Shown: one piece after another, positions 1-53,623 of the stretch
Layout: each line of letters opens with the position of its first letter
Position numbering within the stretch: position 1 is the first letter of the stretch
Source: Prevotella sp.
Lineage (GTDB): Bacteria; Bacteroidota; Bacteroidia; Bacteroidales; Bacteroidaceae
Direction: 5' to 3'
Assembly (NCBI GenBank): GCA_017483805.1
Contig: JAFUUL010000146.1
Location: forward strand, 1 to 53,623
Length of the DNA stretch: 53,623 nt
The notes under the pieces: generated by a model
What the model saw: the letters and a program-made list of their open reading frames with translations, nothing else
What the model was told of the DNA's origin: nothing
The model's database searches: none
Position numbers and translations under genes: made by a program

Positions 1-399
1 CAGATCGTTGCCGGCAGGAGCAGAGATCACAACCTTCTTGGCACCAGCCTGGATGTGGGCAGAAGCCTTCTCCTTAGAAGTGTAGAAACCAGTGCACTCC
101 AGCACTACGTCAACGTCCAACTTACCCCAAGGCAGTTCAGCGGCATTGGGAATAGCATAGATAGTGATCTTCTTGCCATCAACTACGATGTAGTCCTCAC
201 CAGCCTCAACAGTGTGCTTGTTCTCACCGAACTTGCCAGCGAAACCACCCTGAGCGGTGTCATACTTCAGCAGATGAGCCAGCATCTTGGGGCTGGTCAA
301 GTCGTTGATTGCTACTACCTCATAACCTTCAGCCTCGAACATCTGACGGAATGCGAGACGACCGATACGGCCAAAACCGTTAATTGCTACTTTTGTCAT
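1..399 (-). CDS. gap: Glyceraldehyde-3-phosphate dehydrogenase, N-terminal 133 residues (3' end outside window)
   Basis: The reverse strand encodes a protein starting [18 protein letters not shown], the Rossmann NAD-binding start of GAPDH (NGFGRIGR at residues 6-13), followed by [29 protein letters not shown] and [13 protein letters not shown]. All are typical of glycolytic GAPDH, which converts glyceraldehyde-3-phosphate to 1,3-bisphosphoglycerate with NAD. The catalytic Cys/His half lies beyond base 1, so coenzyme type and length cannot be judged. The ATG at 397-399 follows an AAGAAGAAA purine stretch. A TAACTTTG -7 box on the same strand at 484-491 predicts a leader of about 80 bases. Confidence 0.96.
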
Positions 400-483
400 T
401 TTCTTCTTAATTATTTAAAGGGTTTAAATACTAAATTCGAGTTATTTTTGCTTCCGAGAAGCATTTTTTTCTCTTTTCGCGTG

Positions 484-511
484 CAAAGTTACAAAAAAAT
501 TCCTATATTTG
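484..511. promoter_or_regulatory. Divergent -7 boxes for gap (minus) and mscL (plus)
   Basis: CAAAGTTA at 484-491 is TAACTTTG on the minus strand, facing gap. TATATTTG at 504-511 faces mscL. Both match the Bacteroidota -7 consensus TAnnTTTG. No clear TTTG -33 box is seen for either. The region up to the mscL start at 650 is then an untranslated leader of about 130 bases with a short GGCCG-AA-CGGCT-like hairpin near 580. Confidence 0.55.
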
Positions 512-649
512 CACCCGAATTCAAACTTAATTAATATTAAACGGGAAGCGCGGATCATTAAAAATGAGATAAATCAAGGCCGAACGGCTGCGATTGCAAA
601 ACGCAGATTACAAAATAACATTAAACAATAAACGATAAACAGTAAAACT

Positions 650-1087
650 ATGGGATTTATTAAAGAATTCAAAGAGTTTGCCATGCGTGGCAATGTGATG
701 GACATGGCTGTTGGTGTGATCATTGGCGGTGCCTTTGGCAAGATTGTCAGTTCGCTGGTAGATGACATCATCATGCCTCTTGTCGGTAAGGCTGTGGGCA
801 ATGTTGACTTCACTGGTCTGTTCATTAACCTCTCTGACGACAAGGTTTATGCCTCTCTGAAGGAAGCCAAGGAAGCCGGTGCATCTATCCTCGCCTACGG
901 TCAGTTCATTCAGAACACCGTGGACTTCCTGATTGTGGCCTTCTGTATTTTCCTGCTCATCAAGGGTATCAACAAACTGTCGAACCTGAAGAAGAAGGAA
1001 GAGGAAGTACCTGCTCCCGAGGAGCCGAAGGGACCCACGCAGGAGGAACTGCTGGCTGAGATTCGCGACCTGCTGAAGCAGAAATAA
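650..1087 (+). CDS. mscL: Large-conductance mechanosensitive channel MscL
   Basis: 145 residues, the usual MscL length. It begins [20 protein letters not shown] and continues into the glycine-rich TM1 ([19 protein letters not shown], about residues 22-40) that forms the pore constriction. A periplasmic loop follows, then TM2 ([18 protein letters not shown], about 88-105), an acidic/Lys linker and a C-terminal amphipathic helix [14 protein letters not shown]. It releases solutes from the cytoplasm on hypo-osmotic shock as a homopentamer in the inner membrane. It is monocistronic, with a strong terminator right after the stop. Confidence 0.97.
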
Positions 1088-1112
1088 ATCAAGAATTTCA
1101 CCTTATTTATAA

Positions 1113-1150
1113 TATAAGGCGGCTCCAATGAGGGCCGCCTTATATTTTTT
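1113..1150 (+). terminator. Rho-independent terminator of mscL
   Basis: TATAAGGCGGC (1113-1123) pairs perfectly with GCCGCCTTATA (1134-1144) over a 10-base loop and is followed by a run of T (1145-1150). Confidence 0.93.
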
Positions 1151-1208
1151 GTATAACTTTGCAGCCGGAAAAAGTAAAAAGGTAAAAAAAGTATAAAGGT
1201 AAAAAGAA

Positions 1209-2888
1209 GTGAAGACGTTAGATTTTAAGCCGAAGATGGTTTCGGCTCTCAAGAAGTACAATAAACAGACATTTATGGCCGACCTGATGGCAGGTGTCAT
1301 CGTCGGCATCGTAGCCCTGCCGCTGGCCATCGCCTTCGGCATTGCTTCAGGCGTATCGCCCGAGAAGGGTATCATCACCGCCATCGTGGCCGGCTTCGTC
1401 ATCTCCGCCCTGGGCGGCAGCAAAGTGCAGATAGGCGGCCCAACTGGTGCGTTCATCGTCATCGTGGCCGGCATCATCAACCAGTACGGCATGCAGGGCC
1501 TGACCATCGCCACGCTGATGGCCGGTGTATTCCTCATCGGCTTTGGCCTGCTGCGACTGGGCACCATCATCAAGTACATCCCCTACCCCATCATCGTGGG
1601 CTTCACCAGCGGTATCGCCGTGACCATCTTCACGACGCAGGTGAAGGATCTGCTGGGCATGCAGATGTCGACCGTGCCAAGTGATTTCATAGAGAAATGG
1701 ATAGCTTATGCCCAGAACCTAACGAGCATCGACCCGTGGAGTGCGGCAGTGGGACTGGTCAGCGTGGCTATCATCGCTGTAGCCCCCAAACTGAGCAAAC
1801 GCGTGCCGGGCTCGCTCATCGCCATCATTGTGATGACGGTGGTGGCCCTGCTGCTGAAACAATATGCCGGCGTCACGTCGATTGAAACCATCGGCGACCG
1901 CTTCAGCATCTCGTCGACGCTACCCGATGCCGTGGTGCCCGAACTGACATGGGAGACCGTGAAGGGCCTGGTGGCCCCGGCCCTGACCATCGCCGTGCTC
2001 GGTGCCATAGAGAGCCTGCTCTCGGCAACGGTGGCCGACGGTGTGATAGGCGACCACCACAACTCCAACACTGAACTGATCGGCCAGGGCGTGGCCAACA
2101 TCGTGTCGCCTATCTTTGGCGGCATCCCCGCCACAGGCGCCATCGCCCGCACCATGACCAACATCAACAACGGCGGCCGCACCCCCATCGCCGGCATTAT
2201 CCACGCCGTGGTGCTGCTGCTCATCTTCCTGTTCCTCATGCCGCTGGCCAAGTATATCCCCATGGCCTGCCTGGCTGGTGTGCTGGTGGTCGTGAGTTAC
2301 GGCATGAGCGGCTGGCGCTCGTTCCTGGCACTGATGCGCAACCCCAAGAGCGACATCACGGTGCTGCTGCTCACCTTCTTCCTGACCATCATCTTCGACC
2401 TGACCATCGCCATCGAGGTGGGCATCATCTGCGCTTGCCTGCTGTTCATGAAGCGTATGTCGGAGACCACCGACGTGAAGGCTATCTACGACGAGATAGA
2501 CCTGAACGAGGATGCCGACATGGAGCGTGGCAACCTGGAGCACCTCACCATACCGAAGGGCGTAGAAGTCTACGAGATCAACGGTCCTTACTTCTTCGGT
2601 GCCGGCAACAGGTTTGAAGACCTGATGGGCCGCTACGGCAAGCGTCCGAAGGTGCGCATCATCCGAATGCGTAAGGTGCCGTTCATCGACTCCACGGGCC
2701 TGCACAACCTGGAGAACCTGTGCCGCATGAGTCAGAAGGAAGGCATCACGATCGTGCTGTCGGGTGTAAACGAAAAAGTGGAAGCCGTGCTCAATCGCAA
2801 CGGCTTCCAGAAACTGCTGGGCGAGGAGAACATCTGCAATCACATTGACCTCGCTCTCGCCCGGTCGAGGGAAATTGTGGGGGCTTAG
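1209..2888 (+). CDS. SulP-family inorganic anion transporter with C-terminal STAS domain
   Basis: 559 residues with the SulP layout: an N-terminal MADLMAGVIVGIVALPLAIAFG segment, the hallmark QIGGPTGAFIVIV, about ten further hydrophobic helices to about residue 430, then a cytoplasmic STAS domain (about 445-550) with the FIDSTG loop. Family members carry bicarbonate, sulfate or dicarboxylates across the inner membrane; the substrate cannot be read here. The start used is GTG 1209, preceded by AAAGGTAAAAAGAA; an ATG nine codons downstream is possible. A TAACTTTG -7 box lies at 1154-1161. The 3' end overlaps the convergent lipoprotein gene by four bases. Confidence 0.93.
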   Translation: MKTLDFKPKMVSALKKYNKQTFMADLMAGVIVGIVALPLAIAFGIASGVSPEKGIITAIVAGFVISALGGSKVQIGGPTGAFIVIVAGIINQYGMQGLTIATLMAGVFLIGFGLLRLGTIIKYIPYPIIVGFTSGIAVTIFTTQVKDLLGMQMSTVPSDFIEKWIAYAQNLTSIDPWSAAVGLVSVAIIAVAPKLSKRVPGSLIAIIVMTVVALLLKQYAGVTSIETIGDRFSISSTLPDAVVPELTWETVKGLVAPALTIAVLGAIESLLSATVADGVIGDHHNSNTELIGQGVANIVSPIFGGIPATGAIARTMTNINNGGRTPIAGIIHAVVLLLIFLFLMPLAKYIPMACLAGVLVVVSYGMSGWRSFLALMRNPKSDITVLLLTFFLTIIFDLTIAIEVGIICACLLFMKRMSETTDVKAIYDEIDLNEDADMERGNLEHLTIPKGVEVYEINGPYFFGAGNRFEDLMGRYGKRPKVRIIRMRKVPFIDSTGLHNLENLCRMSQKEGITIVLSGVNEKVEAVLNRNGFQKLLGEENICNHIDLALARSREIVGA

Positions 2889-3745
2889 TCGATCTGAATG
2901 ATCAGGAAGTTGCTGATGCCCCAGAAGCGTGAGGGATTCGTGATCTTCAGCACGCTGCTGTTGCCAGTCGTCGTGATGGTGTAGGAGTCGCTGGGCATTT
3001 CGGTCAGCACCTTCACCTTCTTGCTGGGAATGTTGAACTGCGTGGTCTCACGGATATCAACCTTGGTGAATTGCTGCTCTTCGATAGAGCCGTAGTTCAC
3101 CTTTTTCTTTTTGAAGAGATTGCCACCCGACACGAGTCCCTTGTCCTTCAGGTCACGCTTGGTGCCTATGACATAGTAGCCCGTGTTCAGAGCCTCGTCC
3201 TGAGTCTGCATGGCCTCACGCTGGGCGTTGATCTCGTCCTGCTGAGAACCGATGGTGGTAGTCATGTCGTTCATCTCGGCACGCATACGGTCGATGTTGG
3301 CGTTGGCGCTCTGCAGTTCCTCCTCCAGTTGGTTGATGCGGGCCTGCTTGGCCTCCAACTCCTGATTGAGGTGTTTCACCAGCGTGCTCAACTTAGCCAG
3401 TTCGTCGGTACGTCCGGCCAGGTTGCGCTCCAGTTCTGCCAGACGCTCCTTGTTGGCAGCCAGCGTCTCCTTGAAGGCGGCGATGTTGTCCAGCATCTGA
3501 CGCTTGGTCAGCACAGGCCCTTCGTTCGACTCGCGCAGCATACCCTCGCCCACGGCGATGGAGTCGAGGCTCGACGACACCTCTACCAGCGTGGCCGTCA
3601 GGTCGTCCAGCACCTGGCGCTGCTGCTCGTTCACATTCATCACGGAGTCTCTCTCCTCCTGCCACTTGCCGCTGCCGCTTCCGCCGCAGCCAGTCAGCAC
3701 TGCCGTCACAGCGACAGCACACATGAAAAACAGAATCTTTCTCAT
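2885..3745 (-). CDS. Coiled-coil lipoprotein of unknown function
   Basis: 286 residues. A signal peptide with lipobox LTGC (Cys at about 20) is followed by GGSGSGK. Residues about 30-180 are charged and heptad-like (KERLAELERNLAGRTDELAKL, NQELEAKQARINQLEEELQ), which predicts a long coiled coil. The C-terminal about 100 residues are a small globular part (TGYYVIGTKRDLKDKGLVSGG) of a type common in Bacteroidales coiled-coil lipoproteins. It is the last of three same-strand genes behind the PP2C phosphatase, so it may be co-transcribed with it. Role unknown; a periplasmic spacer or scaffold is a guess. Confidence 0.8.
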   Translation of the reverse strand: MRKILFFMCAVAVTAVLTGCGGSGSGKWQEERDSVMNVNEQQRQVLDDLTATLVEVSSSLDSIAVGEGMLRESNEGPVLTKRQMLDNIAAFKETLAANKERLAELERNLAGRTDELAKLSTLVKHLNQELEAKQARINQLEEELQSANANIDRMRAEMNDMTTTIGSQQDEINAQREAMQTQDEALNTGYYVIGTKRDLKDKGLVSGGNLFKKKKVNYGSIEEQQFTKVDIRETTQFNIPSKKVKVLTEMPSDSYTITTTGNSSVLKITNPSRFWGISNFLIIQID

Positions 3746-3793
3746 TGCTTTCTTCGTGTTTATATTCTACATTTGCCAAATTTTGATCTCAGT

Positions 3794-4417
3794 TCAGTCG
3801 CTCGTGCGGTTCATCTCCGACTCCACCTTCAGTTTGAAGTCGTTGAAGTCCTGCACGCCGCCTTGCACGTACTCCCACTGCAACTGCTTGTTGTTGGGCA
3901 GTGCCAGGAACCACTTGAGCAGGTTCTGCTGGCTCTGGGAGAAGTCGGTGGAATAGAGCATATAGACATTGCGCAGGTTCTGCACCGTGTGGTTGTCGCG
4001 CATAAACTCGTTGGTATAGAGGTGCTTCAGGGCTATCAGGCGCCGGTTCAACTGCTCCTCGTCAGCAGTAGTACCCGTGTGCACCACGTTCTTCTCAATC
4101 TCCTGAATGCGGGCCAGCGAGAGGTTGAGCCCCGACAGTTCGTCGAGAGCCTCAGCAGGCGAGTAGTCGCGCTGCTCGACCGTCTCGGTTTCAGTCACGA
4201 TGCCGTCGAAGTCGAGGAACTTCGTCACAGCGAAATAGCCCACCACACCCAGGATGATGAACAGGATGAATACTACGGGAATCAACAGCAGCAGTTTGTT
4301 GAAGCCTTTCTTCTTGGGCTGCTGAAACGATGGCCTCGGCTGGGCCATACGGGTAGCGTCAGCAGCAGGGGCACTCGGCCGTGGCTGACTGAGTCTGGTC
4401 TGATTATCGTCTGTCAT
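3794..4417 (-). CDS. Single-pass membrane protein next to PP2C phosphatase, unknown function
   Basis: 207 residues. The cytoplasmic N-terminus carries a repeated TR-[LM]-[SA]-QPRPS motif (residues about 7-15 and 22-30). This is followed by a basic KKKGFNK stretch, one strong membrane helix (LLLLIPVVFILFIILGVVGYF, about 43-63) and an extracytoplasmic domain of about 140 residues without a recognised family. It sits 50 bases downstream of the phosphatase on the same strand. The threonine-arginine repeats could be phosphorylation or docking sites; that is inference from context only. Confidence 0.72.
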   Translation of the reverse strand: MTDDNQTRLSQPRPSAPAADATRMAQPRPSFQQPKKKGFNKLLLLIPVVFILFIILGVVGYFAVTKFLDFDGIVTETETVEQRDYSPAEALDELSGLNLSLARIQEIEKNVVHTGTTADEEQLNRRLIALKHLYTNEFMRDNHTVQNLRNVYMLYSTDFSQSQQNLLKWFLALPNNKQLQWEYVQGGVQDFNDFKLKVESEMNRTSD

Positions 4418-4467
4418 AATCTTCTAGTCTTTTTATCTATATTACACATTATTCTATTAAAGAGGGA

Positions 4468-5742
4468 TCAGAGAGAGCCGGGAGTGACCGTTGGTCCGAT
4501 TACCGGTTCTTCCGTCTCTGTACCTTCTCCTGTATCCCCCGTCGCCTCGGCCTCGGTTGTCTCAGTGGGCGTCTCAGGAACTATCTTAGGCGTCGACGGA
4601 GCAGCAATCGGCTGTGATGAAGGCGTGACCACGCTGTCGGCAGTGGTCTGATTGTCAGGATTGGGCGTCTCACCTTTCTTATCGAAGAAGAGCACGATGC
4701 CCAAGCCGATACCGATGAGCAACATCAGGATGGCCAGCCCGCCCATGATGCCATACGACAGAAGACTCTTCTTAATGTCTCTGCCAGCGGGCTTGGGCTG
4801 AAAGGGAGGAGGGGTTTGGGCAGTCTTCTGCTCTGCCTGCACATCCTGCACAGGAGGAACTGGGGCCACATCCTCGCTCCAAGCCTCATTCTTACGGGTA
4901 TCGTTCAGGGCCTTGTTCTTGGCACGCAACTCCCGCTCGTCGCTCAGCAGCGAGTTGTCGGCCACAGGATCTATCTCTACATCCTTCACCTTCAGCAGGT
5001 AGGCCGAATGGTTGTCGGCATTGCTCTGGGTCAACTCGATGAGTTGCCTGACCTTCTCCTCGTCGGTCCTGACGGGATTGCCGATGATGCCCAGCAGTTC
5101 GTCGTCGTCCATCTGCTCCAGCATACCGTCGGTGCACAGATAGAAGTAGTCGCCAGGCTTCACGTCGGTGATGTGGGCGAAGGTGGCCTTGGTGCGCTGG
5201 TCCTGATAGGGCTGCATGGCTTTCAGGATGACATTCTTGCGCGGCGACGTGGCCATGCCGTGGTAACTGATCTCGCCCAGGTCGTAGAGTTGCTGCACCA
5301 GCGAGTGGTCGCGGCTGCGGAAGCGCACGCCCTCAGGGAAGCCCAGGGAGGGACGCAGGTGGTAGATGCGGCTGTCGCCGATGTGAGCCACCAGACAGCC
5401 TCCCGCATGGAAACAGATGAAGGTCATCGTGGTGCCCATCGTACCCTCATGGTGCACGTCGGCAGCATCCAGGGCGTCGTATGCCTGCTGGAGTGCCTTC
5501 TGAAACTGCTCGTCGGTAAAGGGCTTCTGTGGGTCATAGAGACTCTCGCACATCTTGCCGAGGGCATCGCGAACGGCGGCACTGGCCACCTCACCCTTGT
5601 CCATACCGCCCATGCCGTCGCACACCACGAACACGCGGTTCTCTTCGGTGGCCTCGCCCTTCAGCGGATAAATAGAGTCCTCCTGATTCTTGCGGCCTCC
5701 CATTTCATAGATGGCCTGCGGTTGAAATAGTTGAATTTTCAT
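4468..5742 (-). CDS. PP2C-type serine/threonine protein phosphatase with C-terminal membrane anchor
   Basis: About 424 residues. The N-terminal PP2C domain (about 1-245) shows the metal-binding motifs GGRKNQEDS, VVCDGMGG, GTTMTFICF, AHIGDSRIYHLR and LCTDGMLEQ. A linker and one membrane helix (YGIMGGLAILMLLIGIGLGI, about 335-354) follow, then a Thr/Pro/Glu-rich tail outside the membrane. It should dephosphorylate Ser/Thr targets in the cytoplasm; no Hanks-type kinase is in the window. The start ATG at 5742 is chosen because the promoter at 5788-5819 overlaps the longer reading frame, whose first codon would be a TTG inside the -7 box. Confidence 0.92.
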   Translation of the reverse strand: MKIQLFQPQAIYEMGGRKNQEDSIYPLKGEATEENRVFVVCDGMGGMDKGEVASAAVRDALGKMCESLYDPQKPFTDEQFQKALQQAYDALDAADVHHEGTMGTTMTFICFHAGGCLVAHIGDSRIYHLRPSLGFPEGVRFRSRDHSLVQQLYDLGEISYHGMATSPRKNVILKAMQPYQDQRTKATFAHITDVKPGDYFYLCTDGMLEQMDDDELLGIIGNPVRTDEEKVRQLIELTQSNADNHSAYLLKVKDVEIDPVADNSLLSDERELRAKNKALNDTRKNEAWSEDVAPVPPVQDVQAEQKTAQTPPPFQPKPAGRDIKKSLLSYGIMGGLAILMLLIGIGLGIVLFFDKKGETPNPDNQTTADSVVTPSSQPIAAPSTPKIVPETPTETTEAEATGDTGEGTETEEPVIGPTVTPGSL

Positions 5743-5787
5743 ATCTCGCTTTCGTTTGTTTCTAAGATATAGCCTTATAACAATGGG

Positions 5788-5819
5788 CAAAGATAAGCAG
5801 AAATTCCGACCTATGCAAA
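5788..5819 (-). promoter_or_regulatory. Promoter of the PP2C operon
   Basis: On the minus strand TTTG (5816-5819) and TATCTTTG (5788-5795) are separated by 20 bases, an exact Bacteroidota -33/-7 pair. Transcription should start near 5783, about 40 bases before the chosen ATG. Confidence 0.8.
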
Positions 5820-5877
5820 TTTTTTGGCCAAAAACTACGCGTCAACGCATCCGAACAACAACATTTTTCCCCATTCG

Positions 5878-5909
5878 TTTCGCATTTCAACTTTTTATGC
5901 TTAACTTTG
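5878..5909 (+). promoter_or_regulatory. Promoter of thyA-folA
   Basis: TAACTTTG at 5902-5909 with a near-consensus TTTC at 5878-5881, spacer 20 bases. The thyA ATG lies 23 bases after the -7 box. Confidence 0.7.
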
Positions 5910-5932
5910 CACACAAATAACAGAGAACCGAA

Positions 5933-6745
5933 ATGAAGCAATACTTAGACATACTGAACCGCATACTGACAGAGGGCACCCAGAAGGGCGACCGCACGGG
6001 CACGGGCACCATCAGCATCTTCGGCACGCAGAGCCGCTACAACCTGAGCGACGGATTTCCCGTGTTGACAACGAAGAAACTGCACCTGAAGTCGATCATC
6101 TACGAACTGCTGTGGTTCCTGCAGGGCAACACCAACGTGCACTGGCTGCAGGAGCACGGCGTGAGGATATGGAACGAGTGGGCCGACGAGAACGGCGAAC
6201 TGGGGCCCGTCTACGGTCACCAGTGGCGGTCGTGGCCCGACTACGACGGCGGCGTGATCGACCAGATACAGATGGTGGTGGACCAACTGAAGACCAACCC
6301 CGACTCGCGCCGGATGATCGTATCGGCGTGGAACGTGGCCGAGGTGAACAAGATGGCCCTGCCGCCGTGCCACACCATCTTCCAGTTCTACACCTGCCCC
6401 TCGCCGGAAGGGGGCAAGCGGCGACTGTCGCTACAGTTGTACCAGCGCTCGGCCGACACGTTCCTGGGCGTGCCGTTCAACATCGCGTCCTACGCCCTGC
6501 TGCTGCAGATGATGGCGCAGGTGGTGGACATGGTGCCGGGCGAGTTCATCCACACCACGGGCGACACCCATCTCTACCTGAACCACCTGGAGCAGGCCCG
6601 GCTGCAACTGACGCGCGAGCCGCGTCCGCTGCCCGTGATGAAGATCAACCCCGACGTGAAGAGCATCTTCGACTTCCGCTACGAGGACTTCGAACTCATT
6701 GGCTACGATCCTTGGCCGCACATCAAGGCTGAGGTGTCTGTGTGA
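5933..6745 (+). CDS. thyA: Thymidylate synthase
   Basis: 270 residues, close to the 264 of the E. coli enzyme. It carries the folate/dUMP-binding motifs [26 protein letters not shown] and [10 protein letters not shown], the catalytic cysteine in PPCHT (residue 146, matching the family position), and [19 protein letters not shown]. It methylates dUMP to dTMP with methylene-tetrahydrofolate, producing dihydrofolate, which the next gene, folA, recycles. The thyA-folA order is a common operon. Its stop codon opens a run of four 7-bp repeats (6745-6772). Confidence 0.98.
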
Positions 6746-6772
6746 GTGAATAGTGAATAGTTAATAGTGAAT
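6745..6772 (+). repeat. Heptanucleotide tandem repeat AGTGAAT (four units)
   Basis: Units at 6745-6751, 6752-6758, 6759-6765 (AGTTAAT) and 6766-6772 fill most of the 41-base gap between thyA and folA. This is one of several period-7 arrays in the window. Confidence 0.85.
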
Positions 6773-6786
6773 AGTTTGCTGCCGCC

Positions 6787-7293
6787 ATGACCATTAATAT
6801 GATTGCCGCCGTTGCACGCAACCGCGCCATCGGCTTTGAGAACAAACTGATATACTGGCTGCCCAACGACCTGAAACGGTTTAAGGCGCTGACCACGGGC
6901 CACACCATCGTGATGGGCCGCCGCACATTTGAGAGCCTGCCCAAGGGGGCACTGCCCAACCGCCGCAACTGCGTGCTGACCACCAGCACCACCGAACTGC
7001 CGGGCTGCGAGTGCTTCCCGTCGTGGGAGGCGTTCATCGCGACCTGCCAGCCGGAGGAGGACATCTATATCATCGGCGGGGCCAGCCTCTACAGCGCACT
7101 GCTCAGCAAGGCCGACCGCCTCTGTCTGACGGAGATTGACGACACGCCGCAGCAGGCCGACACCTTTTTCCCCGACTATAGCGACTGGACGGAAACGTCG
7201 CGCGAACACCACTCGGCCGACGAGCGGCATTCGCACGACTACGACTTCGTTGACTACCTGCGCCCAGCAGCCGCTACTCCTCGCTGTCAATGA
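6787..7293 (+). CDS. folA: Dihydrofolate reductase
   Basis: 168 residues with the DHFR signature: MTINMIAAVARNRAIGFENKL, LPNDLKRFKALTTGHTIVMGRRTFESLP, and IIGGASLYSALL near residue 100. It reduces dihydrofolate to tetrahydrofolate with NADPH, closing the cycle opened by ThyA directly upstream. The last 20 bases overlap the convergent lrp-type gene, so this C-terminus (about YLRPAAATPRCQ) is unlikely to be under strong constraint. Confidence 0.97.
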   Translation: MTINMIAAVARNRAIGFENKLIYWLPNDLKRFKALTTGHTIVMGRRTFESLPKGALPNRRNCVLTTSTTELPGCECFPSWEAFIATCQPEEDIYIIGGASLYSALLSKADRLCLTEIDDTPQQADTFFPDYSDWTETSREHHSADERHSHDYDFVDYLRPAAATPRCQ

Positions 7294-7753
7294 TGTCCAT
7301 CACGGGCAACTGGTGGTCGAAGGCCGAGTGGAACGAGATGAGCGTCTGCGAACTGCTCAGCCCCAGAGGCTGCAGTTTGTCGTGGATGATGTTGAGCAGG
7401 TGGTGGTTGTTCTTGGCGTAGACCTTGATGAACAGGTCGTAGTTGCCCGTCGTGTAGTGGCACTCCACCACCTCGGGCAGCGTCTTCAACTGCTCCACCA
7501 CCCCGTCAAACGACTCCGGCTCCTTCAGGTTCAGGCCGATGAAGGCGCACGTCTCATAGCCTATCTTCTCTGGGTCGATGATAAACTCCGAGCCTTTCAG
7601 CACGCCGATGTTTGTCAGTTTCTGGATGCGCTGATGAATAGCCGCACCACTCACGTTGCAGGCACGCGCCACCTCCAGGAATGGAACTCGTGCGTCCTCT
7701 GCAATCATCTTCAGGATCTGCTTGTCCAGTTTGTCAAGTTTCAGATTTGCCAT
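7274..7753 (-). CDS. Lrp/AsnC-family transcriptional regulator
   Basis: 159 residues: an N-terminal winged helix-turn-helix (LDKLDKQILKMIAEDARVPF ... CNVSGAAIHQRIQKL, about 5-60) and a C-terminal RAM/ligand-binding domain (CAFIGLNL ... VVECHYTTGNYDLFIKVYA, about 68-145). Such proteins form octamers and respond to amino acids. It stands alone and converges with folA, with a 20-base overlap. Targets are unknown. Confidence 0.93.
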   Translation of the reverse strand: MANLKLDKLDKQILKMIAEDARVPFLEVARACNVSGAAIHQRIQKLTNIGVLKGSEFIIDPEKIGYETCAFIGLNLKEPESFDGVVEQLKTLPEVVECHYTTGNYDLFIKVYAKNNHHLLNIIHDKLQPLGLSSSQTLISFHSAFDHQLPVMDIIDSEE

Positions 7754-7763
7754 TTTTATATAT

Positions 7764-7833
7764 AATTCTTAACTCTTAATTCCTAATCGCGCAGCGACAA
7801 CTCTTAACTCTTAATTCTTAACTCTTAATTTCT
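7764..7833. repeat. Heptanucleotide array AACTCTT/AATTCTT
   Basis: Units AATTCTT, AACTCTT and AATTCCT at 7764-7784, then an interruption AATCGCGCAGCGAC, then AACTCTT, AACTCTT, AATTCTT, AACTCTT and AATTTCT at 7799-7833. The array fills the space between the lrp gene and exbD and supplies the last codons of exbD. Confidence 0.85.
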
Positions 7834-8286
7834 CAACTCTTCCGTTGCCGAGTAACTGATCTTCAGCGCAAATGACTGCTGCAGTGCCCGCTTTACCTCG
7901 GCTATCATGCCGTAGGGCACGTCGCGGTCGGCCTTGATGCTGACCAGCATACGAGCCTGGTCGTCGGCCGACATACGGGCACGCTCCGTCTCCACGAACT
8001 GGCGTATATCGCCCACGGTGGCCAGCCGGCTGTTCAGTTGGATGCAGAACGAGTCGGCTGGCAGCCCCTGCACCCTACCTATATATATATGTGTGACGGC
8101 CGACTTGGGCGTCATCTTCTGCAGTTCGGTGCCCTGCGGCACCACATAGCGCACCCGCAGTTCGTCGTCCCTCATGTGGGTGACGATCATGAAGAAGAAG
8201 AGCACGGTGAAGATCAGGTCGGGCAGCGACGCCGTGTTCAGGCTCGGCAGCGAGTGCTGTCGGCGGCTAAAGAGCCCCCGCTTCAT
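7825..8286 (-). CDS. exbD: ExbD/TolR-family proton-channel subunit (second copy)
   Basis: 153 residues: a short cytoplasmic N-terminus, one membrane helix (LIFTVLFFFMIVTHM, about 23-37) preceded by the functional Asp in SLPDLIF, then a periplasmic domain. Together with ExbB it converts the proton gradient into movement of TonB or a TonB-like partner. It overlaps the upstream exbD by four bases (ATGA). Its last codons lie inside a heptanucleotide array. No tonB gene is in the window. Confidence 0.92.
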   Translation of the reverse strand: MKRGLFSRRQHSLPSLNTASLPDLIFTVLFFFMIVTHMRDDELRVRYVVPQGTELQKMTPKSAVTHIYIGRVQGLPADSFCIQLNSRLATVGDIRQFVETERARMSADDQARMLVSIKADRDVPYGMIAEVKRALQQSFALKISYSATEELRN

Positions 8287-8873
8287 CCCTCACCTCCTTC
8301 CTGCTCTTGCTCGCGCTCACTGATGCGCTGGGGGAAGACCATGCTGATGGCGTCGCGCTCCTCCAGCGAGCACTGCTCCCACGGATGGCCGAAGCGCTGC
8401 TGCGCCAGTGCGCCGCGCAGTCGGGCATAGCCGGCTACGATGGCGTTCTGCATCGCGAAGTAGGCATCGTAGGTGGCCTGCGGATCCACCTCTATGAAGA
8501 TGACGTGGCGGTCGCTCACCAGGCACTTGCCTAGCAGGTGCACCTCGCGCTGGCTCATCTCTGGCTTCTCTGGATCCTGGGCCGTGTTGTCCACGAAGTC
8601 AGCCACGCTCAGCGTCAGGTCGGCCGCCGTGATAGGCTCGCCGTTGCAGGTCAGCCGGTTCTGGGCGTCCAGGTGGAGTTGCATCACGTTGCGCCGCTTC
8701 ACCACCAGGTCCTGCTCCTCCATGGGATTGTCGGGCGGCGGCAGTTGGCGCGCCAGTCCCTTGTCCGTATCCATCGACGAGGTGACGAGGAAGAAGATCA
8801 ACAGCATAAACGAGATGTCGGCTGTCGACGTCGTATTCAGTTCCGGTATGTCCCTTCTCCTGCGTGCAAACAT
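8283..8873 (-). CDS. exbD: ExbD/TolR-family proton-channel subunit (first copy)
   Basis: 196 residues with an N-terminal RRRRDIPELNTTSTADISFM segment containing the conserved channel Asp, one membrane helix (FMLLIFFLVTSSM), and a periplasmic domain with a Pro-rich PPPDNPM start. Two ExbD paralogues behind one ExbB is the usual Bacteroidota arrangement. It belongs to the 9818-to-7825 operon energising TonB-dependent receptors. Confidence 0.93.
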   Translation of the reverse strand: MFARRRRDIPELNTTSTADISFMLLIFFLVTSSMDTDKGLARQLPPPDNPMEEQDLVVKRRNVMQLHLDAQNRLTCNGEPITAADLTLSVADFVDNTAQDPEKPEMSQREVHLLGKCLVSDRHVIFIEVDPQATYDAYFAMQNAIVAGYARLRGALAQQRFGHPWEQCSLEERDAISMVFPQRISEREQEQEGGEG

Positions 8874-8878
8874 AGCAC

Positions 8879-8899
8879 AACTCTTAATTCTTAACTCTT
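8879..8899. repeat. Heptanucleotide array AACTCTT-AATTCTT-AACTCTT
   Basis: Three units between the first exbD and the 32-aa membrane peptide gene. They also encode the last residues and stop of that peptide. Confidence 0.8.
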
Positions 8900-8982
8900 A
8901 TCTGGTGTATCACCGACCAAACCACCAGGCCCACCAGCAGGCCCAGCATCACATAGATGGTATAGAGCAACGCGTCGATCAT
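8884..8982 (-). CDS. 32-residue single-pass membrane peptide in the exbB-exbD operon
   Basis: ATG at 8980-8982 opens a 32-codon frame starting MIDALLYTIYVMLGLLVG and continuing LVVWSVIHQ, essentially one membrane helix. It lies 11 bases after the exbB stop and 10 bases before the first exbD start, on the same strand, so the operon would have an unexplained gap without it. The last residues (about RVKN) come from a heptanucleotide array. It could be a small accessory subunit of the Exb complex; no family is recognised. Confidence 0.62.
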   Translation of the reverse strand: MIDALLYTIYVMLGLLVGLVVWSVIHQIRVKN

Positions 8983-8993
8983 TTTTTACCTTT

Positions 8994-9818
8994 TTACCTT
9001 TTCACTTTTCTCATCATGTCCATCAGCGTGATGGCCGAATCCTCCATCTGCAGCGTCAGACGCTCAATCTTCGAAAGGATGAAGTTGTAGAACACCTGCA
9101 GCACCACGGCCACGATGATGCCGAAGATGGTAGTGATCAGCGCCACCTTCATGCCCTCGGCCACGATGGTCGGGCCTATGTCGCCCGCCTCCTGAATCTG
9201 GTCGAAGGCCATCACCATACCGATGACCGTGCCCAGGAAGCCCAGCGACGGCGCCACCGCTATGCAGAGCCGTATCCACGAGCAGCCACGCTCCAGGCGC
9301 GCCACCTGCACAGAACCGTAACTCATGATGCTGCGCTCCACGGTCTCCATATCGTCGCCCATGTGCATCAGTCCCTGATAGCACACCGACGCCACAGGGC
9401 CGCGGGTGTCTCGGCAGATGGTCTTCGCCCCCTCCACGTCGCCCTTCTCCAGTCGGGCGTCGATGTCGGCCAGCAACTTGCGCGCCTTGATTTCCGAGAG
9501 CGTCAGATAGATGATGCGCTCAATGCACAGGGCCATGCCCAGCACCAGGACTATTGCCACCAGCGACATATAGAAGGGCGAGCCCTCCACGAACTTCTGC
9601 TTCAGTTGCTGGTGCAGGCTCTGCTCCTCCAGAGCCAGCGTCTCCAGGGCCGCCAGGTCATCCTCGCCCACCATCTCTTCCACGGTCAGTTCGCCCGTCG
9701 CCGTGTCGGCCACCGCTGTCGGTGCCACTGTGTCCGGGGCCACCGTCTGAGCCGTTGCCACCGTCTGGCCCGCCAGCAGAAATCCCGCCAAGGCAAGGGC
9801 CATGATGATTCTTTTCAT
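8994..9818 (-). CDS. exbB: ExbB/TolQ/MotA-family proton-channel subunit with signal-peptide-like N-terminus
   Basis: 274 residues. The N-terminus (ALALAGFLLAGQTVATAQ) looks like a cleavable signal peptide and is followed by an acidic extracytoplasmic stretch, a Bacteroidota feature not found in E. coli ExbB. Three membrane helices follow: YMSLVAIVLVLGMALCIERI (about 83-102), the conserved CIAVAPSLGFLGTVIGMVMAF (about 186-206) and VALITTIFGIIVAVVLQVFY (about 224-243). It forms the pentameric core of the energising complex with the ExbD proteins. A TACCTTTG -7 box sits at 9842-9849 on this strand. Confidence 0.94.
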   Translation of the reverse strand: MKRIIMALALAGFLLAGQTVATAQTVAPDTVAPTAVADTATGELTVEEMVGEDDLAALETLALEEQSLHQQLKQKFVEGSPFYMSLVAIVLVLGMALCIERIIYLTLSEIKARKLLADIDARLEKGDVEGAKTICRDTRGPVASVCYQGLMHMGDDMETVERSIMSYGSVQVARLERGCSWIRLCIAVAPSLGFLGTVIGMVMAFDQIQEAGDIGPTIVAEGMKVALITTIFGIIVAVVLQVFYNFILSKIERLTLQMEDSAITLMDMMRKVKR

Positions 9819-9841
9819 ATCCTCTTGTTAGAAATTTGCAG

Positions 9842-9849
9842 CAAAGGTA
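9842..9849 (-). promoter_or_regulatory. -7 box of the exbB operon
   Basis: CAAAGGTA is TACCTTTG on the minus strand, 23 bases before the exbB ATG. No good -33 box is seen. The rest of 9850-10096 holds no gene; it includes a small palindrome TTTGGC-GAA-GCCAAA near 9915. Confidence 0.6.
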
Positions 9850-10072
9850 CAAAATAAGTTCGGAATAAGAAAAGAAATCGCGTTTTTCTTTCCATTTCCG
9901 AACGAAATGTGAGTTTGGCGAAGCCAAATCTTCGGGTCGTTCCTATTGATATTGGCAATTCAAAACGAAGCAGGTATCGGGAAATCCTGAACTTCTCTTT
10001 AATGCAAAACTAAGGCTTCATAGCATTAAACATTATTGTCATTTCGTAAACAAAACCGAAAAATCGTGTACT

Positions 10073-10128
10073 AAAGACGTCTTTTAACACAAATAATTTG
10101 GTTATAACCTAATTTTGCCGTACATTTG
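10073..10128 (+). promoter_or_regulatory. Consensus promoter of the HigB/HigA-like operon with two palindromes
   Basis: TTTG (10097-10100) and TACATTTG (10121-10128) are exactly 20 bases apart. A perfect 10-bp palindrome GGTTATAACC occupies 10100-10109, inside the spacer, and a perfect 12-bp palindrome AAAGACGTCTTT lies just upstream at 10073-10084. Both are plausible binding sites for the XRE antitoxin encoded by the operon. Confidence 0.7.
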
Positions 10129-10148
10129 CAACGCAAATCTAAAGAATC

Positions 10149-10631
10149 ATGGCAAAAAAAGTAGCAATTAAAACTCTAAAACAGACAGAAAAGAATGGCC
10201 TCTTTTCTCTTGTGTTTGAAAATGAGGCTTATTCTGAATTTGAGAAATTTATCGAGATGTTCAAAAATGAGGCAGATGTAGCAAAGGACTTAAATGTCAT
10301 TCTGTCTTACATAGAACAAATGATAAATGGTGCTGGCTTTCTTGAAAGATATTTCCGTCCAGAAGGGAAAATGCGTGACGATGTTTGTGCATTGCCTGTG
10401 GTATCTGGTAAATTGAGGCTATATTGTCTTCGTCTTTCAGACAGCATACTTATAGCAGGAGGTGGTGGTCGAAAGACTACCAAGACTTATGAAGAGGACG
10501 CGAACCTGAACGGCTATGTTATCAGTTTGCAAAAACTTGACGAACTTATAAAGGCTGAAGTTAGAAAGGGAAACATAGTGATCGAGTCAGGTACGATAAG
10601 GGGTACTGACAACAAAACTTTTGAATTATGA
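10149..10631 (+). CDS. RelE/HigB-like toxin of a type II toxin-antitoxin pair
   Basis: 160 residues, basic N-terminus. The central part (FLERYFRPEGKMRDDVCALP ... GKLRLYCLRLSDSILIAGGGG) has the alternating hydrophobic strands and Arg/Lys positions expected of RelE/HigB-fold mRNA interferases. It is followed by an ATGA-overlapping XRE gene, and toxin first then antitoxin is the HigBA order. The sequence is markedly more AT-rich than its neighbours, suggesting acquisition. Family identity is inferred from fold pattern and context. Confidence 0.72.
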   Translation: MAKKVAIKTLKQTEKNGLFSLVFENEAYSEFEKFIEMFKNEADVAKDLNVILSYIEQMINGAGFLERYFRPEGKMRDDVCALPVVSGKLRLYCLRLSDSILIAGGGGRKTTKTYEEDANLNGYVISLQKLDELIKAEVRKGNIVIESGTIRGTDNKTFEL

Positions 10632-10894
10632 AATCTACAAATGCCTATCTGGAGGCTATAAGGAACATTCCTTTGGAAATCCGGAAAGAAACTTCATTTA
10701 GTTTTGCTGTGTCGGACAAAATCCACAAACTACTAACAGATAAAGGAATGACACAGAAAGAACTGGCCAAGAAAATGGGAAAAACAGAAGCAGAAGTTTC
10801 TGTTTGGCTTTCTGGTCAGCATAATTTTACTTTAAGAACTCTTGCAAAAATTTCTGTTGTTTTGGGTGAAGATTTGATACAAATTCCCATGTAA
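10628..10894 (+). CDS. XRE-family helix-turn-helix antitoxin
   Basis: 88 residues with a clear XRE helix-turn-helix (MTQKELAKKMGKTEAEVSVW, about 37-56) followed by SGQHNFTLRTLAKISVVLG. Its start overlaps the toxin stop (ATGA), so translation is coupled. By analogy with HigA it should neutralise the toxin and repress the operon through the palindromes in the promoter. Confidence 0.88.
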   Translation: MKSTNAYLEAIRNIPLEIRKETSFSFAVSDKIHKLLTDKGMTQKELAKKMGKTEAEVSVWLSGQHNFTLRTLAKISVVLGEDLIQIPM

Positions 10895-11118
10895 CATCAT
10901 AGTGAAACCAAATTCAGCGGTGGACACTACCATGTCCGTCAAATGGTTTTCATACGTGGCTTCTAAAAGCGTTCATTTGTAAAGTTCCAAACATTCAAGA
11001 ACGTAAAAGACAGGGACGCGCAGTTTCAGAAGACAAACAATGTTGCCGGGCAGTGCCTTGGTTTTGGTTCACCGTTTTGGTTCACTATGGCACATTGCGT
11101 CACTTTTTTGCCAAATTA

Positions 11119-11150
11119 TTTGGTAGTTCCGATTTTTATTCTTACTTTTG
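11119..11150 (+). promoter_or_regulatory. Consensus promoter upstream of the MBG/dockerin gene
   Basis: TTTG at 11119-11122 and TACTTTTG at 11143-11150 with a 20-base spacer. Transcription starting near 11156 would give a leader of about 240 bases. The stretch 10895-11118 contains nothing recognisable. Confidence 0.78.
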
Positions 11151-11250
11151 CAGCGCACTTCGCATGGAGTGCAGACATTTTATTTGCTCAAATCCCTAGT
11201 CGAACAGCTACAACGATACAAAGGAAAGGAGTGAAGAGATACACGATTGG

Positions 11251-11335
11251 AGTTGCGCTTTTGGCGCAGGTCCTTCCGCAGTGTATCAAGGTAGTAGCTG
11301 ACCTGACTAGGTGTGGTTGAGGTCTGCGCCTTTTT
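11251..11335 (+). promoter_or_regulatory. Structured, attenuator-like 5' leader
   Basis: GGCGCAG (11263-11269) can pair either with the upstream TGCGC (11254-11258, through GCGCA 11264-11268) or with CTGCGCC (11324-11330), which is followed by five T (11331-11335). A further GACCT/AGGTC pair (11300-11304 with 11320-11324) competes with the second option. Mutually exclusive pairings ending in a T-run are what a transcription attenuator would look like. No known riboswitch class is recognised. Confidence 0.45.
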
Positions 11336-11398
11336 CGTGTGCTTACCTTTTCTGTGTGACATGACAATTATTGTTCAACTAAAAAAGGAGTAAATAAA

Positions 11399-14077
11399 AT
11401 GAAGACAAACAAACTGAAAAATGAAGAATCTGCTTGGCAAGTCTGGAGTAGATTTGTTGATTGGCAAATCACTTTTCTTGTCTTAACTATGGTATGCCTG
11501 CCATTATCAGTTAAAGCATCGTTTACCAAGGTTATCAATGTGAATCAGGTCGTGCAATACACAGGCGGTGTTATGCAAAAGTACGACGCCTGCATCTTCC
11601 CGGTGGAACTTTATGATGTTCATATAACCAACGTGACAGTTGATGCATCAGCAAGCACTGACATGTATTTGAGTACTCTTTACTATAAATATTACGTAAA
11701 CTATATCGGAAGGGGTTCTTCTTCACAAACTGAACTAAAATCAGGTAATGGTTCCGGAACAGTCAACCTGGATTATACAATGGTGGGACAAGATTTATCT
11801 GATGAAGACACTTACTCTTACGGCTTTACCGATAATAGTTTATGTATTTCTTTGTGGTGTGGCTATCCGATAACAATTAACAAAATCACAATTACCTACG
11901 AAGTCAACATAAATGGAGGATCATTGAATGCTACATCCAAGACTTATAGTGGTAGCAATCAGACTGCAAGTTCTTTTTCTCTCTATCATAATGGCAACAA
12001 ATTAACGCAGGGAACCGACTATACCATAACTACTAATTCTGGTGGTACGAATTACGGCACATACAAAATCGTAGCAACAGGAAAAGGTAATTATTATGGT
12101 ACACTCGACGGCTCATTTAGCATTACCAAAAAGGCACTCACCGTCACAGCCAACGACCAGACCATTACCTACTCTAATGCAAAGGGCATCGCTACAGGCA
12201 CTGGGCAAGTAACAACGAGTGGCCTTGTCAGCGGAGATGCTTTGACATCTGTCACGCTGACCCAATCAACCAACGATGCGACTACCACTGGCAAGATTAC
12301 GCCGTCGGCAATAGCAACGGGCAAAGGGGCATCCAACTACTCGATAACCTACAACAAAGGTAACTTGACCATCAATCCAAAGCCTGTCTCGTTGACATGG
12401 GATGATGCGGCGTTGACATATAACGGATCGGAGCAGAAGCCAACGTGCTCCATCAGCAGCGGCGTCATCTCTGGAACGACCTGTACAGTCAGCGTGAGCG
12501 GTGGCGAGACGGATGCTGGCTCAAACTACACGGCAACGGCATCGCTGTCAAATGCCAACTATACCATAAGTGCCAATGCGCAGAAGACATATAGTATAAG
12601 TCCTAAGGAGGTGGGCCTCTCCTGGGGCACCACGAGCCTGACCTATACGGGCGACAACCAGGTGCCTACCTGTACGGCAACGGGTCTGGTGAGCGGAACG
12701 ACCTGCAATGTCACCGTGACGGGGGAGAAGAAAAACGTGGGCAACTATACGGCCACGGCCTCGAGCGTGAGCAACACGAACTACAAACTGCCCAGCGCCA
12801 ACACGAAGGCTTTCAGCATCGCCGCCAAGACGCTGACGGTGAAGGCCGATGCCAAAAGCAAGACCTACGGTGAGAGCGACCCGGCACTGACCTACACGGC
12901 ATCGGGACTGGTGGGCAGCGAGCAGCCGATGAGCGGAGCGCTGACCCGTGACGCCGGCGACGACGCAGGGACCTATGCCATCACCCTGGGCACGCTGACG
13001 GCTGGGACGAACTACAGCATCAGTTACACCGGCGCCGACCTGACCATCCTGCCTGCGGCGGCAACGATGGCATTCGACGACGATGAGGACGTGACGAAGG
13101 ACTTCGGCGATGACAACTTCACCAAGGCTGCCACGAAGACGGGCAACGACGGCTCCATCGTCTATTCGTCCGGCAACGAAAGTGTGGCTACGGTGAATGC
13201 CGCGACGGGCGAGGTGACCATCGTGGGTGCCGGCACGGCTGTCATCACGGCAGCAGTGACGGGCAATAACAACTACACCTATGCCACCAATTCGCTGACC
13301 TATAACCTGACGGTGAACGCCGTGGATGCCACCTGCACGGCGGCCCCCACCGGCCTGCAACTGGACTATACTGGCGAGGCACTGCCGCTGGTGGAGGCCG
13401 GTGTGGCCGATGGTGGTGAGATGCAGTACCGACTGGGGGCTGACGGCACTTACAGTGCCACGATTCCTACGGCCACTGAGCCAGGCGACTACACCATATA
13501 CTATAAGGTGGTGGCCGACCGCAACCACCACGACACGGGCGAGCAGTCGGTCAGCGCACGCATCGTCAAGACGCTGGCCGCCGACGACGTCACCGTGAGC
13601 AGTTCCGACGACTCCGCCGACCCTGAGGCCTTTGTGGCCACCTATGCCTACGACGGCAGTGCCCACGTGCCGGTCATCGGGGTGAAAGACGGCGACGCCA
13701 CCGTTCCTGCAACCATCGCCTATCTGGACGATAGCGGCCAGACGATAGCAGCCGATGACATCAAGGAGGCCGGCGACTACCAGGCCGTGGTTACCTTCAC
13801 CGGCAACTACAGTGGCTCCGTCACCGTGCCCTTCCAGATATACCTGCCGGGCGACGCCAACGGCGACAAGGAGGTGAACACGGGCGACCTCTCGGCACTC
13901 ATCAACATGGCGCTGGGCCGCACGGGCAGCAACTACCGGCCCTATGCCGCCGACCTGACCGGCGACGGTGCCGTCACCATCAGCGACATCGTGAAGATGG
14001 TGGACCGACTGCTGGGCCGCGACGCCTCGCCATCGCGCCAGGCGGGGGCCGTGTCGGACGAGCCGGAGGCAGAGTAA
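11399..14077 (+). CDS. Secreted MBG-repeat protein with C-terminal dockerin-like domain
   Basis: 892 residues. An unusually long N-region precedes a signal-type helix (FLVLTMVCLPLSVKAS, about 26-41). Residues about 170-580 hold repeated MBG-type modules (LTVTANDQTITYSNAKG, SLTWDDAALTYNGSEQKP, LTVKADAKSKTYGESDPAL), then Ig-like/BIG-like segments. The end (about 815-875) has two Ca-binding repeats, GDANGDKEVNTGDLSALIN and ADLTGDGAVTISDIVKMVD, i.e. a type I dockerin-like pair. It should be a cell-surface or secreted adhesin/scaffold component. The start is supported by AAGGAG at 11385-11390. The next gene encodes cohesin-like modules, a plausible partner. Confidence 0.85.
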   Translation: MKTNKLKNEESAWQVWSRFVDWQITFLVLTMVCLPLSVKASFTKVINVNQVVQYTGGVMQKYDACIFPVELYDVHITNVTVDASASTDMYLSTLYYKYYVNYIGRGSSSQTELKSGNGSGTVNLDYTMVGQDLSDEDTYSYGFTDNSLCISLWCGYPITINKITITYEVNINGGSLNATSKTYSGSNQTASSFSLYHNGNKLTQGTDYTITTNSGGTNYGTYKIVATGKGNYYGTLDGSFSITKKALTVTANDQTITYSNAKGIATGTGQVTTSGLVSGDALTSVTLTQSTNDATTTGKITPSAIATGKGASNYSITYNKGNLTINPKPVSLTWDDAALTYNGSEQKPTCSISSGVISGTTCTVSVSGGETDAGSNYTATASLSNANYTISANAQKTYSISPKEVGLSWGTTSLTYTGDNQVPTCTATGLVSGTTCNVTVTGEKKNVGNYTATASSVSNTNYKLPSANTKAFSIAAKTLTVKADAKSKTYGESDPALTYTASGLVGSEQPMSGALTRDAGDDAGTYAITLGTLTAGTNYSISYTGADLTILPAAATMAFDDDEDVTKDFGDDNFTKAATKTGNDGSIVYSSGNESVATVNAATGEVTIVGAGTAVITAAVTGNNNYTYATNSLTYNLTVNAVDATCTAAPTGLQLDYTGEALPLVEAGVADGGEMQYRLGADGTYSATIPTATEPGDYTIYYKVVADRNHHDTGEQSVSARIVKTLAADDVTVSSSDDSADPEAFVATYAYDGSAHVPVIGVKDGDATVPATIAYLDDSGQTIAADDIKEAGDYQAVVTFTGNYSGSVTVPFQIYLPGDANGDKEVNTGDLSALINMALGRTGSNYRPYAADLTGDGAVTISDIVKMVDRLLGRDASPSRQAGAVSDEPEAE

Positions 14078-14121
14078 GCAGAACATTAATCAACTATCCA
14101 TACATAAAAAAAACGACAAAG

Positions 14122-15723
14122 ATGAAAAAGAAATTTTGGCTCATGATGATGCTGCTGACGGCTATGGCCAGTGCACAGGGCACAAACAGCATCAGTGTAG
14201 GCACCGTGAACGCCGCTCTCGGCGAAACAACTAACATCAGCATCTCGCTGGACAACGACGAAGCCATCAGAGGCTTCCAACTGGACCTGACGCTGCCCGA
14301 CGGTATCAACTACGTGGCCGGCTCGGCAGCCCGGGTGGCCTCACGACTGACCAACCACAGCGTGAGCGAGCAGGTGCAGGGCAGCGGTGCCATCCGCATC
14401 ATCGTTTCTCCTAACGGCTCGGCCGCCATCGCAGGCAGCAGCGGCGAGGTGCTGACCCTGAAACTGACCACGGCGGCGGGACAGACCGTCACCACGGAGG
14501 CACTGGAGGGCACCGTTAAGGGCATCCGCTTGTCAAACGGCGGCAACAGCGACATCGTGCTGGACGACGTGACGTTCGACATCAACGTGGTGAACCCGAC
14601 ATTGACGCTGACGGTGCCCGACGTGAACATTGAGAAAGGCTACAGCGGCACGGTGAGCATCGACCTGGCCAACGCCTTCGACGTCTCCATCTTCAAACTG
14701 AGCCTCGATCTGCCCGCAGGGCTCACCTATGCGGCTGGCTCGGCCGCTGTCGGTTCGAGACTGTCCGACCACGCCCTGGAGGAGAATGCCGCCACGCCCT
14801 CGTTCCTGGCCAGTTCGAGCACCCAGACGCCCTTCGCCGGAACGGACGGCACCATCCTGACGCTCACCCTCAACGCTGCCAGCACCCTGAGCGTCGGCGA
14901 CGTGCTCGCAGTGACAGTGAGCGGCATAGAACTGACGTCGCCCAACGACCAGGTGTACAAGCCAGACAACGTCAGTTTCAACGTCACCATCGTGGAGCCC
15001 ACCTACACCGAACTGAACGAGAATGCCACCGAGGCCCCTGCGGCCAGCGACGGAGCGGTGAACGTGAGAGTGACCAGGGCCCTGAAGGCAGGCCAGTGGA
15101 ACACCATCTGTCTGCCGTTTGCACTGACGGAGGCACAGGTGGAGGAGGCCTTCGGCAGCGGCGTGAAACTGGGCGACTTCAATGGATGCACCGTAGAGAA
15201 GGACGGCGACGATGTCAACGCCATCACCGTGAACTTCACCGAGGTGACGGCAATGGAAGCCAACCACCCGTACATCATCAAGACCGCAGGCGACGACATC
15301 ACTCAATTCATCGTCAGCGGCGTGACGGTCGCTCCCACAGCGGAGCCTACGGTCAGCAAAGATCCGAAGCAGGTCAAGGTATCCAGCATCAATGTAACTC
15401 TGTACAACAGGTTCATTGGCAATTATGTAGCAGGAACGACGATGGACGATAATATGTTGTTCCTCAGCGGCGGCAAGTTCTACTATACCAAGGACGCCAC
15501 CAAGACCATCAAGGCCTTCCGCGGTTACTTTGCCTTCCACGACGTTCTGACTAGCATAGAGTCAAACGCCCGTATGACCATTTCATTCGACAACGAGACA
15601 ACCGGCATCGAGGCCATCGGCACGAAAGGTACAGGGACCTACTACGACCTGAGGGGCACGGCGGTCGGAAATCCCGGCAAGGGCGTGTATATCAGGAACG
15701 GAAAGAAAGTGGTAATCAAGTAA
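14122..15723 (+). CDS. Secreted protein with two cohesin-like modules and sorting-type C-terminal tail
   Basis: 533 residues: signal peptide (FWLMMMLLTAMASAQ), then two related modules of about 130 residues. Module 1 contains LGETTNISISLDND and RGFQLDLTLPDGINYVAGSA; module 2 contains GYSGTVSIDLANAFDVSIF and KLSLDLPAGLTYAAGSA, with GTILTLTLNA. These match the cohesin jelly-roll pattern. Residues about 300-520 are an uncharacterised domain (GQWNTICLPFALTEAQVEEA) also found in other secreted Prevotella-type proteins. The tail GVYIRNGKKVVIK resembles type IX sorting signals. It lies 44 bases after the dockerin-bearing gene, suggesting one operon and a binding pair. Confidence 0.8.
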   Translation: MKKKFWLMMMLLTAMASAQGTNSISVGTVNAALGETTNISISLDNDEAIRGFQLDLTLPDGINYVAGSAARVASRLTNHSVSEQVQGSGAIRIIVSPNGSAAIAGSSGEVLTLKLTTAAGQTVTTEALEGTVKGIRLSNGGNSDIVLDDVTFDINVVNPTLTLTVPDVNIEKGYSGTVSIDLANAFDVSIFKLSLDLPAGLTYAAGSAAVGSRLSDHALEENAATPSFLASSSTQTPFAGTDGTILTLTLNAASTLSVGDVLAVTVSGIELTSPNDQVYKPDNVSFNVTIVEPTYTELNENATEAPAASDGAVNVRVTRALKAGQWNTICLPFALTEAQVEEAFGSGVKLGDFNGCTVEKDGDDVNAITVNFTEVTAMEANHPYIIKTAGDDITQFIVSGVTVAPTAEPTVSKDPKQVKVSSINVTLYNRFIGNYVAGTTMDDNMLFLSGGKFYYTKDATKTIKAFRGYFAFHDVLTSIESNARMTISFDNETTGIEAIGTKGTGTYYDLRGTAVGNPGKGVYIRNGKKVVIK

Positions 15724-15748
15724 TAACGAAATAAAAGGAACAGAAGAT

Positions 15749-15901
15749 ATGAAACGGAAAGAATATATAGCCCCCGTATGCGGGGTGCACGAACTGGAAA
15801 CTTCGGTCACACTGCTGGCCGGCAGCGGCGTGAACGGATCTGGCGATTTCGACGACATCGGCTACGGCGGCGTAGACGATGGCCTGAATGAGCCTGACTG
15901 A
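15749..15901 (+). CDS. 50-residue peptide, MKxKEYxxP family
   Basis: A 51-codon frame begins MKRKEYIAPVCGVHELETS, passes TLLAGSGVNGSG and ends in an acidic/glycine part (DDIGYGGVDDGLNEPD). An AAGGAA stretch precedes it, and it follows the cohesin gene by 25 bases. A second gene of the same layout lies after the 940-aa MBG protein at 46312-46437. A basic start, a small hydrophobic patch, then a Gly/Asp tail is reminiscent of a leader-core peptide, but no modifying enzyme is adjacent. Function unknown. Confidence 0.75.
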   Translation: MKRKEYIAPVCGVHELETSVTLLAGSGVNGSGDFDDIGYGGVDDGLNEPD

Positions 15902-15984
15902 AACAGATTTTTACAACTCTGACTTTTTTCGGTAAAAGTCATAACGATTCGGGCTCCCCCTGTGAAGGAACGGCACCGAAGACA

Positions 15985-16018
15985 ATAGGGCCCTCTGAGA
16001 CAGAGCGCCCTATTTTTC
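15985..16018 (+). terminator. Terminator after the cohesin/peptide operon
   Basis: ATAGGGC (15985-15991) pairs with GCCCTAT (16007-16012 region) and an inner CTCTG pairs with CAGAG over an AGA loop, followed by TTTTT. It closes the 11399-15901 operon. Confidence 0.9.
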
Positions 16019-16049
16019 TTGACTCTTATACTAAAAAAAACAAAAATTC

Positions 16050-16471
16050 ACTTCCACTTCCACTTTTTCTTCTGAAATGCCTGTGTTTATCGTGGTTTCG
16101 AGCGGTGGAAGTGAATCGTTTCACTTCCACTTCACTTCCACTTTTTGCCAACGGATGTGGTGATTATTTTGTTAACATGCTTACTACCAGTGTTTTAAGC
16201 GTCATTTTACAAAATTTTACGCCGCTTAAAACATCGTTTTACGCGGCGTAAAACGATGTTTTACACCATGTAAACGACTGTAAAACGCGTCATTTTTGTC
16301 GCAAAGCAGTTGTTGGTTCGGACGGCATGCATGAGCGTATCGCTTGAGCACTTGGCCTTGCGTAGGGCGGACGAAATTGGTGGAAGTGAAGTGGAAGTGA
16401 AACGATTCACTTCCACCGCTCGAAACCCCGATAAATACAGGCATTTCAGAAGAAAAAGTGGAAGTGGAAGT
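16050..16471. repeat. 422-bp element with 92-bp inverted terminal arms and a central 37-bp palindrome
   Basis: The left arm (16050-16141) and right arm (16380-16471) are inverted copies with only two or three mismatches. Each arm is built of CACTTCC-type units and has its own hairpin (GTGGAAGTGAA and TTCACTTCCAC). The interior carries an almost perfect palindrome at 16227-16263 (AAAACATCGTTTTACGC mirrored around one G). No protein is encoded between 15902 and 17110. The layout resembles a MITE or a large structured repeat. Confidence 0.85.
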
Positions 16472-16617
16472 AAAATTGATGAAATATTTTTGGAGATTAC
16501 GAACGCACTTCATATTTTTGCAGTATCTTATCGCTAAACGATTGATTATCAGCATAAAAGAAGAATACTAACGGCATCTCTGATCTTTTGACGAAATTGC
16601 AAGAATTGCAAGAATGA

Positions 16618-16745
16618 TTATTTTATCTCCCTCAGCGCAGCCAGCAGGCGGTCGTTCTCGTCGGGACGCTGGGCGGCGATGCGGAAATGGTGGGCATCGA
16701 GGCCAGGGAAGTTGGAGGCGTCGCGGATGAGGATGCCGTGTTGGC
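16618..16745 (-). pseudogene. Duplicated 3' end of the CobD-like aminotransferase gene
   Basis: Bases 16615-16745 match 17750-17880 with 129 of 131 identities, including the stop codon. This gives the last about 42 codons of the aminotransferase gene without the rest. The fragment lies on the far side of the YoeB-type toxin-antitoxin module, so the module and about 1 kb of DNA are bracketed by a direct repeat. Confidence 0.9.
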
Positions 16746-16815
16746 AATGCCTACTGATGCGGAGGTGGAACGATGGTTCTTGGAGGCAGAGCATCCTAAC
16801 TATATAGATTGTGCC

Positions 16816-16900
16816 GACGAAGTGCCTAGAATCTCTTGACGAAGTGCCTAGAATCTCTTGACGAAGTGCCTAGAATCTCTTGACGAAGTGCCTAGAATCT
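16816..16900. repeat. 22-bp tandem repeat, almost four units
   Basis: The unit GACGAAGTGCCTAGAATC plus TCTT starts at 16816, 16838, 16860 and 16882 (last unit 19 bases). The copies are identical, so the array is recent. Spacers are absent, so it is not CRISPR. Confidence 0.92.
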
Positions 16901-17054
16901 GAGTAATGGATAGGGGTGACTATTTCACCCTTTACAATTTCGCCTGGATGAATCAACATAGGCGATGCTAAGTTGTTGGCAATTATAAAAGGCTACACTC
17001 CCTGTGGCGAGGGCTGCACGTTGGCATTGCCATGTTGTTTTTATTGTAATTTGT

Positions 17055-17085
17055 TTTGTTGTTTCGGAATTTATTCGTAAATTTG
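17055..17085 (+). promoter_or_regulatory. Promoter of the YoeB-type toxin-antitoxin operon
   Basis: TTTG at 17055-17058 and TAAATTTG at 17078-17085, spacer 19 bases, 25 bases before the antitoxin ATG. Confidence 0.75.
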
Positions 17086-17110
17086 CACCAAAACCAAATA
17101 TGTTAGGATT

Positions 17111-17359
17111 ATGACGACAATACAATTGAATGCAGAACTGTACCGCGCCATGGGCGAAATCGCCGATGACGAGACTCTGATGACCAAGGTACTGAAGTAT
17201 GTGAAGAAACTGGCGGCCAAGAAGCATGACGAGACCCTGATGACGAAGGAGGAGTTCCTCGCAAAACTGGACGAAGCCGAACACGAGATTGCTGAGGGCA
17301 AAGGCATTGAAATGCTACCCAACGAAACGCTTGACGAGTTGCTGCGGAGGGTTGGCTAA
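17111..17359 (+). CDS. Antitoxin partner of YoeB-type toxin
   Basis: 82 residues, short and charged. It has a repeated HDETLMTKEEF / DDETLMTKVLKYV element (residues about 19-27 and 39-49) and an acidic C-terminal half suited to wrapping a basic toxin. Its TAA overlaps the toxin ATG by one base (TAATG). The N-terminus (MTTIQLNAELYRAMGEIADD) has the ribbon-helix-helix look of many Bacteroidales antitoxins. Confidence 0.82.
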   Translation: MTTIQLNAELYRAMGEIADDETLMTKVLKYVKKLAAKKHDETLMTKEEFLAKLDEAEHEIAEGKGIEMLPNETLDELLRRVG

Positions 17360-17631
17360 TGTACAAGGTTATACTTTCACCAAAGGCTTTGGCCGATGCT
17401 GGCCGTCTGAAGCAGTCGGAACCAAAGGCTTATCAGAAGTTAGTTGGCTTCATTGAAGAACTGAAAAACCATCCCAAGACGGGCACGGGTCATCCCGAGC
17501 CGCTGAAAGGCAAGCCCGAAGGCAGATGGAGCCGTCAGATAACTAAGAAGCATCGCCTGATCTATCGTATTTACGAGACCGAGGTTTATGTGGACGTGCT
17601 TTCGGCATATGGCCATTACGAAGACAAATAA
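17359..17631 (+). CDS. YoeB-type mRNA interferase toxin
   Basis: 90 residues, the YoeB length. It has the conserved LSPKALADAGRLKQSEPKAY, the HPEPLKGKPEGRWSRQITKKHRLIYRI core, and the C-terminal SAYGHYEDK with the His-Tyr pair at the end of the RelE/YoeB active site. YoeB cleaves mRNA in the ribosomal A site. It is encoded one base into the antitoxin stop. The pair lies between two copies of the end of the aminotransferase gene, so it appears to be an inserted module. Confidence 0.93.
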   Translation: MYKVILSPKALADAGRLKQSEPKAYQKLVGFIEELKNHPKTGTGHPEPLKGKPEGRWSRQITKKHRLIYRIYETEVYVDVLSAYGHYEDK

Positions 17632-17696
17632 CCACGTTGCCATAGGCCACAACGTAACCCCTCGCTCCGCCTTGGCGCAGCGGGGGACTATTTATC

Positions 17697-17736
17697 AAGA
17701 GCGTGAAGGGCTACATGCAGCCCTTCACGCTCTTTT
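17697..17736. terminator. Strong bidirectional hairpin between toxin and aminotransferase genes
   Basis: AAGAGCGTGAAGGGCT (17697-17712) pairs without mismatch with AGCCCTTCACGCTCTT (17719-17734) over a 6-base loop, then TTTT. It can end transcription from the toxin gene and from the convergent aminotransferase gene. Confidence 0.9.
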
Positions 17737-17752
17737 GCTTCGATCTGACTGA

Positions 17753-18708
17753 TTATTTTATCTCCCTCAGCGCAGCCAGCAGGCGGTCGTTCTCGTCGGG
17801 ACGCTGGGCGGCGATGCGGAAATGGTGGGCATCGAGGCCGGGGAAGTTGGAGGCGTCGCGGATGAGGATGCCGTATTGGCGGGCCAGACGATCCTTGAGT
17901 TCGGCTGCGGTGAGCAGGTTGCAACGGACAAGCATGAAATGGGTGTCGGTGGGCAGGGCTCGGAAGTGGGGGATCCGGTTCAGGGCATAGTTCAGCCGCT
18001 GCGCCTCGGCCAGATAGGCCGCCACGTCAGGCACAGCCTTCGTGCCATTGGTGATGAGCCACCGGCCGGCCTCGATGGCCAGGGCGTTGACCGACCAGGG
18101 ACGGACGAATGAGCGGATGCGGTCGACGGTTGCGGCAGCGGAGACAATGTAGCCGATGCGCAAGCCAGGCACGGCATAGGTCTTGGTGAGGGAATGAATC
18201 TGGATGACGTTGCCACGAGCGACGGCCTCGGCAGGCGACATGAGGGGCTGGAGGCAGAAGTCCTCGTAGGACTGGTCGAGGATGGTGATGAGTGATGAGT
18301 GATGAGTGATGCCTGGCCGGTGGGGTTGTTGGGACAGCAGAGCCACTGCGCCCCACCCTCGCCTGGCATCATGCCGAACATTCGGCAGGCGTCCTCGTAC
18401 TCACTGAACGTGGGTTGCGGAATGCTGTAGTGGCTGATGCCCTGACTGCTGAGCATCTGGGCGATGAGGTAGATGGCCTCGGTAGCGCCGTTGGTCACGA
18501 GGACGCACTCGGCAGGTATGCCGCGCCGCTCGGCTATCAGCCGCTCCAGTGAATAGGGCTCGGGCTCAGGATACCGACCGACGAGGTCGAGCCTGGAGGC
18601 GAGGTGCGCCTTCAGGCCCGACAGGTCGGCATGGGCATAGATGTTCGAACTGAAGTTGATCCGAATGTCCTCGTAGCGGTAGCCATCGTCGCCGTGTCCC
18701 TGTATCAT
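17753..18708 (-). pseudogene. cobD: CobD/CobC-like aminotransferase (threonine-phosphate decarboxylase type), frameshifted at a 7-bp repeat
   Basis: Two overlapping minus frames make one class I/II aminotransferase. The N-part (18708 to about 18311) has RINFSSNIYAHADLSGLKAH, LVTNGATEAIYLIAQ and the substrate motif CCPNNPTGQ. The C-part (about 18284 to 17753) has LDQSYEDF, the PLP-lysine region HSLTKTYAVPGLRIGY and a normal end. Between them AGTGATG is repeated three times (18291-18311). The frames differ by two bases modulo three, so adding one 7-bp unit (or losing two) joins them. CobD makes the aminopropanol linker of cobalamin, fitting the adenosyltransferase gene it overlaps by ATGA. It may be phase-variable rather than dead; a sequencing error is also possible. 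Confidence 0.82.
18284..18311. repeat. Heptanucleotide array AGTGATG at the frameshift
   Basis: Three exact units at 18291-18311 plus one imperfect unit GGTGATG at 18284-18290. The unit length is not a multiple of three, so copy-number change shifts the reading frame of the aminotransferase. Confidence 0.92.
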
Positions 18709-19166
18709 AAGGCCAGTGCAAAGAGATAGTCAGACAGACGGTTGAAGAAGCGGAGCACATCGGGCCGCACGGGATAGTGGCGGTGGAGCGTCCAGAGACG
18801 GCGCTCCACGGTGCGGCACTGGGTGCGGGCCACGTGGATCATGCCCTCAGGCACCACGAAGCCGACAGGGCGGTCGCTCAGGCGGTCGATGGCCTGCTCC
18901 ATGCGGGCCGTCAGGTCGTCGACGCTGAGCGGACGGGGATTGACCTGTCCCTCGGGCGTGGCAATGTGGCTCATGACGACCAGCAGGCAACGCTGCACCT
19001 CAAGGAGCAGTTCGTCGGGCACGTCCTGACGAACCACGCCCAGAAGGGCGTTCAGGTGGTCTATCTGTCCGTTGGTCTCTATGCGGATGTCGTCCTTGTC
19101 CACCCGCACGCCGCCACGCAGCGAGGTCTGTCCCTCGTCGCCGGTCTTGGTGTATATCTGCTTCAT
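18705..19166 (-). CDS. ATP:cob(I)alamin adenosyltransferase, PduO type
   Basis: 153 residues with the PduO-type start IYTKTGDEGQTSLRGG, the DHLNALLGVVRQ helix, and a C-terminal VARTQCRTVERRLWTL, the ATP/corrin-binding Arg motif, ending in FFNRLSDYLFALA. It adds the adenosyl group to the cobalt of corrinoids. It overlaps the cobD-like gene by four bases. A TACCTTTG -7 box at 19172-19179 lies only five bases from the ATG, so the mRNA may be leaderless. Confidence 0.95.
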   Translation of the reverse strand: MKQIYTKTGDEGQTSLRGGVRVDKDDIRIETNGQIDHLNALLGVVRQDVPDELLLEVQRCLLVVMSHIATPEGQVNPRPLSVDDLTARMEQAIDRLSDRPVGFVVPEGMIHVARTQCRTVERRLWTLHRHYPVRPDVLRFFNRLSDYLFALAL

Positions 19167-19171
19167 GGCTG

Positions 19172-19179
19172 CAAAGGTA
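19172..19179 (-). promoter_or_regulatory. -7 box placed for a nearly leaderless adenosyltransferase mRNA
   Basis: CAAAGGTA, i.e. TACCTTTG on the minus strand, with the gene's ATG at 19164-19166. It lies in the gap after the upstream receptor stop (19192). The -33 box is poor. Confidence 0.6.
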
Positions 19180-19191
19180 CGAAAAATTTTT

Positions 19192-21267
19192 CTAAAACTT
19201 CAACTTCAGGCCAACAATCACACGACGGCCGGGCGAATAGAGGGCATACTTGCGGTTGCTGCTGTCGGTGCGGCTGTCCACACGGTCGAAGATATTCTCC
19301 ACGCCCAGACTCGGCTCCACCAGCAGATGGCGGCCCAGGTCGAAAGAGTGGGTGGTGTTCAGGTTCCAGAGGCCGAAGCCGGGGGCATCCTCATAAGAGG
19401 TGTAGTAGGTCTTCGACTGCAGCCGGCCATTGAGGTTGACATTCAGGCCGTAGCGTCCCCACGAGCGGTGGTAGTTGGCAGCGATGGTGGCCGTGTTGCG
19501 GATGCTGCGCTCCAGCAGCGTCCACTCGTCGCCGCTCTTGGTGCGGGCATAGGTGTAGGCATAGTTCACCGAGAGGTTGAAGCCCTCGAAGAGGTTGGCC
19601 GACACGTTGGCCGAGAGGCCCTTCACGTCGCCCTTGTCGCTGTTCTGGTAGAGCGAGTAGCGCTCCAACCGGGCAGCCTGGTCGGCGGTCATCTCAGGGA
19701 ACTCGCCTTGCAGCATCTGCAGCGACTGGTCGTCGACGGCAATGTCGCGACGCACCACCATATCGTTGATGCGGTTCAGATAGCCCGTCACGCTGACAGC
19801 CAGCACCTTCGAGCGGTACTCGGCATTGAGCGAGAGATAGTGGCTCCGCTCAGGATCGAGGTCGGTGTTGCCGAAGATGATCTGCGCCTTGCCGCGGTTG
19901 ACGGAGAAGTAGTGGTAGTAGAGTTCGTCGAGCCCCGGGGCGCGGAAGCCCTGCGAATAGGTGGCACGCACGTTGACAGGGCCCAGCGAGTACATGAGCG
20001 AGGCCTTGGGCGTGAAATGGTTGCCGAAGGTCTTGTGGTAGTCGTAGCGGGCGCCGAGGGTGGCCGTGAGGGAACCGCTGCCCACGGGGATGCGCTGCTC
20101 GTGCTGGGCATAGTAGGCCAGGGTGTAGGTCTCCTGGTTGATGTTGCCCGACGAAGCCACGAGTTTGTCCAGATGCCAGTCGGAGCCCACGATGGTGGTG
20201 CCGCCCTCCAGCAGCGAGAGGATGGCCTTCACCTGCTGCTCGATGCTGCGCTGCTTCTTCGACTGCACATAGTCGCCCACGGCGTAGGAGCCCTCCTTGG
20301 CCACATCGTACTCCTTGCCGTAGCGGAAGCGGTCGATGGTGACGTCGGCCTGCAGCGAGTTCTTGGCATCGAACTTATAGATGCCGCCCACGTTCCAGCG
20401 CAGCGTCTTGTAGCGCATCTCGTAGTCGGTGCCACCAGTGACGTCGGCCCTGGTCTCTGGCCGGTCGGTGATCTTGTAGTTGTAGTCGAAGCCCGCATTG
20501 AAGCCCAACTGCCGCGAGGGCGAGTAGGTGAACTTCTGGCTGAGCAGGTGGGAGCGGTAGCCGGTGAAGAGCGGGGCGATGGTGGGGTGAGTGTCGGTGG
20601 TGGAGCCCTTGTCGTACTCCTCGGTGTAGGTCTGGTAACTGTCGGCGCGGTCGTGGGTGTAGGTGGTGTAGGAGCCGAAGCCGTCCTTGTAGATATCCAG
20701 ATTGACGCTCTCGGTCAGTTTGCCTTCGCCGCTGAGGGTGGTGGCGTTGGTAACGCCACAGACGGAACTGGTGGGCTGGTCGGTGATGATGTTGATCACG
20801 CCGCCGATGGCGTCGGAGCCATAGAGCGACGAGGCGGCACCATCGAGCACCTCGATACGCTTCACGCGAGCCATGTTTATGCGCGAGAGGTCGACATTGT
20901 TGGAGATGTCGCCCGTCAGTTTCTGACCGTTGATGAGGATGAGCACGTACTTGTTGCCCAGACCGTTCATGCGGAGGAAGGTGCCCATCGACGACGGAGC
21001 CATCGACACCTGAGGCATCATGCGGACGACGGCATCCTCGAAGGTGGTGATGCCCTGTTCGCGAATCTCCTGAGCCGTGAGCACATGGACGGGCGTGGCC
21101 GTCGACTTCAGGCGCTGGTGGTGGCCGGAACCCGTGACCACCACGGGGTTGAGGTCATAGGTGCGCGACACCTTCGACGAGTCGCGATGCTCCATCAGGT
21201 GGATTTGCGCAAAAGCGGCACTCCCCGACAGGAGTGCCACTAAGCAGAATAGTGTTTTTCGAAGCAT
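19192..21267 (-). CDS. TonB-dependent outer-membrane receptor, BtuB-like
   Basis: 691 residues: signal peptide (CLVALLSGSAAFAQ), TonB-box-like region PVVVTGSGHHQR, plug domain (about 50-165) with MNGLGNKYVLILINGQKLTG and VLDGAASSLYGSDAIGGVINIIT, then a 22-strand barrel ending in a C-terminal phenylalanine (VIVGLKLKF). With the surface lipoprotein upstream and the corrinoid genes around, cobalamin or another tetrapyrrole is the likely cargo. It lies 13 bases after the CbiK-like gene, in the same riboswitch-headed unit. Confidence 0.92.
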   Translation of the reverse strand: MLRKTLFCLVALLSGSAAFAQIHLMEHRDSSKVSRTYDLNPVVVTGSGHHQRLKSTATPVHVLTAQEIREQGITTFEDAVVRMMPQVSMAPSSMGTFLRMNGLGNKYVLILINGQKLTGDISNNVDLSRINMARVKRIEVLDGAASSLYGSDAIGGVINIITDQPTSSVCGVTNATTLSGEGKLTESVNLDIYKDGFGSYTTYTHDRADSYQTYTEEYDKGSTTDTHPTIAPLFTGYRSHLLSQKFTYSPSRQLGFNAGFDYNYKITDRPETRADVTGGTDYEMRYKTLRWNVGGIYKFDAKNSLQADVTIDRFRYGKEYDVAKEGSYAVGDYVQSKKQRSIEQQVKAILSLLEGGTTIVGSDWHLDKLVASSGNINQETYTLAYYAQHEQRIPVGSGSLTATLGARYDYHKTFGNHFTPKASLMYSLGPVNVRATYSQGFRAPGLDELYYHYFSVNRGKAQIIFGNTDLDPERSHYLSLNAEYRSKVLAVSVTGYLNRINDMVVRRDIAVDDQSLQMLQGEFPEMTADQAARLERYSLYQNSDKGDVKGLSANVSANLFEGFNLSVNYAYTYARTKSGDEWTLLERSIRNTATIAANYHRSWGRYGLNVNLNGRLQSKTYYTSYEDAPGFGLWNLNTTHSFDLGRHLLVEPSLGVENIFDRVDSRTDSSNRKYALYSPGRRVIVGLKLKF

Positions 21268-21280
21268 GTCGACTTTTCGT

Positions 21281-22384
21281 TTATTCTTCAGGATACATCG
21301 AGTGGTAGAAGTCTACCGTCTCCGCATTCTTGGTGTGGCTGACATAGATGTCGCGGACGTTCTTGTATTCCAGCAGGCCCTTCACCAGTGCATCGGTGCC
21401 GTTGTCGGTATAGTAGGGATTCTCCACGATGTCATAGTTCAGGTGGCCGAAGTACTTCTTCCAACTCACGTCCTCAGCCTCATCCTCGGTCTGAGTGGCC
21501 ATAGCGTCTTCCCACTCGTCATCGTCGCCGGCCATGTCGTTGTGGGCGTGGTCACCGGCAATAGACATCAGCGGAGCGCAGAACACCTTGCCAGAGGTAA
21601 GGCCGGCCTCGACCATACGGTTGTGAACCTGCACCTTGTAGTTGTCGGCCATGTCGACAGTGCCCACGAAGTAGTTCTTGTTGATGGCCTGCAGGGCTTC
21701 CTCCAACTGGGTGTAACGCACGTTGGCCTTGTAGGTGTCGTACTCGTCAGGATTGCCGTGACCCATGAAGAGCATGGCGCCCTGCTTGGCATACTTGCTG
21801 AAGTTGACATCCAGGGCGCTGGCCAGCGTCGTGGCGTCGGTCTGGGCGTACATCAGCGGCATACCCAGTTTCAGCACCACCTTCGACATATACTCGTCAT
21901 CGAGGTCACCGTTGGAGTTGTTACCAAAGTCCTTCATGGCATTCACCACGCGGCTGAACTCCTCGCCAGGGATGACCTGCATCGACTGTACGATGATCTC
22001 GCTGTACTGCACGCGGCCGAAGGCCTCCAGCCAGTACTTGGGCTCGTAGAACGAACGGGCTGCGGTGTTCTCGGCAGCCATAGCGCGGTTGATGCAGATG
22101 GCGCTGGAGAACGAGAGGTAGACATCATAGCCAGGGAAGGCCTTCTGATACTCCTCGCGAGTCAGGTCGAAGGCATCGTAGGCCTGCTGCCAGGTAGAGC
22201 CGAAGGCCACCAGCAGGATAGCCTTTGAGTTCTTCTTCTGAGCCTTCACGGCTGCATCTACTTCGTTCTGATAACGCTGCATGTTCGACACGGGAGCGTC
22301 GTCATCGTCATCACCACAAGCCACGAAGTTGGTGGCTGTCATCATTGCCATCATGGCAATGAGGAGAAACTTAATTTTCTTCAT
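21281..22384 (-). CDS. Exported CbiK-like (sirohydrochlorin cobaltochelatase) lipoprotein
   Basis: 367 residues. The signal peptide ends in a lipobox (NFVAC) directly followed by GDDDDDAP, the acidic signal that sends Bacteroidota lipoproteins to the cell surface. The mature part matches CbiK: AILLVAFGSTW, GMPLMYAQ, FMGHGNPDEY, FVGTVD and MSIAGDHAHNDMAG with metal-binding histidines. CbiK inserts cobalt (or iron) into sirohydrochlorin. A surface location fits metal handling or capture of tetrapyrroles next to TonB receptors rather than cytoplasmic synthesis. It overlaps the upstream receptor gene by 14 bases. Confidence 0.88.
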   Translation of the reverse strand: MKKIKFLLIAMMAMMTATNFVACGDDDDDAPVSNMQRYQNEVDAAVKAQKKNSKAILLVAFGSTWQQAYDAFDLTREEYQKAFPGYDVYLSFSSAICINRAMAAENTAARSFYEPKYWLEAFGRVQYSEIIVQSMQVIPGEEFSRVVNAMKDFGNNSNGDLDDEYMSKVVLKLGMPLMYAQTDATTLASALDVNFSKYAKQGAMLFMGHGNPDEYDTYKANVRYTQLEEALQAINKNYFVGTVDMADNYKVQVHNRMVEAGLTSGKVFCAPLMSIAGDHAHNDMAGDDDEWEDAMATQTEDEAEDVSWKKYFGHLNYDIVENPYYTDNGTDALVKGLLEYKNVRDIYVSHTKNAETVDFYHSMYPEE

Positions 22385-24524
22385 CTTGTTGTTTAGAATT
22401 GAAATTAGACTTAGTATTGTTAGTAAATCGAGTTTTCTTGCCTTCCTTGAAGCGCACGGTCAGCGTGGCATAGAGGGTGCGGCCGGGCGTCGTGGTGCCC
22501 AGGTGCAGACCGTGGGGCGTGTCATCGTAATAATTAAAGATATTGTCGATGCCGGCCTCCAGACGCCAATCCAGTTTCTTCGAGCGTCCCAGGTCGTGGG
22601 TCGTCGAGAGTCGCCACACCTGATAGCCCTTTCCGTTGCCGTCCACCTGATAGTATCGCTTGGTGGACATCCGCCCATAGAGGCCGAGGCCCAGTTTGTA
22701 GGCGGGTGAGAAGACGTGGTTCCAGGTGGCGAAGACATTGCCCTTGTGGTAGGCCATACCGTCGATGACCACCTTCTCCAGACGCTCGTGACTGCTGTCG
22801 TAGACATGAGCATCGGTGTCCAGGTAACTATAGTTCAGCCCTGCACTGAACGACCGCCACGTATAGCGCAGGCTCACGTCGACGCCGCAGGTGCGGGCAT
22901 CCTCCATGTTCGCATACTGTCGCACCTTGCCCAGCATCTCGCCATACTGATGACGATACTCGGCAGGGGCCTCGCTCAAGGGGACGGTGACCAGCGCGAT
23001 CATGTTCTCCACCTTATTATAATAGCCCGTCACCGTGAGGTTCAGCCCGCCCAGCGTGTACTCGCCGCTCAGTGAGAAGTAGTTGGAGGTCTGCGCATCC
23101 AGGTCCTTGTTGCCCAGATACATGATAATGGTGTTCATCTCGCGGATATAGCGGTAGTTGGTCTCCTTCAGCGTGGGGGTCTTGAAGCCCTGACTCCATG
23201 AGGCCCGCAGGCGGAGGTCGCCCGTACGAAACATAGCCGACAGTTTGGGCGTGAGCCGATAGCCGAAGCCCTCGTTGTGATTCAGGCGGAGGCCGGGCGT
23301 CAGTTGCACGCCCCAGGCATCGGTGCTGGGGGCATAGTGCCACTCGTCCTGCACGTAGAGTGCCTCGGTATTGTCGTCGGCAGTCTTGCCCTCGATGCTG
23401 GTGGGAGCCTTCAGATAGTCGTAGCGCGCCTCCAGGCCTGCACTCAAGCGGTGGTTCATGGGCAGGGCGAAGACGCCCTTCAGGTGGAGCATCGTCCGCT
23501 CCTGATTGCTCTGCAGGGCCTTCTGGCCGGCAAAGTAGGGGAAGTCGAGCATAAACTGTCCGTTCTCGTCGAAGCCCTCAGCCAGTGTGGTCGAAGTGAA
23601 GGCGTGATAGTAGGCGTGCTGGTTCCAATCCAGGTCGAGTGTCACCACGTCCTTCCTGCTCGTGGTCCACTTGCCGCCAACGGAGGCCGAGGCATTGCGA
23701 TATTTCAGGTCGAAGGTCTTCACGTCGTACTTCGGATACTTGCCCTTCGGGCGGTAGATGCCCTTGCGGTAGTAGGTGCCGTCGGCATAGAGTTCGAGGG
23801 CGGGCGACACCTGCCACGTCAGGTGCTCGGCCAGTTGCCAGTTGGTGTGCTTGTTCACCGTCTTGTTGCGCGAATCGGTGATGGGTGTCGCCGAACTGGG
23901 CGTGTACTCCACCGATGTGTTCTGCCAGCCGTCGCTGTGCTGCAGTTGGAAGTTGGTGTAACTCTTCCATCGGCCCATCGCCAGCCCCAAACCGTTGTGC
24001 TGGCGGATGTCGTTGTAACTGCCATAGCGCGAGGTGTTCTCGATGAGTAGGGCCTCGTCGTGTTTCTTGGTGATGATATTGATGACGCCCGCAATGGCAT
24101 CGCTGCCGTAGAGGGCACTCGAGGCACCCTTCACAATCTCAATCTTCTCGATGTTGTGCGGATCGATGAGTTGAAGGTCGTTCTCACCTCCCACGTCACC
24201 GTGGAGCCGCTTGCCGTCCACCAATATTAATATATAGTTGTTGCCAAGACCGTTCATCTGCATCTGACTGCCCATGTCGCCCTCGTTGAAGGCAAACGAC
24301 GCGGCCAGTCCGCCGAGGATGTCCTCGATGGAACGGCCGCCGTAGTTGCGCAGCATCCTGCCGGTGATGACCTCGGTCTGCACAGGGGCATTGCGCAGGA
24401 GGTGCTGCGTGCCGGTGCCCGTCACCACCACCTCTTGCAGGGAGTCACCCTCCATCGGCTCTTGTGCCCCTAAAGTCTGGACGAGCCCCAGCAGGGCTGC
24501 AATCCATATGATGAGATGTTTCAT
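22371..24524 (-). CDS. TonB-dependent outer-membrane receptor, riboswitch-controlled
   Basis: 717 residues from ATG 24524 (the frame could extend to a TTG at 24533, but the ATG heads a proper signal peptide MKHLIIWIAALLGLVQTLGA). TonB-box-like EVVVTGTGTQ, plug with MNGLGNNYILILVDGKRLHG and VKGASSALYGSDAIAGVINIIT, then a barrel (YGRMSTKRYY..., TTTPGRTLYATLTVRF). It is the first gene behind the minus-strand cobalamin riboswitch, so corrinoid import is the best guess. A strong terminator lies only 17 bases before its start codon. Confidence 0.92.
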   Translation of the reverse strand: MKHLIIWIAALLGLVQTLGAQEPMEGDSLQEVVVTGTGTQHLLRNAPVQTEVITGRMLRNYGGRSIEDILGGLAASFAFNEGDMGSQMQMNGLGNNYILILVDGKRLHGDVGGENDLQLIDPHNIEKIEIVKGASSALYGSDAIAGVINIITKKHDEALLIENTSRYGSYNDIRQHNGLGLAMGRWKSYTNFQLQHSDGWQNTSVEYTPSSATPITDSRNKTVNKHTNWQLAEHLTWQVSPALELYADGTYYRKGIYRPKGKYPKYDVKTFDLKYRNASASVGGKWTTSRKDVVTLDLDWNQHAYYHAFTSTTLAEGFDENGQFMLDFPYFAGQKALQSNQERTMLHLKGVFALPMNHRLSAGLEARYDYLKAPTSIEGKTADDNTEALYVQDEWHYAPSTDAWGVQLTPGLRLNHNEGFGYRLTPKLSAMFRTGDLRLRASWSQGFKTPTLKETNYRYIREMNTIIMYLGNKDLDAQTSNYFSLSGEYTLGGLNLTVTGYYNKVENMIALVTVPLSEAPAEYRHQYGEMLGKVRQYANMEDARTCGVDVSLRYTWRSFSAGLNYSYLDTDAHVYDSSHERLEKVVIDGMAYHKGNVFATWNHVFSPAYKLGLGLYGRMSTKRYYQVDGNGKGYQVWRLSTTHDLGRSKKLDWRLEAGIDNIFNYYDDTPHGLHLGTTTPGRTLYATLTVRFKEGKKTRFTNNTKSNFNSKQQDEEN

Positions 24525-24536
24525 TCGGTTCAATCG

Positions 24537-24573
24537 AAAAGGGGGAAGTACTATCTCACGACAGGATTCCCCC
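24537..24573 (-). terminator. Attenuator hairpin between cobalamin riboswitch and receptor gene
   Basis: Reading the minus strand, GGGGGAA (about 24573 downwards) pairs with TTCCCCC (to 24541), with an inner CTGTC/GATAG stem around a GTGA loop, followed by TTTT (24540-24537). It lies downstream of the riboswitch and upstream of the ATG at 24524, the position of a conditional terminator. Confidence 0.8.
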
Positions 24574-24605
24574 TGATTTTAAAACTTATATAATAATACA
24601 CGTAT

Positions 24606-24701
24606 TTACACCATAGACACGCCTGCACCCATGCAGGCATCGCTGTACAGACAGTATTCTCTTGCTTCGCGTCCGGCCCTTACATCGAGGGCGTTCAGCA
24701 T
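24606..24701 (-). CDS. 31-residue leader peptide between riboswitch and attenuator
   Basis: ATG at 24699-24701 is preceded by AGAGG six bases upstream, right at the 3' edge of the riboswitch. The peptide starts MLNALDVRAGREAREYCLYS and ends DACMGAGVSMV. It stops about 30 bases before the attenuator hairpin. Good ribosome-binding site, position and end make it a credible translated leader, possibly the element whose translation is controlled by cobalamin. No homologue is claimed. Confidence 0.5.
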   Translation of the reverse strand: MLNALDVRAGREAREYCLYSDACMGAGVSMV

Positions 24702-24707
24702 TTTTTC

Positions 24708-24893
24708 CTCTGAAGGCTGGTCTCCTGACTTTCCTCCACCCTCCGGCGCCTTCTCGTCCAATCGGACAATGGCTTCAGTGTGCCAGAGAGCCATAATGGA
24801 GTTCACAGTTGCGGGACAGTCGGGGATTCTCACCCCATTCCCAATTAAGCGCGGCTAAGCGCACCTCCACGGGCAGTGCTTTTCAGCATTGCG
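24708..24893 (-). promoter_or_regulatory. Cobalamin riboswitch (minus strand)
   Basis: On the minus strand the conserved blocks occur in order: GGTGAGAATCCCCGACTGT, CCCGCAACTGTGAA, CACTGAAGCC, and the B12 box GGAAAGTCAGGAGACC. This is the classic AdoCbl-class core. It is transcribed from the TATCTTTG -7 box at 24898-24905 and would switch off the receptor-CbiK-receptor unit when cobalamin is plentiful. Confidence 0.95.
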
Positions 24894-24897
24894 GGTG

Positions 24898-24956
24898 CAA
24901 AGATACAACTTTTTTCCGAACTACCATACGTTTTTCAGAAAAATGTTGTACTTTTG
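24898..24956. promoter_or_regulatory. Divergent, mirror-image promoters driving the two riboswitches
   Basis: GGGTGCAAAGATACAAC (about 24893-24909) and GTTGTACTTTTGCACCC (about 24945-24961) are near-perfect inverted copies. They place TATCTTTG (24898-24905) on the minus strand and TACTTTTG (24949-24956) on the plus strand. Neither has a strong -33 box. Confidence 0.75.
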
Positions 24957-24961
24957 CACCC

Positions 24962-25129
24962 GATTTGGTGTTGCGGGCGTGTTTCACGCCGGCAAGAAAA
25001 GGGAATCAGGTGAAAGTCCTGAGCAGTGCCCGCTACTGTAACCCCCATTATGGGAAGTCCACACATGAAGCCACTGAGCACATCGGGAAGGCGGACTTTC
25101 TGGAGGAAGTCAGGAAACCTGCCAAAAGC
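24962..25129 (+). promoter_or_regulatory. Cobalamin riboswitch (plus strand)
   Basis: Conserved blocks on the plus strand: GGGAATCAGGTGAAAGTCC, GCCCGCTACTGTAA, AAGCCACTGAGCAC, and the B12 box GGAAGTCAGGAAACC. The ends can close a P1 stem (TTGG near 24965 with CCAA near 25124). It heads the receptor/DUF4374/CbiK/cbi operon. No strong terminator follows, so control may act on translation. Confidence 0.95.
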
Positions 25130-25262
25130 GAGCGCAGAGTCAAGTCCTACTTGAACTATGCCGAGCGCTGGCAAGGTTCGACAAACGGTCAAACCTGCCA
25201 TTTCAGACAAGATGACGCGAAAGCCTCGGGACCAAGGCTGAGCAGAGTAAAAAAGGAGAAAA

Positions 25263-25334
25263 GTGAAATCATACGTTTTAGGTATTGCGAGAACGGTGGA
25301 ATCACCGTACCTTTGCAGCAAAAATTGTGTGTAG
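25263..25334 (+). CDS. Possible 23-residue GTG-start leader peptide
   Basis: GTG at 25263 has an excellent AAGGAG ribosome-binding site 7 bases upstream and opens MKSYVLGIARTVESPYLC, ending SKNCV with TAG at 25332-25334, two bases before the receptor's GTG start in another frame. It may be a translated leader coupling the riboswitch to the receptor gene, or chance. Confidence 0.3.
   Translation: MKSYVLGIARTVESPYLCSKNCV
25284..25315 (+). promoter_or_regulatory. Second promoter downstream of the plus-strand riboswitch
   Basis: ATTG at 25284-25287 and TACCTTTG at 25308-25315, spacer 20 bases, ending 20 bases before the receptor GTG at 25336. It would produce mRNA lacking the riboswitch. Confidence 0.5.
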
Positions 25335-25335
25335 A

Positions 25336-27549
25336 GTGAATCATATCCTGCGTTTCGCTGGTAGCGGTCGGCATGGCCGGTCGGCTGCCATGCTGGCAGT
25401 TCTGCTGTGTCTGCTGGCTGCCGGCACAGCCCTTGGCCAGAAGCCACGGAGGAGCCAGATGAAGGACTCCGTCGCACTGGCCAACGTGACCGTGACCGGC
25501 AAGAGCAAGACCCAGCGCCTGCGCGAGGGGGCTCTGGCCGTCAATGCCATCGACATCCGCTCGCTGGTCAACACGCTGACCAGCCTCAACAGCATCGTAG
25601 ACCGCACAGCCGGCGTGAAGGTGAGGGAAGAGGGCGGCGTGGGCTCCGACTTCGACCTTAGCATCAACGGTATGTCGGGCAACTCGGTGCGCTACTTCCT
25701 GGACGGCGTTCCGCTTGATGTCAAAGGCACCGGCGTGACGCTGGCCAACCTGCCCGTCAACATGATAGACCACGTGGAGATCTACAAGGGCGTAGTGCCC
25801 ACCTATCTGAGCACCGACGCGCTGGGCGGAGCCATCAACATCGTGACACACCGCAAGCGTCAGAACTATCTGGACGCTTCCTATGGCATGGGCTCATACC
25901 ACACCCATCGTGCCGATCTCAGCGCACAGTACGTGTTGAAGAGCGGACTAACCCTACGCCCCACGCTGGGGGTGAACTACTCCAAGAACGACTACATGAT
26001 GCACGGCGTGGAGGTGTGGGACGAGGACAGCCGCCGCTATGTGCCGAGCGACCGCCGCCGCTTCCACGATGACTACCTCTCGCTGCTGGGCCAACTGGAG
26101 GTGGGCGTGACAGACAAGCCCTGGGCAGATGCCTTCTTCGTGTGCGCGTCATATAATAAGGTGGACAAGGAACTGCAGACCAATCAGGTGCAGAGCAAGG
26201 TCATCGGCATGGCCGAGCGCCAGATGGATGCCTGGAGCCTGTCGGCCCAGTACCAGAAACAAGACTTCCTACTGCAGGGCCTCAACGCCAGCCTGTCGCT
26301 ATCGCACACATGGGACAACTCGGTGACCGTAGACACGGCCTACCGCAAATACGACTGGAACGGCGACTACATCTACAGCGCACGCAACGAGATCAACGGC
26401 CGCGGCCGCTCCATGCGCCACTATCGCCGTCCGCTGACCGTGGGCCGTGCCGACCTGACCTACGACCTCACGCCACCCTTCAACCAACTGCAGACAGGCT
26501 TCTCTCACCAACTCAACCTGAGTTATGCCGTCAACCGCACGGGCAACGACCGCTGGGATGAGGCGGACAACACCTTCGACCCTGCCGACGATGCCGTGAC
26601 GAAGCACATCGTAGGGCTGACCTACAACCAGTCGCTGATGGACGAGCGGATGAGCAACACCCTCTTTGTGAAGGACTACATCAACCACATGAGCATCGAG
26701 CAGACCGACCTGCCATCGCTAACGGGATCGGGCGAGGTGATGGGCTCTACCACCAAGAACTACGTGGGCTACGGCCTGGGCACGCGTTTCCGGCTGGCAG
26801 ACGCCCTGCAGGTGAAGGCCTCCTATGAGCGCAGCGTCCGTCTGCCCCTGGCCCGCGAACTGCTGGGCAACGGCACCACCATCTATGCCAACGTGGCACT
26901 AGAGCCTGAGCAGAGCAACAACGTAAACCTGGGCCTCTTCGGCACGTGGCGGCCCGCCACCGGCCACACCGTCTACTATGAGGTGAACGGATTCCTGCGC
27001 TACGTGGACAACTACATACAGCCCGAACTGTCGGAGAAGGAGGGTATGCTGCAGTACACCAACGTGCCCGCCGTGCACATCAAGGGACTGGAGGGTGAGG
27101 TGCGCTACGACTGGCAGCAACGCCTACAAGTGGTGGCCAACATCAGTTGGCAGGATGCCCGTGACCGCCAGCGGCTGAAGTCTGACGGCAAGCCGTCGGT
27201 GACCTATAACAACCACGTGCCCAACCGCCCGTGGCTGTTCTCCAACATAGAGGCCCGCTACGCCTTTCCCCGCCTGCTGCGCCAGGACGACCGTCTGACC
27301 GTGGGCATAGATCATCAGTGGGTGCACTGGTTCTTCCTCTCCTGGGAGGGCTACGGCGCGCTCGACACCAAGGCGCGCATCCCCGAGAAGAGCATTATGG
27401 GTGCGCAGGCCACCTACTCCTGGGCCGACGGTCGCTACAATGTGTCGATTGACTGTCAGAACCTGCTGGACCAGACCGTCTACGACAACTACAAACTGCA
27501 GAAGCCCGGCCGGACGCTCTTTGCCAAGTTCAGAGTATTCTTACATTAA
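25336..27549 (+). CDS. TonB-dependent outer-membrane receptor
   Basis: About 737 residues from GTG 25336; an ATG at 25390 is the alternative. The N-terminus MNHILRFAGSGRHGRSA is followed by a signal helix (MLAVLLCLLAAGTALGQ). Plug: VTVTGKSKTQRLREGA, INGMSGNSVRYFLDGVPLD and VEIYKGVVPTYLSTDALGGA. The barrel ends in KFRVFLH. Different from the two minus-strand receptors in the plug loop, so it probably takes a different corrinoid or precursor. It is first in the plus operon under a cobalamin riboswitch. The upstream frame to 25285 begins with TTG and is unlikely. Confidence 0.9.
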   Translation: MNHILRFAGSGRHGRSAAMLAVLLCLLAAGTALGQKPRRSQMKDSVALANVTVTGKSKTQRLREGALAVNAIDIRSLVNTLTSLNSIVDRTAGVKVREEGGVGSDFDLSINGMSGNSVRYFLDGVPLDVKGTGVTLANLPVNMIDHVEIYKGVVPTYLSTDALGGAINIVTHRKRQNYLDASYGMGSYHTHRADLSAQYVLKSGLTLRPTLGVNYSKNDYMMHGVEVWDEDSRRYVPSDRRRFHDDYLSLLGQLEVGVTDKPWADAFFVCASYNKVDKELQTNQVQSKVIGMAERQMDAWSLSAQYQKQDFLLQGLNASLSLSHTWDNSVTVDTAYRKYDWNGDYIYSARNEINGRGRSMRHYRRPLTVGRADLTYDLTPPFNQLQTGFSHQLNLSYAVNRTGNDRWDEADNTFDPADDAVTKHIVGLTYNQSLMDERMSNTLFVKDYINHMSIEQTDLPSLTGSGEVMGSTTKNYVGYGLGTRFRLADALQVKASYERSVRLPLARELLGNGTTIYANVALEPEQSNNVNLGLFGTWRPATGHTVYYEVNGFLRYVDNYIQPELSEKEGMLQYTNVPAVHIKGLEGEVRYDWQQRLQVVANISWQDARDRQRLKSDGKPSVTYNNHVPNRPWLFSNIEARYAFPRLLRQDDRLTVGIDHQWVHWFFLSWEGYGALDTKARIPEKSIMGAQATYSWADGRYNVSIDCQNLLDQTVYDNYKLQKPGRTLFAKFRVFLH

Positions 27550-27581
27550 AACCAATAAACATCAAAATTCAACAAAGCATT

Positions 27582-28901
27582 ATGAAGAAACTGAGTTTTT
27601 ATCATTCCATGCTGGCCCTGCTGATGCTGACGGCCGGCTTCACCGCTTGTTCCGACGACGATAACGACAAGCCCAAGGAACCCGAAGTAGAAGTTGTGAC
27701 ACCCTACCACTTCGACATCACCATGACCGTGGGCAAGCACGGCGGCATGAACCGCGACAAGTCGCACCTGATGCAGAGTGTTGACAGCCTCAACGGCGGT
27801 TCCACCATCGACTTCAAGGGTGCCGGTGCCGAGATCTCCGACTACTCTATGGAGGTGATCAACCGCGGCAAGTACTACTACCAGGTGCCCAACTCCAACG
27901 ACCGCTTCGGCAAATATGAGTTCAAGCAGAACCAGTGGACGATAGTGCAGGAGCAGCCCTTCGTGAAGAACACCTTCAAGGCCCGCAACTACGCCCACGC
28001 ATGGCTCAACGACTCGGTGGTGGTGCTCGTGGCCGCCAACGGCGATGCCAACGGCATTATCTATACCAAACTGAACACCAACGACATGACCATCGCCGAC
28101 GAGGGCACGCTCGACATCAAGTTGGCCACCGGCGGCGACGTGGCCTACGACTCGTTCACCACCAGCGGCATCGTGGCCTATCGCCAGAGCGACGGCAAAC
28201 TGTTCTACTTCTACTATAACAAGAAGAAGGGCAAGACCTCTATGACCGCCACCAACGAACCCGCCTTCCACGTGGCCGTCATCGACGCCAAGACCATGCA
28301 GGTGGAGCAGGACAACATCAACACCGACCAGGTGGCCGAGATGGCCGGTTCGGCCTACGGCGAACTGCTGCAACAGACTGTGTTCTTCGATGAGAGCGAC
28401 AACCTCTACCTTGCCGCCTTCGACAAGACCGACATCGGCGAGGAGGGCAAACTGCTGCGCATCAAGAAGGGCGAGACCAACTTCGAGAAGGGCTACAACG
28501 GCTTCCCCCAGTCGGAGGGCAAACTGCTCACCGTGCAGTACCTGGGTGGCGGCAAGGTGTTCACCTATTCGCGCAACGACAAGGGCGGCAACGGCACGGC
28601 CATCGACTCCTACAGCCACTACTACAGCGTGGTAGACCTGAATGCCCAGACCCGCACCCGCATGGCCTTCGGCGGTAGCGTGATACCCTTCAGCAGCGGT
28701 CGCTTCTCGCAGCGCTCGGTCTTCGCACAGAAGGAGAACAAGGTCTACTTCGGCGTCAACACCGAGGAGGCCCAACCCCAGGTCTACATCTACGACGTGG
28801 CCACCGGCAGCGTGAGCGAGGGTGTAAAGATTGCAGAGGGCTACTACTTCGAGCAGATCCGCATCGTCGACGAGGACTCCTATACCGTGGTCAAGGAATG
28901 A
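27582..28901 (+). CDS. DUF4374-type surface lipoprotein
   Basis: 439 residues. Signal peptide with lipobox FTAC then SDDDNDKPKEPE, an acidic surface-export signal. The body matches the DUF4374 layout (YHFDITMTVGKHGGMNRDKS, TTSGIVAYRQSDGKLFYFYY, VYIYDVATGSVSEG), whose repeated four-strand units suggest a beta-propeller. In this position, between a receptor and a CbiK-like protein, it could be the surface ligand-binding partner of the receptor, as BtuG is for BtuB in Bacteroides; that role is inferred. Its stop overlaps the next gene by ATGA. Confidence 0.85.
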   Translation: MKKLSFYHSMLALLMLTAGFTACSDDDNDKPKEPEVEVVTPYHFDITMTVGKHGGMNRDKSHLMQSVDSLNGGSTIDFKGAGAEISDYSMEVINRGKYYYQVPNSNDRFGKYEFKQNQWTIVQEQPFVKNTFKARNYAHAWLNDSVVVLVAANGDANGIIYTKLNTNDMTIADEGTLDIKLATGGDVAYDSFTTSGIVAYRQSDGKLFYFYYNKKKGKTSMTATNEPAFHVAVIDAKTMQVEQDNINTDQVAEMAGSAYGELLQQTVFFDESDNLYLAAFDKTDIGEEGKLLRIKKGETNFEKGYNGFPQSEGKLLTVQYLGGGKVFTYSRNDKGGNGTAIDSYSHYYSVVDLNAQTRTRMAFGGSVIPFSSGRFSQRSVFAQKENKVYFGVNTEEAQPQVYIYDVATGSVSEGVKIAEGYYFEQIRIVDEDSYTVVKE

Positions 28902-29767
28902 AACGGACACTATCTACGATTGTAGTTTCTATCTGTCTCCTGTGCGTGGGGCTCCACGCACAGGAGATTTCGTCTGCCCCCGCCCTGCCTGACTCCACCG
29001 AGCGGACAGCCCTGCTGATGGTGCACTACGGGACTACCCATAACGATACCCGCAGCAAGACCATCGATGCCATCAACGAACGCGCCAGGTCGACATTCCC
29101 TGGTTGGGAGGTACGCGAGTGCTATCTCTCGCCGGTGGTCGTCAGTCGTCTGGCCGCACGGGGGGTGAAGAAGGATTTGCCCCTCGAAGCGCTGCTGCAG
29201 TTAAGAGCCGACGGCTATCGGCGCGTGAAGGTGCAACCTACCTGCATCATCGATGGCGAAGAGATGGAGGCACTGCGCCGCGACGTGGCCCGCACGGCAT
29301 CACTGTTTGACGAAGTGCGTGTAGGCCTTCCGCTGACCTATAGTGTCGACGACTGTAGGCTGGTGGCAAACATACTCGCAAGTCGCCACCCCGCCGATGC
29401 GCGGCAAAAACGGCATGTAGTCTTCGTGGGACACGGTTCATCTACGCCAGCCACCGCGCTCTACAGCCAGATGGACTATATGCTGAAGGCCGCCGGACAC
29501 ATGGCCCACCATGTTGCAACCATCGAGGGCTATCCCACCTTCGACACCTGTCTGGAGCAGTTGAAGGCGGCCAAGGCCAGACACATCGTTCTGGTGCCTT
29601 TCCTGTTTGTTGCCGGCAACCACGCCGTGAAGGACATCGCCGGCGAGTGGAGGCTGCGGCTGGAGCAAGAAGGCTTCGAGGTGGAGGTAGTGCTGGAGGG
29701 CTTGGGCGAAGTGCCTGAGATTCAAGAGATGTACATTGACCATATCAAATCACTTCAGAAGCCATGA
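28898..29767 (+). CDS. cbiK: Exported CbiK-like sirohydrochlorin cobaltochelatase
   Basis: 289 residues with a Sec signal peptide (TIVVSICLLCVGLHAQE). The mature protein has LLMVHYGTTHNDTRS, LPLEALLQLRADGYRRVKVQ, VFVGHGSSTPATALY, and VPFLFVAGNHAVKDIAGEW with the metal-binding His. It should insert cobalt into sirohydrochlorin, the first committed step of the anaerobic pathway. Export to the periplasm is unusual for a biosynthetic CbiK but known for periplasmic CbiK of Desulfovibrio. It is coupled by ATGA to both neighbours. Confidence 0.88.
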   Translation: MKRTLSTIVVSICLLCVGLHAQEISSAPALPDSTERTALLMVHYGTTHNDTRSKTIDAINERARSTFPGWEVRECYLSPVVVSRLAARGVKKDLPLEALLQLRADGYRRVKVQPTCIIDGEEMEALRRDVARTASLFDEVRVGLPLTYSVDDCRLVANILASRHPADARQKRHVVFVGHGSSTPATALYSQMDYMLKAAGHMAHHVATIEGYPTFDTCLEQLKAAKARHIVLVPFLFVAGNHAVKDIAGEWRLRLEQEGFEVEVVLEGLGEVPEIQEMYIDHIKSLQKP

Positions 29768-30468
29768 GCGGCAAGACTAACAAGCAGCCAGAGGTATCCT
29801 TTCTCTCCCTGGGCCCCGGCGATGCAGAACTGCTCACCGCCAAAGCCATCAGGCTGCTGCGGAAAGCCGATGTAGTGATGGTGCCTTCTACCGATAAGAA
29901 ATCGCGCGCTGCCGACATAGTTGGAGAGTGGTGCGATGAGTCCAGACTGGAGCCATTCCTCGTGCCGATGTCGAAGGACCGCAGGGCGGTGAAGGCGGTT
30001 TACGACGAGATGGCGGAACGCATCAAGGCACTCCGTTACCAGGGGCTTCAGGTCGTGGTGGCCGTGGAGGGCGACGTCAGCATCTATGCCTCTATCCACT
30101 ATGTGATGGACCGCTTACAGTCAGAAGGCATTCCCGTGGCGCAGTGCCCGGGCATACCTTCTTTCATTGCAGCCGCCGCCCACGCAGGACTCTCGCTGGT
30201 CAGCCAGCGGCAACGGCTGGTGGTCATCCCCGGCGATGCCGATGCCGAAGGGCTCTGGCAGTTGCTGCAGACTAACCATGTGGTGGTGGTGATGAAGTTG
30301 TCACAGTGTCGTCAGGCCCTGCGGGACTTACTACTACAACAGCCTGCCGTCGTGTGCCACTACTTCGAGAATCTGGGCACGCCCGATGTCTACTACACGA
30401 CCGACTCAGCGGAGATTCTGGCCCGTGAGATACCCTATTTCTCACTTTGTATCCTCTATCCTGCTTGA
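29764..30468 (+). CDS. cbiL: Precorrin-2/cobalt-factor II C20-methyltransferase
   Basis: 234 residues of the tetrapyrrole methylase family: N-terminal SLGPGDAELLTAKAIRLL, PSTDKKSRA, VVAVEGDVSIYASIHYVMDRL (GD-x-x-Y motif) and CPGIPSFIAAAAHAGLSLV. The first methylation after cobalt insertion. It overlaps the cbiK stop by ATGA. It ends 29 bases before the cbiA start, where a separate -7 box appears. Confidence 0.93.
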   Translation: MSGKTNKQPEVSFLSLGPGDAELLTAKAIRLLRKADVVMVPSTDKKSRAADIVGEWCDESRLEPFLVPMSKDRRAVKAVYDEMAERIKALRYQGLQVVVAVEGDVSIYASIHYVMDRLQSEGIPVAQCPGIPSFIAAAAHAGLSLVSQRQRLVVIPGDADAEGLWQLLQTNHVVVVMKLSQCRQALRDLLLQQPAVVCHYFENLGTPDVYYTTDSAEILAREIPYFSLCILYPA

Positions 30469-30485
30469 GTTTGCAGAAAAATCGT

Positions 30486-30493
30486 TATCTTTG
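30486..30493 (+). promoter_or_regulatory. -7 box for a nearly leaderless cbiA mRNA
   Basis: TATCTTTG ends five bases before the cbiA ATG (30498). Transcription would begin at or next to the start codon. The -33 box is weak. Confidence 0.55.
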
Positions 30494-30497
30494 CACC

Positions 30498-31775
30498 ATG
30501 ATTAAGAGTGCATTCATGATTGCAGCGCCATCCAGCGGCTCGGGCAAGACCACCATTGCCCGGGGGCTGATGGCGCTTTTCACTGAGAAAGGCTACAAGG
30601 TACAGCCCTTCAAGTGCGGGCCCGACTACATCGACACGAAGTTCCACGAGGCGGTGTGCGGTCGGCCGAGCGTCAATCTCGACACGTTTATGGCCACGCC
30701 GGAGCACGTCCGCGAACTCTTTGCCCACTATGCCCAGGAGGCTGACGTCTGTGTGGTCGAGGGCATGATGGGGCTCTTCGACGGCTACGACCGCGATCGC
30801 GGCTCGTCGGCTGAGATTGCCGCCACGCTGGGCCTGCCCGTCATTCTGGTGGTCGATGCCCGCAGCGCGGCCTACTCGGTGGCTCCGCTCCTGCAGGGAT
30901 TCTCCTCGTTCCGTCCCGATGTCCACATCGCGGGCGTCATATTCAATAAGGTGGGCTCCGAGCGGCACTACGCCATGCTCCGACAGGTGTGCGACGATCT
31001 CCGCCTGACCTGCTACGGCTACCTGCCGAAAGAGCAGTCGCTGGAGACGGGTTCACGCTACCTGGGCCTCGACTTTAGCGAAACGACGGAGAGCCGCGAA
31101 CTCATCGGTCTTTTAGAGACCCACGTCGAATGGCAGAGTTTGCTCCGTCCAAACTGGGAGTTTGCTCCGTCTAAACTCCCAGTTTGGACGAAGCAAACTC
31201 CCAGCGTGCTCGTAGCCCGCAATCAGGAGTCATTCTCCTTCCTCTATCAAGAGACGATAGACCGTTTCCGCGAGCCCCGATTCTTCGACCCAGAACAGGA
31301 TGTGCCGTCGTTCGATGGCATCGACCTGCTCTACCTGCCCGGCGGCTATCCCGAGAAGCATCTGGAGGCGCTGGTTGAAAACGAGGCGTGCCGCAAGGCT
31401 ATCCGGGCGTTTGCCGAACGGGGCGGACGCATCGTGGCCGAGTGTGGCGGCATGATGTATCTCTGCCGGAGCATCGTCACCGACACAGGCGACTATCCCA
31501 TGTGCGGCGTGCTGCCCTACTCCATCTCCGCCTGCAAGGCCGACCGAAGGCTCTCGCTGGGCTATCGCCGCTTCGTGCTCGACGGACAGGAGTATCGCGG
31601 CCATGAGTTCCACTACACGCAGTTCTTTGCTGAGCAAAGCGGCAAAGCCGAGCACTTGGGTGAGACGCCCCCATCCATCACCCAGGTCTACAATGCCAAG
31701 GGCGAGCCGGTCAGCACGCCCGTGCTTAAGTATAAGAATGTTTTAGCCAGTTATACCCACCTGTATCAGATATGA
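30498..31775 (+). CDS. cbiA: Cobyrinic acid a,c-diamide synthase
   Basis: About 425 residues: N-terminal P-loop domain MIAAPSSGSGKTTIARGLM, CGPDYID, VVEGMMGLFDG and ILVVDARSAAYS; C-terminal glutamine amidotransferase domain with YLPGGYPEKHLEALV and the catalytic cysteine in VAECGGMMYL; ending SYTHLYQI. It amidates the a and c side chains using ATP and glutamine. Start 30498 is used; the frame open to 30447 contains the -7 box. Residues about 214-234, in the inter-domain linker, come from a 27-bp inverted repeat (31137-31199). Confidence 0.96.
   Translation: MIKSAFMIAAPSSGSGKTTIARGLMALFTEKGYKVQPFKCGPDYIDTKFHEAVCGRPSVNLDTFMATPEHVRELFAHYAQEADVCVVEGMMGLFDGYDRDRGSSAEIAATLGLPVILVVDARSAAYSVAPLLQGFSSFRPDVHIAGVIFNKVGSERHYAMLRQVCDDLRLTCYGYLPKEQSLETGSRYLGLDFSETTESRELIGLLETHVEWQSLLRPNWEFAPSKLPVWTKQTPSVLVARNQESFSFLYQETIDRFREPRFFDPEQDVPSFDGIDLLYLPGGYPEKHLEALVENEACRKAIRAFAERGGRIVAECGGMMYLCRSIVTDTGDYPMCGVLPYSISACKADRRLSLGYRRFVLDGQEYRGHEFHYTQFFAEQSGKAEHLGETPPSITQVYNAKGEPVSTPVLKYKNVLASYTHLYQI
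31137..31199. repeat. In-frame inverted repeat inside cbiA
   Basis: The arm AGTTTGCTCCGTCCAAACTG plus GGAGTTT (31137-31163) and its inverted copy at 31173-31199 differ at one base; the loop is 9 bases. It encodes about LLRPNWEFAPSKLPVWTKQT between the ATPase and amidotransferase domains. Confidence 0.9.
31636..31655. repeat. 20-bp word in cbiA shared with the tRNA-Leu downstream flank
   Basis: AAAGCGGCAAAGCCGAGCAC occurs here (coding QSGKAEH) and again at 50858-50877. It contains the small hairpin CGGC-AAA-GCCG and is preceded here by CTTTGC-TGA-GCAAAG. Confidence 0.9.
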
Positions 31776-33205
31776 ATAAATTGCATCCTGTGATGCTGGC
31801 CGGAACGGGCAGCGACGTCGGCAAGAGCGTGCTGGCTACGGCCCTCTGCCGCATCTTCCGTCAGGACGGCTACCGCCCTGCCCCCTTTAAGGCGCAGAAC
31901 ATGGCCCTCAACTCCTACGCTACGCCCGAGGGGCTGGAGATAGGCCGTGCGCAGGCCGTTCAGGCCGAGGCCGCAGGCATCCCCTGCCACACGGACATGA
32001 ATCCCCTGCTGCTCAAGCCCCAGAGCGACCACACCAGTCAGGTGGTGCTCAACGGCAAGCCGATAGGCAACAGGGATGCGTATGATTATTGGAGGAGGGG
32101 CGAGAAGACGGGCATCGACTTCCGTCAGGAGGTCTGTTCGGCCTTCGACCGTCTGGCCAGCCGCTACTGCCCCATCGTCATGGAGGGTGCGGGCAGCATC
32201 TCGGAGATCAACCTGCGCGACCACGACCTGGTGAACCTGCCGATGGCACGCCACGCTGGGGCGAAGGTCATTCTGGTGGGCGACATCGACCGCGGCGGCG
32301 TCTTCGCCTCCGTCTACGGCAGCATCGCCCTGCAGAGCGAGGAGGACCGCCGACTCATTCGGGGCATTATCATCAACAAGTTCCGCGGCGACCTGCGGCT
32401 CTTCGACGAGGGCCGCCGGATGCTGGAGGACATCTGCGGCGTGCCCGTGCTGGGCGTCGTACCTTATTATAAGGATATCCATATCGAGGAAGAGGACTCG
32501 GTAAGCCTGGAACAGAAACGGCGCCAATGGGCCGAGGGCAAGGTGAACGTGGCCGTGGTGCTGCTGCGACACATCTCTAACTTCACCGACTTCGACACGC
32601 TGGAGCGCGACCCGCGCGTGAACCTCTTCTATACCAACAACACCTCCGACATCCAGCGGGCCGACATCATCATCCTGCCTGGCACTAAAGCCACGCTGGA
32701 CGACCTGCTGGAACTGCGCCGCAACGGCTGTGCACAAGCCATCCTTCGGGCTCACCGCGAGGGCAAGACGGTGGTGGGCATCTGCGGCGGCTATCAGATG
32801 CTGGGCCAGACCGTCAGCGACCCCGACGGCATCGAAGGCTCGGTGATGACGCTGCCAGGCCTGGGCCTGCTGCCCATCCACACCACCATGTCTGTCGAGA
32901 AGACCACCCGCCAGGTCACCTTCACGTTTGACGGACAGGAGTGCCGCGGCTACGAGATTCACCAGGGTGTCAGCGACACCGACCAGTCCATCCTGCAAGG
33001 CGACCATTGCATCGGCACCTATATCCACGGCTTCCTGGACAATGCGCCTGTCATCAACCATCTGCTGAAGGACAAAGCGAGCAGCAACATACCCATGCAG
33101 AGTTTCGCCGCCTTCAAGGAAGAACAATACGACAAGTTGGCCGCCCATGTCCGCCAGTACGTGGACATCGACCGCCTCTACCAGATCATGCAAAGCGATG
33201 ACTAA
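31772..33205 (+). CDS. cbiP: Cobyric acid synthase
   Basis: 477 residues, normal for CbiP/CobQ: N-terminal VMLAGTGSDVGKSVLATALC, FKAQNMALNSYATPEG, VILVGDIDRGGVFASVYGS and PGTKATLDDL; glutamine amidotransferase part GICGGYQMLGQ; ending GTYIHGFLDN. It amidates the b, d, e and g side chains. It overlaps cbiA by ATGA and cbiB by eight bases. No repeat insertion was noticed in this gene. Confidence 0.97.
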   Translation: MNKLHPVMLAGTGSDVGKSVLATALCRIFRQDGYRPAPFKAQNMALNSYATPEGLEIGRAQAVQAEAAGIPCHTDMNPLLLKPQSDHTSQVVLNGKPIGNRDAYDYWRRGEKTGIDFRQEVCSAFDRLASRYCPIVMEGAGSISEINLRDHDLVNLPMARHAGAKVILVGDIDRGGVFASVYGSIALQSEEDRRLIRGIIINKFRGDLRLFDEGRRMLEDICGVPVLGVVPYYKDIHIEEEDSVSLEQKRRQWAEGKVNVAVVLLRHISNFTDFDTLERDPRVNLFYTNNTSDIQRADIIILPGTKATLDDLLELRRNGCAQAILRAHREGKTVVGICGGYQMLGQTVSDPDGIEGSVMTLPGLGLLPIHTTMSVEKTTRQVTFTFDGQECRGYEIHQGVSDTDQSILQGDHCIGTYIHGFLDNAPVINHLLKDKASSNIPMQSFAAFKEEQYDKLAAHVRQYVDIDRLYQIMQSDD

Positions 33206-34127
33206 CGTGCTCTCACTCCTCATCGGCTGGGTGCTCGACCTGCTCTTCGGCGACCCCGCCCGTCTGCCCCACCCCGTGGTGTGGTTCGGCCGGGCCATCG
33301 CCTTCTGCGAGCGTCACCTGAACCGCGGCCGTCACCGCCGACTGAAGGGTGCCCTCACCGCCGTCAGCCTCATCACCCTCGGCTTCGCCGTCACCTTTAC
33401 ACTTCTTGCCGTCCTCCCTCCCTTGGGGAGGGTCGGGGTGGGTTCTCTCCTCATTTTCTACTGCCTGGCCGGCACCACACTCATCCGCGAGGTGCGCCAG
33501 GTATTCATGGCCCTCGACCGTTCGCTCGACGAAGGTCGCCGGCAGGTGGCCCGCATCGTGGGCCGCGACACCTCGGAACTCTCAGCACAGGAGGTGCGCA
33601 CGGCGGCCCTCGAGACACTGGCCGAGAACCTGAGCGACGGCGTCATCGCCCCACTCTTCTGGCTGGCCCTGCTGGGCGTGCCCGGCATGATGGCCTATAA
33701 GATGGTCAACACGCTCGACTCGATGATCGGCTACCGCACCGACCGCTACCGCGACTTCGGTTGCTGGGCCGCCCATATCGACGATGTGGCCAACTACATC
33801 CCCGCCCGCCTGACCGCCCTGCTGATGATACTGCCATCACTCATCACTTTCGTCCGCCGTAACGGACGAAACCACGCCTCCCCCAACAGCGGCTACCCCG
33901 AGGCGGCGCTGGCCGGCATCCTCAACTGTCGCTTCGGCGGGCCCCACACCTACTTCGGCCAACTCTTCGACAAGCCCTACATCGGCGACAACGACCGCGA
34001 GTTGACCACCAGCGATATGCGCATCGCCATCCGCGTGAACCGTCGTGCGGAGGTGCTGATGGTCATTCTGACGGCCCTTTCGCTTGGCTGTTTCGAAATA
34101 ATTGCTTATCTTTGTACCCAGATATGA
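33198..34127 (+). CDS. cbiB: Adenosylcobinamide-phosphate synthase CbiB
   Basis: About 309 residues: multispanning membrane protein with the CbiB signature LIGWVLDLLFGDPARLPHPV, TLAENLSDGVIAPLFW, VNTLDSMIGYRTDRY, ARLTALLMIL and GGPHTYFG. It attaches the aminopropanol phosphate made through CobD. The start at 33198 overlaps the cbiP stop. Two repeat-derived insertions are seen: a G-rich palindrome at residues about 72-82 (PPLGRVGVG) and a CATCACT/TTTCGTCCG palindrome at about 213-226. It ends in an ATGA overlap with the next gene. Confidence 0.95.
   Translation: MTNVLSLLIGWVLDLLFGDPARLPHPVVWFGRAIAFCERHLNRGRHRRLKGALTAVSLITLGFAVTFTLLAVLPPLGRVGVGSLLIFYCLAGTTLIREVRQVFMALDRSLDEGRRQVARIVGRDTSELSAQEVRTAALETLAENLSDGVIAPLFWLALLGVPGMMAYKMVNTLDSMIGYRTDRYRDFGCWAAHIDDVANYIPARLTALLMILPSLITFVRRNGRNHASPNSGYPEAALAGILNCRFGGPHTYFGQLFDKPYIGDNDRELTTSDMRIAIRVNRRAEVLMVILTALSLGCFEIIAYLCTQI
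33413..33443. repeat. G-rich palindromic element in cbiB
   Basis: CTCCC-TTG-GGGAG hairpin followed by GGTCGGGGTGGG, a member of the window-wide family (CTCCCC...GGAGGGG plus G-run). It is read in frame as PPLGRVGVG. Confidence 0.8.
33835..33871. repeat. CATCACT doublet plus TTTCGTCCG palindrome in cbiB
   Basis: CATCACT twice (33835-33848), then TTTCGTCCG (33848-33856) mirrored by CGGACGAAA (33863-33871) over 6 bases. It encodes SLITFVRRNGRN in frame. Confidence 0.8.
34107..34114 (+). promoter_or_regulatory. -7 box directly before the cbiH-C gene
   Basis: TATCTTTG ends nine bases before the ATG at 34124, with CTTG 20 bases upstream (34083-34086) as a partial -33 box. It lies inside the end of cbiB. 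Confidence 0.55.
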
Positions 34128-35551
34128 AGAAGATTATCATTGCAGGACTGGGGCCTGGCAGCCCCGAGGACATGACGCCTGCCGTCAGGGAGGCCGTCAA
34201 GGAGGCCGACGTGGTGGTCGGCTATAAGTATTACTTCCAGTTCGTGGAGCCTTACCTGAAGCCTTCGTGCGAATGTATCGACACGGGCATGAAGCGCGAA
34301 CGCGACCGTGCCGAACAGGCCTTCCGTATGGCCGAGACGGGCAAGACTGTCGTGGTCATCTCCAGCGGCGATGCTGGCATCTACGGCATGGCCCCGCTGC
34401 TCTACGAAATGGAGAAGGAACGCGCAGCCCGTTCCGTAGGCGTCGGTATTACCGACGCCATATCCATCGAAGTCCTCCCCGGCATCTCCGCCTTCCAGAA
34501 GGCCGCCTCGCTGCTGGGAGCCCCCATCGGTCACGACCTGTGCATCATCTCCCTCTCCGACCTGATGACACCCTGGCAGGTCATCGAGCGTCGCATCCGG
34601 GCTGCCGCCACAGCCGACTTCGTCACCGCCGTCTACAACCCCAAGTCTCACGGCCGCTACTGGCAACTCTACCGTCTGCAGGAACTCTTCCTGCAGGAGC
34701 GTAGTGCCGACACCCCCGTGGGCTATGTCCGTCAGGCCGGCCGCCCCGAACAGGAGGTCAAACTGACCACTCTCGGTGACCTCGACCCTGAGGACATCGA
34801 TATGTTCACTGTCCTCATCATCGGCAACTCGCAGTCCTACGTGTCCGATGGTCACTTCATCACCCCGCGCGGCTACTACCGTCAGGAAGCCCCTCCCTCG
34901 GAGGGGGTGGGGAGGTCCATCATGATGGAATCTTTCCGCACTATTCTTTCCGAGATGCAACACCCCGATGTACCCCGCTGGCGCCTCTGGCCCCTGCTGC
35001 ACGCCATCCATACGACGGTGGACTTCAGCATGGAAGAGTGCCTATGGATGGACGAACGTGCCACAGAGATCATATATAATAAGGTAAAGGACGGAACCCT
35101 GCGCCATATCGTGACCGACGTGACGATGGCAGCAAGCGGCATCCGCAAGGGAGCACTGGAAAGGTTGGGCATCGAGGTGGATTGCTACATCAACGACCCG
35201 CGGTCGAAGCAGATGGCAGACGAACAAGGCATCACCCGCAGTCAGGCCAGTATGCGGCTGGCTGCCGAAGCGCACCCTGAAGCCCTCTATGTGGTGGGCA
35301 ATGCGCCCACGGCACTCTTCGAGATTTGCGACCTGGTGCGCAAAGGAAAGATGCAGCCCGCAGGCATCATCGCAGCACCAGTGGGGTTTGTTCATGTTTG
35401 CGAAAGCAAGCACGCAGTCAAGACCCTGAAGCAAATCCCCAAGATCATCGTCGAGGGCCGCAAGGGCGGCAGCAACCTCGCCGCCACGCTCTGCAACGCC
35501 ATCCTGACCTTCGACGATGCAGCACAACTCAAACCCGGACGAGACCTGTAG
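34124..35551 (+). CDS. cbiHC: Fusion of cobalt-precorrin-3B C17-methyltransferase (CbiH) and precorrin-8X methylmutase (CbiC)
   Basis: About 475 residues. Residues 1-250 are the CbiH/CobJ methylase (IIIAGLGPGSPEDMTPA, SSGDAGIYGMAPLL, EVLPGISAFQKAASLLGAP, FVTAVYNPKSHGR). Residues about 275-475 are CbiC (HAIHTTVDFSMEECLWM, VTDVTMAASGIRKG, GNAPTALFEI, PVGFVHVCESK with the conserved active-site region). The G-rich palindrome at 34890-34915 encodes APPSEGVGR exactly at the junction. CbiH contracts the ring; CbiC moves a methyl group. It overlaps cbiB by ATGA. Confidence 0.95.
   Translation: MKKIIIAGLGPGSPEDMTPAVREAVKEADVVVGYKYYFQFVEPYLKPSCECIDTGMKRERDRAEQAFRMAETGKTVVVISSGDAGIYGMAPLLYEMEKERAARSVGVGITDAISIEVLPGISAFQKAASLLGAPIGHDLCIISLSDLMTPWQVIERRIRAAATADFVTAVYNPKSHGRYWQLYRLQELFLQERSADTPVGYVRQAGRPEQEVKLTTLGDLDPEDIDMFTVLIIGNSQSYVSDGHFITPRGYYRQEAPPSEGVGRSIMMESFRTILSEMQHPDVPRWRLWPLLHAIHTTVDFSMEECLWMDERATEIIYNKVKDGTLRHIVTDVTMAASGIRKGALERLGIEVDCYINDPRSKQMADEQGITRSQASMRLAAEAHPEALYVVGNAPTALFEICDLVRKGKMQPAGIIAAPVGFVHVCESKHAVKTLKQIPKIIVEGRKGGSNLAATLCNAILTFDDAAQLKPGRDL
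34890..34915. repeat. G-rich palindromic element at the CbiH-CbiC junction
   Basis: CCCCTCCCTCGGAGGGG followed by GTGGGGAGG, read in frame as APPSEGVGR. Confidence 0.88.
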
Positions 35552-35552
35552 A

Positions 35553-35580
35553 AGTGAAAAGTGAAGAGTGAAGAGTGAAG
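35553..35580 (+). repeat. Heptanucleotide array AGTGAAG between cbiH-C and cbiE-T
   Basis: AGTGAAA then three exact AGTGAAG units, beginning two bases after the cbiH-C stop. It fills part of the 73-base gap, the largest within the cbi block. Confidence 0.9.
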
Positions 35581-35624
35581 AATTTCTTGCCGTGCAAGCG
35601 TCCAAAGGCCGAGCGGCTACCGCT

Positions 35625-36866
35625 ATGAAGTTTATAGTCATAGGCATTACCGACAATCCACAGCCTTGGTTCCCACCCGAGGTTTTGGACATCATCCGCC
35701 AGGGCAGAGTGTTCTCCGGCGGCAAGCGCCACCACGACATCGTCGCCCCCTTGCTGCCTGCCGACAGCCAGTGGATAGACATCACCGTCCCCCTCGACAG
35801 CGTTTTTGAGCAGTATGCCCATCTCCCCCTCTCTTCGGAGGGGGAAGGGGGGAGGCCCATCATCGTCTTCGCTTCCGGCGACCCGCTCTTCTTTGGCTTC
35901 GCCAACACGCTGCGCCGCCAGTTCCCTGATGCCGACATCAGAGTCTACCCCACCTTCAACAGCCTGCAGATGCTGGCCCATCGCCTGCTGCTGCCCTACC
36001 ACGATATGCGCATCGTCTCGCTGACCGGCCGTCCCTGGCCTGAGTTCGACCGCGCCCTCATCGAGAGAACCGAGAAGATTGGCGTCCTGACAGACAAGGA
36101 GCACACCCCTGCCGCCATCGCCCAACGTATGCTGGAGTACGGCTATACCAACTACACCATGCACGTCGGCGAACACCTGGGCCATCCTACAAAAGAACAG
36201 GTGACCACCCTCACTCTCGAAGAAGCCGCCCAGCGCTCCTTCTCGATGCCCAACTGTCTGATTCTTCGTTCTGTATGTTGCGATACCATCGCAACAAAGC
36301 CCTTCGGTCTCCCCGACACCTCCTTCGCCCTGCTCGACGGCCGCGAAAAGATGATCACCAAGATGCCCATCCGCCTCTTGACGCTCCAAGCCCTCGACCT
36401 ACCCCGCCGCCACGTGCTCTGGGACATCGGTTTCTGCACGGGCAGCGTCAGCATCGAGGCGCGCCTGCTGTTCCCCCACCTCGAGGTTCACGCCTTCGAG
36501 ATCCGCCCTGAGTGCGAGGCCATCATCCTCGAAAACGCCCGCCGCCACGGTGCCCCCGGCATCCACATCCACATGGGCGACTTCTGTTCCGTATGTCGCG
36601 ATATCATCGCGACCACCCCACCCCCCGACGCCGTCTTCATCGGCGGCCACGGCGGCCAACTGAAGCACATCATGGCCCAGGTGACGGAAAGCCTGCCCGA
36701 GGGCGGCATCATCGTGATGAACAGCGTCAAGGCCCCCAAAGTGACCACCGACAGCCACCAACTCTGGGACGAGGCCTGCCGCGAACTCGGCCTCCAGCAA
36801 GAGCCGCCTATGAGAGTAGTCATAGACGAACATCATCCAATAGAAATACTAAAAGCTCACAAATGA
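35625..36866 (+). CDS. cbiET: Fusion of precorrin-6Y C5,15-methyltransferase CbiE and C15-methyltransferase/decarboxylase CbiT (CobL-like)
   Basis: About 413 residues. CbiE part (1 to about 205): VIGITDNPQPWFPPEVLDII, GGKRHHDIVAPLL, FASGDPLFFGFANTL and SLTGRPWPEFDRAL. CbiT part (about 235-413): LWDIGFCTGSVSIEARLL (SAM-binding loop), HAFEIRPECEAIILENARRH, VFIGGHGGQLKHIM and IVMNSVKAPKVTTD. Three repeat-derived inserts are in frame: LPLSSEGEGGR (about 67-77) and SVCxDxIAT twice (about 215-224 and 321-330). The ATG at 35625 is chosen over an upstream one inside the heptamer array. Confidence 0.94.
   Translation: MKFIVIGITDNPQPWFPPEVLDIIRQGRVFSGGKRHHDIVAPLLPADSQWIDITVPLDSVFEQYAHLPLSSEGEGGRPIIVFASGDPLFFGFANTLRRQFPDADIRVYPTFNSLQMLAHRLLLPYHDMRIVSLTGRPWPEFDRALIERTEKIGVLTDKEHTPAAIAQRMLEYGYTNYTMHVGEHLGHPTKEQVTTLTLEEAAQRSFSMPNCLILRSVCCDTIATKPFGLPDTSFALLDGREKMITKMPIRLLTLQALDLPRRHVLWDIGFCTGSVSIEARLLFPHLEVHAFEIRPECEAIILENARRHGAPGIHIHMGDFCSVCRDIIATTPPPDAVFIGGHGGQLKHIMAQVTESLPEGGIIVMNSVKAPKVTTDSHQLWDEACRELGLQQEPPMRVVIDEHHPIEILKAHK
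35823..35855. repeat. G-rich palindromic element in cbiE part
   Basis: TCCCCCTCTCTTCGGAGGGGG followed by AAGGGGGGAGG; coding LPLSSEGEGGR. Confidence 0.85.
36269..36296. repeat. SVCxDxIAT palindromic element, copy 1
   Basis: GTTCTGTATG then TTGCGAT-ACC-ATCGCAA. It is 24 of 28 identical to the copy at 36586-36613 and is read in frame as SVCCDTIAT. Confidence 0.88.
36586..36613. repeat. SVCxDxIAT palindromic element, copy 2
   Basis: GTTCCGTATG then GTCGCGAT-ATC-ATCGCGAC partly overlapping; same frame as copy 1, read as SVCRDIIAT within the CbiT domain. The substitutions keep the stem paired (TTGCGAT/ATCGCAA versus TCGCGAT/ATCGCGA). Confidence 0.88.
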
Positions 36867-38677
36867 AGATAGCCATCATCCCCATCAACGAAGCCGGTAG
36901 CACCATTGCCGCCACCCTGCAGTCCGCCCTTACCGTAAGCGGCGATTCTGTCGCCGTCATCCTGCCCCGCACCGACGTCACCACCCGCTGGCACGACTTC
37001 GATGCCTTCATCTTCATCGGCGCCATGGGCATCTGCGTCCGCACCATCGCCCCTTACATTGAGGACAAGCACTCCGACCCCGCCGTGGTGTGTGTCGACA
37101 GCCTGGGCCGGAACGCCATCTCCGTGCTCTCCGGCCATATCGGTGGAGCCAACGACTTGACGCGGCACATCGCCACCATCCTGGGGGCCCATGAGGTCAT
37201 CACCACTCAGAGCGACAATGCCGGCCTCTGGGCCCTCGACACGCTGGAGAAGCGTTTCGACTGGCCCGTCGCCAGCGACATAGAAGACATGAACGACTGC
37301 ATCTTTGCCTTCGTCAACCGCCAACCTACGGCCCTGCTGCTCGAGGCCCGCGACGAGGGCACCGACTACCTCGAAGCCACCAAGCCCGACCACGTCACCA
37401 TCATCCGCGACATCAGCGAGGCCGACCCCCGTAAATACAAACTTCTCATCATCGTCTCGCCCTACATCCGCCACTCGCCGGAGGGCTTGCTCAAACTCCA
37501 CTTCGTGCCGATGGTGGGTACCATCGGCTTCGGCCTGGCTCACCATCCCGACGACTACGAGTGCATCTACGACGAGATTGACGAGGCCTTCGCCCAGCGC
37601 GGCATTCTGCCCTGCTCCCACCGCTACTGCACCATCGACGTAAAACAAGACGAAGAATTCGTGGAACTCCTCAGAGACGAATACGACGAGCAGGTGACCT
37701 TCTTCACTGCCGAGCAACTGGCTGCCGTCGACGTGCCCAACCCCAGCGACACCGTCCTGAAACACGTGGGCACCCCCAGCGTCTGCGAGGCCGCCGCCAT
37801 CCTCGGTTCCAACAACGGCCGACTCATCATCCCCAAGGTGAAAGGCAAAAACTGGACCGCCGCCCTCGCCATCGCCCCCTCCCACCTCCGTACTCCCCTC
37901 CAGTCGGAGGGGTCGGGGGAGGCTCACATCGAAATCGTCGGTGCCGGCCCCGGCGACCCCGACCTGGTCAGCGTCCGTGGCCGCAAGATGCTGGAGCGCG
38001 CCGACCTGATTCTCTATGCCGGTTCCCTCGTTCCCAAGGCCCTCACCGAGTGCCACAAGCCGGGTGCCACCGTCCGCTCATCGGCCGACATGACCCTCGA
38101 AGAGCAATGTGCGCTGATGAAGCAGTTCTACGACCAGGGCAAATTCATTGTCCGCCTCCACACCGGTGACCCCTGCATCTTCGGAGCCATTCAGGAGCAG
38201 ATGGCCTTCTTCGACCGCGAGGGCATGTCGTACCACATCACCCCCGGCATCTCCTCATTCCTGGCCGCCGCTGCCGAGTTGCAGAGCCAGTTCACCATCC
38301 CCGAGCGTTGCCAGACCATCATCCTCACCCGAGGCGAAGGCCGCACGCCGATGCCTGAGAAAGAGAAATTGCACCTGCTGGCCCGCTCGCAGAGCACCAT
38401 GTGCATCTTCCTCTCGGCCGCCATCGTCGACGACGTGCAGCGCGAACTCTTGCAGGAATATCCCGAGGACACGCCCGTGGCCGCCTGCTACCATCTCACC
38501 TGGCCCGACCAGCGCATCTATCGCGGTCAACTGAAGGACTTGGCCCGTATCGTCCATGAGAACAACCTCACCCTCACCACCATGCTCGTGGTGGGCGAGG
38601 CCATCGACAACCGCGAAGGGCTCTCCGATCTCTACGACAAGCACTTCACCCACCTTTTCCGAATAGGCGAAGCATGA
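36863..38677 (+). CDS. cbiGF: Fusion of cobalt-precorrin-5A hydrolase CbiG and cobalt-precorrin-4 C11-methyltransferase CbiF
   Basis: 604 residues from ATG 36863, which overlaps the cbiE-T stop. CbiG (1 to about 340): IIPINEAGSTIAATLQS, FIGAMGICVRTIAPY, SVLSGHIGGANDLTRHIA and EAAAILGSNNGRLI. CbiF (about 355-604): IVGAGPGDPDLVSVRGRKML, LYAGSLVPKALTECHKPGA, RLHTGDPCIFGAIQEQM and PGISSFLAAAAELQSQFT. The G-rich palindrome at 37892-37922 encodes TPLQSEGSGEA exactly between the two enzymes. CbiF methylates C11; CbiG opens the ring lactone and releases acetaldehyde. Confidence 0.96.
   Translation: MKIAIIPINEAGSTIAATLQSALTVSGDSVAVILPRTDVTTRWHDFDAFIFIGAMGICVRTIAPYIEDKHSDPAVVCVDSLGRNAISVLSGHIGGANDLTRHIATILGAHEVITTQSDNAGLWALDTLEKRFDWPVASDIEDMNDCIFAFVNRQPTALLLEARDEGTDYLEATKPDHVTIIRDISEADPRKYKLLIIVSPYIRHSPEGLLKLHFVPMVGTIGFGLAHHPDDYECIYDEIDEAFAQRGILPCSHRYCTIDVKQDEEFVELLRDEYDEQVTFFTAEQLAAVDVPNPSDTVLKHVGTPSVCEAAAILGSNNGRLIIPKVKGKNWTAALAIAPSHLRTPLQSEGSGEAHIEIVGAGPGDPDLVSVRGRKMLERADLILYAGSLVPKALTECHKPGATVRSSADMTLEEQCALMKQFYDQGKFIVRLHTGDPCIFGAIQEQMAFFDREGMSYHITPGISSFLAAAAELQSQFTIPERCQTIILTRGEGRTPMPEKEKLHLLARSQSTMCIFLSAAIVDDVQRELLQEYPEDTPVAACYHLTWPDQRIYRGQLKDLARIVHENNLTLTTMLVVGEAIDNREGLSDLYDKHFTHLFRIGEA
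37892..37922. repeat. G-rich palindromic element at the CbiG-CbiF junction
   Basis: ACTCCCCTCCAGTCGGAGGG followed by GTCGGGGGAGG, read in frame as TPLQSEGSGEA. Confidence 0.9.
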
Positions 38678-40440
38678 TACTGGTACTGGGCGGAACCACC
38701 GAGGGCCGCAAGACGATAGAGACGCTGGAAGAGGGCGGAGGCACTTTCTTCTACAGCACCAAGACGGGTGAGCAGGACGTGACGCTGCACCACGGACAGC
38801 GCATCGACGGGGCGATGGACCGCGAGGCCATGCTCCGCTTCTGCAGCGAGCACGACATCCGGCTTATCATCGATGCCGCCCACCCCTTTGCCCGTGTGCT
38901 CCACGAGACGGTGGCCAGCGTGGCAGCGACGCTGCAGATTCCGGCCATCCGCTACGAACGCATCTATCCGCCGCGCGATGCCGACATCACCTGGATTGAC
39001 GACTATCAGGACATTCCGCGCGACATCCACACCCTGCTGGCCACCACTGGCGTGCAGAGCATCGCCCGACTGAAGCCGCTCGAGGCGGAGGGCATGAAGA
39101 TATACTATCGCATCCTGCCACGCGAGTCGTCCATCGCATTGGCCAGAAAGCAGGGAGCCACCGACGAACAACTCTGCTACTACGAGGATGGCAACAGCAT
39201 CGACATCGACGCCGAGGCCATCCTGCTCAAGGAGAGCGGCCTGTCTGGCGGATTCCCCGAGAAGGTGGAGGCAGCCAGACAACGCGGCATGCGCATCATC
39301 GCCCTGAAACGCCCGCAACTGATGACGGCAGGCTGTCAACTGTCAACCGTCAACGGCCCCTACGGATTGAGAAGAGCGGTGGAGCGACTGCTGCCCGACT
39401 TCTACCCCCTGCACAGCGGCCTGACCACCGGCACCTGCGCCACTGCGGCAGCCATTGCCGCCACGCTGCAGTTGCTGAAGCAAGAGTGTCCGAAAGAAGT
39501 GGATGTGTTGTTGCCCAACGGCGAGACCATCCCTGTGCCTGTCGGTTATGGTGACGGCTATGCCTACTGTATCAAGGACAGCGGCGACGACCCTGACGTG
39601 ACGAAGGGCATCGAAGTAAGGGTGAGCGTTCAGCCAAGCGATACTTTCGAGATTCTTGGTGGCGAGGGCGTGGGCACATTCACCCTGCCCGGCTTCGACT
39701 TCCCGCCCGGCGAGCCTGCCATCAACAAAGGGCCGCGCGAGATGATTCGCCAGAATATAGAAAGACTGACTACTCCCCTCCATACAGGGAGGGGGCGGGG
39801 GTGGGTCTTCACGATTTCCGTTCCCGGCGGCGAGGAGATAGCCCGTCGCACCTTCAACCCCCGCCTGGGCATCGAGGGCGGCATCAGCATCATCGGCGTG
39901 AGCGGTATCATCAAGCCCTTCAGCGAGGAGGCGTTCGTAGACAGCATCCGCAAGTGCATGGAGGTAGCCAAGGCCAGCGGCACAGAGCGTGTTGTGATCA
40001 ATAGCGGTGCCAAGAGCGAGCGTTTCGTGCGCAGTCTCTACCCCGACCTGCCCCGTCAGGCCTTCGTGGAATATGGCAACTACATCGGCGAGACGCTCCG
40101 CATGGCCAACGAACTGGGCTTCCGCAAGGTCACCCTCGGCGTCATGCTCGGCAAGGCCGTCAAGTTGGCCGAGGGTCAACTGGACACGCACAGCCGCAAG
40201 GGCACCATGAACCTCGCCTTCATCCAGCAGATGCTGGATGAAATTAATTCTAAATTCAAAATTACAAATTATAAATTGACTCTCGCCCGCGAACTCTGGG
40301 AACGACTATCCAAACAGGAAGCCGACGCCTTCGCCCGCGTGGTCATCCGCCACTGTCTGCAGCACTGCCAGCCCTTGCTGCCAGACGGCGAATTAACTAT
40401 TCTGCTGATTGGCGACGACGGAACAATACACTCGCTATGA
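38674..40440 (+). CDS. cbiJD: Fusion of precorrin-6A reductase CbiJ and cobalt-precorrin-5B C1-methyltransferase CbiD
   Basis: 588 residues; ATGA overlap with cbiG-F. CbiJ (1 to about 235): LVLGGTTEGRKTIETL, LIIDAAHPFARVLHETV, GGFPEKVEAARQRGMRIIAL. CbiD (about 243-588): HSGLTTGTCATAAAIAATLQ, GGEGVGTFTLPGFDFPPGE, NPRLGIEGGISIIGVSGII and LGVMLGKAVKLAEGQLDTHS. Three repeat-derived segments are in frame: CQLSTVN (three heptamers, about 220-227, at the junction), TPLHTGRGRGW (about 367-378) and INSKFKITNYKL (AATT heptamers, about 525-535). Its end overlaps the convergent permease gene by 44 bases. Confidence 0.95.
   Translation: MILVLGGTTEGRKTIETLEEGGGTFFYSTKTGEQDVTLHHGQRIDGAMDREAMLRFCSEHDIRLIIDAAHPFARVLHETVASVAATLQIPAIRYERIYPPRDADITWIDDYQDIPRDIHTLLATTGVQSIARLKPLEAEGMKIYYRILPRESSIALARKQGATDEQLCYYEDGNSIDIDAEAILLKESGLSGGFPEKVEAARQRGMRIIALKRPQLMTAGCQLSTVNGPYGLRRAVERLLPDFYPLHSGLTTGTCATAAAIAATLQLLKQECPKEVDVLLPNGETIPVPVGYGDGYAYCIKDSGDDPDVTKGIEVRVSVQPSDTFEILGGEGVGTFTLPGFDFPPGEPAINKGPREMIRQNIERLTTPLHTGRGRGWVFTISVPGGEEIARRTFNPRLGIEGGISIIGVSGIIKPFSEEAFVDSIRKCMEVAKASGTERVVINSGAKSERFVRSLYPDLPRQAFVEYGNYIGETLRMANELGFRKVTLGVMLGKAVKLAEGQLDTHSRKGTMNLAFIQQMLDEINSKFKITNYKLTLARELWERLSKQEADAFARVVIRHCLQHCQPLLPDGELTILLIGDDGTIHSL
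39333..39353. repeat. Heptanucleotide array CTGTCAA at the CbiJ-CbiD junction
   Basis: CTGTCAA, CTGTCAA, CCGTCAA; 21 bases, a multiple of three, so it is read through in frame. Confidence 0.85.
39772..39805. repeat. G-rich palindromic element inside cbiD
   Basis: ACTCCCCTCCATACAGGGAG then GGGGCGGGGGTGGG; coding TPLHTGRGRGW. Confidence 0.88.
40246..40280. repeat. AT-rich heptanucleotide array inside cbiD
   Basis: Five units AATTCTA, AATTCAA, AATTACA, AATTATA and AATTGAC (40246-40280), strikingly AT-rich within GC-rich coding DNA, coding about NSKFKITNYKLT near the CbiD C-terminus. Confidence 0.88.
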
Positions 40441-41425
40441 CCGGCGCTCCCACGAGGGCCGTCACGCTGTTGACGGGCAGCGCCCCCTCGAAGCCCGGCA
40501 TACGGGCAATGAGGTTGCAGAGCAGGGCCAGCGCCGCACCGGCCAGCATCGTGGCGGGCATCAGTATGCGGTGGTCGCTGCTGCGGAACAGGGCCCGCGC
40601 CAGATGGGGCACGGCCAGACCGATGAACATGATGGGACCACAATAGGCGGTGACGATGGCCACCAACGTGCCGGAACAGACAATCAGCATGAAACGAGCA
40701 CGACGGATGTCGAGGCCCAGGTTGCGGGCATAGGCATCGCCCAGCAGATAGACATTCATCGACTTGACCGTCAGCATACTCAGCGGCAGCAGCACGGCCA
40801 TCAGCACCACGAAGAGCACCATCTGGTCGCCCGACACACGGGCAAAGGAGCCCAGTCCCCACACCACGTAGGCCTTGATGTCCTCCTCGGCCGAGAAGAA
40901 CTTCAGCACGCCGATAATGGCCGTAGCCAGATAGCCGATCATCACACCTATTATTAATAAGGTGACGTTGCCCCTCACTCGGGTGGACACCCACAGGATG
41001 AGTCCCATCACGGCCAGCGAACCAACGATGGCCGCCACCGACATAGCCACATCGCCCATATAGCCCAGTCGGCTCAGAGCCACACCGCCCAGCGAACCGG
41101 AGAGCAGCACCACACAGGCCACGCCCAGCGAGGCCCCGTTGCTGATGCCCAGCACCGAGGGTCCGGCCAGCGGATTGCGGAACACGGTCTGCATCTGCAG
41201 GCCGCTCACTGCCAGTCCTGCTCCGGCCACCAGCGCCGTCAGGGCCTGCGGCACACGCGAACTCCAGATGATGTTAGTCCAGATTTCCGACTCGCCGTCG
41301 CTGCCCAGCAGGATGCGACAGATACTCCCCATGGGGATGCGCACCGTGCCAAGCAACAGGTTCAGCACGAAGAGCAGCACGATGAAGAGTAGCAGGGCAA
41401 GGAGCAGTAATAAATGCTTCTTCAT
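40397..41425 (-). CDS. FecCD/BtuC-type ABC transporter permease
   Basis: 342 residues, about ten membrane helices: LLLALLLFIVLLFVLNLLLG at the start, then the family motifs RVPQALTALVAGAGLAVSG, NPLAGPSVLGISNGASLGVA, LLGDAYARNLGLDIRRAR and GPIMFIGLAVPHLARAL. It moves corrinoids or iron chelates across the inner membrane. It follows the BtuF-like gene on the same strand. No ATPase gene follows, since the unit ends convergently inside cbiJ-D; the BtuD subunit must be elsewhere. Confidence 0.94.
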   Translation of the reverse strand: MKKHLLLLLALLLFIVLLFVLNLLLGTVRIPMGSICRILLGSDGESEIWTNIIWSSRVPQALTALVAGAGLAVSGLQMQTVFRNPLAGPSVLGISNGASLGVACVVLLSGSLGGVALSRLGYMGDVAMSVAAIVGSLAVMGLILWVSTRVRGNVTLLIIGVMIGYLATAIIGVLKFFSAEEDIKAYVVWGLGSFARVSGDQMVLFVVLMAVLLPLSMLTVKSMNVYLLGDAYARNLGLDIRRARFMLIVCSGTLVAIVTAYCGPIMFIGLAVPHLARALFRSSDHRILMPATMLAGAALALLCNLIARMPGFEGALPVNSVTALVGAPVIASVLFRRRQSAE

Positions 41426-41431
41426 ATTGTT

Positions 41432-41461
41432 CAGCCCCCCATCCCCCTAACTTAGGGGGCT
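41432..41461 (-). repeat. G-rich palindromic element between btuF-like and btuC-like genes
   Basis: On the minus strand GCCCCCTAAGTTAGGGGG followed by ATGGGGGGCTG, the same hairpin-plus-G-run design as the in-gene elements but with a TAA-TTA core. It fills the 26-base gap and could also act as a weak terminator or mRNA stabiliser. Confidence 0.7.
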
Positions 41462-42609
41462 AAAAGATGATAAAACGTCGGTTCATAGTCCTCAGGCATC
41501 AGGTCGGGGTGGAAGATAGCCACCAGGTCGGCCAGCAGCACATCGGGCATCACGGGCGACTTCTCATAGTAGGGCGTCTGCTTCATGTTGCAGTAGATCA
41601 CCTGCCGCTCGCGGAAGGCCTTGAAGAGTTCGTTGCGCGGCTCGCTGGCCTTCAGCGCCTCGTAGGAGAAATCACCCTCGAAACTGTTCAGTATGCGCCA
41701 GTAATCGGCATTGGCAGCGAGGGCATACATCTGTTCGAACTCGATGTTCACGCCACCCGTATCGTCGTTGTCTATCACATAGCGGGCGCCGGCATCGCGA
41801 AATATCTGTGCCAGCGAGTTTTTGCCGCCCACGGCATACCAGTTGCCGCCATGCATCTCGCCGCTGAACACGGTGGGGAGCGTCTCCGTCTGGAGCCCCG
41901 CCATCCGCTCTTTCAGGTCGTTGTATCGCTGTTCGATACCGCTGAAGACAGAGTCGGCCTCGTGCTCCTTGCCGATGAAGAGTCCCACGAACTTAATCCA
42001 CTCGGCCTGGCCCAGCGGCGTCAGTTCCTTGTAACCCAGATGGGGGATGAGCGTGATGCCCGTCTCCTTGATGGCATCATAGCCGCCGCGCTTGAAGGGC
42101 GAGATGAAGATCACCTCGGGCTGTGCGGCCAAGATCAACTCCGTGTCGAAGTTGCCCTCCATGCCGATCTTCACCATCCGTCCGTCCTTCACCCGCTGAC
42201 GGATGTCCTCGTTGTAGAGGTTCTTCGTGCCAGTGATGCCGCGCACCACGTCGTGGGCATCCAGTGCCGTGAAGTTCGACAGTTGCAGCATCGTCATCAC
42301 GATGGTACGCTCCACGGGCACCTCCACCCGCTGGTAGCCGTCGGGCACCTCAGCCTCGCTGCCCCTGGGAACCAGTGCAAACGAGTAGCCGATGGGCATC
42401 CGCTCGTCGTCGCCGTCTTCCCCCGCCGTCTGCGGGTCCTGCACATCCACCAGCCGCACGCCGTCGGCCAGTGTCCGCACCGTAAATCCCTTGGCATATT
42501 TCAGTGTGTCCGAGGTTCCCTCGCTCTCCGTTCCCTGTGCCGTCTTCTGCTGTCCGCCGCAAGCCGTCAGCAGCACCGCCAGCACCATCATCAGATACTT
42601 CTTTTCCAT
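41452..42609 (-). CDS. BtuF-like substrate-binding lipoprotein of ABC transporter
   Basis: About 385 residues from ATG 42609. Signal peptide with lipobox LLTAC (MEKKYLMMVLAVLLTACGGQ), then a periplasmic-binding (Peripla_BP_2) domain: LQLSNFTALDAHDVVRGITG, AAQPEVIFISPFKRGGYD, WIKFVGLFIGKE, VFSGEMHGGNWYAVGGKNSL and AGARYVIDNDD. It delivers a corrinoid or siderophore to the permease downstream. The TACCTTTG -7 box at 42630-42637 (minus strand) excludes the longer frame to 42660. Confidence 0.9.
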   Translation of the reverse strand: MEKKYLMMVLAVLLTACGGQQKTAQGTESEGTSDTLKYAKGFTVRTLADGVRLVDVQDPQTAGEDGDDERMPIGYSFALVPRGSEAEVPDGYQRVEVPVERTIVMTMLQLSNFTALDAHDVVRGITGTKNLYNEDIRQRVKDGRMVKIGMEGNFDTELILAAQPEVIFISPFKRGGYDAIKETGITLIPHLGYKELTPLGQAEWIKFVGLFIGKEHEADSVFSGIEQRYNDLKERMAGLQTETLPTVFSGEMHGGNWYAVGGKNSLAQIFRDAGARYVIDNDDTGGVNIEFEQMYALAANADYWRILNSFEGDFSYEALKASEPRNELFKAFRERQVIYCNMKQTPYYEKSPVMPDVLLADLVAIFHPDLMPEDYEPTFYHLLAP

Positions 42610-42816
42610 ACAGTTTCTCATTTTGATGGCAAAGGTAATGCAATCCAGCCAAACCACCAAATTTATTCGATAAATTCTTTCTATAGCCGTTCTTCAGTTA
42701 CCTCAGTTACCTTAGGTACAACATGTTTTTGTTTCTGTGGAATACTTCGACCGCCTGGGTGGACAATAGCAATCGATGATAAGAATAAAAAATTATGATA
42801 ATTTCTCTCTCAAAAG

Positions 42817-42848
42817 TTTGCTTTCTTGGGAAAAACTTCATATCTTTG
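42817..42848 (+). promoter_or_regulatory. Consensus promoter of the MNT gene
   Basis: TTTG (42817-42820) and TATCTTTG (42841-42848), spacer 20 bases, 23 bases before the ATG. Confidence 0.8.
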
Positions 42849-42871
42849 CAAACAGATAATGGAGTAAAACT

Positions 42872-43186
42872 ATGAGAAGGCCAGATATTGTAAAGCAGAT
42901 AAAACAAGCCATACAGGACACAGTGCCAACAGCCACGACAATCCTTTATGGTTCTGAAGCGCGTGGAGACGCTCGCCCAGACAGTGACATTGATTTACTG
43001 GTTCTGCTCGAGGGGGAGAAACGCAATCTCAAACAGGAGGATGATGTCTCTGGGGCTCTCTACGCTCTCGAACTTTCTACGGGCGTACTAATTAGCCCAA
43101 TGATTATGTTGCGTAAGCAATGGGAGAATCGTCCCTTTTTGACTCCCTTTTATATAAACGTAATGAAGGAAGGAATCAAACTATGA
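42872..43186 (+). CDS. MNT-type minimal nucleotidyltransferase
   Basis: 104 residues with the motif ILYGSEARGDARPDSDIDLLV (GS...DxD) of the DNA polymerase beta-like minimal nucleotidyltransferases. In MNT-HEPN (type VII) systems the MNT protein adds AMP to the HEPN toxin and silences it. Here no full HEPN gene follows; only a 17-codon frame overlaps the stop by ATGA. More AT-rich than the cbi block. Confidence 0.9.
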   Translation: MRRPDIVKQIKQAIQDTVPTATTILYGSEARGDARPDSDIDLLVLLEGEKRNLKQEDDVSGALYALELSTGVLISPMIMLRKQWENRPFLTPFYINVMKEGIKL

Positions 43187-43236
43187 ATGAAACTCCCCTA
43201 AAGCACGTAGATTTGTTGAGCCAGTTAAGGCACTAA
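43183..43236 (+). pseudogene. 17-codon remnant at the position of a HEPN partner
   Basis: ATG at 43183 overlaps the MNT stop (ATGA) and opens MNETPLKHVDLLSQLRH, then TAA. The coupling is what an MNT-HEPN operon would show, but nothing helical or HEPN-like continues in any frame up to the next gene. It may be a decayed partner or chance. Confidence 0.4.
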
Positions 43237-43285
43237 TATAGCACCAGCCAGAGGAGAAAGAAAAAGAAAAATAATGAACCATAAT

Positions 43286-43813
43286 ATGAAAAAAATCGCA
43301 TTTGGCCTTATGGCTATTATGGCATGCCTTCTCATGACTGCATGCGGTAACAATGAATCAGAAAAAGTTGAAACAATGATTGTCGACATCCAAGAGAATG
43401 GACGAAATTGGGATGCAGACAAACTTACATCATTTTTCAAGGAACTTGGCAAGACGCAATTGGAATGCCTTAAAGACGTCGATGACGCAGAAGAATACAA
43501 GAAGTACATAGACCTCTTCGATAGAGCATATTCTGTCATTGAGAATTTAGAAAAAGAGTATGACGGGGAAGTCTTTGATGAGGCTCTTTCAAATCTGATG
43601 TACGATGATGAATTCCAATCATGGATGGAGGAAATTGGCCGAATGGACGACAGACTAATGGAAAAATACGCTTCCGAACTTTACGAGATGGAAGAAGAAC
43701 CATCCTTAGATGATGCCATCAAGGGGGCAATGGGAGAAATGATGGAAGATATCGTAAAAGAAAAAGCGGAAGACATTGCATCCGATGCAATAAACTATTT
43801 CTTTGACGAATAG
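43286..43813 (+). CDS. Acidic lipoprotein of unknown function
   Basis: About 175 residues from ATG 43286 (ATG 43274 is possible). Signal peptide with lipobox LMTAC followed by GNNESEK. The mature part is highly acidic and helical (KTQLECLKDVDDAEEYKKYI, MYDDEFQSWMEEIGRMDDRL). No family recognised. It stands alone between two toxin-antitoxin-like loci. Confidence 0.78.
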   Translation: MKKIAFGLMAIMACLLMTACGNNESEKVETMIVDIQENGRNWDADKLTSFFKELGKTQLECLKDVDDAEEYKKYIDLFDRAYSVIENLEKEYDGEVFDEALSNLMYDDEFQSWMEEIGRMDDRLMEKYASELYEMEEEPSLDDAIKGAMGEMMEDIVKEKAEDIASDAINYFFDE

Positions 43814-43842
43814 TTGTCCGGCAAGTAATTTTCTCGTAAAAA

Positions 43843-43874
43843 TTTGGAGGATTCAGGAATTATGCTTATTTTTG
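43843..43874 (+). promoter_or_regulatory. Promoter of the VapBC-like operon
   Basis: TTTG (43843-43846), 20 bases, TATTTTTG (43867-43874); antitoxin ATG 26 bases further. Confidence 0.78.
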
Positions 43875-43899
43875 CAAACGATAAGTAAAATAATAGATT

Positions 43900-44145
43900 A
43901 TGACATCAACAATGCTAAGGTCGAGACTGGAGAACAGATGGAACAGTTTGAAATACCTGGACAGTAATTCAAAGATTGATCTCATCACGATGCTGACGCA
44001 GTCGCTAAAGGATACTGAAAAGCAGAAGAAAATTTCCGCCAGCGAGTTCTATGGCATCTGGGGTGATGATGGTATGGACGACGATGAGTTTATAGAGGCT
44101 CTACGGGCTGAGCGTGCGTTCAATCAGGATATTGTCGAGTTATGA
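43900..44145 (+). CDS. Antitoxin-like partner of PIN-domain toxin
   Basis: 81 residues, helical and charged, with LRSRLENRWNSLKYLDSNSK and the C-terminal SEFYGIWGDDGMDDDEFIEA. The latter is an acidic segment found at the ends of antitoxins that pair with PIN toxins in Bacteroidales. It overlaps the toxin start by ATGA. Confidence 0.82.
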   Translation: MTSTMLRSRLENRWNSLKYLDSNSKIDLITMLTQSLKDTEKQKKISASEFYGIWGDDGMDDDEFIEALRAERAFNQDIVEL

Positions 44146-44564
44146 AGGCTGCCGGTTATGTGCTCGACACAAATATCTGTGCGTTTTACTTGCGTGGAAA
44201 ATACGACGTAGACAAGACCATAGACAGTGTGGGATGGGACAATTGTTACATCTCGGAGGTTACTGAACTTGAATTAAAATTCGGGGTCGAACTGTTGTTG
44301 CAGAAGGAGGGAGTAGACAAGTCGGCTAAACTTAACAAGTTCCTGAATGCCATCAAGATACTGCCTATTGCTGATGCCGTTGATTTGGCTGCAAAGGAGA
44401 AAATCAGACTCAGACTGGCAGGCACACCTTGCGATGATAATTTTGACTTGTTGATTGGCTGCACGTCGATGGCCTATAACTTTGTTTGTGTCACTGACAA
44501 CACCAAGCACTTTGAGAATTTCAAGGGTATAAAACTTGAAAACTGGATAGTGAGGGATAAATGA
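44142..44564 (+). CDS. vapC: VapC-type PIN-domain ribonuclease toxin
   Basis: 140 residues with the PIN acidic residues in order: VLDTNICAFYLRG (first Asp), ISEVTELELKFG (Glu), and GTPCDDNFDLLIGCTSMAYN (Asp pair), then VTDNTKHFENFKGI. VapC toxins cut tRNA or rRNA when free of antitoxin. Order antitoxin-toxin and the 4-base overlap fit a VapBC operon. Confidence 0.93.
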   Translation: MKAAGYVLDTNICAFYLRGKYDVDKTIDSVGWDNCYISEVTELELKFGVELLLQKEGVDKSAKLNKFLNAIKILPIADAVDLAAKEKIRLRLAGTPCDDNFDLLIGCTSMAYNFVCVTDNTKHFENFKGIKLENWIVRDK

Positions 44565-44597
44565 CATCTTTTCCTGCATCACCTAGGTAATTACTTT

Positions 44598-45251
44598 TCA
44601 GTTACTCCATGCAACCCGGAGGCGCTGGGCGAGGCGGCCGAGGGGGGTGAGACGGCCCTGGGAGGTCTTGCAGACGCGGGTGATGAACCACGAAGCGGCG
44701 TAGTGGAGGCGAGCGGTGACGGGGGCCAAACAGGGCAGCCAGAAGAGGTCCGACGGATGATGACGGACATCTGTGGCAAACTGCTTACGGAAGACGTAGG
44801 AGGGATAGTTCTCACGCTCACTGCGCTTATACCCCACGATGCGATAGCCGTTCTTCAGGTGCCAACGAACAGACCATACGGCAGGGATGCCCGTAGACCC
44901 TACGAGATAGCGATACCCCCGGTGCCGCAAGCGAGAGACTTCTTCCTGCAGCAACCGCGAGGCGATGCCCTCGTGCTTCGCCGACGGAGCCACAGCCAGG
45001 TTGGCCCCTGCCGCACAGCCGCGCTTGCGGTTCAGCCGCAGCGTGTGCATCGCCAGCAGTTCGCCCGTCGCAGCATCCTGCGCCACGAACACCACCTTGT
45101 CCTTTAGGTACGTAGCAAAGACACTTTCACTGGCCATATACACATATAGCCCTTCGTCTTTCCATTGCTCGAAGGAAGCCTTTCGCAGGGCATAGAGTTC
45201 ATCCGTTGTGATGTCTGTATCTTTGAGGTTATGTATGGATATCTGTCGCAT
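44598..45251 (-). CDS. GNAT-family N-acetyltransferase
   Basis: 217 residues. Residues about 25-150 have a GNAT core: VVFVAQDAATGELLAMHTLR, NLAVAPSAKHEGIASRLLQE (the acetyl-CoA loop, in a weak R/Q-x-x-G-x-A form), SRLRHRGYRYLVGSTG and WHLKNGYRIVGYKR. The last about 60 residues are an extra basic region (LHYAASWFITRVCKTSQGR). The acceptor is unknown. A near-consensus TACCTTG lies about 50 bases upstream. Confidence 0.82.
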   Translation of the reverse strand: MRQISIHNLKDTDITTDELYALRKASFEQWKDEGLYVYMASESVFATYLKDKVVFVAQDAATGELLAMHTLRLNRKRGCAAGANLAVAPSAKHEGIASRLLQEEVSRLRHRGYRYLVGSTGIPAVWSVRWHLKNGYRIVGYKRSERENYPSYVFRKQFATDVRHHPSDLFWLPCLAPVTARLHYAASWFITRVCKTSQGRLTPLGRLAQRLRVAWSN

Positions 45252-45384
45252 TGTTTTTAGGGGGTGGTGAGTTTCTATTTGTTCCTACGTCATCTTCAGG
45301 TGCAAGGTATGCTACTTTAGGCAGTAAAGTATGGCAGTTTAGTAATTGGGGACGGTTCTCGTGATCCACTTTTTCGACTATATC

Positions 45385-45416
45385 TTTGGTAGTTTGAATA
45401 ATTATTACTACTTTTG
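45385..45416 (+). promoter_or_regulatory. Promoter of the RAYT gene
   Basis: TTTG (45385-45388), 20 bases, TACTTTTG (45409-45416); ATG at 45437. Confidence 0.75.
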
Positions 45417-45436
45417 CAAAAGAAACCTTCTTTTAT

Positions 45437-46237
45437 ATGCCTATGCCAAGACAAACTCGGCAACATAGCAGTACTGGTATCTATCATGTGATGCTGAGAG
45501 GCATTAACAGACAAGATATTTTTGAGGCTGCAGAGGACTACTCTCAGTTTCTCCGTATTCTTCATGCCATTACAAATAGGAAGGACGATAAAGGAACACC
45601 CCTTCAGCCACTCTGCACCATCTATGCCTACTGCCTGATGAGCAACCATGTGCATCTCCTTATCAGGGAGAGACTGGAGAGTATCGGAGAGAGTATAAAA
45701 AGGATTGGGGTTGCTTATGCCAGATACTACAATAACAAGTACGAAAGGAATGGACATCTCTTCCAAGACCGCTTTAAGAGCGAGCCTGTCGAAAGCATTG
45801 AGTATTTCTTCACCCTGATGCGATACATACACCAAAACCCTGTTAAGTCTGGCCTGACCGTAGAGGTTAGAGACTATCCTTGGAGCAGTTGGCATGAATA
45901 TGAAGGCACACATACGGCTTTTCAAATCTGTGAAACGGCATCGGTTATAAGAAGGCTTGACAGACAGGACCTCTATGAGTTCATAACCATGCCTACCGAA
46001 GACAATATCCTTGACTTTCATGATGAAGGCAAGAACACTTTTACTGATGAAGAAGTAAAAAAGCATATACTTGAGATTTGCGGATTAGAGGTACCAACCG
46101 ACATACAGAAACTTGATAAACGCGAGAGGAACTCTATCTTGAAGAGGCTTTGTGAATATGGCATAACTATCAGGCAGATTTCAAGAATAACAGGAATTAG
46201 TTATGGTGTCATCAACAGAGCAAAAAATGGATCATGA
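45437..46237 (+). CDS. REP-associated tyrosine transposase (Y1/IS200-like, RAYT)
   Basis: 266 residues. HUH nuclease features: TGIYHVMLRGINRQDIFEAA at the start, the metal-binding SNHVHLLI, and the catalytic-tyrosine helix FFTLMRYIHQNPVKSG, with GHLFQDRFKSEPVES between. A C-terminal helix-turn-helix (ITIRQISRITGISYGVINRA) is typical of larger RAYT proteins. It cuts single-stranded DNA at hairpin ends. A genome carrying many short palindromes makes it a candidate for their spread, but the ends of this unit do not match the palindromes seen in the cbi genes. Confidence 0.94.
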   Translation: MPMPRQTRQHSSTGIYHVMLRGINRQDIFEAAEDYSQFLRILHAITNRKDDKGTPLQPLCTIYAYCLMSNHVHLLIRERLESIGESIKRIGVAYARYYNNKYERNGHLFQDRFKSEPVESIEYFFTLMRYIHQNPVKSGLTVEVRDYPWSSWHEYEGTHTAFQICETASVIRRLDRQDLYEFITMPTEDNILDFHDEGKNTFTDEEVKKHILEICGLEVPTDIQKLDKRERNSILKRLCEYGITIRQISRITGISYGVINRAKNGS

Positions 46238-46335
46238 GAACCGTCCCCAATTTTCCGATTTCAAGAATAACAGGAATTAGTTATGGTGTCATCAACAGAG
46301 CAAAAAATGGATCATGAGAACCGTCCCCAATTTTC
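46177..46335 (+). repeat. 79-bp tandem duplication at the RAYT right end
   Basis: 46177-46255 and 46257-46335 are identical. The first copy carries the last 20 codons of the transposase and the terminal repeat; the second is non-coding. Confidence 0.93.
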
Positions 46336-46437
46336 TACAGGTGTAGAACCGTTACCATCGCTTGCCGTGAGTATAGCAGATTCGATTTTGATTTCTACGA
46401 CTTCCAGTTCTGGAGTCATATACTCTTTTGTCTTCAT
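46312..46437 (-). CDS. 41-residue peptide, MKxKEYxxP family, 3' end replaced by RAYT sequence
   Basis: ATG at 46435-46437 opens MKTKEYMTPELEVVEIKIES, then AILTASDGNGSTPVEN and a final WGRFS encoded by the RAYT terminal repeat. It matches the 50-aa peptide at 15749 in layout (MK-x-KEY-x-x-P, hydrophobic V/E stretch, small-residue [LI]L[AT]x[SG] motif, Gly/Ser tail). It lies 75 bases downstream of a secreted MBG protein on the same strand, just as the first follows the cohesin protein. The original C-terminus was probably lost at insertion. Confidence 0.65.
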   Translation of the reverse strand: MKTKEYMTPELEVVEIKIESAILTASDGNGSTPVENWGRFS

Positions 46438-46458
46438 TTTTATAGTCATTAAAATAAC

Positions 46459-46493
46459 GGTTCGCCCACGCTCTTGCAGATTGTGAGCGAACC
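46459..46493. terminator. Weak hairpin after the 940-aa MBG gene
   Basis: GGTTCGC (46459-46465) pairs with GCGAACC (46487-46493) over about 21 bases. On the minus strand it is followed by GTTATTTT. It may be a partial terminator between the MBG gene and the peptide gene. Confidence 0.4.
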
Positions 46494-46511
46494 ATAGTTG
46501 TTTAAAGTTTA

Positions 46512-49334
46512 TTACTTAACAAAGACCTTCTTACCATCCTTGATGTAGATACCCTTCTGGGTAGGAGCACTCTGCAGTTTAACACCATTCAGAGTGTACC
46601 AGCCCTCAGCAGCGATTGCCTCGCCTTCAGTGCTGATGCCCTTGATAACAGTTGTGCTACCATCAATCTCCTCAATAAAGATACGAGCCTCCTCAGTAAC
46701 CATCTTGAAGTATCCGGCAGTAGGAACAATCACCAGAGGATCGTTCTTGTCGAAAGAACCCAGACGCTTGATAGCACCAGTCTTGGTCGGAGCAGCATAG
46801 TCATGTCCATAGACATTTGTCGGAGCATAGACGCCATAGAAAGTATTGCCGCGTGGGTCGGTCTCGTCATAAGCAGCACTAGAAATCTTCCTAGAAGTGA
46901 AATAAGTCACTCCACTCAAGTTCAACTTAGAGTTGTCAACTGCAGGAGTTGCTCCCTCTGCAGGAACGTCGGCTTTATAATACTTCACCAGGAAAGGCTG
47001 GTTGGCTTTAATCTCGCCCATCCAGAGTTTCATGTGCAGGTCATTACCAGTATAAGTATCAGCATGGTCTACAATGTTGACAACGGCATAGCCAAAGGCT
47101 GCAGAAATCTCTGTCACACTTGTCTCGAAAGGCAGAACCATAGCCACCCATGTCTCACGAGCAATTTCACGAGAGCCGAAGGTTACATTGACAGTAGTAC
47201 CATTAGCAGCAGTAATAGCACCATTATTATCGGCATCAGTAGCCAGATTAAGAGTTGTTGTAAGGTCGATGACAGTCAGTTTACCTGCCTTTTTAGTAAT
47301 CTTATAGTTTGCAGCAAGTGCTTCCTCATTGGTGAGAGTAACTTCAATACCTTCATCATAGGCAGCATGAGCGACCAACTCACCAATGTGGCCCTCTACA
47401 GAACTTGTTTCAACGGCTGTAGCGAAACCGAGTTTCACTGAAGCCTCATCGTTGATACCAGTACCAGTAGCATCGTTAGCACTTGTCACCAGGCCCTCTA
47501 CGGTATAGTGAGTGCCCAAGGTTGTACCCAAATCGGTAACCTTGTTGCCTGTATACAGTGACTGTTCCTTAGCCGTAATAGTCAAAGTAGCCCTAGTAAT
47601 GACCAACTTAGCAGACTTATAGGAAATAGTGATGCCATTGAACTGAGGCTCTTTATCGAAAGTGATAGCGTAGTTACCAACTGTCTCACCTTCAGCACGG
47701 TTCAAAGCAGCCTTAATCTGAGCATCCATATCCTCAGTGATCACACTGGCCTCGCCAGTGGTCACGCTATAAGTGAGTTCAGGATCTTTCTCACCATAAA
47801 TCTTTACCTGGTTGTCGGCAGCAATGGTCAGCACAGCAGCAGAAATCACAAGTTTCTTGCTGTTGGCATTGCGTACATCAATCACATAGTTACCATTGGC
47901 AGGTGTACCACCTTCCAGTGTCAAGTCATAAGTATCAGCAGCACCAGCAGTGTTGGCAGCAGCCTTAATCAACAAACCAGTGATAACATTAGTTGCGTTA
48001 ACAGTCAGATAATCCTTCACTTTCGACTGGTCAGTAACCTGAGTATAGTCATTATCGGCTGACTGGTATTCCAGTTTCACCAACTCTGCATCACTATTGT
48101 TATCGTCGATGTCAGTATTCTTGAGTGTCCACTCATTTTTCTGAGCATCATCGGTACCGAAGGTTGCGGTCTTGCCATCCAGCAATGTCAACTTCAGTTT
48201 AGCAGGATTGATCTTCAACGTAGCCTTCACGGGAATCACCTCGTAGTTCTTTGCAGTACCGCCAGTCAGAACGATACCATTAGCATAGGTGCCAGCAGCA
48301 AATTGAGCCGTGGTCACTGCAGTAGCAAACGATGCCGTAGGAGCAGCAAACTCACCAGTGAAAACACCTGCCGCAGTTTCATCATTAACGAATTCATCAT
48401 AGTCAATCTCAATGATGCTCGTGTTCAGAGTACCCTGATAGAAAGTCTCAATGGCCTTAGGACGAGCGACAAGGGTAGCCTTTTCAATCACGCCAGTAAT
48501 GCTTCCACCTGTAGCAGGCGTATAGTCATTGTGGTTGTCATCACCAACGACTTTCCACTGCAACTCGTAGTTTTCACCAGCGTCTGTCTTCTTGATATCA
48601 TTATCATTAGCAGCATACCAGTTTGTACCATCTGCAGAGTATTTGAAAGTACCCACATTACCAGCCACGGTACCATCCTTCACCAGTGTCTGAGCCTGGC
48701 CAGTGTATGTAAGACCGCCCTTGGCTGTTGGAGCAGTCACATCTGCTGCAACGATGTTAGCCTTGTTGATGGTGAAGTTCTTAGTGTTAGTACCGCTGTA
48801 GTTGCCAATACCTGTAATGGTGATGGTAGCAATACCTGCATTCGTATTATTGCTATACGAATAGGTAAAGTCCTCACCCTTTTTCAAGGTCACAGCAGGA
48901 GAGGAGCCGATAGTAACAGCGGGTTCCGGAGTATAAGCAGAACCAGTATAGGTCACAGCAGTAACTTCTGCGATTGTTGATCCAGAAATTGAGGTACCGA
49001 TAATCCAGAAACTCAGATAAAATGACTGGCCCTCGTAAGTACCCTTACCAACAATCTTCAGCCAATACTGGCCAGAACCAGAGGTAGACAAAGCAGACGT
49101 TGCCTTCTCTGTCTTCTCCTCACCACTATAGAACTTGTCCTCTACAACGTAATGCGTGTTTTCTGCATAAGCAGGGATACCAGCCGTAGCCCCATCTGCA
49201 ACAGTCACAGTAGGCAGAGTCGATGTTCCATAGTTAATGTTTGCTGCCGTAAACTTGGACTGATCCAAATCTTCAGCCCATCCTGCCAACGGCAAGAGAG
49301 ACAGCAACATCAAAATAAGAAAATGTTTTCTCAT
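46512..49334 (-). CDS. Large secreted MBG-repeat protein with sorting-type C-terminal tail
   Basis: 940 residues: signal peptide (LILMLLSLLPLAGWAED), then repeated beta-rich modules (TYTGSAYTPEPAVTIGSSP, FTYSYSNNTNAGIATITITG, and MBG-type LTIAADNQVKIYGEKDPELT and LTITAKEQSLYTGNKV). A C-terminal domain (RETWVAMVLPFETSVTEISA) resembles the region in the cohesin protein (GQWNTICLPFALTEAQVEEA). The end is GWYTLNGVKLQSAPTQKG then IYIKDGKKVFVK, a type IX sorting-like tail. A surface or secreted adhesin-like protein. It lacks the dockerin present in the 892-aa relative. Promoter at 49453-49483. Confidence 0.87.
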   Translation of the reverse strand: MRKHFLILMLLSLLPLAGWAEDLDQSKFTAANINYGTSTLPTVTVADGATAGIPAYAENTHYVVEDKFYSGEEKTEKATSALSTSGSGQYWLKIVGKGTYEGQSFYLSFWIIGTSISGSTIAEVTAVTYTGSAYTPEPAVTIGSSPAVTLKKGEDFTYSYSNNTNAGIATITITGIGNYSGTNTKNFTINKANIVAADVTAPTAKGGLTYTGQAQTLVKDGTVAGNVGTFKYSADGTNWYAANDNDIKKTDAGENYELQWKVVGDDNHNDYTPATGGSITGVIEKATLVARPKAIETFYQGTLNTSIIEIDYDEFVNDETAAGVFTGEFAAPTASFATAVTTAQFAAGTYANGIVLTGGTAKNYEVIPVKATLKINPAKLKLTLLDGKTATFGTDDAQKNEWTLKNTDIDDNNSDAELVKLEYQSADNDYTQVTDQSKVKDYLTVNATNVITGLLIKAAANTAGAADTYDLTLEGGTPANGNYVIDVRNANSKKLVISAAVLTIAADNQVKIYGEKDPELTYSVTTGEASVITEDMDAQIKAALNRAEGETVGNYAITFDKEPQFNGITISYKSAKLVITRATLTITAKEQSLYTGNKVTDLGTTLGTHYTVEGLVTSANDATGTGINDEASVKLGFATAVETSSVEGHIGELVAHAAYDEGIEVTLTNEEALAANYKITKKAGKLTVIDLTTTLNLATDADNNGAITAANGTTVNVTFGSREIARETWVAMVLPFETSVTEISAAFGYAVVNIVDHADTYTGNDLHMKLWMGEIKANQPFLVKYYKADVPAEGATPAVDNSKLNLSGVTYFTSRKISSAAYDETDPRGNTFYGVYAPTNVYGHDYAAPTKTGAIKRLGSFDKNDPLVIVPTAGYFKMVTEEARIFIEEIDGSTTVIKGISTEGEAIAAEGWYTLNGVKLQSAPTQKGIYIKDGKKVFVK

Positions 49335-49452
49335 AAGTTTTGCTTTTTAAATTGTTAATAAAATGTTTAAATATAAAATAAATTAATGTATAGACACATT
49401 TTTACGACACATTCTTGCGGCCGTCAACGCATGAACAGACCGATTTCGGGTG

Positions 49453-49494
49453 CAAAGATAAACATTAATTCCGAAACGGCAAAGAATTTTAAGA
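49453..49494 (-). promoter_or_regulatory. Promoter of the 940-aa MBG gene (copy A of a duplicated promoter)
   Basis: On the minus strand TTTG (49480-49483) and TATCTTTG (49453-49460), spacer 19. The whole 42-base stretch is nearly identical (one base difference) to 50482-50523. The leader is about 115 bases. Confidence 0.78.
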
Positions 49495-49550
49495 AAAAAT
49501 ATTCCGCAGAGCAAAAAAAATTTGCTTTGCCGCAAGATTAAAGGTTAAAA

Positions 49551-49781
49551 TCAATCGGATTGCGAAGTGGACATCTCCTCACACAAATAGTCATAGATAT
49601 ACTCGGCACTTTGTAAGTAGAGGCCCGTCTTTGCATCAATCAACTTCTGATAGATACGGGAATTATATACCCTGTCAAACGCCTCCAGCAATGGCATCTG
49701 CTTCTCCTCCTGCAAGTAAGAAACCATCGCCTCTACGTCGCAGTTAACAATAAACTGGAACTGGTTCTTTGTTAGTCTCAT
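49551..49781 (-). CDS. Small helical protein, third gene of DUF3791-DUF3990 cassette
   Basis: 76 residues, start MRLTKNQFQFIVNCDVEAMV, then QMPLLEAFDRVYNSRIYQKL and YIYDYLCEEMSTSQSD. It overlaps the DUF3990 stop by ATGA and so belongs to the cassette. It is probably a helical antitoxin or accessory protein; similar small genes accompany DUF3990 genes in Bacteroidales as far as I recall. No enzymatic motif. Confidence 0.75.
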   Translation of the reverse strand: MRLTKNQFQFIVNCDVEAMVSYLQEEKQMPLLEAFDRVYNSRIYQKLIDAKTGLYLQSAEYIYDYLCEEMSTSQSD

Positions 49782-50251
49782 AGCCGTCTTAGTAATTTAA
49801 TGGCTCTCTCCGTACCAAAGAAGTATTGTCTATTCAACTGACGATAGGTTAGTTCTTTAACAAGTGTATCAATGTCTATCAGACGCTGCATATAGAGGTT
49901 TATCTGGAAAACTACGCCATCATCGGCTACCGGGCCGACAACGATATCATAGTCATGCCTGCTCCGCCCACGTGCTTTGCGATTCTGAATGATAAATTCA
50001 GCCCACTCTCGACTCACAGCATCAAAGATCTTAACATTCATCTCCGATGAAACCAAACTATGCTCATCAAATTCATACTCCTGAACAACAGGGGCACCCC
50101 ACCCTTCAAAGTCTGTTCTTCTGATTGCTTGCTCTTGTGCCTGATGGCGAATGTCGGTCAAATAGAACCCCCGCCCGAAATCTTTATTTGGCCGACACTT
50201 GGAAAGAAGGATTCTGTCAAAGTCCGTATTTGTACCATGATATAACTTCAT
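49778..50251 (-). CDS. DUF3990 protein, predicted ADP-ribosyltransferase fold
   Basis: 157 residues from ATG 50251, which overlaps the upstream gene's stop by ATGA (a longer frame starts at 50278). The DUF3990 blocks are all present: KLYHGTNTDFDRILLSK, KDFGRGFYLTDIRHQAQEQA, EWAEFIIQNRK, DYDIVVGPVADDGVVFQINL and a C-terminal QYFFGTERAIKLLRR. YHGT and FGRGFYLT correspond to the NAD-binding elements of ADP-ribosyltransferase-like folds. A toxin role is inferred from fold and from the flanking small genes. Confidence 0.85.
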   Translation of the reverse strand: MKLYHGTNTDFDRILLSKCRPNKDFGRGFYLTDIRHQAQEQAIRRTDFEGWGAPVVQEYEFDEHSLVSSEMNVKIFDAVSREWAEFIIQNRKARGRSRHDYDIVVGPVADDGVVFQINLYMQRLIDIDTLVKELTYRQLNRQYFFGTERAIKLLRRL

Positions 50252-50457
50252 CTGATGCTTCCTCCATGCCTTTGACAATAAATCTTCAAATCGCTGAGGG
50301 CCTGTTCGAGAGATAACTGATGCTCCGCCTCATAGCACTTATCCAAAAAGGCCAGACCGCTATAACGCTTCAGGTACTGGAAAGACATATGGGTTGGCAT
50401 GCCAAACTTCTTGCCAAACTCAACAATGCACATATTGATATATCGTATCTTGCTCAT
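50248..50457 (-). CDS. DUF3791 small protein
   Basis: 69 residues with the DUF3791 pattern: INMCIVEFGKKFGMPTHMSF, QYLKRYSGLAFLDKCYEAEH, LSLEQALSDLKIYCQRHGG. First gene of the three-gene ATGA-coupled cassette with DUF3990. Likely antitoxin or regulatory partner, by position. It is transcribed from the promoter at 50482-50512, giving a leader of about 20 bases. Confidence 0.82.
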   Translation of the reverse strand: MSKIRYINMCIVEFGKKFGMPTHMSFQYLKRYSGLAFLDKCYEAEHQLSLEQALSDLKIYCQRHGGSIR

Positions 50458-50481
50458 ATCCTTCTCTGGCGTTTACTCGGA

Positions 50482-50523
50482 CAAAGATAAACATTAAATC
50501 CGAAACGGCAAAGAATTTTAAGG
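50482..50523 (-). promoter_or_regulatory. Promoter of the DUF3791 cassette (copy B of a duplicated promoter)
   Basis: TTTG (50509-50512) and TATCTTTG (50482-50489) on the minus strand, spacer 19 bases. The same 42-base sequence drives the 940-aa MBG gene 1 kb away. Confidence 0.78.
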
Positions 50524-50569
50524 GAAAAAGAGGGGTAAGGCAAAAAAAATATATTTATTCGACATTTTC

Positions 50570-50601
50570 TTTGGTCTTTTCAAAAAAAAGTAGTACCTTT
50601 G
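50570..50601 (+). promoter_or_regulatory. Promoter of the tRNA pair
   Basis: TTTG (50570-50573), 20 bases, TACCTTTG (50594-50601), 18 bases before tRNA-Val. Confidence 0.8.
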
Positions 50602-50619
50602 CACCCGCATTACAGAAAT

Positions 50620-50693
50620 GTCGGCATAGCTCAGCTGGTTAGAGTATCACCTTGACATGGTGGGGGTCCTTGGTTCGAGTCCAAGTGTCGACA
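50620..50693 (+). tRNA. tRNA-Val(GAC)
   Basis: The acceptor arm GTCGGCA pairs with TGTCGAC, the D-loop has AGCTCAGCTGGTTAGAG, the anticodon loop TTGACAT reads GAC, and the T-arm contains GGTTCGAGTCC. Discriminator A; CCA is not encoded. Confidence 0.95.
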
Positions 50694-50714
50694 CTCCCAA
50701 GAAACAAAAATGAA

Positions 50715-50796
50715 GCGCCTGTGGCGGAATTGGTAGACGCGCTAGACTTAGGATCTAGTATCTCACGATGTGCAGGTTCGAGTCCTGTCAGGCGCA
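50715..50796 (+). tRNA. tRNA-Leu(TAG)
   Basis: The acceptor GCGCCTG pairs with CAGGCGC, the anticodon stem CTAGA/TCTAG encloses CTTAGGA (anticodon TAG), a short variable arm TATCTCACGATG marks a class II tRNA, and the T-arm is GGTTCGAGTCC. Discriminator A. Its 3' end recurs 98 bases downstream. Confidence 0.95.
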
Positions 50797-50896
50797 CTTA
50801 CGTGCTTCTTACTAAACTCTCACCTGCAGCAGGTTCTTTCAGTCGCTTCGCTTTGTGAAAGCGGCAAAGCCGAGCACGAGTCCTGTCAGGCGCACT
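50779..50896 (+). repeat. Direct repeat of tRNA-Leu 3' end (att-like)
   Basis: CGAGTCCTGTCAGGCGCACT at 50779-50798 recurs exactly at 50877-50896. The 78 bases between hold a hairpin and the 20-bp word shared with cbiA. Such a pair is what an integrase leaves at a tRNA, here with almost nothing left inside. Confidence 0.85.
50858..50877 (+). repeat. 20-bp word shared with cbiA
   Basis: AAAGCGGCAAAGCCGAGCAC, identical to 31636-31655. Confidence 0.9.
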
Positions 50897-50914
50897 CAAC
50901 ATAGGAATACATAA

Positions 50915-50957
50915 AGAAAGGCAACCCTTAGGAGCGGGTTGCCTTTCTGCTTTTTTT
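50915..50957. terminator. Terminator of the tRNA operon, shared with convergent SIMPL gene
   Basis: AGAAAGGCAACCC (50915-50927) pairs with GGGTTGCCTTTCT (50936-50948), then seven T. The stop of the convergent gene is at 50956. Confidence 0.93.
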
Positions 50958-51642
50958 AATCGTCGAGCGAATAGGTGACGGTGGTCACCACACGCAGTTT
51001 TTTGATGTAGGGCGTGTTCTCGTCGCGATTGTCAATCTCGAACTGCCCCTGTCCGGCAGTCTGGATCTTGCCCAGTTTGGAGTCGCTGGCCTCAGCGAAC
51101 TGCTCGGCTGTGGCCTGTGCGTTCTTGATGGCCTCGGCCATCATCTCTGGCTTCATCTGCTGGAACGAGGCATACTGATAGTCAGGCAGGCTGGAGTCGA
51201 GGGCAACGCCCTGCTTCAGCAGTTCGGCCTGACGGAAGATGGCGCGGTTCACCTCTTCCACCTTGGTGGTGCTGACCGTGATGGTGGTGGTGACGATATA
51301 GCGGAAGTTCTTCTGATTGTCGCCCCACTCGCGGGCCTCCAGGTCGGAGACGCTGGGCGGGTTGACGGTTATCTCAGAGTCCTCAAGGCCGCTCTGCCTG
51401 AGGAATGCCTTGATGGTCTCGGCCTGCACGTTGATGCGCTCATAAAGCGAGGGCAGGTCGTTGCCGGTCTCCTTGGTACTGATGCTCCAGATCACTTTGT
51501 CGGCGGGTACCTCGCGCTCGGCCAGTCCCTTGACTGTGACCTTGCGATCCTTGTTGGTGAAGTTGTCGATGCCAGCCTTGATGCACCATCCCATGACCAT
51601 CACGCCGACGGCCAGGATTATTGATTCTTTAACTCTACTCAT
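50956..51642 (-). CDS. SIMPL-domain (DUF541) protein
   Basis: 228 residues: one N-terminal membrane/signal helix ([19 protein letters not shown]), then the SIMPL domain with [40 protein letters not shown] and [19 protein letters not shown], and the C-terminal [21 protein letters not shown]. Found in periplasmic or membrane-anchored proteins linked to stress responses; exact function unknown. It lies 33 bases downstream of alaS on the same strand. Confidence 0.92.
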
Positions 51643-51675
51643 ACACCTTATTATATATATAGGAAGAAACAGTTA

Positions 51676-53623
51676 CTAAAGATTGGCCAGTTGGATGACC
51701 TTGTCGACAGCAGCGGAGAGGCCATCGACGCTCTTGCCGCCGGCTGTAGCATAGTGGGGCTGGCCGCCGCCACCGCCCTGAATGAGTTGGGCAGCCTCGC
51801 GCACCATCTGTCCGGCATTCAGGCCGTGATCCTTCACCAGGTCGTCGCTCATCATGATGCTGAGCGTGGGCTTGCCCTGATAGTGGGAGCCGATGACGCA
51901 GAGGAAGGGAGCCTGGACGGCGGCACGCAACTGGAAGACGAGATCCTTGACAGAGGCTGGCGGCATGCCGATGACGCGGGTGATGACGTTGACACCGTTG
52001 ACGGCCTGCACCTCGGTGAGCAGATAGTCCTTGGTGCGCTCCACAGCCTGGGCCTGGAACGACTCTATCTCCTTCTTCATCTGGTCGTGCTCCTCGATAT
52101 ACTTCTGGATGACGCCCTCCAGATCCTTGGCGTTGTTGAAGAACTGCTTGATGGCCTTCAGGTGATCCTCCATCACATACAACAGATCCTCGCACTCGCG
52201 GCCCGTCTTGGCCTCGATGCGGCGGATGCCGGCAGCCACGCTACTCTCAGAGAGGATCTTGAAGAAGCCGATGCGGCCCGTGGACGAGGCATGGACGCCG
52301 CCACAGAACTCGCACGACGGACCGAAGCGCACCACGCGCACCTTGTCGCCATACTTCTCGCCGAAGAGGGCGATGGCGCCCAGTTTCTTGGCCTCGTCGA
52401 AGGGTATATCGCGATGCTCGTCGATGTGGATGTCCTGACGGATCATCTCGTTGACCATACGCTCCACCTGACGCAGTTCCTCGTCGGTGACCTTCTGGAA
52501 GTGGGAGAAGTCGAAGCGCAGGATGTCGGGGCTGACAAACGAGCCCTTCTGCTCCACGTGGTCGCCCAGCACCTGCTTCAGGGCATAGTCGAGCAGGTGG
52601 GTGGCGGTGTGGTTGGCAGCAGAGGCGTCGCGCTTGTCGGTATCGACGCAGGCCATGAAGGGAGCGGTGGGATCCTTGGGCAACTGCTTCACGATATGGA
52701 CGCTCTGTCCGTTCTCGCGCTTGGTGTCGATGACCTCGATGGTCTCGTTCTCGCTGACCAGCACGCCCTGGTCGCCCACCTGTCCGCCCATCTCGCCGTA
52801 GAACGGAGTGTAGTCGAGCACCAGTTCGTAGTACTCCTGCTTCTTCTGGGTGACCTTGCGGTAGCGCAGGATATGGCATTCGTATTCGGTGTAGTCGTAG
52901 CCCACGAACTGCTGCTGAGCCTCCCCCATCCCCTCCGAAGGAGGGGTGTCGTTACCACCATCAGACTCCGAAAGGCACTCCCCTCCTTCGGAGGGGCGGG
53001 GGAGGCTTATCCAGTCGCCGTTTTCCACCTGGGCGGCATTGCGGGCGCGATCCTTCTGCTTCTGCATCTCGACGTTGAACTGCTCTTCGTCGACCGTGAA
53101 GCCTTGCTCGCGACAGATGAGTTCCGTCAGGTCGAGGGGGAAGCCGTAGGTGTCGAAGAGGCGGAAGGCCTGTACACCGTCCAGTTCTGTCTTACCTTCA
53201 GCCTTGAGTTGCTCCATAGCCTTGTCGAGCATAGAGATGCCCTTGTCGAGGGTGCGCAGGAAGGCATCCTCCTCTTCCTTCATCACGCGGGCGATGAGCG
53301 TCTGCTGGGCCTTCAGTTCGGGGAAGGCGTCGCCCATCTCCTCGACGAGCGTGGGCAGCAGCCGATAGAGGAAGGCCTCTTTCTGACCCAGGAAGGTGTA
53401 GGCATAGCGCACGGCACGACGCAAGATGCGACGGATGACGTAGCCGGCCTTGGCGTTAGAGGGCAACTGGCCGTCGGCGATCGAGAAGGCCACGGCACGC
53501 AGGTGGTCGGCGCAGACACGCATGGCGACGTTGATGGCCTCCCCTGTCCCCTCCGAAGGAGGGGTGTCGTTACCACCGTCAGACTCCGAAAGGCACTCCC
53601 CTCCTTCGGAGGGGCGGGGGAGG
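51676..53623 (-). CDS. alaS: Alanine-tRNA ligase, C-terminal two thirds (5' end outside window), with two repeat-derived insertions
   Basis: The frame stays open to base 53622. Recognised parts in order: [20 protein letters not shown] and [15 protein letters not shown] (end of the catalytic/tRNA-binding core), the editing domain with [16 protein letters not shown] and the zinc motif CEFCGGVH, and the C-Ala domain with [18 protein letters not shown]. It charges tRNA-Ala and edits Ser/Gly. Two stretches of about 28-30 residues ([20 protein letters not shown] then PPSEG) at 53539-53623 and 52921-53007 are absent from typical AlaRS and are encoded by palindromic elements. Confidence 0.96.
52921..53007. 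repeat. Composite palindromic element in alaS, copy 1
   Basis: CCTCCCCCATCCCCTCCG...AGGAGGGG (52919-52948) and ACTCCCCTCCTTCGGAGGGG followed by CGGGGGAGG (52978-53007) face each other around a 30-base centre (TGTCGTTACCACCATCAGAC...). It is read through in frame on the minus strand. Confidence 0.93.
53539..53623. repeat. Composite palindromic element in alaS, copy 2
   Basis: Almost identical to 52921-53007 (the centre differs by one base, ACCGTC versus ACCATC; the outer left arm CCTGTCC versus CCCATCC). Same reading frame and same peptide. It runs to the window edge. Confidence 0.92.

Follow-up and report, generated by a model that had tools for sequence, protein, structure and literature searches.

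The window analysed here, a 53,623-nucleotide stretch of contig JAFUUL010000146.1 from a Prevotella sp. draft assembly (GCA_017483805.1), carries short G-rich palindromes in frame at five cob sites and in alaS, which raises the question of how such DNA came to lie inside conserved genes. The palindromes are probably a REP-like dispersed repeat of Prevotella-type bacteria, copies of which moved to new sites, were tolerated in frame in linkers and loops, and were kept. The draft comprises 3.63 Mb in 199 contigs (91.7% complete, 7.2% contamination). The CbiGF protein of this contig is 77–84% identical to those of the 80 best loci of named records, which are mostly Prevotella or Prevotellaceae and come in many cases from ruminants; the identities point to a Prevotella-type member of the Bacteroidales.

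Palindromes in the cob genes and alaS

An earlier, sequence-only reading of this DNA listed eight sites of a single G-rich palindromic design. A G-rich palindrome is present at all eight within a few bases, but the one near 41432 belongs to a separate family. Five are single palindromes on the forward strand of the cob genes, each a covariance-model match. In cbiB (ORF 33147–34127) the palindrome and its G-rich tail occupy 33409–33441 (model match 33412–33441) and read VLPPLGRVGVG in frame. The CbiHC ORF (34112–35551, forward strand, ATG read at 34124) hosts a copy at the CbiH/CbiC junction (34887–34915, EAPPSEGVGR), where relatives are fused without this palindrome. Further copies lie in the CbiE part of the cbiE/T ORF 35568–36866 (35822–35855, LPLSSEGEGGR), in the CbiG/CbiF linker of ORF 36863–38677 (37893–37922, TPLQSEGSGEA) and in the CbiD part of the cbiJ-cbiD ORF 38674–40440 (39773–39805, TPLHTGRGRGW). 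The gene alaS, on the reverse strand, holds the two 86-bp inverted composites that the reading described, at 52920–53005, which adds ~25 residues, and at 53538–53623, with a spacer near-identical to that of the first. The second pair lies at the contig end, and the last base of the contig is the exact end of the pair. As had been claimed, the palindromes leave the reading frame intact at all five cob sites and in alaS, where 648 codons run on the reverse strand with no stop.

The exact hairpin with a 9-base arm has four matches in the window, at two cob sites and in one arm of each alaS pair, against none in 100 shuffles, and the hairpin with its tail has six exact matches, again against none in 100 shuffles. 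The remaining listed sites differ by a few bases. An Rfam search of 33000–53623 returned two tRNAs only.

The palindrome of the other family, CCCCCTAAGTTAGGGGG, is intergenic at 41435–41459 on the reverse strand, and 11 distinct copies were seen in the genome. This second family (the window site and loci L345–L361) has pairs that face inward, the opposite arrangement, and some of its copies fall within long open frames.

Anatomy and folding

Two main subtypes of the G-rich palindrome are seen. One has the outer ends AGAC-TCTCCCC...GGGGAGA-GTCT and the hairpin CCCCTCCC-TCACA-GGGAGGGG; the other has the ends CCTCCCC...GGGGAGG and the hairpin CCCCTCC-NNN-GGAGGGG. Copies are single or form outward-facing inverted pairs, and neighbouring copies no more than 300 bp apart in this genome comprise 37 outward, 1 inward and 5 tandem pairs. 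The unit of the proposed repeat would be a 7–8 bp G/C hairpin with a G-run tail, occurring singly or as an outward inverted pair with a variable spacer. Head-to-head dimers are not predominant in the sample from another genome, G016, with 24 tandem pairs and 1 outward pair. Three G016 loci (L258, L261 and L268) contain same-orientation tandem arrays of palindromes with a spacing of ~44 and ~66 bp, outside long ORFs.

Both alaS pairs fold end to end into a hairpin far better than shuffles (z −6.29 for 52920–53005 and −6.08 for 53538–53623), and for the five cob singles the gain over shuffles is small or nil (z −0.24 to −2.00). No hairpin base pair with both sides changed was found; the arms are therefore shown to be conserved as sequence, not as structure.

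Copy number and in-gene share

Absence of the same palindrome elsewhere in the genome would have refuted the sequence-only reading; it is abundant genome-wide. The strict pattern of hairpin plus tail gives 39 exact matches, a few of which overlap or sit on near-identical contigs, and the reversed control gives none. The covariance-model search that the reading had proposed was run with a model built from 30 copies and yields at least 118 matches at E ≤ 1 and at least 93 at E ≤ 0.01, both lower bounds, as 150 of 837 and 150 of 819 candidates, respectively, were scored. The 118 matches merge into 80 clusters. Near-identical stretches occur on separate contigs of this genome, G000 (C9/C66, C32/C138, C121/C152, C70/C159 and C144/C197), and probably represent assembly redundancy or strain mixture.

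When in-gene is taken to mean an ORF of at least 200 codons with 30 or more codons to either side of the palindrome, 92 of 108 palindromes in this genome are in-gene and 16 are not; this count used 55 loci, with C169:15699 left out and with repeated-context copies and copies less than 150 bases from a locus end dropped. Random 30-mers of the same loci fall in such ORFs in 1762 of 2200 cases (80%), so that palindromes are in-gene about as frequently as random positions. The samples from comparison genomes cover some regions of each, mostly those of the best-ranked matches, and give these shares: 3/59 in G003 (20 regions, 67 matches) and 3/41 in G016 (13 regions, 76 matches), both of the same genus, and 24/35 in G075 (13, 101), 12/28 in G050 (11, 77), 5/13 in G066 (7, 28), 6/19 in G067 (9, 87) and 2/9 in G009 (6, 48). 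Random positions in these samples are in long ORFs in 45–84% of cases. The G+C content is 0.45 in the G003 and G016 samples versus 0.57 here, and higher G+C lengthens chance ORFs.

These shares tell in part against the preferred reading. If copies inserted at random and harmful ones were then lost, intergenic copies should prevail, as they do in G003 and G016; the 85% found in genes here is not accounted for in this way. In the G003 and G016 samples this kind of repeat lies almost entirely outside long genes, and in others mostly in-gene and in frame, a contrast between genomes that makes the entry of repeats into protein genes testable by comparison.

The host genes are varied. All 30 element-bearing ORFs chosen for a Pfam search match families at E ≤ 1e-5, including RNase HII, FGAR-AT (PurL), DnaG, RecG, RsmF, ETF and a sigma factor, and MiaB and AsnRS were named as hosts through solved homologues. 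Kept copies would be translated into Pro/Gly/Ser-rich peptides, which are presumably neutral to the host protein. Avoidance of stop codons was dropped as proof of translation, since the argument is nearly circular: a copy counted inside an ORF has no stop by definition.

Insertion into existing proteins

The best solved homologues of MiaB (7mjv), AsnRS (6pqh) and RecG (1gm5) are gapped at the element or fail to align across it. CbiHC and CbiB gain no net length against the relatives compared; here the element took the place of host residues, or the length was regained through other changes. Conserved residues at the element positions, which the sequence-only reading had named as evidence against it, did not occur among the relatives. 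The alignments and the Pfam-matched hosts support its broader proposal of a repeat family lying in frame in genes at tolerant sites, similar in kind to the Rickettsia palindromic elements.

For AlaRS the alignment with the solved chain breaks over a wider stretch than the element. Among the 56 other genomes with a match, 44 align in two blocks, 11 in one and 1 in three; the two-block matches stop near residue 175 and resume near 200. The AlaRS palindrome insert was found in none of 29 aligned relatives. Several of the one-block relatives are without any insert (e.g. G009 and G047), and others have unrelated inserts (G050, G043 and G056). The two AlaRS palindrome places hold other low-complexity inserts in some species (G043, G050, G056 and G067; L183, L182, L179 and L181).

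The suggestion that insertion bridged formerly separate genes into fusions fails. CbiGF is one frame with a palindrome-free linker in 20 of 20 relatives (G018 is truncated by the end of its contig). CbiHC likewise forms a single frame with no palindrome at the junction in eight of the nine relatives for which junction DNA was examined, the ninth, G013, having another palindrome at the junction. In the DNA of G013 and G053, different palindromes are seen at the same places. That the palindrome created the CbiGF and CbiHC fusions, which hold two of its copies, is accordingly rejected on these sequence comparisons.

Placement at domain junctions holds for CbiH/CbiC and CbiG/CbiF but not for the other in-gene sites, and the palindromes are not confined to such junctions. 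The other sites vary in length or sequence in the alignments and may correspond to loops, probably at the protein surface.

Two of the seven in-gene sites are domain junctions, and the G-rich side of the five cob singles is always in the mRNA (5/5), as might be expected if selection favoured functional mRNA or DNA structures (G-quadruplexes or hairpins) at linkers, translational pausing being one possible role. We consider this highly improbable: both orientations are found in genes, all reading phases are used (14, 2 and 2 of 18 same-strand copies), and relatives are without the element at the same junctions. A G-quadruplex or mRNA function was rejected for want of a consistent orientation.

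Recurrence at the same places

The covariance model finds 58 palindromes in the 80 loci of named records, 56 of which sit in open frames 356 codons or longer; outside the cob genes these frames are open frames only. Both exceptions belong to L387, one palindrome being outside such a frame and the other upstream of the aligned CbiE start. Most of the 58 fall at a small number of places: the CbiGF linker (10 of 80 loci), two positions each in CbiD and CbiE/T, and one in CbiJ. Some CbiHC sites in the named loci were recognised by eye. The place of the CbiE site at 35822–35855 is also occupied in L380, L381, L374 and L371, and that of the CbiD site at 39773–39805 in G022, G066, L400, L396, L407, L410, L401 and L371. 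Orientation at the first CbiD place is minus in 8 of 9 loci, and at the second it is plus in 6 of 6.

Another insertion lies within 10 residues for 9 of 11 insertions in CbiGF, 16 of 18 in CbiJD and 7 of 8 in CbiE/T. Such clustering, which exceeds the random expectation, was reached in 58, 14 and 141 of 20000 random draws, respectively, in a simulation that counted pairs and sister loci once and in which species are not independent. Some named loci and G-numbered genomes are probably the same genomes (L399/G075 and L378/G022). The preferred reading of a tolerated dispersed repeat would account for the recurrence, as the same places may have been hit repeatedly in different species because in-frame copies are tolerated there. 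Palindromes are also carried by named strains, Xylanibacter brevis ATCC 19188 (L429) and Prevotella communis E15-14 (L410, a complete chromosome), so that metagenome assembly is not their cause.

Segments bracketed by palindrome pairs

In GltB two pairs enclose sequence common to relatives. An alternative reading is that inverted pairs delimit exchangeable in-gene segments, the pair and the native coding sequence between them being swapped across species as a short cassette. We hold this possibility to be unlikely. In GltB the 37-codon segment of the first bracket groups exactly the six genomes labelled as bracketed, this genome, G044, G075, G050, G066 and G060 (99/96 support, 100% of 200 bootstrap trees). 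In a 30-row comparison the GltB flanks instead unite G050 and G066 with G049, G007 and G022. By the approximately unbiased (AU) test the bracketed clade is rejected by the flanks (p 3.9e-5), and the clade of the flanks is rejected by the segment (p 0.002). Identity of G066 and G050 to G022 is 0.91–0.96 in the closest flank windows and only 0.65 and 0.58 inside the bracket. Unbracketed relatives also diverge fast inside this segment, however (G022–G007 0.77, G022–G049 0.90), and in G008 the right site is occupied alone. G060, and G050 at its right site, have degenerate copies or ones of a different type, and the bracketed label was assigned after the sequences had been seen.

CbiD, for which trees included 61 of 65 rows with four long-branch rows left out, gives a similar but less complete picture. 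A clade of the nine double-bracketed rows is rejected by the flanks (p 1e-4) and not by the segment (p 0.30), and for the seven rows of one type the values are 0.025 and 0.65; yet the segment tree does not recover the bracketed group unaided (6 changes). L407 and L410 are identical across the CbiD bracket, and the same two loci share long tracts elsewhere too. In a TPR protein, as read from the peptides, the sites are also occupied singly: only the left in G057, G009 and G048, only the right in G022, and both only here.

Loci L363–L442 share 263 exact tracts of 50 to 626 bp between loci of less than 92% background identity. Exact tracts are thus common, which implies frequent short-tract recombination in this group. 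The longest of the 89 exact tracts in pairs below 86% background identity (199 bp, L367–L396) covers the bracket, but short exact tracts free of palindromes are common, a model palindrome being present in both members in 3 of 263.

The GltB bracketed segment has a history different from that of its flanks, and CbiD supports this in part. The general proposition, that inverted pairs at protein loops mark the ends of short coding cassettes of ~35–80 residues that pass between Prevotella-type species while the remainder of the gene does not, is doubtful. If it is true, a REP-like repeat would serve as a joint at which segments of housekeeping enzymes are shuffled; if the GltB pattern is general, such repeats would also shape the recombination of enzyme segments between species.

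Relation to known repeats and the search for a mobiliser

Intragenic repeats are established for the GTAG/CGTC REPs (Di Nocera et al. 2013, PMC3733652). In the excerpted account of that study most REPs are intergenic and some lie in genes, tRNA synthetase and DNA repair genes being among the hosts, and REPs occur singly or as head-to-head dimers with spacers mostly of 20–100 bp and often variable. The palindromes described here resemble this account as short dispersed palindromes, present in many copies, some in genes with synthetase and DNA-repair hosts, and either single or in head-to-head pairs, with the latter predominant in this genome. They differ from it in lying mostly in long ORFs here, and in this respect the mainly extragenic copies of the G003 and G016 samples are closer to REPs. 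By eye, the GTAG/GTGG or CGTC tag is not seen at the 5' foot of the hairpin; the outer ends are AGAC-TCTCCCC or CCTCCCC, and the tail strand 5' of the hairpin is mostly [CT]ACT.

Rickettsia palindromic elements (RPEs) are ~150 bp long according to the available portions of two reports (PMC10969869, PMC3733652). Compared by description, both are palindromic DNA in frame inside unrelated genes, here conserved genes whose homologues are without the element. Unlike RPEs, the present copies are ~30 bp when single and mostly 80–130 bp as pairs, are G-rich and belong to Bacteroidales. No account of such elements was found among titles of the literature on Prevotella. Judged from these comparisons, the family appears to be a variant of the intragenic REP/RPE kind that is mostly intragenic here, is without the defining tags and, within the loci tested, has no linked transposase.

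Some mobilising activity would have placed the copies at new sites. Excerpts of PMC6006769 describe in-frame REP insertions within tnpA genes of subclass 2.4, which is abundant in Bacteroidetes among others, and the inverted pairs recall the REPIN/RAYT systems covered there. In facing outward with variable spacers, the pairs agree with the head-to-head dimers in the excerpted account of known REPs (PMC3733652), and a divergent Y1 family, P0002, is present in 8 of 9 genomes of the genus with at least 15 palindromes versus 5 of 15 with fewer. Mobilisation of the palindromes as REPINs by a HuH transposase of this genome (RAYT/TnpA-REP) is nonetheless improbable. Among 31 Y1_Tnp (PF01797) loci searched by regular expression within ~1.5 kb, a palindrome occurs at one, 1.1 kb away. 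The 21 P0002-type loci, with one gene represented twice, contain no strong model match and two weak ones (E 0.06 and 0.72). G003 has 67 palindromes and no match to PF01797 or P0002, and the GT[AG]G or CGTC tag is absent at the REP position. A TnpA-REP gene flanked by these palindromes, as in REPIN/RAYT systems, was not found among the Y1_Tnp and P0002-type loci scanned.

The window does contain a Y1_Tnp (HuH transposase) ORF at 45437–46237, flanked by inverted AATTGGGGACGGTTCTC-type repeats, and a repeat of ~80 bases of its 3' end follows shortly downstream. A divergent HuH transposase-like gene (L032 1252–2463, G000:C13) carries an in-frame low-complexity tandem insert in the catalytic domain and is flanked by similar stretches of ~45 bp, of which the downstream one lies where the following gene ends.
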